Below, piece by piece: positions 1 through 64,000 of a DNA stretch of 64,000 nucleotides. The DNA is from Hypoxylon rubiginosum (Eukaryota > Ascomycota > Sordariomycetes > Xylariales > Hypoxylaceae), in the NCBI GenBank assembly GCA_902806565.1, contig CADCXA010000030.1, forward strand, positions 806,001 to 870,000, given 5' to 3'. The notes under the pieces are model-generated. The model was not told the origin of the DNA and did no database searches. It worked only from the letters and a program-made list of their open reading frames with translations. Every line of letters starts with the position of its first letter. The stretch's first letter is position 1. Both the position numbers and the translations under genes were made by a program.

Positions 1-1326
1 GCGCGTCTTCCAGCCGGCGGACCGCACGTCGCCGCTGCCGGCGCTCCTGCAGGCCGCCGGCGCCGTCGTCATCTCCAAGACGAACGTGCCGCAGACCATG
101 CTCGTCGCCGAGGCCCACAACAACGTGTTCGGCCGGACCCGGAACCCGGTCCACGCGCGCCTGACCTGCGGCGGCAGCAGCGGCGGCGAGGGCGCGAGCC
201 AGGCGTTCCGGTGCAGCGCCCTCGGCGTCGGCACCGACGTCGGCGGCTCCGTCCGCATCCCCGCCGCCTGCAACGGCGTGTACGGCTACAAGCCGAGCTT
301 CGGCGTCATTCCCATGGCCGGGTACTCGTACTCCGGCTGGCCCGGCTCCAACACGGGCGTCCCGGCCGTCTCGGGGCCCCTCGGCCACTCCGTGCGCGAC
401 CTCGCGCTCTTCGCGGCCGTCGTCCGCGCCGCCGAGCCCTGGCGGTTCGACCCGGCCGTCGCGCCGGGCGTCATGGAGGGCGAGCCCGCGGCGCGGAGAC
501 CCGTCGTCGGCGTCATGCGCGCGTCGGGGATCGCGCCGCACCCGCCGGTGCGCCGGGCGATACGGGAGGCGGCGGCCAAGCTGGCGGCGGCCGGGCTCGA
601 GGTGCGGGAGTTCGCGCCGCCGGACCTGCTGGCGGTGCGCGACATCTCGGAGCAGCTGTTCACGCTGGACGGGCTGTCGTACCCGAAGGGGGAGTGCGCG
701 CGGTCGGGCGAGCCGCCCGTGCCGAGCGTGCTGGCGATCGGGTTCTGGGACCTGCCGGCCAAGACGCAGGAGGAGGCGTGGGCGTGGAACGCGAGGAAGG
801 GCGGGGTGCAGAAGGAGATGCTGGACGAGTGGCAGCGGGTGGGCTGCGACGTCGTGCTGGCGCCTGTTGGCCCGCACACGGCGCCGAGGCCGGGGGAGTG
901 GACTAGCGATCACTATACAGTGGTGTGGAACGTGTGCGATGTAGGTGTTATTGGGGTTTTCTCCTTTTTTCTTCTCGATGCATGAGCTTCTTCAATACGA
1001 ATTTAGGGGATTTTCTTTAACGCGGTCTCTAGTACCCGGCTATCATCGTGCCCTTTACGCATGCCGATCCGGCTCTCGATCCGGCGGACGTCGAGTTCAA
1101 GCCTATGAACGAAGCCGACAAGAAGAACCATGATTTGTGTAAGCAAATGTTTTTTTTTTCTATTATGGAATATTGATGGTTGGCAGCTAGCTGATATATT
1201 CTAGATGACCCCGATTTCTTCAAGGGCGCGCCGGTTGCTTTACAGATCGTTGGGCCGAGGCTAGGGGATAAGCAGCTGCTTAAGGACGCTGAACTTCTCG
1301 ATAGTATTTTGAATGGCACTGCATAA
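1..1326 (+). CDS. Amidase-signature family hydrolase, 5' partial
   Basis: Three exons join cleanly: 1-940, 1033-1138 and 1205-1326 (first full codon at base 2), with introns opening GTAGGT and GTAAGC and closing AG. About 388 residues are visible; fungal amidases usually run 530-570, so the N-terminal third lies left of the window. Amidase-signature enzymes hydrolyse C-N bonds of carboxamides with a Ser-cisSer-Lys triad. The motif GGSSGGEGA is encoded at 170-196 and GTDVGGSVRIP begins at 230; these carry the cis-Ser and the nucleophilic Ser. The catalytic Lys should lie upstream and is not visible. Splicing restores the family-typical C-terminus (YPAIIVPF, then GAPVALQIVGPR). The coding DNA is very GC-rich in exon 1. 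The substrate cannot be inferred; fungal members include acetamidases and fatty-acid amide hydrolase-like enzymes. The family is secure. Confidence 0.93.
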
Positions 1327-2418
1327 AGGTCCATGGTTAGCAGATTCGGTCTTTCTACGCTTTACCATAGCTAGAACTGTTCAGTTCTAATGAAAGGGGA
1401 ATTTCTCTTACCCCTATTTGAATTTTCGCCTATCGCTTTAGCGCATCTTATTCACACCGTGCGTCGTCCTTCTCCACGCCTAACGTTAAAAGCAAACTAA
1501 GCGGTCCAAAATTCCATCAAACCCTCGCTAGGGAGTCCACTTTCTAGCCTCCGCAGCCCTTGGTAGTCTAGTTGGTTATGGCGTTCGGCTGTAATTGTTA
1601 CGATTGTTACCGAAAAGTCACCGGTTCGATTCCGGTCCGAGGGAGTCCTATATTTTTGGATTTATCCTCGAGTTCGTTTTAGTAGCGCTTGCATGTATCC
1701 GGTGGAGTGAGCCTAGGGGGGATCTTTAAGAGAGCTAGGGCTAGGGTATGTTTTAATCCACAGTATAGCGTCCTATCAAAGAACAAAGCATACAGTCGTG
1801 AGCCTTATGAGGGAGGTTATGAGGTAAACATGAGGCTCTTATTACTTAAATTTGGTAGCCGCAAGTGGGCGCATGCGTTTCCATGAGTGTTACTGTATTT
1901 GGACACAACAGTAGCGTTGAAGTAAGGTCATGCAAGATTCGTATAACCAACGGAAAGTGGCTACGGTCTAGATGTCTTCCAACCCATACATAGCCATCCA
2001 ACGGAAGCTTGTTCCCGGAGCATGCGGCGATGCGGTAGGGCGCACTTTGTATTTAACCAGCCCAGTTCCGATGCGTGCGAAGGCGAAGCAGATTCGCGGG
2101 TGTCCCTTGCGTTAGGAGGAAGGGGGAAAAAGCTTCGTTTTGGGAATCTACCTAGGTAGGAAGCTGAGAAGGGATCAGAACCTTAAAATAATAGTATTAT
2201 TTTTATCTGGTGCTACGTCGCCTGTTACCTCCCCCTTTTTGGGGTCTACTTGACTCAGGATCGCACTGGAGAATGTCATACTTAAGTGGTGCATCGAAGC
2301 ACCAGATAAACACAATTCCGACTGCAGTCTTGATAAATTGGCCCTCAACATAGAGTAACACCATTAAGCAACACTATTTCACTACCCAGTCCCTTATCGT
2401 ACACCGTACTAGACTACG
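1327..2418. other. Intergenic region around tRNA-Tyr
   Basis: Apart from the tRNA-Tyr gene at 1557-1644, no coding signal was found. The part just before 2419 is presumably the promoter of the secreted-protein gene. One copy of the dispersed palindromic motif built on CCTAGG is present near 2150. Confidence 0.5.
1557..1644 (+). tRNA. tRNA-Tyr (GTA) with intron
   Basis: A cloverleaf can be drawn by hand. The acceptor strands CCTTGG-type 1557-1563 and 1637-1643 pair over seven positions (one G-U). The T arm is at 1620-1636 with loop TTCGATT. The anticodon stem is 1584-1588 with 1610-1614. The loop reads C-T-GTA-A, then a 14-nt intron (1595-1608), then A1609. The intron follows position 37, the canonical place. 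Anticodon GTA, an obligatory intron and the C1-G72 pair all fit eukaryotic tRNA-Tyr. The gene lies about 230 bp after the amidase stop on the same strand and is transcribed independently by RNA polymerase III from its internal A and B boxes. Confidence 0.93.
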
Positions 2419-3054
2419 ATGCAGCAATATATCCGTCTCGCAGCCCTAGCGGCCTTCCTACTCTGCCAGACCAGGCTTGCAGCTTCATACGACGCTCCGC
2501 ACATCTGGCCCCTCGACCCCTGGAAGATCAACAGCCTGCAGGTCACGGCCCCGGCCCCGGGCCACCCGGGAACCGTCATGAGCATCGCGCTGGCCATCGA
2601 GAACCCGAACACGGTGTCGGCGGGGCCGGCGCCCCACGCGTCCGGCGGCGGGTACCTGTCCTTCGCGCCGAGCGCCGCCAACTGCACCACCTCGGCGGCG
2701 GCGTCCGGCGGCGCCCTCGTCTACACGCAGGCGCGCTGCGCCGAGACGACCGAGTTCTCGTACGGCGCGTTCGCCGTCGGCGGCGTGGTCGCGGACCCGC
2801 GCCGCTTCGAGCTCGCCTTTAACCTGAACTACAACGTCACGCGCTGGGGCAGCGTGTGGTACAAGGTCTACGACGCCGCGGCGCGCTTCGAGGTCGGGGT
2901 CAACCTCGCCGAGGGCGTATATGATAGAGAGAGCGGCACGTACTCGTACGAGCTGATGAGGAACAGCACGCCGGTCTTGGTACGCCCTACGATGACGGAG
3001 TGTAAGGGCTACTGCCAGATGCCTCCTACCAACGCGAGCGCGGGTGCTGCGTAG
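2419..3054 (+). CDS. Small secreted protein, uncharacterised
   Basis: A single exon encodes 211 residues. The first ~22 residues form a clear signal peptide (hydrophobic LAALAAFLL core, small residues LAAS near the cleavage site), so the product should enter the secretory pathway. The mature part carries four cysteines (in NCTT, ARC and ECKGYC), consistent with two disulphides, and N-glycosylation sequons NCT, NVT, NST and NAS. No transmembrane or GPI-type tail is seen. The gene is much more GC-rich than its flanks, which supports it being genuinely coding. I do not recognise a family. It has the profile of a secreted cysteine-containing fungal protein of the effector-candidate size class, but nothing in the sequence establishes a function. 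The start is chosen because the signal peptide begins at this Met. Confidence 0.8.
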   Translation: MQQYIRLAALAAFLLCQTRLAASYDAPHIWPLDPWKINSLQVTAPAPGHPGTVMSIALAIENPNTVSAGPAPHASGGGYLSFAPSAANCTTSAAASGGALVYTQARCAETTEFSYGAFAVGGVVADPRRFELAFNLNYNVTRWGSVWYKVYDAAARFEVGVNLAEGVYDRESGTYSYELMRNSTPVLVRPTMTECKGYCQMPPTNASAGAA

Positions 3055-6000
3055 GTAATGATTGGGAGTACCTAGGAAAGGGGGTTCTACGTTCGTGTGG
3101 GATAGGCTGTAGTTCTAAAAGCAATTGGGCATTTTCGTTGATGAGACAATAAATTTTCTATAAGCTATTGTTCTTGACCTTGAGTCCATTTCGAGGAAGA
3201 TATCTGAGGTGTATCGGTGATGTCCGCATGTTACCGATGGCATGGCAGTGCGTATTAGCTAATAGGGGCGAGCTTGCATAGGGGTAACACTTTGATCTTA
3301 CTTAATTCCAACAGAGTTAAGTCAATCGGCACTAATAGGGCTTGATCTAATTTTATACCTGCCTAAACTCTTCCTAATGGAATTGCATACATGCCTAAGT
3401 AGGTATCTTGAGAATATAGATTTCGCAGAAAATGATGTGGTCATGTAGCTTTTGATGAGCCTATTACCCAAGGTCTACAATTCCCAGAGAAATACGGCAA
3501 GCTTTTTCGTTTTCTCAAGTGTATGGAATGTCGGACCAAAGGTTCTCAACGAATATGACAGGAGCTTAAAATATCTGAATATTAAAGACGAGTGTAAGTA
3601 CATTTATACGCTGTAAGAACCTTATATGACAAGATATGATACGGGACCATTCCGAGGAGTTCCCATTTCATATGATTAATATAAAGCGTATCCCCCATTC
3701 GCCAGTCTTGAGCACAATATGCTCTAGTTTAAATGGGGTGGGTGTTTAATCTCAGCCGGAAGCTCGTGAGACCCTGCTTCTTATATTCAGATGAATTAGA
3801 CTTTAGAGCATCATGCACGTTGGTAAAAACAGGACGAAATAATAGTATGACGCTCAAGATGCCGATAGTCGGTGATTTTACACGGTTTGTATCGATGCTG
3901 TAGCCGCAGTTAATACTCATGTACTATCTAATAGAGCACAACATCTGAATATCATGATATGAATTTCAAATTTACGTACTACTTATCACCAAGAGTAAAT
4001 TTATGCAATCGTGTGTTAGAGGCTCCTAGGAGGATATAAACAGGAATCTAATCAATAAGGAAAAAGATACCTGAGAAGATAAATCGTGTACTTGACCTAA
4101 AGAAGCCGATATAAAGTGTCGAAGAAGTACGAGCTGACGGCCATGAAAAGGGATTGGAAGTCTAGATGTTGGCTTTTTTAATCTATGATCATCTCCAAGT
4201 GCCAATGAGGTGTAGTGTTTATTAATGATGTTATTGCTAGAGGTGTGAGAAAGAGGTGTAACAGGTGTGAGCGAAGCGAGATGACAACCCGGTTAGACCT
4301 GAGGACTGAAGGGGACAGTACCCGCATCTTAACCGGTGTGGTAAAGCCTACTGCCAACCTTCAAGGGGGCAGCGGTGATACTGCCGACAGGTGTATATTG
4401 CGATCGGTGAGGGCTGGCTTGTGTAGGGACGAGGTAAGGAGTGGTTCCGAAGCAGATACCCGGGCCGTTAGGCTGGTATGCTGGTGTTTTGGGACACAAG
4501 GCCTGGGAAAATGCGGAAACATGAGTGCTGCATCCGGCGGGTGGGTGCACGGCATGACGCGTGTAAAGTTATGGCGGTACAGTTACCTCACCATGGGAGA
4601 TCTTGGATGGTAATGTCACAAACTAGATTTCTGAAGCAATAAATAAAAAAAGGCCCGGTGAAGGGGCTTTTTGATATCAGGCTATGAAGGAAGAAAAGGG
4701 GTTGAGAAGGTTGTTCACTTGTGACAAGTGTGTATCCGAAGGGTTGGAACAGGAACGTGTAGATGGTACAAGTGGATCTCACCGTTACCAATACATACAT
4801 ATTTCCTCGGATTTACTTATCTGGTATTTAGGTAAAGGTTCGGTCTGTATAACGGTAGCTGTCTTTACGTAAGGAACTTAATCTGCGACAATGCAGGCCG
4901 CACGTGGTCAAAAAAACCCTTAACTTTTCTCTCTTCTTTTCTTTTTTCTTTTTTTCTTTTTTTCGCGGTAAAATCGCATTGGTGAAGAGATGGCGTCGAT
5001 ACCATCTGCCGAGTCCGCCATGACCCTCTTCCTTTTGTTCTCCACTCCTTACATCCTGTAAATGACTGGATTCGGATAGTGTTGGAAAGCTACATCTTGG
5101 TCTGTTTCGTCATTTGAACTCGGCAGTTTTCCCGCCCCCAATGTCATTCCATCGTGATTCGTACTCGACTACCGTTCACCACCAAATTCCGAACGCCTGG
5201 TCCTCATTGCGAGATCGTTCCGGTGCGGTCTAGATCCGGTCCGGCTTGCATCTGCGGCCTATGCCACACAATATACCACCACCCAGCTATGCAGCCGTAC
5301 ATCTACATCTTCATCTAGACAGACGCCTGGGTCCCAAGTAGAAAATTCGACGTCAATTGAACGGTGAACTGAAAGAAAACGACCACGTTGTGGGCTTGTA
5401 GTGTACAATACCACCGTTTAACATGCCACTATTCAGTAGCTCAACTAGGCAGCTTCAATTCAATAGGCTATCTTCAGTCTGCTCCAGTGCCGAAACCTGC
5501 GGTGAAATCTGACATTTTGCTACCACCGTGTCTGAGCTAATGGCTACCTCCCAGTTCGTCATAAGATGAGCCGCATTAGCAACGTGAGCACTTGGCTATG
5601 GTCGCATTGCCGCCGTCTTACATGAGGCTGGTTCGTTCGCCTCCAACGCACGTCGCACACAGTGGACATGTCCATCCCACGGAGGCGTTCTTTAGCATTA
5701 GGATTATCTATACGCCTTGATTATTCATACGAGTTTCCCGAGAGGGCTACCGTGTCACAAAATAGCTCGCCTCCATACGAACGCCTACACCGGTTGATCA
5801 TCGCGGCCATGACCCGAAACTTGACATATTCTCCGACTCGCGCGCTTTTACTACGTCTGTCTGACTATACCAGCGCAACCATTGGGCTGCCCATCTGCCG
5901 ATATCACGTCTAATACAGCGCGAGGCGCATAGTCGAGCTATTCACATGCCTACTAACTTGGCAGCCATGGGTTCATCGCTTTCGAGTTCCCTAGTTCAAC

Positions 6001-6717
6001 ACTAGACTAGCCAGCCGCTGGTCTTCCCCCCGCGCTCTCCCCCTCGTCTGTTGGCCGGACTCGTCGGCCCCCTTTTTGCGCTCCAGTGGGTCGGCGGGGG
6101 TCCCCCAGAATCTTGGGTCCCTGGTAGCCTGGCTTTTCAGCGAAAACCTCAAGCGAGTTATGGAAAAGCCTCACGAGGGACCGAAGGGCGTCCAAAATGC
6201 CGATCCAGGGTCCAAGACGCTGGGATGCCGTTACAAGCGTAACGGTTCTCACACAATATATATCCAGTACCGGGTACAAGTGTACCTTTCTATGGCTCAA
6301 ACTTCTATGTTACCCTCTCGATCGAACAGGCCAGCCGCAGGTACCGGAAATCTAGTCCCCTCGTTCGAGGTACTTTTGGAAAGCCGACCTACTTGTGGAA
6401 TAAACCACAAATAAATACGCATATATACCCACCTTGGCATACGTTGTCAGCGGTTCCTAATCCTCGGCTTGCGGCGCCCTTACTCTTTGATATCTTAAAA
6501 AGCTGTAAGAGCCCCTGGAGTCCGTCGCGTCTAGGTGTATCTCCCAGTTCGGCTTCTCGCAACCTCGATAACTAAGAAAGTTTAAGGTTTCAACAAGCCT
6601 TAGTTGCTCTCCTTTCGGGGTTTCCACCGTCTGCAGAGAAAGCTGATACTTGCCGTCGTTTTCGTCTTAGTGAAGCTCTACCTCCGCCGCATGAGAAGTA
6701 GATGAACCAGTGAGGCG
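3055..6717. other. Long intergenic stretch with no convincing gene
   Basis: About 3.7 kb without a supported gene. The part 3100-4200 is visibly richer in A and T than the genes beside it and may hold old degraded repeat DNA. A polypyrimidine tract lies at about 4924-4964, the kind often found before fungal transcription starts. Just after it, a short frame beginning ATG at 4990 could continue through one intron but soon meets stops (see findings). An open stretch at 4215-4613 has no recognisable protein character. Confidence 0.45.
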
Positions 6718-8631
6718 ATGGCGGGATTCGGAAATTCTGTGGTTGGGAGCTTCGTGGCTCAATTTTGGCTGCCCATAACCGTATCCGTAATTCTTGGGTG
6801 GCTAGTCAAGAATCGATACCACAATGGCCTGAACAAGTACCCGGGCCCCTTCCTGGCTTCACTGACGGACGCGTGGCGGTTATGGGATGTCTATGGTCAA
6901 CGACCCGAACTAACACATCAAAAGTTACATGCCAAGCATGGCGACGTCGTACGCCTGGGTCCCAACACTCTATCGTTCGCTGATCCGAAAGCCCTCAAGT
7001 CGATATACGGTCTCAACAAGGGATTTGTTAAGGTGAATTATTTTAACCTACGAGGTGACGTCTATGCGTTAAGAATAATGAGCACTAATATCCCCTTACA
7101 TAGTCCGATTTCTATGTCGTCCAGCAGTCGGTAGTAAAAGGACATTCTCTTGCCTCGCTCTTCAGCACGACGGACAACAATTTCCACGCGCAGTTCAGGC
7201 GATGTGTCAACTCAGCTTTCGCCATGTCTGCGCTGGTCCAGTACGAGCCTTTTGTCGATAACACCACGAAATTGTTTCTGAAGCAGACTGAGAAGCTCTT
7301 CGCTGGAAACCCAAGTGGATGCGACTTTACTCAGTGGTTACAATTCTACGCCTTCGATGTAATTGGAGAGATTACTTATAGCAAGCGTCACGGGTTCGTT
7401 GAAAAGAATGAGGATATCGATGGCATCGTCAGCTATTTGGGGAACCTATTTCTCTACGTCGCACCGGTACGTTAGATTCCCGGGCATAAAAAACTCCGGG
7501 GAAGAAACGAAACTAATACCTTGGAAAGATCGGTCAAATTCCGTGGCTCGATCTCGTCTTCCTCAAGAACCCCATCTACCTCAAGCTGTCCCAATGGGGG
7601 TTCATCGACTCCACGTTCCCCGTAGCCCGGTTCGCGCGGCAGCGCATGGCGGAGCGCCTAGGGCCCAACCTCTCGGGCGACCCCTCGAAGCCGCTGCTCC
7701 CCGTCTCCACCGAGGGCAAGGCCGAGGTCAAGTCGCCGGACCTCCTGTCCAAGTTCCTCGCCGCGCAGGACGCGCGGCCCGACTTCATGAGCGACGTGCT
7801 GGTGCAGACCATGGCCGTGTCGATGGCCTTCGCCGGCTCCGAGACGACGGCCATCTCCCTCGCGAGCGTCTTCTACTACCTGCTGCGCAACCCGGCCGCG
7901 CTCGCGGCGCTCCGGCGGGAGCTCGACGGGGCCGCCGCGTCGGGCCTCTTCAGCGACCGCGAGACGGGCCTCGTGACGTGGGCCGAGAGCCAGAAGCTTC
8001 CCTACCTCGACGCCTGCATCAAGGAGTCGTTCCGGCTGCACCCGGCGGCCGGCCTGCCGCTCGAGCGCATCGTGCCCGAGCCCGGCGCCGAGATCGCGGG
8101 CCACCACGTCAAGGGCGGCACCGTCGTCGGCTGCTCGGCCTGGATCATCCACCGACGCCCCGAGATCTGGGGCGACGACGTGGACGCGTTCCGGCCGGAG
8201 CGCTGGCTCGTGGGCGCGGACCTGGAAGGAGAAGAAAAGGAGGAGCAGGAGCGCCGCGTCCGCGAGATGAACGGCATGATGTTCCAGTTCGGCATGGGCA
8301 GCCGCACGTGCATCGGCAAGAACATCAGCTTGTTGGAGATCTACAAGGTCGTTCCGAGCCTGCTAAGGCGGTTCGACGTAAGTAATTCTTTTTTCTTCCC
8401 CCCTACCCCCCAATATCGTTCCAACCTATCAAGAAAGACGATTAAATGATATTGACTCATCTTGCTCGCGCACAGATCCGGTTCAAAGACCCTAGCCAGG
8501 AGTGGAAGCTGGTGAACGCGTGGTTCGTCAAGCAGCAGAACTTCCAGGCCATGTTCGAGGTGCGGGACCTGGTGAAGCCTGCGGGTTCCGAGGAGAAGGA
8601 GACGAGCGAGGAGAAGAAGCTGTTATCTTAA
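6718..8631 (+). CDS. Cytochrome P450 monooxygenase, membrane anchored
   Basis: Four exons: 6718-7032, 7104-7466, 7529-8377 and 8476-8631, all introns phase 0, giving 560 residues, a normal length for a fungal microsomal P450. The first ~30 residues hold one hydrophobic anchor (LPITVSVILGWLV), followed by the proline hinge KYPGPF. Further motifs in order are the I-helix oxygen-binding AGSETT, the K-helix ExxR in KESFRLHP, the FRPERW motif, and the haem loop FGMGSRTCIGK with the Cys ligand. Such enzymes insert one oxygen atom into a substrate using electrons from a P450 reductase at the ER. The overall texture resembles the pisatin-demethylase-like group of fungal class II P450s, but the substrate is unknown. 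No biosynthetic cluster surrounds it. Exon 3 is strikingly GC-rich. The start has a good context (gcgATGGCG). Confidence 0.95.
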
Positions 8632-9583
8632 TTTTTGGATCGGGAAAACATTGGGGATGGATGATGTATATAGGTCTAGGACTTAATGGTCGCGAGCGAG
8701 CATCTGCCTAACTCATCGAACTAGATATGGATAGCCATCTAACTTCCCGTCATACCGGCGTTCGCGAATATTTTTAATATAGCATGAAAATAAATAAGAA
8801 CGGTTCAATTTTACGAATGCAGATCCTATGTCCTCTTATAGGCGTTAGTCGTCCGTAGAGTATCTCATAATATCCGTTGTGCTTATTACCCAAAATTCAC
8901 GAGGGTTTCAATGTAAAAGCTTGCCATCTCTCGGCAGAACAAGGCAGGTAAAAGGTACCGGGAGAAAAAAGGGGTATCGTCCATTTCAACTAGACAAGAC
9001 TACTACGTATATCTTATCTATACAACCCGAAAAAAAGAAAGGCAAAAATTTCTCCCAGCAATCAGACTTGCCACAAGCTCTCTCCGCTAATAAACCACAC
9101 CCGTACACACATACAGCACCCTAGGTATCTTCCTCCCACCCCCCCAAAGTATTCATTACAAAGCGTTTCGTACTTTTTTTTCTTCTTCTTTTCCCGAAAA
9201 ATAAACAATCTTCCGTTGGCCTAACGAAAGGACAATAGCGCAAGTAGGGAAATGAGTGGTATCAGCAACAAGATACATCTCCTCCCCGCGACTAGAACTT
9301 GCGGAATAATCTGATATCGAAGCCCTCAGTAATTAGCCTAGGCGCGCCTTTTTAACGAAAAGGACCCAGCCGGCGTGAAGATTAGAGCCGAAATCCTATG
9401 GGGCCCAGAGTCGTGAGAAAATTCGGCCGTAAAAAAAGGTATCGTAGAAAGCGCAGAATAAGCGAAGCGCAACAGAACTGTAATCGAGACCACTCTTCGT
9501 AGAATCACGATCTGGAGTAGCGGTCCTGACGTACGTTGGTCATGGACTTGAGCATGCTGCATCGTGTTAGTTTCTTGGCTCAT
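8632..9583. other. Convergent intergenic region
   Basis: 3' flanks of the P450 gene (plus) and the coiled-coil gene (minus). AT-rich, with short A and T runs near 9170-9200. No gene, RNA or repeat could be supported. Confidence 0.5.
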
Positions 9584-12500
9584 TCAGAACATGTTGGGAT
9601 CATTGTAGAGAGCCACATACCCCAAGTTTCGGTCTCTCATCTCGTCGTCGATGGCCCTAAGGCCTTTGAGAGAAAGATTAACTTGCGCCAGCTATGAATA
9701 AGAGAAAAGTCAGCCAAAGTTCTGTACGTATGCATGGCAACAACGCAATTGAAAAACGAAGGGGTGGATATAGATGTGAGCTGGTATGTTGCGACTAGCA
9801 ACCAAAGATAGCACATGGGGTACTGCGCACCGCGCTCATCGCTGCCGATGAATGGTCAGGCTCCTCACCTGCAGCTACGGTAGTTTCCGAATCGGCGATA
9901 CTTTCGTTATCGTCTTTCACGTCTTCTTCATTTTCGTCTTTGGCGAATCTGCTTGCCGAAAGACCTTTCTTCGCCGGTGTCTGGCTTGCTGCCTTAGCCT
10001 GCTAAGCGATTAGTACACTGTTCTAACTGGGTACCTTGTATTTACGAGTTAGTGTAACAGGAGGCAACAGGCACGTACTTCAGCGATCTCGGCATCTTTG
10101 ACCTTCAACTGGGCTTCCAACTCCGCGAACCTCGACTTAATATCCGAAGCTTCCTTCTCGGTGGCCTCACGCTTCTTCTGTTCTTCCTCGACCAAGCTTG
10201 TCAAGTTGTCATACATGTCCTTGTAGTCGGCTTCGTGGTTTTTGAATTTGGCATCCGAGTCGTTCTTGTGCGCCTCGAGATCCTTTTGCGCAATAAGCGC
10301 ATCCTGCTTAGCTGCTTCTAGCTGCTCATTCAGAGATTTGTGACCGGTCTTTATCTCGTTATACTCTTTATGCAGTTGTTCGAGGTCGCCAGCCGACTTG
10401 GCCGAAGTTTCCTGGGCGGCTGCTAAGTCCTGGGTATGAGACTTCTTTAGCTCTTCGATTTCTGCCTTAAGCGCATCAGCAACCGATGTGTCTGGCTTTT
10501 GGTTCTTCAGAGCGTCGTTCTCGGCCATGAGCTCTACGTTGCTCATTTTTGCCTCCGCGAGCTGTTGGTGCAAGTCCTCAGATTCCACCTGGAGCTTGAT
10601 AAGCTCGGCACTCTTCGCCTTGGCCGCAGATAGCTCGGTCTCGAGAGCGGCCGTCTGTTCCTCAGCCTTGGCTAGAGCCTCCTTCGCGGTTGATAGGGCA
10701 GTCTCGTGTTCAGTAGCGGCAGCTAGATGCTTAGCCACGTCGGAACTTGCTGTAGATAGTTTACTCTCGTGTTCCTTTGTTAGTTCCTCGAGTACCTGTG
10801 CATGCTTCGCTTCAAGGGCATCAATTGCCTCCTTCTGGGAGCCTGATGCGTCTTTCTTAGCAGCTTCCACGGCCTCAGACTGCATCGTTATCAGCTTCTC
10901 AATCTCGGTAGAATGGGCGTCGTCGCTCTCCTTCTTGAGAGCCTCGAGAGCGGCGGTGTGACTGGCTTTAGCTTTCTCAAGTTCTCCCTGTGCATCTCCA
11001 ACCGCAGCCTTCATGGCTTCCAGTTGTGTCGCAAAGGCACTTCCATCGGCCTCCTTAGCGGCGAGTTCTTGAGCATGGCTAGCCTTGGCCTTCTCGAGTT
11101 CCGCGTGGGCGTCTTCGAGGGCTGCCTTCATTGCCTCCAACTGTTCCGCATGGGCACTGCTATTAGCATCCTTCGCAGCAAGCTCCTGTGCATGGCTGGC
11201 CTGGGCTTTTTCAAGTTTAGCTTGTGCCTCTTCCACAGTGGCTTTCATGGCTTCAAGCTGGGTTGCACGGGCACCCTCGTCGGCCTCCTTAGCAGACAGC
11301 TCTTGCGTGTGAGTGACCTTCAACTCGGTGATTAATGCATCCGAGTCTTGTTTCTGAGTATCAAGAGCTTCAGCGTGGGCTGATTTGAGAGCTTCTAATT
11401 CCTTCGCGAAAGCTGCTTCGCTCTCAGCCTTGGATATCTCGATTTGCTTCGCGTGGCTGGTCTTGAGGTTGTCCAGCTCGGCCAATTGCGCCTCCAGATC
11501 GGCAGAAGCACTGTTCTTAGCGCTCTCCAATTCCATAGCGTGACTAGCTCGTAACGCATCCAGCGACTTCTGGTGTTCCTCTTCCTTGGCAGAAAGAGCC
11601 GCAACGGCAGCATCGTATTCGTCCTTTGCGGCCAGTAACTTTTGCGCATGACTCTCGGAAGATGTGGAATGCTCACTGGTCAGCTCATCAAATTTGGACT
11701 TTAGTTCGTTATGTTCCTCCTCGAGGACGTGGAACTTGCGCTTGAAGAAGGCATCGCCCTTAAGGCTCTCGATTTCCGTTTCGTAGTCTTGCGAAATCTG
11801 CTTTAGTTGATTTTCATGCGTCTCCTCGGAGTGCTTGTGCTCCTGCTTTAACTTCTCGATTTCTTCCTCTAGATCTTTAACCTGACCGGCGAGGCCTGCA
11901 CTGGATGATGCGTCGACTTTGGCCTGGTCTAATTCTTCCTTCAAGGTTGTGAAATCGGATTTAACCTTAGCCAGTTCCCCATTCGTAGCGTCTACGAGGG
12001 CTTGGGCTTCTGCGAGTTTGGTCTTTACCTCCAGCAGTTCTGCCTGCGAAACAGCCAGCGCAGCTTTCGCTTGCTCAGCAGCAGCCTTCAGTTCAGCAAG
12101 TTCGGTCTCCAACGTAGAGATCTTGGAAGCACTAGCGGCACCTTCACTCTCGGTCGATGAGGTTAACTCGTCGACCTTCTTCTGCAAAGTCTCATTGGCA
12201 GCTTGTAGCTCTTCCAGGGCCTTCGCATGCTCGCTTGAGGACGCTTTGCTCTGATCAAGTTCAGCTGCATGAGAAGTTGTTAGAGCCTCGATAAAGACGT
12301 CATGTTGTTCCTTGAGCGATTTCTGAAGCTCTTTCAGCTCAACGGCATGTTGCTCAGCTGCCTCAACCAAGGCAGTTTCGCTTTCCTTTGCGTCAGCATC
12401 TTTGTCAAGCTGAAGGGATTCAAGCTTGCTCTGTAGGCTGCTAATCTCCGTGTCCTTGGTTCCTTGCGAGTTAGTTATTTCAGCCAGCTGTGTCTTGTGA

Positions 12501-13489
12501 GCTTCAAGTTGTTCCTCAGCAATCTTGAGCTTTTCAAGGGCTTCGGAGATTTTTGTTCCCAGGGCCTCCTTCTCCGAAACATGGGTAGACTTCAAGGTCT
12601 CCAAGAGCTCTTCATGTCCCTTTTGCAAAGCCTCTTCAGCACCTTGGATTCCGCCTGCCGTGGTATTTATTTTCTCCTCGAGCTCTGTAACCTTAGCCTC
12701 GGAGGAAGCAACTTGTTCCTTTAATGTTTCGACTTCCGTCTCCTTTTCGGCAAGTTTTGCCTTCAAATCTTCAACATCCTTCGCCGCCGCAGCGGAGGCC
12801 GAAGAGGAGGTAGATGGGCGGGGCGCATGTCTCGTAGTAGACGGAGAGCCAGCAACGCTGGATAGCCGTTTCCTAGCATCGGTCGCAGCACTAGTAGCCG
12901 TAGGTCGGGTAGCCGTCGAGGTCCGTGCCGACGATACTGTAGACGCAGTAGGTTTGGAGAGGGTACTGGTCCTCGAGGGTATGGTACTAGTCGCTGGGGA
13001 GGGTTTCCTCGCGGTCGCTGTGGTCGAAACGCCTGGCCTCGTGGTGACCTTTCCAGGGGACGAAGTCAGGCTACCTGGTACGGTGGAGGTTCGACGCGCG
13101 GCGGATGTCATCGTAGACCTCCTCCTATCATCTTCAGAGACGGACGGCTGGGTCCTATGGGTGGTAGTAGTAGTTGTCGGCTTCTTAACAGCGGTTCCAA
13201 CGGGAGGGCGAGTTGGAGGCTTGCTCAAACCGCCGCTGGCGCGAGTTGTTGCGCTCGCCGCCGTCTTCGGAGCAGTTGTACTAGTTGTTCCTAGACGACG
13301 AGTGGCAGTAGTGGTAGTAGTAGCCGGTCGCTTCACGGGGGGAGTGCCCTCAGACTTAGATCCATTGGACTTAGTCGAGGACTTAGGTGAAGACTCGGTG
13401 GCGCCAGTGCCTGCGGTGCCAGCGGTCTCTTCGCCCGAGAGAACCGACTCTTCGTGCTGGACGACTTCGAATCCTTCGGCGTCAGACAT
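9584..13489 (-). CDS. Large coiled-coil protein with Ser/Thr-rich basic head
   Basis: The main exon runs 13489-10079. Two further exons are proposed: 10001-9869, and 9681-9584 ending in TGA. Donors are GTACGT and GTGAGG. The second junction is in frame if the acceptor is the AG just before 9681; an alternative acceptor before 9691 would need another donor. The model gives 1213 residues. Residues 1-~230 are rich in Ser, Thr, Pro, Arg and Lys and probably disordered. Residues ~235-1135 are almost uninterrupted heptad-type Glu/Lys/Ala/Leu sequence, a very long coiled coil. Three tandem 39-residue repeats (SHAQELAAK...LEKAKA type) lie at 11314-10964. The short tail ends in LGYVALYNDPNMF. The protein looks like a structural, cytoskeletal or scaffold component; no motor or enzymatic domain is visible and I cannot name it. 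Confidence 0.85.
10964..11314 (-). repeat. Three in-frame 117-bp tandem repeats inside the coiled-coil gene
   Basis: Copies at 11314-11198, 11197-11081 and 11080-10964 each encode 39 residues with the shared frame SHxQELxAK, then QLEAMKA, then LEKAxA. No indel separates them. The residue period of 39 is not a multiple of seven, so each unit must carry a heptad skip or a hendecad segment. Confidence 0.85.
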
Positions 13490-15530
13490 AATGCAAGTAT
13501 TTACAAGATGCGGGGAGCTAAGTTGTCGTGTCGGCTGCCTGTCAAACGTTGCAAGTCAGGGGCTTCAATGGTACTAGCACTAATACAGCTCTATTATTTT
13601 TGGTCAGCTTTAGGGATTGTCGAAATCGCGATTGGTGTTTACAGATACATATACGCGTGAGTGAGGATTCGCATTGACGAACGAGTTCATTAATAGTATA
13701 AGCAACTAATAAATCGCGGCGTCGACACGTCACAAAAAGGGGGGTTCGTACATGATGGTGGGATGAATCGGGTATTGACTGACCTGTCTTGCGAACTCCT
13801 TTTTTTTTCCCTCCTTCGCACTTATTCCTCTTGATATCAATTAAGCGCCACGGGGGTGTTAGCCAGTCAGATCACAGTATCTTTCCTCGTACTGGCGCGG
13901 CGTCAACAATGCAGCTTCGGAAACCAAGCAGACACAATAAGAATACGAAACGAATGTTGTCCTGCTAGACGAGAATATCTCCTTACAGATCCTGTCGTGG
14001 CGATCTTTTAGAAAGGGAAGAAGATAGCTCGAGGTCGAAAGGGTGGGAAGGTTGGTAAAAGAAAAAAGAGTGCCCTCTCTCCAAGATTTGCTGCACAGCT
14101 GCATTGCTGCAAAGTCGAGGCCCGCCAGCCCGCCAGCCCGCCTACAAAAAAACGCCGACTTACTGGCTCAGGAACTGTCTAAGCACCTAGATCTAAACTC
14201 TGATAGGCAACGTGGTTGGAGGGGACCTACCTATCATAGGGATCTCTACAGGGGCTCAACAGGGGTCTTGGTGGGTCGGTATCATTGAACAATCATAGCT
14301 CTCTTCTCCCTGCACGTATTGGCCTATGCTTTTGCTGCTCGGGCCACCCAGCCCACCCACCAATCCCTTGAAATGAGCATGCTTAGTGCAGATTATGAGT
14401 ACCCCTACAGGTACCTAGCAGCCTAGCAAGCCCACTACACCTAGGACGGCATCCGATGATCTACAGTAAGATGGCCAACTGGTGAGACTGATAGAGAGCT
14501 TTTAATTTACTTCATACAGAAAAGAAAACGGGCTCACGGGCAAGCAAATATGATAGCTCTTTCAGCAAAACCTCCCCTCGCAAGGTGATATGCTACCACC
14601 AATCTCGTTTTATTACGATGTCACTTCTCCAACGTCGTCTCGGCTTGGCTACGGCTCGATCGGTACCACTAAATTACATACCGCACGTATTCCGTACTTG
14701 GTTGATCCATTACGATACGTCAATTCCCACGAGGTGGTAACGGACCACAGCTTTTCGTTTCAGTGGACCTACCTATAGGGATTTGGTGACAGTTAATTCG
14801 AGCTCGCTAGCCCCCAACCTCGCCCATTACTCAGGGACCCCTTTTTACAACACCAAGAGCCAACCGTAGGGCCCAATCCGTCAATCGAAGATGTCTGCTA
14901 GGCCTCGGTTAGGCTAGCAGCAGGAAGAAAGAAAAGTGAGGCTCTACGTATTACATACATACATCTGGGTGGGTGACGATGCCGAACTGGAACGGCGCTC
15001 CAAAAAATGCAATGCAAAGAAGCACCCTGCAGGCCGCTCGAGCCAACTCCTGCCACTTGTTCTCTCTGCCACTCATGCCCTAGGGATAAGGTCGGGGCCG
15101 CGAATTGGCCAACTGCTGCCCGAATCAGGTATCCGGTCGCAACAGAGCTATGCAGTCTGCATGTAATCTACCAAGTTGCGCTGGCATTTTCCGCGTCAAA
15201 GCACACTGTCGTGGCAGGCGACAGCGTCTTGGAAACTGCGCGGAGATGTTCCAAGACCGCACGCTTGCGTATGTATGAGGTGTCTACATCGTCAAAGAAC
15301 GTCTGGGCAGTTGAAGGCGGATGCGTCTTAAACATCCGCACGGCCATCCGCACAGCTCTTGAATCGGAAGGTAGATGCATATGCTAGAATATATCACTCG
15401 TAGTAATTGTGCGAACCACTTATTCACGATGCATCGGACTTGCAAAATTGAAGGGAATATACAGCTAGAATTTTGATAGCTATAATAAAAGCAGGGGGTA
15501 TCTCGCGCATAGTTTGAAAAGTCATTCATC
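13490..15530. other. Intergenic region between two minus-strand genes
   Basis: Presumed promoter of the coiled-coil gene at its left end and 3' flank of the next gene at its right end. It contains copies of the TACCTAG-type motif near 14225 and 14410-14450, and a short T run near 13800. A GGGTGGGTGAC string near 14966 recalls part of fungal 5S rRNA but the rest does not match. No gene supported. Confidence 0.5.
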
Positions 15531-17822
15531 TCAGGCTCCGTAGAACAGCCTATAGTCATCCATCATCCTCTGAATATGGGCAGCCCTATCAGCCGCGTCA
15601 TCATCCGGACAGACTGCTTCGAGCATCAGTCCTAAGAGTTCCTCCGTAGCGGCCTCCACGTCTTTGAAGGTCCTGTCGACGTCTACGCAAAGAGCGGCGA
15701 GGTCTGGCAGGTTAGGATACGACTTTTGTATCTCCCGGAAGAGAAATCTTTTCTCTTCCATCGACCAATCGTCGATACCCTGGGGACGTGGACGGGAACG
15801 GGGACGGGTAAGTGCCTGGGACATTGGCGAACCTCTAGCGGAAGATGGTATTGGGGATTCTGAAAGCGGGATATGAATACCCCTGAGGGACATCAATGAC
15901 CTCCACTGTTTCTCTTCAACGGACCGCATCATCTCCTCCTCCTCCCGCTTCCATTGTGCTTGAAGCTCCTTTTGTCGTTCCAAGTTCTGGTGGCGATCCT
16001 GTCGTCCTTGATCTCGTCGGCGCTCTTCTCTCTGCAGTTCGTCTATGCTATACTCTATAGCTTGACGCAAGTCCTTGAGATACTCGTCTAATTCTTCTCG
16101 CTTCGCTGTTCTAACTAGTCGCTCTTCTTTTTGATGCTTAGACTCGTCTCGTCTTGGATCTGGTAGCTCCTGTCCTAGCCCCCTAAGCAATGGTCGATAG
16201 AGCAACTCGATCCAACCAAACACCCTCATAAGGAGCTCGATCGAGGTAGCCGTGAACGATGGAAAATGCGGATCATCCCCACCTAAGCACCAAGTAGAGA
16301 GAGCGACATGAAATAGCATAGGGATAGCATGCGACACGAGTTCCTTAGACATCCTGTCGCGCTTCTTGGTGCTATCGTTCGATCGCGATAAAATTTCTTG
16401 TCTTCGTTTTCGAATGTGACCGATAACGAGTCCGATCTTCGAGAAATAATAACCAAGAAGGTCATTATGCTCACAGAGAAATACATTCTGCTCTGAGATT
16501 CGAGGGGCCTTGGGAGCTTCCTCCAGCAATCTCTCAAGTTTGACCAGAAATTGTAGAAGAGCTTGGACTGGGCCATTCTCCGATTGTTCGCAGTTGAATG
16601 GCCTTGCGTACCATCTGCCTCCCAAGCCAGCCCAAGCGCGATGACTCATGAGCTTGAGCGCGCTTTTCAGATCAACGAAGGAGATGCGGACAACAATGTC
16701 ATCATCCTCGGGAGGGCCGTCAAAGGTTTCAGGACCTTCGTAGCCTCCAGGATGCCGAGCTCTAAAGTTGGACACGTCTTGAGCGAAACTTTCCTCCGCG
16801 GACAGGTCAATATCTGCTAGATTTTCGTCGTCCGAAGATAGTCCGTCGATGTGTTCCAATTCATTTTCATCTTCAGTATCCTCCTGTGCCTCTTGTCGTG
16901 CGTCAACTTCAACGCGTAGCTGGAGCATATCTGGTAATTCATCATCGTCGCTTTGCGATGCGAGATTGGTATCTTCAGTAGCGTGGGTCTTGCTTATTTG
17001 AGAGGATTGAGCTGCCTTAGGACGACGCTGTGATGTACGACGATCCGGGAGGGGCTGTTTGTCCAAAGTACTAGTAGGGTTCGGATGCCTGAGAGGTGGT
17101 AATTGCTGCGGCGACGTAGGTACATCCCAGACGTTGACTTCATGGTGGCCTAATATTGGGCTATTCTGGACTTCGCTGTTCTCTTTTAATGTGCTCTCCG
17201 GACGATAAGTTTCTTCGGGTTCGTTGTTAGATACGAATAGACTTTCTTCTTGGTCTTCCAGCTCGTGTGAAGCTGTATTTTCATGGCTCGAGTTGACTTT
17301 GTCGATATTATCATTCTTGTTATCTCGTGCGATCGCTTCGCTCATTAATTGCTGTGTCGGAGACTCCGGGGGGTTCTGGGGCTCTCCATGATCGTTCTGC
17401 TTCAGGGCGGCGTTGACGCTGTGGATTAGACCCGCCGGCACGACCTCTTCGGGACTAGAACTTCCCCGTCCATCTTGACGTGTTGTTTTGATGGGTAATG
17501 TGGCGGCGGATAAAGCTGGAGTCGGGTATGGGTGCGCATCTCGAGAATTAGCGACATGCTCGATCTTCCGTCTTTTAAACTGGCTACCGCTTGTGGAACG
17601 ATCGTGGTCGGGCTGCCGCTTCAGATTTCGACGATGGTCAAGCGGAATCGATTTCGGGTTGGTTATGGATTTGCGAGGTGAGGCGTATGGGATGTCTTCC
17701 TGATCATCGTCGGAGCTCTCACTATCGGAATTATGCTGTTGGATTAGCTCTTCATCTGGGGTTCGAGCTTGAGCCGCAGCTTGCGCTCGAGATCGAGCTC
17801 CACTTCGGGTCCCCACCATCAT
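15531..17822 (-). CDS. Uncharacterised nuclear-looking protein with C-terminal SANT-like helical region
   Basis: A single uninterrupted frame encodes 763 residues. Residues 1-~370 are low in order: an Arg/Ala-rich start, acidic Ser/Asp stretches, and basic clusters such as QFKRRKIEH that could serve as nuclear localisation signals. Residues ~370-560 look globular (WAGLGGRWYARPF, then LLQFLVKLERLLEEA, then FGWIELLYRPLLRGL). A charged, probably helical Arg/Glu/Gln segment follows (~580-660). The C-terminal ~80 residues begin DDWSMEEKRFLFREIQKSYP, resembling a Myb/SANT-type helix pattern. I do not recognise the family; a chromatin or transcription role is inference from composition. It is divergent from the PTPA gene with 624 bp between start codons, so the two may share a promoter. 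The start is the first of two adjacent Met codons. Confidence 0.8.
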   Translation of the reverse strand: MMVGTRSGARSRAQAAAQARTPDEELIQQHNSDSESSDDDQEDIPYASPRKSITNPKSIPLDHRRNLKRQPDHDRSTSGSQFKRRKIEHVANSRDAHPYPTPALSAATLPIKTTRQDGRGSSSPEEVVPAGLIHSVNAALKQNDHGEPQNPPESPTQQLMSEAIARDNKNDNIDKVNSSHENTASHELEDQEESLFVSNNEPEETYRPESTLKENSEVQNSPILGHHEVNVWDVPTSPQQLPPLRHPNPTSTLDKQPLPDRRTSQRRPKAAQSSQISKTHATEDTNLASQSDDDELPDMLQLRVEVDARQEAQEDTEDENELEHIDGLSSDDENLADIDLSAEESFAQDVSNFRARHPGGYEGPETFDGPPEDDDIVVRISFVDLKSALKLMSHRAWAGLGGRWYARPFNCEQSENGPVQALLQFLVKLERLLEEAPKAPRISEQNVFLCEHNDLLGYYFSKIGLVIGHIRKRRQEILSRSNDSTKKRDRMSKELVSHAIPMLFHVALSTWCLGGDDPHFPSFTATSIELLMRVFGWIELLYRPLLRGLGQELPDPRRDESKHQKEERLVRTAKREELDEYLKDLRQAIEYSIDELQREERRRDQGRQDRHQNLERQKELQAQWKREEEEMMRSVEEKQWRSLMSLRGIHIPLSESPIPSSARGSPMSQALTRPRSRPRPQGIDDWSMEEKRFLFREIQKSYPNLPDLAALCVDVDRTFKDVEAATEELLGLMLEAVCPDDDAADRAAHIQRMMDDYRLFYGA

Positions 17823-18446
17823 TCCAATACCGGATGAGACAGCAATTAGAGTATAGAAGGTCGACTATATTGGACGAAGATTTGGGAGTTTGGAGGGTTT
17901 GGCGTCGACTATTCCGGGACTAAGGTGAAAGGACTAGAGAAATCCATGCGCATTGATCTCTAGAATTGCTAAAGACTTTCGCGTCGCGTATGTCAGCATT
18001 GAGACCCTGACGCGCCGTCAACTTGCCGGGGAACGTTGAAGATTTTCCAAATATTTTTAGCTACCAAGTACCGTTGAAGACAAGTGGGGCTGCGAGGATA
18101 AAATTGGTCTGTGCTGAAGCTTCCGACAGCTTGGAAGGGCGGGGTGGAGCTTATCGGAGCTATTCAGCTCAGAACGCCGCTACCTTTAGTAAAACCTTCA
18201 TGTGATGTCCCGTAACTTTGAAGTCGGAGCTCACATATGTACCTCTTTCATGCATGTATTCAACGGATACTTGCATTGCACACTTACGCGTACCTAAGCA
18301 GCAGCCATTTCTTGCCACATTGTGTCCTGTCTACAAGCTCCTCGACGTTTATAAACGACTACATCCGAAGTTAGTATAAAAAGTTACCAAAGAGCGATTC
18401 GACTGCCGTACAGTCCGTAAATTGGGTCAGGCCGGTTTCTTTCAAC
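17823..18446. promoter_or_regulatory. Shared divergent promoter region
   Basis: 624 bp separate the start codons of the minus-strand nuclear-looking protein and the plus-strand PTPA gene. Both must be transcribed out of this interval or its edges. No specific binding site could be assigned with confidence. Confidence 0.5.
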
Positions 18447-19918
18447 ATGGAAGCTCCTCAATCCATGCGGCGGCCTCAGGCGAGCGGCGGCGATTTCCCC
18501 GTCCTCGAGACATGGGACCCTTCGGCGCAGCATCATTTCATCAAGCCTGTGAAACAGATCAACGACGGGCCTGATGTTGCCAAGTTTCTCACCTCGAAAG
18601 CGTACCGCGACATCGGCATATTTGTCATGCAGCTGAACCGCGCCATGTGCCCTCGGAAGTCTGTGGGCGCTGATGGGAAGGATAAGATCCAGACCTTCCA
18701 GATCGGCTCGGAGTACGAGACCCAACCGGTCGAGTCTGTACGGAAGCTTCAGGAGATGCTAGCCAGGATCGAGTCGTACATCGACGAAGTTCCGCCTGAC
18801 CAAGGCCCAAGGCGCTTTGGAAATATCAGCTTCCGCAGGTGGTACGAGCTATTGGAACAAAGAGTGACTAGCCTTTTCAACGAATTCATACCCCGCTCTG
18901 TATTGGATTTCGGCTCCGAGGGCGACCGCAATGCGACAGCTTCGGATGAGCTCATAGCTTATCTACTCGGTGGATTTGGTAGTGCACAGAGACTTGACTA
19001 TGGGACCGGCCATGAGTTGAGTTTCCTAGCTTTTCTCGGCTGCCTGTGGAAGCTTGGTGCTTTTAAGGATGGGAACCCGGGCGGCGACATAGAGCGCAGT
19101 ATCGTGCTCGGAGTCTTCGAGCCCTATCTTCGGGTGGTGAGGCGTCTAATATTAACCTACACGCTCGAACCTGCCGGGTCACATGGCGTCTGGGGTTTAG
19201 ACGATCACTCGTTCCAGCCCTACATTTACGGGTCGGCGCAACTAAGCCGTGCGATCACAGAGTCGGAGCCTATGCCACTGGAAGGCTCGCTGTTTCGAGC
19301 TCCTAAGCCTGCACAAGTCGTTAAGGCTGAATATGTCGAGCAAGAGAGAAAGAAGAATATGTATTTTTCCGCAATCGGGTTCATTAATGATGTGAAGAAG
19401 GGTCCCTTCTGGGAACATAGCCCTATTCTATTCGATATATCCGGTATTAAGGACGGCTGGGGTAAGATCAATAAGGTATGCTATATAATATTCTAGGTGT
19501 CGTCTATATCTACCATGCGCTAATTACATTGCAGGGTATGATCAAGATGTTTAACGCCGAAGTCCTCTCTAAATTTCCGGTGGTGCAGCATTTTCCTTTT
19601 GGTTCGTTGTTCTCTTGGGATCAGGACCGGAATGCTGCAGCCCCTCAGCAAACAGTCCACATGACAAACCAACCCCCTTCCTCTACGTCCATGATGCCGC
19701 CGCCTCCCATAGCCGCGGTGTCTGGTACGTCTGCACCGTGGGCACAAGCGGTAAGTATGTCTTCTCCTTCTGGCCTTGGGCCTCCTCACGGTCGAGCACC
19801 GTGGGGTCCAGGACATCCTGTACCGAGACCATCTCAGCCTCAGGCTGGTGCAGCCGGTAGCCAGTCTTCAGTAACACAAGCGCCTTGGGCTAGATCTAGT
19901 GATAGGCCGAGCGGATAA
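18447..19918 (+). CDS. rrd1: Serine/threonine phosphatase 2A activator (PTPA, Rrd1 type)
   Basis: Exons 18447-19475 and 19535-19918 (intron 59 bp, GTATGC to GCAG) encode 470 residues. The PTPA fold covers roughly residues 30-375. Recognisable family blocks are [19 protein letters not shown] near the start, [19 protein letters not shown] in the middle, [14 protein letters not shown], and after splicing [24 protein letters not shown] proteins help load metal into and activate PP2A catalytic subunits and have been described as peptidyl-prolyl isomerases. The ~95-residue Pro/Ser-rich C-terminal extension with repeated APWA motifs fits the longer Rrd1-type proteins of filamentous fungi rather than Rrd2; the paralogue assignment is inference. 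A GTAAGT at 19752 in the last exon could be a donor, but the frame reads through with the same composition, so I keep it unspliced. Confidence 0.93.
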
Positions 19919-20927
19919 ACGAAGAATAGGTGTATGTTCGACTGTCTTCCCCCAAGCAAGGGAATCCATTCCTTCCGTTACATACAGCTCATCAGCCCAA
20001 GTCCAAGCGGTTAGCAAATGAGGGGAGAAGAATTGCTCCATTGCTTCCTTACTGCTACCGAGTGCCTACGATTCTTATTAGAGCATCCTCTGACGACTTT
20101 ATGTGTCAACCGGAGGACCCTGGGCGATAGAGATGGCTATGCCGGTGTGCAGCGTGTACTTACATACATTTTACTACCTACCTACTCATGCCTAGTAGAC
20201 AATAGGCCGCGGGACTCACTGTTAGACCAAAGCACTCCGAGCCTTAGAGCATGTTATGCCAAGAAGAATCATTGAGAAGAGACACGAGTCCTTCCTTAGA
20301 ATACAGTGGTAGATATTGAAATGCATAGGGGTGATCAAGTCGCGGCTGTATTGCTGCTTAAACTTCATATGGAGGCATCTTCTTAGGTATATATACAGGT
20401 CCTCCACATGTGTTCTCAAATATCGCTAGAAGTTTGTGATATCGTTTTTGGGTACGAGATGTGAACAATTCCATTGTCCTTGAAAGATTGTGGAAGACTC
20501 TAGAGACCCTTAGCGGCTCTGAGCAAAGGGGCGAGCAAACCATACGTGCAGATGCGCCATGCCATTTGTCACGTGGGCGCTAGCATCGCTAGCGGCATTA
20601 GCTGCAGCCCTGGGATACGCCACCATGTCACGTGTCGATATTCTCACAATTTACGATAAGAATCTTTAGTTCAAGTCGAGAATAATTGAATTGTTTTCTC
20701 GAACAACCTTTCCCTTCGGGTATCACGCAAATATCAAACTCATTGGGAATCTCCTCCGTCCATTTCATGCATTACTTTCCATGCGAAACCAGCAGTGGAA
20801 TCCAGATCGAACCAAACCAAATCGAAAATCGCACGCCTACGCACTCGTCCAATCATTAAATCGTCCAGCCCATGATGATATCCGAGCCGAACTAGTTGAA
20901 AGGAGGTATTATGTGCACGATTTCGAC
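19919..20927. other. Convergent intergenic region
   Basis: Holds the 3' flanks of the PTPA gene and of the small Lys/Ala-rich protein gene. No coding exon, RNA or clear repeat was found. Confidence 0.5.
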
Positions 20928-21755
20928 TTAAGCGGTCGCGGCGGGCTTGGCCTCCTCAGCAGGCTTGGCCTCGGGTGCGGCGGCGGGCGCGGCAGCAGCA
21001 GCCTCCGCCTTGGGTGCCTCGGGGGTCGCGGCGGCTGTTCGGAAACGTATTAGCAAACGATACACAAACGATCACGCTTCCGGTCAGGCGACAGTGACGC
21101 ATGTGGAACTCTACGGAACTCCCCGTGGGAAATCCCATGTGTGCGCCTTGAGCATCGAAGAAAGGAGGGGTTCTGGTTGGACTTACGAGCGGGGTCAGCG
21201 GGAGCTGAAGCTGGCTGATCAACCTTCGGAGCTTCTGCAGCAGCCGGGGCTAGTTGGATGGGTTAGCTTCAGTCTAGCAACGAGCGCCTCTGTTGCATGA
21301 CCCGAGAGAGGCCTTGCAAGATGGATCATGATGTTATAACTTACCAGCGGGGGCCGCCTCAGTGGTAGTGGCAGCAGCAGCCGCCGCGGGAGCAGCGGCG
21401 GCGGCAGTGCCGTCAGCCTTCGGGGCGTCGGCGGGCTTGTCCGCAGGCTTCGCCGTCTTATCCTTCTTGGACTTGCTGAAGATCTTCTTCAGCTTACCCT
21501 TGAGGTTGTCCAGAGCATTCAACGCTGTTCAGCACGTTAGCGGGCGACCCTACGATCCGACTAAACGTGTTTTGATGATGCGACAACTCGCGCGACAATT
21601 TCCATATCCGATGAAGGATCTTTGTATGGGATGCCCACAAGATCCAGCAGTCATCGGATGACCAGTTATCAATATCGCCATTTTAGGGCGCTATCTCTAC
21701 GTGGGGGCATGGAGAGAGAGCAAAGGAGATGGGATGACTTACGAACGCCAGGCAT
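20928..21755 (-). CDS. Small Lys/Ala/Pro-rich protein of four phase-1 exons
   Basis: Exons on the minus strand: 21755-21743 (13 nt including ATG), 21524-21345, 21249-21187 and 21034-20928. Every donor is GTAAGT and every junction is phase 1, giving 120 residues. The N-terminus reads MPGVPLNALDNLKGKLKKIF, then a Lys-rich basic stretch, then Ala/Pro/Glu-rich low-complexity sequence to the stop. The start in a 13-nt exon is inferred from the frame, the strong donor and the acceptor CAG at 21525. No signal peptide or membrane segment is seen. Similar Lys-rich-then-Ala/Pro-rich small proteins occur as uncharacterised fungal proteins; I cannot assign a function. The high-quality splice sites make the gene credible despite its size and bias. 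Confidence 0.82.
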
Positions 21756-23672
21756 CGTTGCGGTGTTGATAAGAAACGGTTTGGAAAAGTGTTTGGGTTA
21801 TGGTGTGTTGATCGAGGTTCGTGAGAACAGGCGATACGCACGAATACGCAGGAGGCTTGCAGTTTGAAGATTGAAGATGGATGCGTTGGTGTTACGTGTC
21901 TGCGTGTGTGCTCTTTGTAGTCGCAGAGAAGAAGGAAAGGTGAGAAGTTGATTTTGGGGGAAGGAATCGAGATTAAAATTGGGGAATCGATAAGCTGGAA
22001 AGCACCCAATCTGGAATCCTGGACAGCGCCAATGTGTGCCTTTTTAGCGCCGGCTGGCCAATGCAAGACGCTCGAGCCTCAGCCAACCGCCCAGGGGGTC
22101 AACCAAGCAACTTGCGGCATACTGGGCCATCATGGGGCCTCTAGGCCTACCTAAGGTACCTAGACCAACATAGGTAGCCTAGGCCAGGCCAAGCCCCAAC
22201 TCTGCATCTGCATGGTATCCAGCTTGGAACACGGTCACATCATTCCTTTTTCATGCTTGCTACGGAGAATCCGAGTTACAAAGAGGGACGGAGAGACCCT
22301 GAACGGCCTGAAGGGGGGACACGAGGCAAATGACAGTTGACAGAGCACTTGACAGAGCACTTGACTTATTTCTAGGTACTCATGCACACCTATCTCATAT
22401 ATCAGTCAGTGACAAGGCACCTGATTGTGTACTACATTATTTTAGTGCACCGCTACACTCTTCTCCGCATCTCACCATGTGGGCACGTCCCATGGGTTCC
22501 TACACAATAGTCTCGGACGTTGAGATTCTGATCTGGGGTAGAGACAGGCACAGATGGCTTGCATGTTCGTAATTTTTATTATTAGGAATCTCACCCGTCG
22601 ACAAGCCATGTGCCAAGCGAGCTTAGCGAGCCATCATCTTAACCCGGCTGACCCGATAATACCTGGGTAGCGCCGATCTAGCGAGATAAGCTGTTGTGTA
22701 GGGCTCCGGTCTCTCCTTTGAAGTTGGAGCTCACCTGCATTATCAGACGGCAGGATCATTGAGCTTATCTCTACCTAGGTATGTAGGTAATCAGCCGAAT
22801 TACTGAGGTCAACCACAAGCCTCTGGACGTAATGAACATCGATATCTTATAAAGGAAGAATCAATTTGTGGCCGGTCCACCTACGAGGCACCTATTCAGG
22901 GGTAATGGTAGCTGAATAGCGACGAAGACAAAAAGGCACAATGCATCTTTCGCGATTCGTCATCTCTTTCTTCTGCGAGATCCAATGGGGTCTAATTCCC
23001 GACGTCCCCAACGTTTCCAATGTGTCAAGTTATTGAAATCCCCATTGTCGGGTTGCTAGCTTTCGGGTAGCTGCAGCATTCGAAAATTGCCGACGGGTCA
23101 ATCAAGTATTAAGGGTGACACATTTTGGCGGACGGTCAACGGCAAGAAATTCGTAATACAAGTCTAGAATTGCTTGTTCACGATGAGTCAAGTAGAAAGA
23201 TTCAATGTATTACTATGTTGGCGGCCCACAGCAGAAAAGTGGTATAACGCTACTACTAGCCACGATCCAACCCAATCAGAGTTTGCGCACCGCCTCGTGG
23301 GTTATCCACGTCCGCGATCGGGTCACAAACCGTCGGCAATGGCCAAAGAGGCCGACATGCGTCAACGACACCCACTAGGATAGACAAACTGTAGAAGAGA
23401 AATAGTCATTCCTCTCTCAATCTCCAAGATTCTAGGCTTTTTCACATTGTGTTAGGACTCATTTGTACAACAAGAGGCTTACGACTGTCTAAGCTTTTCT
23501 TCGTTTCAAACAAAGCCAGTCTCCATTGTTCTTCTCAGGGACGAGGTGCTGACGTCGAAACTAGACTCAACTTCGAAGCTTTTAGCATCTACCTAGTGAA
23601 TCATCCCTACATCTCCTTTCGCTCCTCCCGTTCATTAGATCTTCAGGCGGCATTGCTAGAACACTTAACACA
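21756..23672. other. Divergent intergenic region
   Basis: Lies between the starts of the small Lys/Ala-rich gene (minus) and the histidine-phosphatase gene (plus). A cluster of CCTAGG/GGTACC-type motifs is at 22140-22195, another copy near 22770, and a two-copy 12-bp direct repeat (TTGACAGAGCAC) at 22337-22360. No supported gene. Confidence 0.5.
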
Positions 23673-24577
23673 ATGGCTCCGATCATTCATCTTGTTCGTC
23701 ACGCCCAAGGTTATCACAACCTTAGTGAGGTGAATCAGCAAATACCAGACCCGGACCTGACTCCTCTCGGCATTACCCAATGCGAAGAGCTCTGCAAGCG
23801 GTTCGACGCCCATGACAAGATCACTCACCTTGTCGCCTCTCCTATACGACGGACGCTGTATACCTGTCTCCGCTCCTTCGCACCAGCTGTCGACGCCGGC
23901 AAGAAGGTCATCGCTCTTCCGGACGCTCAGGAAATCTCAACCTTGCCCTGTGATATCGGCTCGGAGCCTAGCAAGCTGAAGGAGGAATTCGCCGACCGGG
24001 TGGATCTGCATCTCGTCAAAGAGGGATGGAACGACAAGTCTATCGAAAGCAGGTACTATCCTACTCCGGTGAAGCTCGAAGAGAGATCGCGGGCAGTCAG
24101 GCTATGGCTAAGGGAACTGGTTAACAAGGCTGGAGAGGACGCGCAGGTGGTTCTCGTTACCCACGGCGGTATTCTGCATTTCCTGACTCAGGATTTTGAT
24201 GGTGTGAAGCTGGAGAGAGGTACGTGATTTCGGACTTCCCCCTCCCCCAAAATGAGTGCTCGACAGCCAAACCCCAGAATCATACCTACCTAGGTGGGCC
24301 ATACAATCCTCGGCCACTAAGCTAATCGCGTCCAATAGGTACTGGCTGGGATAATACCGAACTACGCTCGTACGAATTCGAAGATCCGACCGGCCAGGAT
24401 CCCGAGGCGTCTTTGAAGGAGACCAATCCAAGCTGGCGCCGGCGGCGAGGAAGCGCGATCCCCCTGACGCAGACTGAGCAGATCCAGATACAGCAGGCGT
24501 TCCAAGCCCGGCTCGCTGAGGAGACCAAGAACCGTGAGGGTTCTTCCGAGGACTCGTCTAGCGCGGTCGTCGATTAA
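23673..24577 (+). CDS. Histidine phosphatase superfamily (phosphoglycerate-mutase-like) protein
   Basis: Exons 23673-24219 and 24339-24577 join in phase 1 (donor GTACGT, acceptor ATAG), giving 261 residues. The N-terminus carries the catalytic RH motif in HLVRHAQGYHN. SPIRRTLYTCL supplies the second conserved Arg, and VTHGGILHFL near residue 170 supplies the second catalytic His. Splicing restores the typical TGWDNTELRSYEF block. Members transfer or hydrolyse phosphoryl groups through a phospho-histidine; this branch of small cytosolic fungal proteins is distinct from the glycolytic enzyme and its substrate is unknown. The C-terminal ~50 residues are charged and Gln/Glu-rich. No signal peptide is present. 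The family call is secure, the substrate is open. Confidence 0.93.
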
Positions 24578-26653
24578 AGGGTCACGAGAAGAGCGTACAT
24601 CTGCTCGATATTTTACAAGTTTGAAGTTCGAAGTTCGCAAATTTTCTATATAGACGAAGACTAAGTAGATAGCAGTGAAGAGTAGATCGGTGATGCTAAA
24701 AATGTAATTAGAAATGCCAGTTCGCAACATATTTACTCTAAAATTCGATACACGATATAGGATCAAGGCAGAGAGGAGTGAAAGCTCAACGTCTGCGTAT
24801 GCATATCCATCATAGAGCTTCCAAATTTCGAACATATTGCTACGGCTAGACTCTTCAGCTATTCGCTATTCATGCTTCAATGGTGTCATCTATATATCTA
24901 TCCGTCTATTACAGGCTGAGGTATCTATCCATCTACAGGTACATATTATTCTTCCACAATCGTCCATGCATTGGCATGTTTAATCCCAAGCGAAACTAAG
25001 AAGCTACGCGGGATGTATGCGTTAGGTAGTATGTCATCGTCTAGCAGTACCTGCAGAACAAACGTGGAATCTCTACCATCAGGGGCCAATACCAAATTGA
25101 AAAGAATATGTATCATTTCTACTATCACCCTTGAGGCCGGCCTAGTAGCTATCTGATGTTATGCTATCAAGGTTAAGGGGCTTCCCACTAACGAAGCTGT
25201 GAAAGTAATGGCTCCAACGTCGGAATGTTTGCTATACCCACAAGTACCCGATTACTTACGTGTAGGTAGTAGGCATATGAGATGATTTGCGGCCTCTGGG
25301 TCCTTGTTCAGCAAGGTGTCCCCTCACCTACGGCATGCTAACTATTGGCATAGGAAGACGTATAAGCAAACCTAGGTACCGAAGACTACTAGCAAATTTT
25401 CCTCAAACTGGAACTACGAAAGCCAGACGTGGTCGTGGCCGAGTGGTGTGACGTTCTCTTGTATGAGTAATCCTGTCGGAATAGTCTGAGGGCGTTGCAT
25501 CACTCTGGCTCGGAGGTTCGATCCCTTCGCTGGCGCATTCTTTTTATACTATTTTATTTATTTTTTCTAAGCTCAACGATCGCTTCTTCTTATAAAGTCC
25601 AGAGACATCTCGATTTCCGTTACCATACAGGGTTCTTCTAGAGGGTTGGTTAATATATCTACGTCATTGCCAAATGAATCATCCGAAGCTGATAAAAAGT
25701 CCGAATTCCTACGAGACTGTGGACCGTCCTTGTCACTGGGCTGACATCACTGTTTAGAATCAACGTTAGATAGTGGTAGTGTATCTCTGCTCGCAGCTAC
25801 TGATTGGTGGATGTGTGCGAATTCCCTATATTAAACGCAGTGGTGCTAGTAGGTAGGAACACACTGACAGCTTGGTCGTCAAACAGGGCATGAAACAACC
25901 CTGGTCGCAGGCAGGCAGCAGCTACGAGCTCTGCATAGATACATAAGGTACCAAGGCAATTAAATCGGACGAGCGAACCTTGATTTCTAGATTCGGTTAT
26001 ATCAGGGTGCAGCTACGACCGACACGGGGCTCCCTGTCGGAGTGCAGCTTTGAAAGATGTATATGGGGCGATGACGGTTGGGATATATTACGACTTCGCG
26101 GCATTCCTTCAATATTTGTTCGCCGGTTTGAAGAAGTCACTGGAAGTTGCTATGTATAATGATGAGTTGAGTTCATACTGCACCAAGACGGCAAGATCAC
26201 TGTACAGATACTCAGGTAGGAACTCTGTGTTTTGGGCGTGCTCATATAGGAGAGAGCGCTTCAGGGGGGCAACTACGTTATGTAATAAGGTTCCTTGACC
26301 CTTGGCCCGCAGTAGTTGAGTGGCAGTTCGTTTCACAGATATAGGGAAATGTTCTCAAGAAGGAACGTCTAATGGCCATTTGGGGAGGCGCCCTCTTGAG
26401 CCCCAATGAATCGAAAAAAAAAAATACCTAATGAGCTAACAGTGGACAATTTACATCTTGTCCCTTGACCTCCCGAACAACTTAGGACTTCTCATTGAAC
26501 GACCTCAAGAACTTCCGTGTATCTGGTTGGTTCTGTTGACTCTATCACTTCGGGACTTCACTCTGCTCTACCATTACTCGTTACTCCAACCTATTGATTC
26601 CTTCTGCTCACTACAGTGTCTTTCTTTCTATTGACGGAAATACCACAGGAATC
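24578..26653. other. Intergenic region containing a tRNA-like locus
   Basis: Besides the tRNA-like sequence at 25427-25536, this 2-kb stretch shows no supported coding sequence. Copies of the CCTAGGTA-type motif occur near 25370. Confidence 0.5.
25427..25536 (+). tRNA. tRNA-like locus, possibly Ser/Leu type or a pseudogene
   Basis: A perfect RNA polymerase III A-box (TGGCCGAGTGG, 25436-25446), a perfect B-box (GGTTCGATCC, 25515-25524) and a downstream T run (25540-25545) are present in the right order and spacing for an intron-containing tRNA. The T stem (25512-25516 with 25524-25528) pairs over five positions. The A-box wording is that of tRNA-Ser or tRNA-Leu. I could not close a proper acceptor stem or name the anticodon, so this may be a pseudogene, a tRNA-derived element, or a tRNA I folded wrongly. 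Confidence 0.4.
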
Positions 26654-28071
26654 ATGAAGTTCACACAGTTCTTGACTTGTTTCCCTCTCCTTGCTTCCAC
26701 GGCCATTTCGGCATGGAATGACTTCCACCTGCACCCCGTGCTAGCCCCTAGCTACGATACGGCGAAACTCGCCAACATCGTACCATCTACTAACGTCACT
26801 CTCGACTACAGTCTAGACAAGCTCGCTGATCCCCGCAGCTGTGTCAGTATTCGTCTGCAAACCTACGAGCCTGTGGTGCTCTTGGAGGCCATCGGATCGG
26901 TGCTCCAAGTTGCCTGCACGGACAGCACTGTGACCATTGACTTTAGTACCCCAGCTGCGTTTGAACGTGCCATCTCGGAATGGCTTCACGATGGGGAATT
27001 CTGGCTGATCACCAACCACATGGGCAACTGTGACGCTGCAGGCGAGAGAGGAATATATCTGGTAGTTGGTCTCAACTGGGATAATGACGCTACAGCGGTG
27101 ACAGCGGAGACGGTGAAGATGGGCTTTGGAAGTATCGCATGTGAGTCCAATGCGTTGTGAGTACCTAGTTATCCATATGCTAACGTCACGCCAAAGCTTC
27201 CATTGCCGTCACTTTCTCCGATGTTCAGGGCTCCCTGTCGAACAACAGCGGAAACATCACGTTCGATGAGCCTGGCATCAATGTCGCTTCCAACTTCTCC
27301 CTACCTACGGACGACGATATTTTCTCAGACCCCCCATACTTCACTGCTACTGCGAATAATGGGTACCTGAGCGACGCTGCTGTGATCCGTGGCCAATTTA
27401 GCTACGATGTGCCCACTCAACAACTCCAGAGCCTCTGGTTCGACATAGACACTGCCTTCTACGGTGACTTGGCAGTTACTTTCAACGTCACCGCGCCATT
27501 CAGCAACAACCGCTACACTTTTTCTCCTGGGACATTCTTTGCCAGCACAGTCAATGTTCCTGGCGCCTTCAGTCTCCAACCAGCACTTCGTTGGTCTGTG
27601 GGAGCTGATGTTGGTACTGATGGTGCCATACATCACAGCAGCAACATTACGATGTCAATCCCAGATGGCCATGCGCATATCGATTTCATGAACAGCAGCA
27701 ACTCGCGTATCGTCGGCTGGGGTCCTCGTCTCACCTCTGCCGTCCAAACCGACGAGGCAGCGACGGGTCACGCGTCCCCATTCATTGATTTCTCCATCGA
27801 ATTGGCCCTTGACGTCCTGGACGGAGTATTCAACACCACGGGTGGAATCACGGCAACGCCGCAGTTCATAAACGAGTTGAGCGTTGCGCAGAGCCAGACA
27901 CGTATCAGGAAGGCGAACCGAATGATCTGGCCGAGGAACATTACATGTTCTAACGGCTTTGAGCTTCGCTCGGCTTTCAACTTCAGCGTCGATGCCTACG
28001 TTACCAACCAGTGGGAGAAAACGTTGTATAACACCGAAATCCCCATCGCGGATGAGTGTTACCCCTTTTAA
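26654..28071 (+). CDS. Secreted glycoprotein, uncharacterised
   Basis: Exons 26654-27140 and 27197-28071 join in phase 1 (donor GTGAGT, acceptor AAAG), giving 453 residues. I start at the Met of MKFTQFLTCFPLLASTAISA, a classic signal peptide; an upstream in-frame Met at 26594 would bury it. The mature protein has many N-glycosylation sequons (NVT, NNS, NIT, NFS, NTT and others), about six cysteines and beta-rich composition. No catalytic motif was recognised. The overall style recalls large secreted fungal proteins with unnamed paired N- and C-terminal domains; this is an impression, not an assignment. It is probably an extracellular or cell-wall-associated protein. Its stop lies about 190 bp from the left end of the AT-rich element and the gene itself shows no sign of mutation. 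Confidence 0.85.
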
Positions 28072-28264
28072 TGACAGTCAGTGATCGAACATTCGAGACA
28101 TCCGACCACGATCTACAGTATGAAGACAGCTCGTTCAAAGAAACCATATCGCTTTCAGTTGCAAGAAAGTATGGAAGTTAGCAAAGATGGGAGTTTACTT
28201 GTTAGGTGAAGAGATGGAGATTTTGGCAGGTATCTTATGTTCTTAATGAGGAGATGATTATGGA

Positions 28265-28448
28265 CCGTTGGCGGTTTACAAAAAACCGCCAAAGTGACAA
28301 AAGTGCCAAGTCCGCCAAATCCGCCAAACCTGCCAAACCTGCAAAATGAGCCAAAACCATAATATATATAACTCCCACATTATATAAATACACTAAGTTC
28401 TTAATAAATTAATATACTTTATTAATTTAAATTATAAAAAATATATAA
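28265..28448 (+). repeat. Left terminal inverted repeat (184 bp), less mutated copy
   Basis: Matches the reverse complement of 56779-56962 across its whole length without gaps. The outermost ~21 bases match poorly. The inner 158 have 20 differences, all transitions. It keeps GC-rich words such as CCGCCAAA that are partly erased in the right copy. The outer tip forms a perfect 10-bp hairpin (28268-28277 with 28283-28292). Confidence 0.85.
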
Positions 28449-28534
28449 ATCAATAATAATATATAAAATATAATAAAAAAATTAAAATAAAAATTATTAA
28501 TTATAATAATAATTTAATTATAATATATTTTTAA

Positions 28535-28800
28535 TTTAATAATAATTTAATAATAATTTATTAATAATTAAATAATAACTTAATAATAACCAAATAATAA
28601 TTTAATAATAATTAAATAATAACTTAATAATAATTTAATAATTATTTAATAATAATTTAATAATAATTTAATAATAATTTAATAATAATTTAATAATAAC
28701 TTAATAATAATTTAATAATAATTTAATAATAATTTAATAATAGTTTAATAATAACTTAATAATATTTTAATTATAACTTAATAATAACTAAATAATTATT
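28535..28800. repeat. 11-bp subterminal tandem array, left
   Basis: Around two dozen units of an 11-bp motif (AATAATAATTT with C for T in some units) follow the left TIR. The period is not a multiple of three, so it is probably non-coding. Confidence 0.75.
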
Positions 28801-31800
28801 ATATTATAAGAAAAATAAATAAATATATATTTTTTTAATATTAATTAATATATTTATAAATTATATATTAAGTTTTTTTTATTTTATAAGTTATTATTAT
28901 AATTTTAACAGCTAATTAAAACCTTAATTATATTACACTTTTTAATTTTATTTTTTATTATTTTATTTTATTATTTTTTATTTAATTATAATATAATTAA
29001 TATTAAAAATTTATATAAAATAAACTTTATTTAATAATATTAATTATTAAACTTTTTATTTAATTTTAATAAAAAATTTTTAATTTTATAAAAAATCTTT
29101 CATTTATATATATAAATATAATTAATATAAAACTAAATATAATAAAAAAGAAAATAAAAAACCTAGAAAATATAATTTAAAATATAACTTTATATATAAT
29201 TAAATATTTAAAATTAACCTTTAAAAAGAAAATAAAACTATAAAATATTTATATATTAAAAATATAACTAAATAATTTTCAATTAAATATAATTATAAAA
29301 ACCTACTATTTATTATTAAAATTTTTATAAAACCAATTAATTTATAACTTTTTTTTATTTATAAAAAAAACTTATAAAAAAGTATAATAATTTTAATTTA
29401 AAATAACATATTAAAAATATTATAAGTAACTATATATAAATTATAAAATAAATATAATTTATATTTATAAATAATTACTAGGATTTATTATTTAATTTTT
29501 AATTTTTATTAATTTATAAAAAAAGCTTATAAAAAAACTTAGTTATTTTAAAACTAAAACATAAAAATTATAATTTTATATATTAGTTTATATATATTTA
29601 ATATTTAATTATTTAATTAATTTATAGTTATTTAACCTTTAAATATTTTTTTATATAAATAAACTAAATTAAATAAGTTTTTTTATATTAAATTTCTATT
29701 ATTATAACCTTAAAAAAAATTATTTAAATAAAAACAAATACTTTTTATAACCGTTAAAATTATAAAAAAAAAAATATAATTAAAAAAAACTAAATATTAA
29801 ATAACTATTTATAATTATTATAACTTATAGTTATATAATTTTAAAATATATATTTTAATAAAAATAAATAATAAATATTAATTTATATATATAATTATAA
29901 AATAATATATTTATATTTATATATATATATATAAAAAAAAACTACTTTTATTTTTTATTTTTATATATTTTTATTTTTCTTTTCTTTTTTTTTTTTTTTT
30001 TTAATTATTATATCTTTTTATTTTTTTTTTACTTGTTTTTTTTTTATCTTTTACTACTTATTTATTTTATTTTTTTTTAGATTTTTTCTTTTTTTTACTT
30101 TTATTATAATTTAACTAAATATATTTATTATAAAATATTTTACTTATTATATAAATAAACCTTTTAAAAATTTTAAAATTTTAAATAATATATATTAAAA
30201 CTAAAAATTTTTTTCTTTTTATTATAAATATTATTATATATATAATTAATATAATAATATACTTTTTTTTTAATAACTTATTTTATAAAATAAAAATATA
30301 CTTTTATATTATAATTTTTTTTTAAATAAGTTTAACGAAATTTACTAACTATATTAATAAATAAAATCCGTTAAAAACTTTAAAATTTCTAATCCTTAAA
30401 AAAATATATATTATTTTTATTATTAAACTAAAAATAGCGATAATAAAAAAAACCTAACTAAATATTAAAAAACTAAGTTAAAATATTTATTAAATTTTTT
30501 TAAAATAATAAAAATATTATTTTATAAAAAAGTATTAATATTATATTAAAAACCATTAAATTAAATAACTTAATATTTTTAATTTATTTATTAAAATTTA
30601 AGTTAAAATTTAAATAATAATAATTAATATATATTATTTAATATAAATAATTATTTTATTTAATTATAATTTTAATTAATATTAAATATTATTAATTTAT
30701 AATAAATAATATATATTATTTTAAAGATTTTTTTAAAAGATTTTTTAATTTTTTTTTTATTAAAACCAACCTTATTTTAACCATCCCATTTATTAAAAAT
30801 ACACTTTTTTTAAAAAAAAACTAAACTTTTTTTTTAATATAAAATTTAAATAAGTTATAAAAACTTATTTTTTTTTAATAAAAATTATTTTTATAGTTAA
30901 TATTATTTTTTAAAACTTATAATTTAACAAATTTAATTTTAATATTTATTAGTTATAGTTTAATAGTTAATAAATTTAAACTTATATTATTTTTTTTATT
31001 TATTTATATTTTATAAAAAAAATCTTTTTTTAAAATTAAAAACTATTATTAATTTAATTAAAAGCTTTAAAACATTTAGTTTAATATTAGATTTTATATA
31101 AATTTTAACTTTTTTACTAGTAATATAAATTAAAATAAAATAAAAATAAAATAAAAAATAAAATAAAAATAAAATAAAAGATAAAATAAAAAATATTTAT
31201 ATTTTATTTCTATATTTTAATTTAATTATAATTAATTGTTTTTTATAAAATTAAAAAAAAAAATACTAATAATATTTTTTTAATATTTATTTAAATATAT
31301 ATTTATATAATTAATTATAATATATATTTTTTTTTTAATTAACTTTTTATTTTATTTATTTTTTTTATAATAAAATATATTATTATAATATATTTTAAAA
31401 ACGTTAATTAAAAAAATATAAGTTATATTTCTTTTTATTTATTAAGTTTTTTTATTTTTTATTTAATTTTTTTATTTATTATTTTATTTTTAAAAAATTT
31501 TATATATTTTTTTTAATTTTAATTATTTTTTTTACTTTTAATTAATATATATTATTATATTTTAACATTTATATAAACTTTATTAAAATTTATTATTAAT
31601 TAAAATTAACTTTTTATTATTATATATTATTTATTTTTATAATAATTTTATTAAATAAATATATATAACTTTATTAAAACTTATATAAAATATAAAAAAG
31701 TTTATAAACAATTTAAAATAATTTTTAATTTTTATATAAATAAATTTAATTATATATATTAACTATATTATTTTTTAAAACGCTATTAACTTTTAAAAAG

Positions 31801-34800
31801 AAATTAATTTAAATATATTTTACTAGTTTAAATATATTTAAAAATCTAAAATTAATATAAATAAAAAACCTAATTAATAACCATTAAAACCTAATAATTT
31901 TTTTTAATTATTTTTAATTTTAAATTAATAACTTTTATATTTTTTTTATAAAATATAATTAAATTCTATTAAATATTATAAAACTTAATTACGTAATAAT
32001 AAATTATTATAAACTAATATTTATAATATTAATATTATAAATAAATAATATAATTTTTATAATATATTTTATTAATTTAATAACGTTTTTTATTAATAAT
32101 TTAACTTATTTTCATATTTTAAAAAAAAGAAACTTATTTTATATTTAATTGTTAATATTTAAAATAATAGTAAATATTTAATTTATAATAATTTCTAATT
32201 TTTTTAACCTTTTTTTAAAAAAAATAATAATAAGCTTTTATTTTATTATAAGTTTAATATTCTTATTAAATATTAATAATAAAATACTATAAATTAATAT
32301 TAATATAAAAATAACTATAAATACACCATCTATTTTTAGTTATTTTATAATAATTATTATAAAAATTAAATACTATTATTTAAATCTAGATTTTTATTAT
32401 ATATTTAATTAATAAAAGTATTTTTTTTTATTATTATTATAATAATAATTAATATATACATTATTTAAATATTAAAATAAAATAATATAATATTAAAATA
32501 TATTATTTTTTACTTGACATTAAATATAACTTTATTTTAAAAATAAAATATTATTATATATTTATATATAAATAACTAAAAATAATTAAAATTTTAATTA
32601 ACTTAAAAAACCTTTTTTAATTTATTTTTATAATTAATAATCGATATTATATTTAGCTTGATTTTTTTAAAATAATAACTTTAACTTATATATTATATAT
32701 TTAAAATAATAATTTATTTTAAAAAAACCTATTAAATTATTAACAAAATTTATATATTAAAATATAAGGTTTTAAATATATTTTTATTTATTATTATCTA
32801 AATAATAATAATATTAATTTTTATATTTTTAATTTTAATTAAAACTTATTATATAAACTTATTTAATTTTATATTATTTACTAGTAAAAACCAATTATTA
32901 TATTTACTAACATATAAAATATATTAAAATAAATAAAATAAAATTAAAAGATAATTTATTTATATTTAATTTAAAATTATAAAAAAGTTTTAATTAAGTT
33001 TAAAAAAGTTAAAATAAATTATATTAAATACTAATTAACTATATAAATTAAAACTAATATATTTATTATTATTATTATTATTAACCTTATTTTTATTTAT
33101 TAGTTTTTATAATTGTTTTTTTAATTTAATAATAATAATTATTATAATAAAAACTTAATAAATAAATTATATTTATAATAAAAAACTAAAAAAAATAAAA
33201 CCAAAAAAGCTTTTAAAAACTAAAAAACCTATTAAAACTAAAAAATTCCTTTTAAAGTTTAAAAAAAGTAAAAAAGCCTTTTAATATTATATAAAAAAAA
33301 TTAATAAATTTAAGTTAATTAGAAATTAATGTTAATTAAGTTACGTGTTAATATTATTTAAAAAAAAAAAAAAAAAACATTTAAATATTATACGGAATTA
33401 AATACACGCTATATTTAAAAAGTTATAAAATATAAAAAAATTAAAAAAAAAAATATAAATAAGTTTAAAAAAGTTATATAATTTTTAAAAATAAATATAA
33501 ACGCATTTTTAACACTTTTTACCATTTATAAAAAACACTAAAAATACGTTTATATTTTTTAATAAAAAATTATTATAATATAACTTAAAAATAATATTTA
33601 ATAAATTATTTAATTTTTATTTAATACTATAAATATTAAAACTATTTATATAAATATTTTATATTTTTATTAAATATTAATTTTTAATAAATATTATATT
33701 TATTATAACTTTAATTTTAAAATTATTTTTAATTTATAATATTAAAACCTTTTTTTTTTTTATAATAAATTTATTTTATATTTTATATAAGTTTTTACTA
33801 AACTTTTATTTTAAAAAATCTATATAATTGGTAAATATTATTAATATTAAAATTACTAAATTAAAATTTAATTAATTTAATTTTATTATAAAACTAATAA
33901 TTAATATTAAATATTTTAGCTATTTTAAATATATAAAACTATTTTTATTTTTCCCCACTTTAAATTATAATAATATTAACTATAACTTTATAATATATAC
34001 TTATTATATTATAATTAAAAACATTTAATTTTATAATAATATATTTAATAAAAATATTTTATATTTTTTATACTTTAAAAACCTTTAAAATATTAATCTT
34101 ATTTTAATTATTATATTATTAGTAACTAATAATATTATTATTTAAAGGACTTATTATTTTTATATTCTTAGTTATATAAATTTATTCTTATATTTATTTT
34201 ATATTTCTAGGTTTTAATTATAATAAATTTAAAACTATATATTATAATATTTTTTTTTAATAATTAATAATTTCCTTATATTTTTAATACTTTTTTATTA
34301 TATCTTATTATACCTTTAAATAACGTTTTTATTAACCCTTTTAATATATTAATAAAAACCACCTTAATATTTTTTTTTTCTACCATTTAATAAACTATTA
34401 TTATACCTATATTTATTTTTTTATTAATTAATTTAATTAATTATATAACTATTATTAACTATAATAAAACTTACTAAATTATATAATATAATATAAAAAT
34501 AAAAACAATATATTTAATATTAAAAAAAACTAAATTATAATTTAATATTAACTATATAAAATAATATATAAAAATACCAAATAATAATAAATTTATTAAT
34601 AATTTAAATAATATACTTTTTTTTTATAATAATATTTATTATATATTTAATTATAAAAAGCTTATTATTATTTTAAAAAAACTAAATAATTAATATATTT
34701 TTATTTTTAAAATTATTAAATTAAATATAAAATATTTATATAATATATATATAATATATTATAATTATATCTACCAGGATTTTTTAAACATTAAAATTAA

Positions 34801-37800
34801 ATTTCTTTTTAATTATTTTATATAAAACATTTTTTATTTAAAAACCATATATATTATTTTTATATTATATTTTTATTATTTAATATAAGTTTATAATAAT
34901 AATAAAAACATATATAAAATTTAAAATAAATTTATATTAAAGTTTAAAAAAAACTATAATTAATTTATAAATAAAAATAACAAACATATATATAGTTTAA
35001 ATTTAACTAATAATAATAATTATTTTATTTAAAACGATAAAACATTAATATCTAGTAAATTTAAATTTAAATTTAATAATTATTAAAAACATTTATATAA
35101 TTTAAACGTTTATAAAAAGCGTTTTTTTAACTTAAAAAACAATAAAAATTATAAAAAATATAAATAAATTTAAAAATATAATAATAAATTTAATAATATT
35201 AATATTAAAATAAATATAAATTTTAATATTACTTACTTTATATTTAATAGTATTATAAATAAATTTTAAAAACTAAATAAAAATATTACTTTTTTTAACT
35301 ATAATATTTTAAAAGAAAAAAATATATAAAAAAAAATATATTCTTAAAATTTTACTTTAATAAATTAAACCTAAAAAAACAAATTATATATATAACCTTT
35401 TATAAAATTTAAATTTATTAACCAAAACATTATATATTAAATATAACTAAATAAATAATTATTATATTAAAAAAATCTTAAAATAACATATAATTAATAT
35501 AAATATATATATAAAATCACTTTTATATTAATTAATATAACTAATAAATATAATAAATATAATAATTAATAACTTTTAATTAGTTACTATTTATAATAAT
35601 TATAATATTTATTATTATAAAAAAAAAAAATTATTAACAAATAAACTAATAATAATAAAAACCATATAAATTTATATAAAAATTAAAATAAATTAATATA
35701 ACTTTTAATATAAATAAACTTTTAATAAATATATAAATAAATTAATTTATTATATTAATATTTAATTTATTTATATAAAAAATATCTACTTAAACTAAAA
35801 ATAAATATACTTATATTTTTAACTTAATGTTTAGTTATTTACCATTTATTAAATAATGTAAATAAGTTATATTTTTTTTTTTAAACTTCTTAATAACAGT
35901 TATTAAACTTTTATTTAACTATTATTATTAAGTTATTATTAATTTATTTTTTAACTTTTATTTAACTATTATTAATCTAGTTTTTATATTTTTAATAGTT
36001 TTGTTATTTTTACTAATTATTAAACCACTTTTAAAACCGTTATTATTATTTTTAATAATATCAGCCCCGGTTTTATTATTTTTAACTTTAATCTTAATTT
36101 CTAATAAAAGTAATAAGCTTATAAAATAATAATTATTATTATCTTTAAATTTATTATTATTTATTATAACACTTAATTATTAAAAAGTTATTAATTAGTT
36201 ATTTAATTAGGTAATAATTATATTAAATTTATTTTAACTATTTATTAATATATAATTAACATTATTTATTAAACATAGTTTAATAATAAAATTTATCGGT
36301 ATTATTAACACTTAAAAATATAAAAAATTACTAGATTTAAACCTTTTTAACTTAGTAAAATTAATATTATAATTAACCTTAACTAAGTTATTATTTAACG
36401 TTAATTAAAAGCTAATAATATAATTATTATAATTAATTTTATTTAAGTTATTATTTAACGTTAATTAAATTTATATTTAAAACGTTAATATTTAATTAAA
36501 CGTTAAAATTATTTCATTTTTATTATCCTTTTTTTTTTTTTTAATCTTTACTTTTTTAAACATCTTAATATAATATAATAACTATTATTTTTTAATTGTT
36601 TAAATAATAAGTTTATTATTTTTTAAATATTTAAATAAAATATTATTTATTTTAAATATATAAAACTTATTTAATAATAAAAAATCTTCTCTTATTATAT
36701 TATAAAAACTTTATTTATATATTTAATTTATTAACTAATTAATATAAAGCTAAAAATATAAATATTTTTATATTTTAACTTTAAATTAGTTTATAATTAA
36801 ACTTATTATAACGATTTTAAATTTTTATAAATTATAATTAATTAATACCAGTAAATTAAATTAAATAATAATTAAATAATAACTAAATAATAATTAAATA
36901 ATAGTTTAATAATAATTTAATAATAGTTTATTTAAATTTATAATAAAATTATATATTATATTAACCTTTTATAAAAATAAATTTATATAAAACATTATAT
37001 TATTTAGTTAATATTTATTTTACTAATATTTAAAAAATATTTTATAAGTTTTTAATAATAAATTTTTTAATTAATATAAAAAAAACTAATAATAAATTAA
37101 TTATATTTATTAACTGTTATTTAACTTTAGTTAAACTATTATTTAGTTATAGTTTATATATTTATTTTAATATAAAAATCGTGTTAATATTTTTAAAATT
37201 ATAATTATTAATTAAAATCCTTTATATAATTATTAATATATTTACATTTTCTTTAATTTTAAAAATAATATTATATATAATATTAAATTTAAATATAATT
37301 TTAATTATATATTTTATAATCTATTAATTTTTAAATATTAATTAAACTTTAATTTAACTTATATATTATTATTATATTAAAAAATTAAAACTTAATTATT
37401 AAAAAACATTATAATAATTAATATATTATTTATTATTAAGTTATTATAATATTTACTAATATTTTAACTTATAAATATATTTAAAAATTTATAACTTTTT
37501 TTAATATACTTTTTTTACTTTAAAAAGCTAATTAAATATTACTAATTAATAATAAAACCAATATTAACTAACTTATAAAAACCTAACCAATAAAATTTTT
37601 ATTTAAAATAAATTTTGTTTTTATTAATTATAACTAAAAAATAACCAAGCCAGCGTTAAATAATAATTTAATAATAGTTATATAACAGTTTAATAATAAT
37701 CTAAAAAATTTTAAATATTATAAAAATATTTATAATTAAAATAAAGGTTTTAAATAATTAAAATATTTTTTATATTTATTAATTTTATTAATATTTAATT

Positions 37801-40800
37801 TTTAAACATATAAAAATTAATATATATATTAAAAAAAAATATTATATTATTTTTATTATTATTAGTTTTAATAAATAACTTAAATATTATTATTTTAATA
37901 TACTAGAAATATTTATAATATATTTTTAAAATTATAAATTAAATATTAATATATTAAGTTTTTATTAAATAAAAAAATATATTAAAAATAAAAAGTAATT
38001 TATATTAAAATATAATAAATTTATAACTATTTTTAAATTATATTTAAATTATTAATAAGTTATTATTAAACTGTTACTTAGTTATTATTAAGTTATTTTT
38101 ATTAAATATTATTATAAATAATAATTTTATTTTTTATATTATTTATTTATATTATATTATATATTTATTACTATATATATTTATTAATTATAAATACTGG
38201 TTTTAAATACTGTTATTTCATTTATTTTAAAGCTATTTATTGTTTTTAAACATTGTTTTTTTTTTATTATTAAACTAATAACTTTACTTTTAGTTTTTAT
38301 ATTATTATATAATATTATTATTTATATATAACTAAAAAATAATTTATTTACTTAGTTAAAATTATTATTTAATAATAACTAACCTCATTTATTTTAATTA
38401 ACTAAATAATTATAGATTTATAATAAAAATATATATAAAACCAATTTATTAAATCTTTTAAATATTATAAACTTTATTTAAATTTTTATACTTATTTAAT
38501 TTATTATATATATATATTATTTTTAAATTTTAAATTTATTTTTTATATATTTATTTAATAATTATATTAATAATTTATTATTATATTATTATATCGCTTT
38601 TTTTAATAAATTTATATTAATATTTATAACTATATATTAATATTATTTTAACTATTTTAATTTAAAACTAATATTAAATTTTAATATTTTTAATAATAAT
38701 AATATCTATTATATTATAATATACTATACTATATATATAATAACTAAGAATATTTAGGTTTTTAATAAAAAAAAAATATAAATAAATTTTAATAAAATAT
38801 TTTTTTTTTTAAAATTATAATACCAGCTTTTATAAATATATCTAGGAATAATATTTTATTTACAAGTTATTATTATTTTTATATTTTAAGTTATAAATAA
38901 AAAAACTATATATATTAATATTATAATTTTATATAAATAATATCCTTTAATTATTATTTATAATTTTACTAATTAACTTAAAAATACAAGATATTAATAT
39001 TAAAAAATCAATTAATTAATAATAATATAATAATATAAAATAATAAACTAATATAAATTTACTTAAAATTTAAAAATATAATATTTAATTTAATATAATA
39101 ATAATTATTTATAAATTATTATTACTTATAAAAAAGCCTTTAATAATATTTAAACCTTATTATTTTTATATATTAATTAATATTATACTTATTAAAAATA
39201 AAAATTATCCTTAGATTTTTTTAAAAATAATAATAATTATTATTATTATTATTTAACGTTTTTAAGTTTTATTAATAAATTTAACTAATAATAAGTTAAC
39301 TTTTTATTTATAAATATATATATTATATACTAATAATTAATTAATTATAATAATTTTATTAGATTTTAAAATAATTTTTAAAATATTAATAATATTAATT
39401 TTATTTAATTTTAATTTTATTTTAAAGTTAAAGTTTATTTTTATTACTAATATATTATTATTTTTTATAGTAAAATACCTTTAAATTTAAAAAGCAGGTT
39501 TATTTATTTAATAACTAGTAAATATTTTTTAAATTAAAAATAAATTAAAATTATTATTATTAATTAATTTAAAAATTCCTTTTTATATTAACTTTTTTAA
39601 TAAAATATATATTATATTAAAATAACTATAACTTTTATTAATATAATTAATAATTTTATTTAAATTAAATAAAACCTTTTAATAAATATTAATAAAAATA
39701 TATATATTAAGTTATTATATAATATATTATTTTACTTTTAAACTTAAAAATTAATAATTAAAATTAATTTAATATAAATAATTAACTTAATAAAAATAAT
39801 TAATTTAAAAATAACTAATTTAATAATAATTAACTTAAAAATAACTAACTTAAAAAAATTAACGTTTTTAATATAAATATAATAAAAAATAAAAAATAAT
39901 AAACTTTTTATAGTTTATAAATATATAATATAAACATTATAATATAAACCTTATATATATTATTAATTAAAAAACTTTTAATTTTTAATTAAAATATATA
40001 AAAATTAGTTAATATATCTTATATTTTCATAAAATTATTTAATAATTAAAATTAAATAAAAACTTTTTTTTTTTTTTTAAAATATTTTATAAACATTATA
40101 ATTTAATTACTACTAATTATTTATTATTTATTATTATATAATTTAATAATAACATATTTTTAAAAAAAATAATCTAAATATATATAATACTTATTTAATT
40201 TAATATCTATATAACTTACTTTTAATTATATTAAATAATTTTTCCAATAAATAATAAATAAATTTACATTACTTAAACATTTAAATAAATATTTTTTTAT
40301 TTTTATTAATATAATATTAAATAGTAAATATATAAATTTTAAATTAAAATAAAAATAATAATAAGTCCCGTAATATTTATTATATTTTTATTTTTTTTTT
40401 ATAACTGTTATTAATATCTTAATAAAAATGTTTATTATAAATAAAATATTTTATTTTATTATTAAAACTGTTATATTAATAAATTTATTTATAGTTTATA
40501 CTTTATATTTTATTATAAAATCTAGTTTATATATAATTAACTATAATTAAAATATCAAATTTATTATTATTAAACTTATTATTAAAACTTATATTAAAAA
40601 AAAAAAAAAAATTAAAAAAATATAAAAAAAATGTAAAATAATATTAAAATATAAAAATAATAAATTATAATTAAATAATTATAATAATAAAAAATTAAAT
40701 AAATTAGCTAGATATTAAAATATTTTAAAAATTAAATATTTAAATTAATATTATTATATATATAATTATTAACTTATATATTTTTATATACTTTTAATAA

Positions 40801-43800
40801 TTTAATTAAATAAAATTATTTGTTTTTATATAAGTTTTATTAATATATAATCTTTTTTTAAGTTAAGATTTATATTTAAAATTAAATTATTAACGTTATT
40901 AAATAAATTAAACGCTTTTATATTTAAATTAAAATATATATATTTTATTTATATAAATAAATTAAATATATATATTTATTTTATATAATAAATTTAAATA
41001 AAATAAAAAAACTATTTAATTTAAATTAAAAATCTATTTATAAGTAAATAAGTATATTAGTTAATTTTTTTTCGCTGTTTTTATAGTTTTTCCCCTTTAT
41101 TTAATAAAAATAACTAAGAAACATTATATATTTAAAAATAAAATAAATACATAACCTTTTAAATTAATATAAAAATTAATTTAATATTAAAATAATATAT
41201 TAATAATATATATAATAAATTTACTTACACGTTAAATAATTATTTATATTTTATTTTTATTATTATAAACGTTTTTTTTTTTATTAATTAAAACTAGTAA
41301 AATTTAATAAAACATTAAAATAAATATTATTTTTATTTTAATTATAATTATTAAATTTTTATTATATATTATTTTTATTTTATTTATAAACTTTATATTA
41401 ATTATAAATAATAAGGTTTTAATATTTATTACTTTTAATTTATTTATAGATTTTATATTAATTATAAATAAAAATAATATTTTTACTAATTTAATTAATA
41501 TCTTTATTATAAATTTAAATTTAATATTTTTATTAGGTTATTAAAATCTTAAAAAGTTAAATAATTTAGTAACTTAAATAAAAACCAGCTAGATATTATA
41601 ACTATTAAAATTATAAAAAGTAAATATTTAAAATATATATTTAATTTCTTTTTTTTTTATTCCAAAAAAAATAACAGTTATTATTCTTTTTTTTTAATTT
41701 TAAAAAAACTATTTTTTATTATATAATATTAAATAGTAAAAGTATTTCGCAGCTTGTTTTTTAAAACTAAACACGTTATTAAAAACGCTATATATATTAA
41801 ATAAAAAATTATAGATAAATAAACGTTAAAAAATTACTTTTACTTTAAATTTTTAAAATTTAAAGGGCAAGTAAATCTAATTAAAACCTTTAAATACCTT
41901 TAGTTATAAATTAGAAAAAATTAATAATATATATAATAATTATATAATAATAAATATTATTATAATAAAATATTTTACATTAATTAAAATATAATATATT
42001 TATTTTATATAATTACTAATAAAATTAATTTTACACTTTTTAAAAAATATATTTTTTAATATACCTTTTATATTTATTATAAATATTTTTATCGTTTTTT
42101 ATAAAATATAAAAAAGATTTATTAAATTAATTAAATATTTAATAATAATTAATAATTTATAAAATAAATTAATTATAATTAATCTTATATATTTAATTAT
42201 TAATATTTCTTTTTTTTTTTTTATAATTAATTATTTTCTTTAGTTTAAATAAATAATGTTTATAATAAAAAGTTACGTTAAATATATAAAAAAAAAAGAA
42301 AATAACAATAAAAAGAATAATTTTATTAAAAAGGATAATAATTATTTTAAAAAAAACATATTATAATTTAAAAAACTTTTTAACTATAAAAAAATAAAAA
42401 GGTTTTAAACGGTATAATTAACAGTAATAGTTTTAATTATAATTTTAATTAATTTTAATTATAAGAAAATATATAAAAAATAGTTTTTATATATAATTAC
42501 TATAAATAATAATCTTTTTATAAAAAAATAATATATTATAATTATAAATAAATATTAATATTTTATATATTTATTTTAATTAACTGGTATTATAATTATA
42601 ATTAAACATTTAATGTTTTAATAAAAAAAAAATAATAACTTAAATTAATAATTATATATATTATAAATTAAAAAGATTTTATTATAATAAATTATAAAAA
42701 AATATTATTTTTATTTAACTACTTACTGTTAATAAATAATATATTAAATACTAATAAAAAAAAAAACTAAATAAATATATAACTAATAAAAATAAATTAT
42801 AAATATATTAATATTATAAAAAAAATAAAAGTTAATATATTTTATTAAAATTACTATAAATATTTTACTTATATTAAAAAAAATATTATAATATTATTAA
42901 TTATTAAAAATTAATAAAACATTATAAACTTTATTTTTTTAATAAATAATTATTTTAAATATATTCTTATTATAAATAATATTTTTATTATTAATATTAA
43001 TATTATTTTTTATAATAGTTAAAGAAAAAAAAAAAAGGAAAAATTAAAAAAAAAAAAAAAAAAAAACCAATCTATTTTAATTAATTAGAAATTACTTTAA
43101 TATAACATTTTAATTTTTTAACTTCTTATTTATTTTAAGGTAATTTATTAAAAAAATTTAATAAAAAATTTAAAAATAAATATTATATTAAATATAAACT
43201 ATTTTTATATAAATAATTTTATTATAAATAATCTTATTATAAATAAATTAAACTAATAAAAATAACTATAAAAACTCTTAAAAATTTTATAATACGTGTT
43301 ATTTTAATATTTAACTTATAAAAAACTTTTATTTTATTTAACCTTATTATAAGTTTTTTAATTATACTTATATATTTAAAGTATTTTACTTTATAAATAA
43401 TTAAATATTTAATATTTACTTATAATAATTAAACTTAACTTTTTATTTATAAACGGCTAAAATTAAAACGTTAATATGTTTTTAAAAAAATATCTTTTTT
43501 ATTATTTAAATAATAATATTATTAAATTTATAAAAGTTAAACCTTATAATAAACAATATAACCTACTTTTAATTATTAAAAATAAAAATATTAATAAATG
43601 TTTAAAAAAACGTTTTATTAATTATAATTTAATAAAAATTAAACCTTATAATAAATAAAATAACTTATTTATAAATAATAAAAATTAAAATATTTACGTA
43701 TTTTTATAAAAATATTTTACTAGCCGCTTTTTTATAAAAATTAAATCTCGCGATAAAATAAAAAACTTATTTAAAACTAATAAAAATTAAGATTAAAATA

Positions 43801-45093
43801 CTTAGTTATTTTTATAAAAATATTTTTTATATTATAATAAAAAAAATAATACTAATAAAATGTTAGTTATTATTTATAATATTATTATATAATTAATAAC
43901 TATTAATAAAATATAGCTTCTTTTTTTTACTTAATAAATAATATTAAAAATTATTATATATAAATTTTTATATTTTTTTTTTTTTATTAAAATAAAAACA
44001 TCGATATAATAAATATAAAAAAAAGTAACATTGTTTTATATTTACTGTTATATAATATAAAAACATGTATTTATTTTATTAAAAATAAAGTTAAATATAA
44101 TAATATTTAATTTAAGTTTATTAACACTTAATATATTTTATAATTAATTATTAAATATTTTTATTAAGTTAATATATATTATTAAACTGGTGATAATTTA
44201 GTTTTTTTTAATTTAATTAATAAAACACTTATTAAAACCGTTATTTTTTAATTTTATAAAAAACTAAATAAATAGGATTTTTTTATTATATATAATTTTA
44301 ATAAATATATATATAAATATATTATTTTTATTAAGTTTTAACTATAATATATATATTATAATTTTATATATTAACGATTTTAAAATAATATTAAATATTA
44401 ATATAAAAAGTTTTTATAAATTAAACTATGTTTTTCTAGTAATTTTATTAAAAAAAGAAAAAATACGCTTAAATATAAATAAATTTAAAACCTTTTTAAT
44501 TAAATTTTAATTTATATAAATATAATTATTAAATATTATATTTTAATAAGTTTTTTAAATAACAGCTTTTTTTATTATAATATTTATTTTTATATTTTTA
44601 TTTTACCTTTTTTATTAATTATTTATTTAATTTAAATTACTATTTAATTTAAGTTTTTTAAATATAAGTTTTTTAATTAATATTATTTCTTTAAATTTAA
44701 TTGCTTTTATTTTATAGTGTATTTTTAATAATAGTTTTTTAAATTAATTATATATTTATTTAGTTTTTATAATAATATTTAGGGTTATTATTAATATATT
44801 ATAATTATTTTTACTAAAAAACTTATTATTAAAAATAATATTATTAGGTTTAAATTTTAATTACTAAAAAAAAACATTAAATGTTTTATTTATATTAGAT
44901 TTTTATGTTTTTTTTATATACTTAGTTTATTTTATAATAAATTTAAAAGTTATAATATGTTAAAAAAATAAAATATACTAAAAAAATAAAGATTTAATAC
45001 TCCGGATTTTAATTATATTATTAAATAATATAAAAAAAAGTTTATTATTAAATAATAAAATAAAAAGGTAATTATTAAATAATAAAATAAAAA

Positions 45094-45195
45094 GTTTTTT
45101 ATTAAACTTTAAATTAAATATATTATATTTAAATAAAATAAAAAGTTTTTTATTAAACTTTAAATTAAATACGTTATATTTAAATAAAATGGATA
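45094..45195. repeat. 51-bp tandem duplication in the AT block
   Basis: Two adjacent copies (45094-45144 and 45145-45195) starting at GTTTTTTATT are nearly identical apart from a few bases. The period, 51, is a multiple of three. Confidence 0.7.
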
Positions 45196-45639
45196 ACTTT
45201 TTTTTAAATAATAATAAAACAATGGTTAATTTTTAATTTAATTTAAATAATAATAATAAAAACGGTATTATTAAAAAAAAACTTATTAATATAAAATTAA
45301 TTTTAAAGAAAACATTGTTTTTAAATTATATATTAAATGTTTTTACGTTTAAAAAAAAGATAAAGCCAAGTTAATGTTTTAAAGTGATATTAAATAATAT
45401 AATATAAATATTTTAAATGTTTAAAACACCGTGAATTTAAAAAAAATAAAATGTATAATCTAGTTAAATAAATTAAAATAAAATGTTATAATATATTTTA
45501 TATATATTAATATATATTAATATAATAATATTTAATTTTTAGTTTATATATTAAATTACTTATATTTTATAAAGTTCTTTTGATTTTTAAGATTAAAGTT
45601 TTATTATTAATTTAATTAATTAAAGTTTTTTTATAGAAT

Positions 45640-45850
45640 ATAAATTAATTTTATTTAAACTATATAATTTTTTATTAAAGAATAAGTTAGTTTTTTTTAG
45701 TTTTTTTATAATAAATAAACTAACTTTATTTAAACTATATAATTTTTTAATAAAAAACAGGTTAAGCTTTTTTAGTGTATTATATAATTTTTTTAAAAAA
45801 AACGGATCGTTTTTATTTTTTAAACTATATAATTTTTTAAGTGATAAATC
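45640..45850. repeat. Repeats at 75/45/45-bp spacing in the AT block
   Basis: The word TATATAATTTTT, usually preceded by AAAC, recurs at 45661, 45736, 45781 and 45826, giving intervals of 75, 45 and 45. All are multiples of 15. The surrounding bases are also similar between copies. Confidence 0.65.
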
Positions 45851-47442
45851 TTTTTTTTACTGCGAGAAAATTACGGTTTAAAAAGATTTTATAACTAATA
45901 AAAAAAAATATTTTTATAAATATAATTAAAATAAAACATATATTTATAATCTTTTATATATTAAAGTTATAAAGTGCTAGAAAATGTATGGATTTTTATA
46001 TTTTAAATTAAAAATACAGCTTTTAAAAATAAAAATTAAATGTTTTTATAATAATAAAAGATATAATAAAAAATTTAAAAAGCTAAGCTAGTTAATAAAA
46101 TAAATGTGGTAATTTATTTTATATTAATAATATAAAATAAAGTAAAAAAAATAATAGTTAATTAAAATGTTATTAATATTAAAAAACTAAAAAAATATTT
46201 AAGAAAATTTTATAAAAACTAAAAAAGGCTAATAAATATAATAAGATTTAATAAAAATAAAGTTATATAATAAACTAATAATATAATTAAATAATAAAAC
46301 TTAAATATAAAATATTTAATAATTATATAATATTCTTTATTAATATAATTATAAAAAAAAAAAAGGAATATTTTAAAGTTAAAAATAAAAGTAATTAACG
46401 CTTATTAAAATTATAATTTTATTAAAAACAAAAACCAAATAATTAAATTTCTATTAATATATTTATTTTTTTTATTACGGTATTAATTAATTAAAAATAT
46501 TTATATTACTTTTTATATTAAAACCAGGAAAAGTAAAATTAATTAATTTAAAAATATATAAAACCACGGATATATTAATATATTTATTTTTTTTATAAAC
46601 TTTTTTAATAATATTATATACTAATAAAAGTTTTATTTAAAAGTAATAACTTTATTTTAAACATATATTTTTATATTATAATAATATATTTATAATTATT
46701 AGATACTTTTTAAATTTTTCACTTTTTATATAATTATAAAATAATTAATTGATTTTTTTTTTTTTTTAAAAAATGATTTATTTTATAGTAATATTTAATA
46801 TATTATATTATATATATAAAATTTTATATATAATAACGTTTTTTAAACTATATTTATATAGTTAATTAAGCCTTAAATATTAATATATATTTTAAAAAAA
46901 AAAAAAATTCGTAGATTATAAAATTTTAACAATAAAAAATAAATGATTTTTATATCTTTTAAATTATAAAAAAATATTTATTATATTTTTAATAATAAAA
47001 GTAATTAATTAAATTAAAATAAATATATAAAAAAACATAGCCTTATTAAATTATATTTATATATTTATATTAAATTAAATTATTAAATAAATATATAAAA
47101 TATAATAAAAGCTTTTTTTTTTTTTAATTAACATTATAAATTCTTTCCTTAAATATTTTATTTTAAATTAAATTTATATTTTTTTTATTTTATTTTTATA
47201 ATAAATATTAATAATTAGCCAGATTTTATTATTATAATAAATAATTACTAAGTTTTATTATAAAAATTTATAAAATATATTAATTTACTTATTATATAAT
47301 AAAATAATAAAATCTTAAATATACTTTATATTATAAATAATTAAATATAAACTTTAAACGTATAAATATAAAATATAAATATATATAATATTTATTTAAA
47401 ACTATAATTAATTAATTAATAAATTTAAAGTTATAAATTATT

Positions 47443-47592
47443 ATATTAAAACTATAAACCATTATATAATAAACAGGTTTTAAGCTTTAAATAATTATAT
47501 TAAAGTTATAAATATTTATATTAAAATTATAAACTATTATATAATAAATGGGTTTTAAATTTTAAATAATTATATTATAAATAAAATCGTGA
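47443..47592. repeat. 75-bp tandem duplication in the AT block
   Basis: Copies start at 47443 and 47518 with the shared word ATATTAAAA and differ mostly by C/T and G/A changes. Confidence 0.65.
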
Positions 47593-49367
47593 TATTAAAT
47601 AAATAAATAAATACATGTTTTAAAAAGTTAAAAATACAATTAATAACATTATAAATAAAATAATACTTTTTATTAATAATAACTAAGTTTTAATATATAA
47701 TATAAATAAAAATATAAATAATATAATATACTTAATAAACAATAAAATAAATATATTTACTATTAATTTATAATCTCTTTAAACGTTAAAAATTAATATT
47801 TTAATTAAAAACTTTTTATAAATAATATTAATAATTAATAATTTAACTGGTAAATATATATATATATATTATATTTATTAATATTAAAAGTATTTATTAT
47901 AAAAATAAAATTTAACCACCTTTTTAAATTATTAAACTTAGATTTTTATAACATATTTTCTATTAAATATAAAAAGTTTATTTAAATATATAAAATAATT
48001 ATCCTAGGTTTAAAATATATAACTTAATTTATAAAAAAAAAAAAAAGATATTTTTAAAGATATTTAAAAGTTATAAAAGTTATAAAAAAGTAATTTAAAA
48101 TTTTATATTTTTTATAAATATCTGTAAATAATAAGTAAAAAATTTAAATAAATTAAAAAACATTTATTTTATAGTTACTATAAATAGTTTTATCTTAATA
48201 TTATTTATATTATTTATTATATTATTTTATATGGTTTTATATATTATTTTTTATATTATTCCTTATATATTTATATATAGTTTTTAACGTGGTTTTTTAA
48301 TTGTTTTTATTATTTTAATATTAAATAAATTATATTTTAAATATTTAAGTGGGTTAAATAAACTTATATTTTCCTAGTAAAAAACATGGTAAAAGAAATT
48401 TAAAAAATAAAATAAAATAAAAATAAAGTTATAATATTTTAAATAATTAACTATATAATTTATCTATATAAGCGCGGATTAAAAATTAATTTCTAGTAAA
48501 CTTTTATTAATAATTTTATAACTAAGCCTTAGCTTTAATTAGTTATTTATTTTTAATCTTTTTATATTTAGTTTTTTTATTTTTAATTATTTTATTTTCA
48601 GTTTTATTATTTTTATTATATTTATTACCGCCGTTTTTATTATTATTATTTTTATTATTATTTTTACTATATTTAATTTAAATAAATATTATATAAATTA
48701 ATCTAGATTTTTAATCTTTAAAATTAATTAATATTTATTAATATAATTATTTTTTTTTATTTTAAATTAAGAAATTATATAGTAATTTATTATTATAATA
48801 TAAATTTTATACAAATAAAATTAACGGTTTTATAAAACTAATGTATTTTATATTATTACATAATAAATAAAATAATTTACTAAATTAAAAAAAAAATATA
48901 TTTTAATTATTAATATTTAAAAGTTTAATAAATATATATAAATATAAACTAGTAATTTTTTTTTATATTATGTTTTTATATATAAATAAAATAATTATAT
49001 TAAAAAAAAACCTAACGTTTAATATTATTAAATGTTATATTTATAATTTAAAATTAAATTATATTATAAACTATTACTAATTTAACTAATTAACATAAAA
49101 AAGTTTTTATATTAAATCCGGTTTTTTAATATAATAAAAACTTTATATTTAATTATAAAATAGTTATTTATAATTAAATTAATAAACTTAATAAATAATT
49201 AAATAATTTTATGTTTTTAAGTAAGTTTTTTATAAAACTATAAATAATTAATTAATATAAACGTTTTAAAAAAGAATCTTTTAATAAATAAATTTTTAAT
49301 AAAAATATTTAATTTTATATTTTATTTTTTTGTTAATTATAAATAAATAAACGTTTTTTTCTTTTTT

Positions 49368-49512
49368 ATTTTCTTTTTTATTTTTTCTTTTACCTTTTTT
49401 TTTATCTTTTTCTCTATTTTTTTTTTTATTTTTTCTTTTATTTTCTTTTTTATTTTTTTTTTTACCTCCTTTTTTATTTCTTTTTTTACCTTTTTTTTTA
49501 CTTTTTCCTTTA
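49368..49512. repeat. 12-bp periodic polypyrimidine minisatellite
   Basis: In an otherwise C/T tract, A occurs exactly every 12 bases at 49368, 49380, 49392 and so on to 49512: 13 positions with no slip. Read on the minus strand each unit is T followed by eleven purines. The period equals four codons. RIP spares C before T, which may be why this tract kept its pattern. Confidence 0.85.
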
Positions 49513-52492
49513 CTTTTTTTACTTATTTATAACTTTGTTAATAATATAAAACTAATAATAAAATAGGTTTTTTTTTTTAATAAAAAAATAATATAAATAA
49601 TAACTTTAATATAAAAAACTTTTAACGTTTTTACTTACTTTAAAAAGCTTATTTTATTTTTAATAAAAACGGGTTTAAAACTAATAACCATATAATAATT
49701 TATTTTAAAATTTCTTATTTTTTTTTATATATTATTATATAAACTTTAAAAATTTTCTTTTTTATATTTATTATTTTAAATTAAAATATTATATTTTTAT
49801 CGTAAAAATTACCAAGTATTATTAATTTATAGTTAAAAAGTTTTATTATATAAAAACGTCCTTTAATTTAAATTTAAAAATATTAAATAAACTAAAAATA
49901 CCTAGCTTTTTAAAAATAAAAAAGTAATTTAAAATTAAGTTTATAATAAATATTATTATAAAATTAATAATATATAAGTTAATTATTATTTTTAAAAAAA
50001 ACTTAAACTTAATATTTTATTAAAATTTATATGTTAATTAAATAAAAAATTATATAAATTATATAAACTTATTATTAATTATTTTACAAATTAATATATA
50101 TAATGTTTTTTTACTGGTTTTTATAATAAAAAAAATATAAAAAATAATTTTTATTTATAAAGTTATTTAACTTTAAAATTAGTTATATATTAAATATTTT
50201 ACTTTTTTATATACAGTTATTTTTTCTTTTAAAACATTAAATATATATATGGTATTTTTATTAGTAATATTAAAATTCTTAAAATAATTATATTATAATA
50301 TACTTTTATTTAATATATTTTTAACTAATATATTTTTAACTAATATATTTTAAATTATTTTACTTTTTTATAAATTAATAAAAAATTATATAAATATATT
50401 TAAATTTATTATATAAATTATATTATTTATATTATTTATAATATAAAAAATAATAAATATATTAAATTAAATATTAAATATAATATATTACTTATATTTT
50501 TTTTTTTATTAATTAATAACTATAATATAAAATTATAAATAATAATATAAATATATTAAATAAAAGTTTTTATTAGAAAATTTATAAATGTTTTTATAAA
50601 AATAATTTAATTAACACTTATATTTATTAAATATTACTTATTAATTATTTTCTAAATAATAATTTTAATGTAAAAACACTATAAAAAATAAAAATATTAA
50701 AGTTATTATAAATAAAAATATAATATAAAAAAGTTAGTAACTATATAATTAAAAAGGTTTAATAAAAACAATAATTACTTTTTTTTACTTTTTTTTATAT
50801 TTTTTTATAAATGGTTTTTTATTATAATTAAAAGATAATTAAGTTACTTATATTATATAATAATTTATTAAGTTATATGTTTTTATTTATAAAATCACCA
50901 TATTAAAAATAAAAAGTTACATATATTTAAAATTAAAAAAACAAAGTTAAAAAGCTAGTAATTAATAATTTCATTTATTTTAATTAATTGTATTTTATTA
51001 ATTATTTAAATAAAAATATTTTTTTTAAATATAAGATTATTATATAATGTTTTATTTTTTTAATAAGTTAATAATAATATATATAATATATTAATACTTA
51101 GATAGTTTTTAAAATAAATTAAATATAAATTAAAAAATATATAAAAAATTAATATATAAAAATTAATATATATAATTATAATTAATTAAAAACATATAAC
51201 TTAATTAAATAAGTTTAAAAATAATATTAAAAAACCTATAAAAAAGGTTTTTTATTATTAAAAAAAAATAATAATTTAATTTAAACTGTTAGTAAGAATT
51301 TTATTTTTATTATAATAAAAAATATATTTTTATTTTAAGCCGTTAAAAAGGATTTTATTTACATTATAATAAAAAGTAAATTTTTAGTTTATAACCTTTT
51401 AAATAAAAAGTTTTTAATAGTTTATATTAAAATAAACTGTTTATTATAACTAAGAATATAAATAAACGCCTTAATGTTAAATATATATTAAAAATATCTT
51501 TTTTAATATAATTAAAAATAACTTATTATATTAATTTATTAAAACCTAAGAAATTTCTTTTTATTATATAATAATAATTAATAAAAATGTTTAATATATT
51601 ATTTTTTAAATTTTAAAGTTTTATTAAAAATTTTAAATATAATTTTTAAAAGTTATAAAATAGTAAAATAACAACGGAAATTTATTACTTTAATTTCCTA
51701 GAAAACTAATAATAAGTAAATTTATTTAAATTAATAAAAAAATTTAAACCAGTTTATAATAATATTAAAAAACCATTTTATATGTTTAATTATAAAGTTA
51801 ATATTAGTAGAAAACTTATTAATATAAAATAAAAACTTGTTTATATTTTTTAATTGGTTTTTTAAGTTAGTTAAACCTATAAATTTAACGTATATTAAAA
51901 ATGTTTTTATTTTATTTTATAGATATTAAAATTAGTTATTTAAAAATACTAGTTTATTAATTAAACTTAATAAATTACTAAGAAAATTTCCTGTGGTTAA
52001 TTTTATATACTTAGTTATTTACTTTTTTAAATTATTTAATAAAATATATTTTATTATATTATTAATATTAATATAAAGGTTTTTTAACGCTAAAAACCTT
52101 ATTAAAAAAATATTTTATAAATGTTATATGTTATTTAAAATTTAAAGTAAAATCTAATGGTTATTACTTATATAATTATTTGTTATATTTATTATAATAA
52201 TTTAATTAATATAAAAAAAAAAAAAAAAATTAGTTAAAACTTAAAACTTTTTTAAAGTTTTATATTTATAAAAAATAAAAAATAACTTATAAAGAAAAAT
52301 AAATAATAATATATAATATATAAAATAAATTAAAATAAGTAAGGTTTTTTAATAAAATAATTAATAGATTAATTTATATATAATTTAATATTATTAATAT
52401 ATAATTAATATTTTATATTTAAAATATTTAAAGTTTAAATATTAATATATTATTTTTTATTACTTTTTAATTATATAAAAATTAAATTGTTT

Positions 52493-53485
52493 AATAATAT
52501 TAATAAAATTATTTATCTTAAAATAAAATTTATTAAAAATTTTAATAAAAGTATAATATTTATATTAATATATAAATTTTTTAATAATATTTATTTAAAT
52601 ATAATTATAATTTTAATGAATTTAAAAAAATTATCATTTAATAATATTATTAAAATTAATTAATTAAAGTTTAAGTTTTTTAAAAGTTTTAATAAAAATA
52701 TAATATTTATATAATTTTATAAATTTTTAAATTATATTTAAATAAAAGTAACTTTAGTAAATACAAGGAAATTCTTATTTAATAATATTAAAAAAAAAAA
52801 TTATTTAAACCTGGTATTATTTAAAAACTTAAATAAAAATATAATATTTATATTAATTTATAAACTTTTAACTGATATTTAAATAAATATAATTTTATTA
52901 AATTCCAGTTTATTTTTATTTAATAATATTAAAAAAATTAATTATCTAAAAATATAATTCTTTAGAAATTATAATAAAAACATAATGTTTTTATTAGTTA
53001 AAAAATTTTAAAATGATATTTAATTAAATATAATTTAAATTAAATTAAAAATATTTTTATTTAATAATATTAAAAAAATTAATTTCCTAAAAATATAATT
53101 TTTTAAAAATTATAATAAAACTATAATATTTATATTAGCTAAAGAATTTTAAAGTAATATTTAATTAAATATAACTTTAATTAATAAAAGGAGATTTTTA
53201 TTTATTAATATAAAAAAAACTAATTATTTAAAATTATAATTCTTTAAAAATTTTATAAAAACTATTATATTTATATTATTTTATAAACTTTTTATTAATA
53301 TTTAATTTAATATAACCTTATTAAATTTAAAAAAATTATTATTTAATAATATTAAAAAAATTAGTTATCCCGTTAAAAAATTATTAAAAAACTTTAATAA
53401 AAATATAGTATTTATATAAATATATAAACCTTTTAACGGTATTTAAATTAATAAAAACTTAATAAAAATAAAATTAATATTAATA
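52493..53485. repeat. 141-bp degenerate tandem array (at least seven units)
   Basis: Units begin with AATAATATTA-like words at 52493, 52640, 52781, 52922, 53063, 53204 and 53345. The first interval is 147 and the next five are exactly 141. A weaker eighth start is near 53482 and another possible unit precedes 52493. The period is 47 codons with no indels across five intervals, so it may be a fossil of a repeat protein, but direction and family are unreadable. Confidence 0.75.
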
Positions 53486-56400
53486 ATATTTAAATAAATA
53501 TATTTACGTTTTTTAAAATAAAGTTATTTTATTTTAAAATTATTAATTATTTAATATAAAAGTATTTTAATATTAACTTAATATTATATTTCTTTTAATA
53601 TAAACTGGTATAATAAAATACGGTATAATATAATTTAATAAAATATAAAAAAAAAATAAAAAAATAAATATAAGATTATTTTTTTTATATAAATTTTTAT
53701 AATAAAACCATTTTTAATTATTTATAACTTATTAAAAAAGTTAATATAAGTTATATTTTTTTTATTAAAATTCGTTTAAAAAATAATATAAAGCGGAAAA
53801 TTATTAATTTAATTAAATATAAATAATATAAAAATAATATAATTAAATTTTATTATAATTATAAATTTAAATTAAATATATTAATAAACATAAAAAAAAA
53901 TCTAATATATAAACTAATACGTATAATTATAAAATAACTTATTTTTAAAAATATAATTTAATTTAAATATATTTAAATATACCTAGAAGTTATAAATTAT
54001 TAATATAATTAAAAAAAAGTTTATTATAATAAAAAGTAAAAACTTTTTTTAGTTTTAAAATTAAATTAATTATAAAATATAAATAAATATTAAAAACTTT
54101 ATTTTATTAAATTTAAAATTTATATAAATATCGATATTTATTTTTATAAAATTATATAATATAATATTAATAAATTTAATAGTTTATTTATAAATATAAT
54201 TAACTAATATTTTAAAATAATTATTACGCTGGGATTTTAATTTTAAATAACTTATATAAATTATAAAATCGAAACTTTTTTTATAGTTTAAATATAATAT
54301 TAATTAGTTATATAAATTAAGTTTTAAATAACTATATAGTTTATAAATAAAATAAAAATAAAATATTTATAAAATGTATATATTTTAAAGTTATATAAGT
54401 TTTATATAAGTTAATATAATATAAAAATTAAATAATAATGGTTTTTTTTTTAAATTAATATAATTAATTATTAGATTATAAATAAATTAATATTTATATT
54501 ATTAAATGTTAATATTAATATTATATTATTAATAATATTTTAAAAGTTTATATAATTTAAATTTATTTAAAAAATATTAGTTTTATATTTAAATTATAAT
54601 ATATATTATTTTTAGAAATTTATTATAATAAAAAATAACTTAATATATTTATTTATAGAATATTTATATTATTAAATAATAGGAAAATAAAGTTACTAAC
54701 TATGTTAATAAATTTTAAATAAACTTAAATAATATAAAAATAAAAAATTATATTATAAACTTAATTTTTAATTTTTTGTTATTAAAATTAATATATTAAT
54801 TAAAAAAGCTAATATATAAATATAATTTTAATAGTTTTTTAGTTTTAAAAATATAATAGATTTATAATAAATAACTAGTGTAACATTTATTAAAGCTTAT
54901 TAAAAATAAGGATTATTTATATTTTAATAAATATATTAATTTAAAAAATTATTTAAAATAATATAAAAAGAATAAAAAAAAGCTGGTATTAATATTTAAT
55001 AAGTTTTTATATAACGAGATAATATAATATACGGCTTAATTAAATAAAATAAAAAAATAAATAAAAGTAAAATAAATATAATTATATAGTTATTTATTAA
55101 ATATCTTAAAAATAAAAAAATAAATTTAAAAAATATTAAAAATTTATATATTATTTTTTATAGTAATTATAAATTATTTATCTTTTAAATATATATTTAT
55201 AACGTAAAGCTGTTGGGGCGGTAAAAATAATTATTTTAATTATTAATTATTTTTTATTTAAATAAATATTTATTTAATTTATTAGATATTATTTTATTAT
55301 TTAAGGTACTAGTATTTAAATATATATTTAAATAAATAAGTATTAAATAAATAAATATTAAATAATAAGAATTATTATTTTTATTTATTAAAAGTTTTAA
55401 TTTTATTAGTTTTTTAAAACTTATATAATTTCTTTTAATTTATTATAATAAAAGTTCTTTTTTATATTATATTTAATATTATAATAAATAAAAATAATTT
55501 AGTTTTTATAAATTTCTTTAAAAATATATTATATATAAAACTATAATTAAATTATTTACTTTAAATTATAAAAAGAAAATTTTATTTTAAATATATTTTA
55601 AATATTTTATAAATTAAATTATAAAAATATATATAATAATAATTTAATTGTTTTTATAAGCTTTTTTTAATAAGCTTATATTTAATATATAAAATTTAAA
55701 ATATTATTTAAGTTATTATTAGTTTGTTTTTTATAATAATTTATATTAATTTTTTTAAAATTAAGGTTTTTTAAACGTTGGTTATTATAATGTTAATATA
55801 TAAGTTTAAAAACCTTTTATATTTATTAAAATTAAAGTTTTATTATAAAAACCTAGCTTTTATTATTTAAAAAGTTATAACTTTTAAAATAATAATATTA
55901 AATGTTTATATTATTAAAAATATTAAAAATAAATATAATAAGTTTTTTTACTTAATAAGCTTTTTTATTTATTATTCTTATATATATAAAAATATTTATA
56001 ATTATTAAATTTATCGCTTTTTATATAATAATATTTTAGTTTTTTTTATTATTTAAACGGTTTTATAATAATATTATTATTTTATAATATTAATATTCTT
56101 ATTAATAAAATATTTTATAATAATATCTTATATAATATTTAATATTTTTTTTTATTTAATACTTATTTAAATAAAAGATAAATTAAATATAAATAATACT
56201 TATTTATAATAATTATTTTATTTATATTCGCAAGTTTATATTTTAAAATTTTAAGCTTTTATAATTAATTATTTTTAAATAAATTTTTAAAGTTATAATA
56301 AAAACTTTAATTTATTTTAATTAGTAAGTTATATAAGTTATAAAAAAAAGTTAATTAATTTTTTAATATATAGTTTTTAAATTTAATTATATATATATAT

Positions 56401-56565
56401 AAAACTTATTATTTAAATAATAAAACTATAAATTAAAAAATTATTATATTATTTTAATATTAAAACTTTATATATAAATAAACTTAGTTTATATTTTTTT
56501 TAATATTAATAAGTTAAACTTTTTATTTAAATTATAAAAATTATATATTTTTTATTTAAATTTTA

Positions 56566-56705
56566 AATATAATTTAATAATAATTTAATTATAATTTAAT
56601 AATAATTTAATTATAATTTAATAATAACTTAATTATAATTTAATAATAATTTAATTATAACTTAATAATAACTTAATAATAATTTAATAACAGTTTTATA
56701 ATAAT
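56566..56705. repeat. 11-bp subterminal tandem array, right
   Basis: The same type of 11-bp unit, partly alternating AATAATAATTT and AATTATAATTT. It reads in the same orientation on the plus strand as the left array, unlike the inverted TIRs. A smaller patch of similar units lies at about 36857-36930. Confidence 0.7.
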
Positions 56706-56778
56706 TTAAATATTATTATAAATATTTTATAAATATAATAAACTTAATTTTAAGTTTAAATATAATTATAATTAATTA

Positions 56779-56962
56779 TTATATATTTTTTATAATTTAA
56801 ATTAATAAAATATATTAATTTATTAAGAACCTAATATATTTATATAATATAAGAATTATATATATTATAATTTTAACTTATTTTACAAGTTTGGCAAGTT
56901 TGGCGGATTTAACGAACTTGGCACTTTTGTTACTTTGGCGGTTTAGCGTAAATTTATAGCGG
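56779..56962 (-). repeat. Right terminal inverted repeat (184 bp), more mutated copy
   Basis: Inverted partner of 28265-28448. In 19 of the 20 inner differences this copy carries T for C or A for G relative to the left copy, so it is the more heavily RIP-altered one. Confidence 0.85.
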
Positions 56963-56969
56963 AGTTATG

Positions 56970-57316
56970 TAATCTTCCTAGCATGGAGTGCACGTGCCAG
57001 GGCATCTAAGCTGCAAAGTGACGGAGTGGCGATGGCGGCTAAGGAAGGGAAGGGCTTCACTGCATCTGTAAAACACCCAAAGCCATCAAATTTTGGGTTG
57101 AGTCATCGCCTTAAAAAGTAGATAAAATCTTCAAATACATGCATGTCTCACATAAACTCCTAGAATCACCAATGCAAGACATATCTCTTTTGTTCATTAC
57201 CTTCTAATCTAATCTTTTCTTCAGGGTGCTTTTAGCCGAAGATCAATCAACGACCTTCAGAGGTGTTCCTCCGAGTAAATTCATCCTCTCCCTACCTACT
57301 CTAGCTTATTCTCATC
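56970..57316. promoter_or_regulatory. Short spacer between element and CHY gene
   Basis: About 350 bp of normal-composition DNA between the element's right end and the start codon at 57317. It must contain the promoter and 5' leader of the zinc-finger gene. The composition changes sharply at the element edge, so RIP did not visibly spread here. Confidence 0.5.
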
Positions 57317-59490
57317 ATGATTTCAACAAGAAATATCGCAGAAGGATCCATTGATGGCCGGCAGGCGGTGGCTAGAGCACCTAATAGCCATGTTGTGTCA
57401 AAGCCGATACCCGAATCTCAAACTCAGGATCCGCGAAGGTATCAGTTAAATCAGATGAAGAAACGATACTCTCCTATACAGAATACGTTACGAGATGGGA
57501 CAACAAATCTCCAATTTCATCTGAAGCCATCAGATCCCGATTTCCCTTTCGAGCTCGACTATTTGGAATGCGAACTTCAGGTACCGGCGTCCTATCCGGA
57601 CCAGCCTCCTCGCCTTCGGGTCAAGAACAAGGGCATCCCTCGTGGGTTCGCTGTCAACGTAGAAAGGGGATGGGAGAAGCTTGTTCATGAAAAGCAGGTC
57701 TCAACTCTTTTGACTCTAACCAATGCCTTGGACAAGAATCTCGAAGCATTCCTTTCCGAGCGGAAGGCGGAGACTGTGACCCTGCTGTCCTTTAAAGACA
57801 CGCGACATATAGATAGTTATCCCAGTGTCTTAGGCGAGACTTCATCTCCAAAGACTGAAGCACCATCCAAACCACAGTCGGCTCCAGCACCTCGTAAGCC
57901 GTACATACCGGAAGAGTCTTTCACGGAGGAACAGATTTCCGCTGCAAGAGCAAGACGAGCCCAGGAAATCAGACAACTGGAGGCTCGAATGTCTCGACTG
58001 CCTCATTACCAGAAGTCTGCCGATGGAGTGGTTTACGCGTTACCTCTAGAGCCGAGACGACGCGGTGAATTACCGGTGGAGTTGCAGCGAATCCAATCCG
58101 TGCAGCTGATTATCCCCTTACTGTATCCTTTACAGTCACTCAAAGTTCTCCTGAACGATGTCGAATCGAAAGATGCAGAGGCAGTGGAGGACTTGTTCTC
58201 CGCAAGGGCTGTCCAGCAAAAGCAGATGAACCTGACGAGTCATTTGAATTATCTCTCGCAGAATATCCATACGATGGCCAAGCAATCCGCCGCAGCACGG
58301 AAACAGACAGAGACGGCCCAGAACAGTGCTGGAGGTGCTGGAGACGCGGCCGGTAATGCAGACCAGGAGGCATCAGCTCCAGGAATCGCCAGTGAAGATA
58401 GGAAGGGCCATGTCTACGTAATTCCTCGCCCGCCGGAGTGGAGCTATGGCAATGAATCTGGAGAGTCGGAGGACTCTGATGATTCCTGGGACTCGGAAGA
58501 CGAATCCGACGAAGGTGGTGTTGCAGTCAATATGGGCCTCGGGAGCATTTCCGGGGTTGCACAGCAGCCCGAGAAGGGAACCGCGATATCATTCCCGCAT
58601 ATCGAACTCTACGGCATCGAATTACTCCAAGTGGAAATCCTGAACATCAGCGTCAAATGCGAGCGGTGCCGGACGCCCAACGACATCACCGGGCTGCGGC
58701 CCGAGGCGGAGAAAGAGAGCAGCTGTAAGAAGTGCGCCACGGCGTTCACGGCCAAGTTCCGCCAGGAGATGGTGCACCAAAACTCGGTCCGGGCCGGGTT
58801 TATCGACGTGGCTGGGTGCACCGTTAACGATATGCTCCCTAGGTATTTATTCCCCCCCCCCCCCCCCCCCCCCCCCCTTTTTCGCCCCTTTGAAAATCCA
58901 ACCTACCCAACCAACTACGTGCTAACCTCCTGAACAGCACGTTCGTACCAACATGCTCCAAATGCTCGACCCCGAGCCAGGGCCTCGTATCGGTGCGAGC
59001 CGAGACCGTGACCAACGTGTGCCGCGAGTGCCACGCCAAGTTCACCTTCAAGATCCCGGAGGTCAAGTTCCTAGCCATCACGCACAACACAACCCTCCCA
59101 CCGACGGCGGGCCCGCGCCCGAAGCAGGAGAAGCTGGGCCTGCACGCGGGGGAGCCTCTCCCCGGGCGGGGCGCGTGCGCGCACTACCGGCGCTCGTACC
59201 GGTGGTTCCGGTTCGGCTGCTGCGGGCGCGTGCACGCGTGCGACCGGTGCCACGACGCGGCCGAGGACCACGCGCAGGAGCGGGCGAACCGGATGGTGTG
59301 CGGGTGGTGCAGCCGCGAGCAGAACTTCGCCGTCGACGCGTGCGCGTTCTGCGGGCGCAGCGTGGTAGGCCGGCGGGGGAGGGGGTTCTGGGAGGGCGGG
59401 AAGGGGACGAGGGATAAGGCGCGGATGAGCAGGAAGGATAAGAGGAAGTTCCGGCGGGTGGGGGGGAGCGAGGGGAAGAAGAGGGATTAG
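57317..59490 (+). CDS. RWD-like and CHY-type zinc-finger protein
   Basis: Exons 57317-58842 and 58938-59490 join in phase 2 (donor GTATTT, acceptor ACAG), giving 692 residues. Residues ~45-150 look like an RWD fold (FPFELDYLECELQVPASYP, then PRLRVKN). A charged helical middle and a Ser/Asp/Glu-rich acidic stretch follow. Two CxxC pairs (CERC, CKKC) come before the intron. After it lie CSKC and CREC, then CAHYRRSYRWFRFGCCGRVHAC and further Cys/His pairs, the CHY zinc-finger pattern. The C-terminus is Lys/Arg-rich and may be nuclear or nucleolar. CHY fingers bind several zinc ions; fungal CHY proteins include the mitochondrial Hot13 and larger proteins of unknown role. This one belongs to the larger kind. 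Exon 2 is far more GC-rich than exon 1. Confidence 0.92.
58852..58877 (+). repeat. Poly(C) run inside the CHY gene intron
   Basis: 26 consecutive C residues lie within the 95-bp intron 58843-58937. They begin ten bases after the donor, so they are far from the acceptor pyrimidine tract. Confidence 0.9.
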
Positions 59491-62400
59491 AGGAGGGGGT
59501 TAAGGAGGTAAGGGGTTAAGGAGGTAAGGGTGTAAGGGTTGGGGGATAGGTGGTGAGTGGTGATGTAGTAGTGAGGGTGTCTAGGGACAATGGGATGGCC
59601 GGTGTACTCATCACGAGTGTTTCTATACAGCGCATGGTCGAGATTTCGAGGCTTGAGTGCCTCAGGGGGTCTCTGTCAAGTATGCTACACAGGCTTCTAC
59701 TACTATGAGAAGCATACAAATAACGGACAACTACACCATTGGACCGCTTCCTATACTCACGGCACGTAGTTGTAGAGTTAAGCTACATGATTCTCACTCC
59801 CTTACAAAGTTCTCATTGCCGGATAGAGTTCACCATATCGATTACACGTACGATGCTGCTGTCCGAGCGCTTTAGCTTTGGGCTGGCTTGCAAAGATTTT
59901 AGACATATAAGTATAACTAACATTACCACCATCAGGAACAAGAAAGACACCGCCTATATGCTGTAAGGCCGAGTTGGTTTGGTCTAGCGATATTATTCTT
60001 AAGACTATCCTTAAAGGATGGTTACGAATATTCGTAGACCCTAGGGTTCGATTCCCTAGGCGGCCACATCCCTTTTTCTCTTTTTTTCTCTGTGTTTCTG
60101 TTTCTTCTCCGTTCTTCTTTACTGCAGCGGTCTCCAGATATATGAAGATCGATTCCAAATCGTCAACTTCAACGTAGTATTGCAGGTAGTTTGTTACCGT
60201 TATACCCTTAAGCGCCTTGACGCCCAGTCATCAGTGAGTGCTACGTCAGCGCCTAATAAGCGACAGCCGTTGGTGCAGAGCTCTCTCCGAGGACTTGGTC
60301 ACGCACCCATCACAAGAATGCAGACGAGACACCATCATTGGATAAAATCCCCCTTATCGCACAGCCCATTCATTATATGCTGTCGATCTATGTATTCGCT
60401 ATACGCAGCTGCCTTGATTTCCAACATGGCGTTTCGCCTCATCTCTACCAGCCTGTAAGACGTTCACAATTCCGTCCACGTGCACATCGCACGGCGGCTA
60501 TGTGTCACAACTCACAACTCTGTGACTGCAGCTACGAGGTCTAGCACATGCAATACCTAGATTTATGCCCTCCGAAACGACGTGTATCGTCAGTCTCGAA
60601 GCGAACTTACCGAGCCCCCGAATTGGGCCTTGGGCGTTCTGACAAGACCAGGGGTCGTGTTTGGCTCTCCGGGGTATTCTTGAGAAAATAATAATGGCTT
60701 TATTATGCCTGACTCGAGAATATTTTTTATTTCTTTTAAAAAATTAGAATAAATAATAAATAATATTATAATTTTTTATTTTCTTATTCTACCTAAGAGT
60801 ACCTTGCCAGCATTCGCCCCATATATGTACCTCTACCTCACGTTTCGTCTACGGACTCTCATCCCTGAAGCGACAATGATATGTCATTTTTCTACGCCTT
60901 TCTCCGAGCGACCTTCCGCCCATCTATCCCAAGCCATGGCTTTGGGACGAACCAGCCTCGCTAATGTCAGCATGTGGGCAAGTTATGGGTAAGTCGGGCT
61001 CGAAGTTCAGGCATCATGCCGCCGAAACGGGGCTCTTTTTCTCATTTCCCATTTAACTGCCGTCTCTGATGCCGCCCTGGGGGACGTCCGCCCCCCTTGC
61101 CCAAACGCGGCGGAAAGCATGGGGTTTCCCTTCCGCTGGGTAGCACAAGGTGTGATCGCTCACCTATGCGCTGCCTAATGCAGCCTGAAAGATTACATAG
61201 CAGGTAGGTACATACGAGGGAGAGCCTGGCATCTTCGTGAGAGTACTGAGCGAAGAAGCTAGGTAAGCTACCTAGCTAGCTAGCATCCACTAACCCCCTT
61301 GTTCGTCACGCGAACGGTTCGCGACATCATAGTACCTATCCCTGGGGATTATCAGGTATGAACTCTTTCTCAAACGGGGCTGCTCGCGAAGCCTCTTTCC
61401 GCATTTGCTTTTTCTATGTAGACATCTACATAGTATCTTCAGGCATAACCCACGCTCGCCCCTAGCCAACGCTTCGGTCTGTGAAATGTGATGTGTCGCG
61501 TTGCCGGCTTGACGCCGCTAGGAAGAAAGGAGATTTGTCGCGACCGCCGGATTCTACAACACGGCACGCGCAGTCACCTCAAGACCCGCCATCTCTTCCC
61601 GCCCATGTTCGATGGGTGATGGGCGATGGGCGATGGGCCCGGAGACATGGAACCGGTGCAACGTTTCCATTCTCGATCCTTCCCAGTGTCATCGCAGCGT
61701 GCTCTGGCAGTTCTTGGGGGACAGGTGGGGACGTATGGGGAATAGGTATGTCCTTGGGCATCTTTGGGTATTGACATTTCCACATTATGGGGTGTCTATG
61801 GATTCTTCTTGCAAGTCCCGCTGGCCCGGTAGCTCCATCGTGCCAATACCTACCATGCCACAATAGTATGTACGACAGAAGCAAAGAAGGTCGACGGAGC
61901 TGCTGTGGTCCTTTGGAAATTTGCTAAGGATTCGAAAGCCACCCCATCCTGCCCATCCATGGCGGTGGGTCGGCCCGACGGTGTGGCTCTCGGTGTGCTG
62001 CTTTGGCGTAGATCAATCTTAAGTGGGCTTGCATGGGGTTCGTTATTTAGGCGATGAGCGATGAGCGAGATATCTCCGGAACAGGTAGATAGGCGGATAG
62101 GCAAGATAAGGCAAGGGTTGAGCGAATAGCGGCGGTCACGATGGGCGGCGGTGTGACCACGGAAGTCCGCCTGCTGGTAGTACGAGCTTGTTACAGCTGA
62201 TGAGTTGAATGTTTGTTGGTTGGCAGCTCCAGCTCCAGCTCTAGCTGTGTCTGTGTGTGCATATGCATTCGTCTAATTCGGGATAAGAGAAGCGCGTTTC
62301 GCACGACCAGCTTTCATGGGTTTCCGCTGGAATGGCGCAAGCGAGCCACGCGAAATGCAATGCTACAGATGCTGCAGATCCGGAGGGTAACAGAAACGGC

Positions 62401-64000
62401 GCAGCGGGAGCCAATCAGGGGTCGCAACGGAATAATCTCCGCTGCACTTTGGCATGGCAGTTTGGCAGTCCCCAGCTCCAAGAGCTTTCGCATAGAGCAA
62501 CCTTACAAGGAAAATGGAGAGAACAGGCAATATAAGCATCATGATACTACCTCTTTGGCCTACCTACATGTAGGTACTTACCTAAGCCCCGGCAGTTCTT
62601 ATTACATAGTAGTACCTCTCAAGTCTAATGCCTCCTTTTTGCATCCTCCCATGGCTTCCATACTCTGGACGCTTGGAGGAAGTTCAACCAGCCACTTCGC
62701 CGCAGGATCAAAGTGATCCCCAAGCTTACTATTAGATATCTGTTTCCATTATGAAGATTCGAAAGTAATAGAATCCTACGCGGCGGGACGATAGGGGAAC
62801 GCCCCAACGCCTCCCCACCCCCAAATCCTGGCCATCCCGCGATTGATTAACGAACAATGATCACGTTCTCTCGTCACGCATACGCGGTAATGTCCGCAGC
62901 GCGCGGGACGGGGAAGGAATTGCAGATCCTGATTGGCCTATCCCTCTTTAAACTTCTGACAGGCACCTCCAACTGGGGGCAAAAATGCCAATGCCTAAGC
63001 TTGGTTATACGGGATTGGGGGTTTGTTCGTTGGGGGTCATTCTTCTCTACCTCGATACATCACAAAGTCTGGTAACTCACAGGAGGAATGGCGTACAAGA
63101 TATTACGCAGCGAGGACTTATGTATAACTCACCTTCCCCTTCCGGGAAGCGGTCACAGCTTCGAGCCAGTCACGCCTCTCACCGAGAACCTTCTGTTGGT
63201 TCGATCGCAAGGGTGATCCGGAATCCAGCTCATTGGTCCAAGTCTTAAGTAACTCCTGCTATGATAATGCCACGAGGGATGTCGCCCACGGAGTTACTCT
63301 TTGCTCGAGTCCCTGCATATACCATTAAGTCCAACCAAGCTACTGTACAGTTGGTTCCTCTGCTCCAACAAAAGGATCAAACGTAGTCTCTTTTTCCCTT
63401 CATGGTCGACTAGGGATCTTTGATACCTTGGTATATCACCCACCCACGCACACCCGCATGTGTATTCTGTTATCGTTCATTGGCTATGTTAGTCGTTATA
63501 GTGTTCCTATAAGTGTAGTTTTTGCCATCCTACATCCTACCTAACTACCGTTAAGGCTAGATTGGTGCACTCCCTTGGTATAGTCACCCATGGGAGATAC
63601 GTGAGTTTGGTATTGCACCCATGCGAGGCACTACTACCTAGTCTTTTTACGGGGGAGGATGACCTTGATGGTGGCAGAGAAATATTGAATATATTAAGAT
63701 AAAATATTCATATTTATTTTATTGGAATTTATCTCCACATCTCAATATTGGAAATTAAACCTCCCACCATCTGGAACATCTGGTCGAGGGTGGGGGGTCA
63801 CGACACTCAGATGCCCACGTGGGAGTAAGTCGCCGTATCCAGTTATGATATTCTACGATATTAGGTAACATGGATATGCCAATTACATACCGCATTTTCC
63901 TACTTACAGCTCCTTTCATATAGTAACCTGTAGATGAGCTGCTACCACGAGACCGCAGCGTTGCTTCGGTGTTCCTGATAACCGGGTAGCCCGGATTTAC
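59491..64000. other. Gene-poor right end
   Basis: Apart from the tRNA-like locus at 59967-60066, I see no supportable gene. The stretch holds a short AT-rich patch at about 60700-60790, a 7-bp tandem repeat (GATGGGC type, 61611-61638), CCTAGG-type palindromes near 61250-61290 and 62555-62585, and another AT-rich patch at 63680-63730. The longest open frames (for example 62213-62716) have no protein-like character. Confidence 0.45.
59967..60066 (+). tRNA. tRNA-like locus with long variable hairpin, anticodon uncertain
   Basis: A 3' half typical of tRNA is present: T arm at 60045-60061 region with loop TTCGATT and 5-bp stem, then GGCGGCC plus A, followed by T-rich Pol III terminators from 60072. 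An A-box-like GGCCGAGTTGG opens the locus, and GGCCG there can pair with the terminal CGGCC. A stem CTATC/GATGG encloses the loop CTTAAAG, which would give anticodon TAA (Leu); the hairpin ACGAATATTCGT then fits a type II variable arm. The acceptor and D arms do not close well, so it may be intron-bearing, altered or a pseudogene. Confidence 0.45.

What the first reader, a model, noticed from the sequence alone, without database searches (positions are those of the whole stretch)
28263..56964. A ~28.7-kb AT block bounded by a 184-bp inverted repeat: an undescribed giant element erased by RIP
The composition changes abruptly at both edges, and each edge carries one arm of the same 184-bp inverted repeat, gapless over its full length. 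AT isochores in fungi are usually piles of fragments. Here the TIRs frame the whole block, pointing to one very large transposable unit inserted between two intact genes. Its length fits giant-element classes (Starship, Maverick/Polinton, KDZ), but no diagnostic gene is readable.
Basis: partly seen in the sequence, partly recalled or inferred. Interest (0 to 1): 0.85.

Follow-up and report, generated by a model that had tools for sequence, protein, structure and literature searches.

The report
Giant RIP-erased transposon in Hypoxylon
This stretch is one complete copy of a 28.7-kilobase jumping element that spread through a wood fungus's genome in dozens of copies and was then mutated almost beyond recognition by the fungus's own repeat defence; its type of jumping enzyme is still unknown.

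Summary
The AT block is one unit of 28,702 bp (28263-56964). Six further copies in the same Hypoxylon-like genome are collinear with it, with the same left end in 6 of 6 and, by alignment, the same right end in 4 of 6. Arm searches give 22 complete copies, 17 of them 28.4-29.2 kb, and 34-39 insertions found.

Of the 22 complete copies, 15 have an exact 5-bp target duplication, 5 differ by one transition, 1 by one transversion, 1 has none; mispaired ends match 1 time in 462. Copies differ by 2,170-3,076 transitions but 8-123 transversions: RIP on nearly identical copies.

To read it without putting a base back I scored purine/pyrimidine codes against protein profiles. The method finds a Starship captain in DNA of 10% GC and 13 of 13 left-out polymerase-B groups; in the element both score as background. 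So it is neither a captain-bearing Starship nor, within the method's reach, a Maverick with its polymerase. MULE was also background; hAT is inconclusive; KDZ, retroviral-type integrase and other DDE enzymes are untested.

Best reading: a giant terminal-inverted-repeat DNA transposon using a 5-bp staggered cut.

The parts
28258..28262 (.). left target site duplication TTATG
28263..28448 (+). left terminal arm; outer 12 nt specific to the left end, about 172-174 bp shared with the right arm
28268..28292 (+). hairpin with 10-bp stem TTGGCGGTTT / AAACCGCCAA at the left end
   Evidence: z = -5.05, 0 of 200 shuffles fold as well; this copy's right end does not fold
28499..28799 (+). subterminal array of a degenerate 11-bp repeat (TTTAATAATAA)
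   Evidence: families D1-D3
28263..56964 (.). complete 28,702-bp element, RIP-mutated, 7.3% GC
34580..35308 (-). coding-like segment in purine/pyrimidine code (one of 21)
   Evidence: 20.6 bits
35865..36701 (-). coding-like segment in purine/pyrimidine code
   Evidence: 25.8 bits
44069..45856 (-). longest coding-like segment in purine/pyrimidine code
   Evidence: 31.1 bits
49330..49520 (.). pyrimidine-rich low-complexity tract; source of chance profile hits (approximate bounds)
52461..53465 (+). tandem array of a 141-bp (47-codon) unit in a coding-like frame
   Evidence: D4; 52478-53473, 30.1 bits
56559..56690 (+). right subterminal array of the same 11-bp repeat (approximate bounds)
   Evidence: families D2-D3
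56779..56964 (-). right terminal arm
56965..56969 (.). right target site duplication TTATG

Best explanation
The block is one full-length copy of a giant (28.7-kb) terminal-inverted-repeat DNA transposon family. Shown: fixed ends, about 172-bp shared arms plus end-specific 12 nt, a 5-bp target duplication at unrelated sites, near-identical copies, RIP. Inferred: a transposase or integrase that makes a 5-bp staggered cut (DDE or retroviral-integrase type), encoded in the element's own coding-like segments, bound the arms and perhaps the subterminal 11-bp arrays and inserted the whole unit at little-specific sites, in a burst of at least 34 insertions. RIP then changed C to T on both strands; it is seen in all 13 copies whose interior was looked at, and fades over the outer 80-180 bp.
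For: Collinear copies with the same ends; 22 complete pairs, 17 within 28.4-29.2 kb; 5-bp duplication 15 of 22 exact and 5 with one transition, against 1 of 462 mispairings; transitions 2,170-3,076 against transversions 8-123 per pair of 7 copies; CpA+TpG 340 against ApC+GpT 1,277; RIP gradient at both ends; coding-like segments 11.9 kb against 1.1-1.4 kb in 3 shuffles.
Against: No transposase could be identified. The first 12 nt of the two ends differ, which is unusual for DDE transposon termini (recalled). In the coding scan the reversed sequence also gives 7.4 kb, and in the host control 3 of 6 segments (11-12 bits) fit no gene known to me, so that evidence is weak. One complete copy (C67) has no duplication and one (C29:1147865) differs by a transversion.
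Confidence: 0.88

Rival explanations
1. It is a Maverick/Polinton or Polinton-like provirus: a retroviral-type integrase inserts it with a 5-6 bp duplication, and it replicates with a protein-primed polymerase B.
For: Size, arm length and 5-bp duplication fit: a published Polinton-like element of 18.5 kb has arms of 186 and 207 nt, 89% identical, and 5-nt duplications (PMC12220804, passages).
Against: Polymerase B profile in purine/pyrimidine code: one member each of 13 of 13 left-out groups scores 76-210 bits, the element 41 (29.5 with low-complexity masked; reversed element 27-37). No PF03175 match in the genome, but no control genome rang either. Some Polinton-like viruses lack this polymerase (recalled), and a polymerase split by introns would score less.
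Confidence: 0.13
2. It is a Starship, moved by a DUF3435 tyrosine recombinase.
For: Giant size; an intact captain exists in the same genome at C10:594225-595539.
Against: The captain profile gives 345 and 146 bits on the host captain and 185/181/109 on a captain remnant in DNA of 10.4% GC, but 41 on the element (32 masked; reversed 29-40). Long inverted arms and random 5-bp duplications are not Starship features (recalled).
Confidence: 0.02
3. A giant non-autonomous element mobilised in trans by a transposase encoded elsewhere in the genome.
For: No transposase found in it; the genome has intact MULE and hAT ORFs on C10 and C60.
Against: Coding-like segments total 11.9 kb (weak). hAT families usually make 8-bp duplications, hAT5 5 bp (PMC12730594); MULE duplications are longer than 5 bp in most families (recalled).
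Confidence: 0.2
4. An AT isochore grown from several separate insertions that happen to end in matching arms.
Against: Six other copies at other sites are collinear over the full length; 20 of 22 complete copies have exact or one-transition duplications.
Confidence: 0.01

Closest known systems
Maverick/Polinton and Polinton-like viruses
   Same: 14-40 kb, arms of hundreds of bp, 5-6 bp duplication (PMC12220804, passages)
   Different: no protein-primed polymerase B detected; subterminal 11-bp arrays; dissimilar outermost 12 nt
Starship
   Same: giant fungal element; a captain is present elsewhere in this genome
   Different: no captain detected in it; long inverted arms; 5-bp duplications at unrelated sites
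KDZ (Kyakuja-Dileera-Zisupton)
   Same: large fungal DNA transposons (recalled)
   Different: duplications of 7-8 bp in the families described in the part of PMC12730594 read, 5 bp here; transposase not testable here
CMCT (EnSpm, Transib, Plavaka and kin)
   Same: 2-5 bp duplications (PMC12730594) include 5 bp
   Different: mostly 5'-CA..TG-3' termini, here 5'-GA..AG-3'; transposase not tested
Ginger2/TDD
   Same: arms about 50-180 bp and 4-5 bp duplications (PMC2836005, passages)
   Different: related Ginger1 elements are 2.6-7 kb; no Ginger2 length was seen; integrase not tested

Membership tests
Starship | DUF3435 tyrosine-recombinase captain | tested here: not met
   an intact captain and one in DNA of 10.4% GC were detected by the same method
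Maverick/Polinton or Polinton-like virus | inverted arms of hundreds of bp, 14-40 kb | tested here: met
   about 172-bp shared arms, 28.7 kb
Maverick/Polinton or Polinton-like virus | 5-6 bp target duplication | tested here: met
   5 bp, 15 of 22 exact
Maverick/Polinton or Polinton-like virus | protein-primed DNA polymerase B | tested here: not met
   assumes a largely uninterrupted frame and divergence similar to the left-out groups, none of which is a proven Maverick
Maverick/Polinton or Polinton-like virus | retroviral-type integrase | tested here: inconclusive
   no proper reference set; two rve-bearing host ORFs as single queries gave 39 and 30 bits, and did not detect each other
Maverick/Polinton or Polinton-like virus | double-jelly-roll capsid and packaging ATPase | not tested
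   no reference sequences obtained
KDZ | KDZ transposase | tested here: inconclusive
   PF18758: no match in genome, but no control rang; no profile for the purine/pyrimidine test
KDZ | 7-8 bp target duplication | tested here: not met
   5 bp
MULE | MULE transposase | tested here: not met
   left-out MULE at 28-30% identity scores 176 bits; element 37-41, masked 36-37, reversed 30-38
hAT | hAT transposase | tested here: inconclusive
   single host hAT as query: 53.9 (reversed 42.3), 33.5 with low-complexity masked (reversed 27.4); no left-out control
RIP-mutated repeat | C-to-T on both strands, near transition-only divergence between copies | tested here: met

The most novel reading that the evidence does not exclude
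A third kind of giant fungal transposon, besides captain-driven Starships and polymerase-bearing Mavericks: a roughly 29-kb multigene terminal-inverted-repeat element with dissimilar outer termini (a hairpin on the left), 5-bp duplications and high copy number in an ascomycete, driven by an integrase or DDE enzyme not yet linked to elements of this size.
Probability: 0.35. Interest if true: 0.85.

Novelty: new variant of a known kind. Interest (0 to 1): 0.66.

Why it matters
Long sequences erased by RIP are normally written off as AT-rich debris. Here an element making up roughly 2% of the genome (my estimate) is recognisable as one mobile unit with at least 34 insertions, 22 of them complete. 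Because RIP makes only transitions, a purine/pyrimidine reading survives it: in this genome it found a captain in DNA of 10.4% GC far above background and argues against two giant-element classes in DNA of about 7% GC. It could be applied to other AT isochores. It also makes a question testable: can a giant element outside Starships amplify to dozens of copies in a fungus with very strong RIP?

Tried and rejected
Six-frame read-through of one copy (C43), X at each stop, against Pfam: 0 families among 18 frame stretches. Search for a less mutated copy with the outer 90 bp of the left arm: 40 of 53 candidates scored; two odd hits were opened, C40 (0-6% GC inside) and C9 (arm interrupted by an insertion, AT-rich beyond). 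Pseudo-proteins from purine/pyrimidine codes with standard HMMER: only 1 of 10 controls reached E below 1e-4 (L131), so not applied to the element. Own-genome Pfam searches: PF03175 and PF18758 no match and no control ringing; PF11917, PF00665, PF05699, PF10551, PF05970 matched elsewhere in the genome. Composite isochore and Starship rejected as above. A transversion cluster near window 47.3-48.3 kb lies over a tandem repeat and is probably partly misalignment. The first end-gradient script failed; its successor had left rows out of register, redone.

Polymerase set: 149 viral stretches matched; 134 were examined (L081-L214; L215-L229 were not). 96 open frames over 450 aa with the motif formed 22 clusters; 12 clusters were used, at most 12 members each, plus 4 proteins, in all 40 sequences in 13 groups. 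Ten clusters were dropped as other polymerases or chance motif matches, on their look; only one of them (L139, PF00136) was run against Pfam. Of the 9 used sequences run against Pfam, 5 match PF03175 and 4 (L131, L172, L180, L182) do not; the three largest groups were not run.

Literature: the searches listed no title or abstract start describing such an element in Hypoxylaceae; listings were capped. Read: passages of PMC10045372, PMC12220804 and PMC2836005; abstract, part 1 of 3 of the results and passages of PMC12730594. PMC7165386 is not held.

Full report
WHAT WAS CHECKED. The window lies in contig C30 of a 48.3-Mb, 70-contig fungal genome. One flanking gene is 99% identical to an unnamed protein of the database and, among named hits, closest to Hypoxylon: 82% (H. 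cercidicola) and 85% (H. texense), so the host is taken to be Hypoxylon-like. GC falls from about 0.5 to 0.05-0.10 at both edges of the block. The inverted arms are 87% complementary over 174 nt without gaps; the outermost 12 nt do not pair.

ONE UNIT, MANY COPIES. The left-arm search scored 40 of 65 candidates, the right-arm search 40 of 920 and a search with the outer 90 bp 40 of 53, so counts are lower bounds. By position and strand, 27 left and 34 right arms form 22 complete pairs; 17 span 28.4-29.2 kb and 5 span 34.4-45.1 kb. All 5 unpaired left arms and 7 of 12 unpaired right arms lie within 21 kb of a contig end in the direction in which the element should run; for the other 5 the left arm was not found. 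That gives 34 insertions if contig-end halves belong together and 39 if not. Six complete copies were fetched whole in pieces, and the first 10 kb of two more. Matches to the window start at 28263 in seven of these eight; in the eighth (C14) the long match starts at 28542, though its arm matches. Outside the tandem array the main matches are 89-93% identical and collinear, with unaligned stretches of up to about 400 bp; right ends align to 56964 in 4 of 6.

INSERTION SIGNATURE. The 5 bp outside each end match exactly in 15 of 22 complete copies, with one transition in 5, one transversion in 1 and not at all in 1 (C67); ends mispaired between copies match exactly 1 time in 462 (one search had one row one base off). 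In four copies the first base is A instead of G, and in C11:139159 and C31:903884 the right end is itself mutated; these ends were placed by register. The targets share no clear motif (20 sites). Fixed ends, inverted arms and a fixed-length duplication at unrelated sites indicate a transposase or integrase making a 5-bp staggered cut (inference from established transposon biology).

RIP. Among 7 copies there are 2,170-3,076 transitions and 8-123 transversions per pair over about 28.7 kb. CpA and TpG are depleted. GC of the interior averages 7.3% per copy; columns with G or C in at least one copy rise from 7.3% (one copy) to 22.8% (seven) and are still rising; a Chao-type lower bound from those counts puts the original GC at 31% or more (my calculation). 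At the left end (12 copies in register) 0.90-0.97 of G/C columns are retained in the outer 80 bp, about 0.55-0.61 at 81-140 bp and 0.25 or less beyond 180; the right end (6 copies) has 0.89-1.0 in the outer 70 bp and 0.3-0.7 at 81-140. This is as expected near the edge of a repeat. Interior sequence was seen in 13 of the up to 39 insertions, all RIP-mutated, plus one whose arm is interrupted by an insertion; an unmutated copy among the rest is not excluded.

READING THROUGH RIP WITHOUT REPAIR. RIP makes only transitions, so purine/pyrimidine codons are unchanged. I scored these codes against protein profiles converted to the same code. Captain controls: the host's intact captain 345 and 146 bits; a stop-riddled captain at C60, in a locus of 10.4% GC, 185, 181 and 109 bits, where the ordinary search gave 35.6. 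Polymerase B, 40 sequences of viral contigs and metagenomes in 13 groups: one member of each group, left out, scored 76-210 bits; a smaller first set gave 60-244 for 9 members. MULE: a left-out sequence at 28-30% identity scored 176 bits. The element scored 41 (captain), 41 (polymerase; 36-43 in the leave-outs), 37-41 (MULE), 54 (single hAT), 39 and 30 (two rve-bearing host ORFs, taken as LTR type), against 30-42 for the reversed element. In these calls the top hit of most profiles (not of one rve ORF) falls in a low-complexity tract near 49.3 kb; with such tracts masked the scores are 30-37, against 25-38 reversed.

RESULTS AGAINST THE METHOD. The left host flank, which should hold neither gene, reached 55 bits with the captain profile and 57-72 with polymerase profiles, so composition can raise the background; one left-out polymerase (L099, 60 bits) lies within that range. 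After masking, hAT (33.5 against 27.4) and one rve ORF (36.6 against 26.8, ending in the 141-bp array) still exceed their single reversed control; not followed up. The two rve ORFs did not detect each other (23 and 32 bits at 23% identity). A gene split by introns scores less per piece. The negatives therefore hold for captains and polymerases of similar divergence in a largely uninterrupted frame; no proven Maverick polymerase was among the references.

CODING CONTENT. A purine/pyrimidine coding model trained on host genes of the window marks 21 segments, 11.9 kb, on both strands, against 1.1-1.4 kb in 3 shuffles; the reversed sequence gives 7.4 kb, since reversal keeps period-3 signals, and in a host control region, part of the training data, 3 of 6 segments (11-12 bits) fit no gene known to me; 7 of the element's 21 are no stronger than that. 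The longest is 44069-45856. A 141-bp (47-codon) tandem array at 52461-53465 lies in a coding-like frame. I infer several genes, probably with introns; none could be named.

END ANATOMY. The left terminus carries a hairpin with a 10-bp stem; the right end of the window's copy does not fold. In 15 of 22 complete copies the right end holds the palindrome GTAAATTTAC instead, broken by a mutation in the window's copy. Degenerate 11-bp repeats lie inside both arms; similar subterminal repeats bind transposase in some DNA transposons (recalled).

COMPARISON. The structure is closest to Maverick/Polinton-like elements: one published Polinton-like element has 186/207-nt arms, 89% identical, with 5-nt duplications. 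The defining polymerase was not found. Published duplications are 7-8 bp for the KDZ families seen, 6 bp for IS3EU, 5 bp for hAT5 and 2-5 bp for the EnSpm/Transib/Plavaka group, 4-5 bp for Ginger2 and 6 bp for Polinton. Hence the verdict: a real giant terminal-inverted-repeat transposon, a new variant of a known kind until its enzyme is identified.

Noticed in passing
G000 contigs C10 and C60: Stop-free captain, hAT, MULE and several PIF1-like ORFs lie on these two contigs, while none of the arm hits of the 28.7-kb element does. They may be an accessory chromosome or another organism's DNA. They are not wholly free of mutation: some of these matches hold stops, and the captain remnant on C60 lies in DNA of 10.4% GC.
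   Followed up: no
L075 (C9:712915-714914) from about base 285: A right arm is interrupted by an insertion of about 6 kb that starts TGTTA, possibly an LTR element; the arm continues at C9:719011.
   Followed up: partly
C32:418135-453162, C11:139159-177279, C31:841633-886705, C21:168664-206020, C41:468278-502677: Five complete copies are 34-45 kb long, three with exact target duplications, suggesting later insertions nested inside them.
   Followed up: no
C67:61725-90633: A complete copy without matching target duplication (TTCTG / GCATT): recombination between copies or misassembly.
   Followed up: no
contig ends of C9, C14, C16, C17, C26, C30, C34, C35, C40, C59: Twelve unpaired arms run towards contig ends less than 21 kb away (two each on C34 and C35), so this element probably causes a number of the assembly breaks.
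   Followed up: partly
L031 (C60:62082-62459 and flanks): Captain remnant in DNA of 10.4% GC, detected far more strongly in purine/pyrimidine code than by the ordinary profile.
   Followed up: partly
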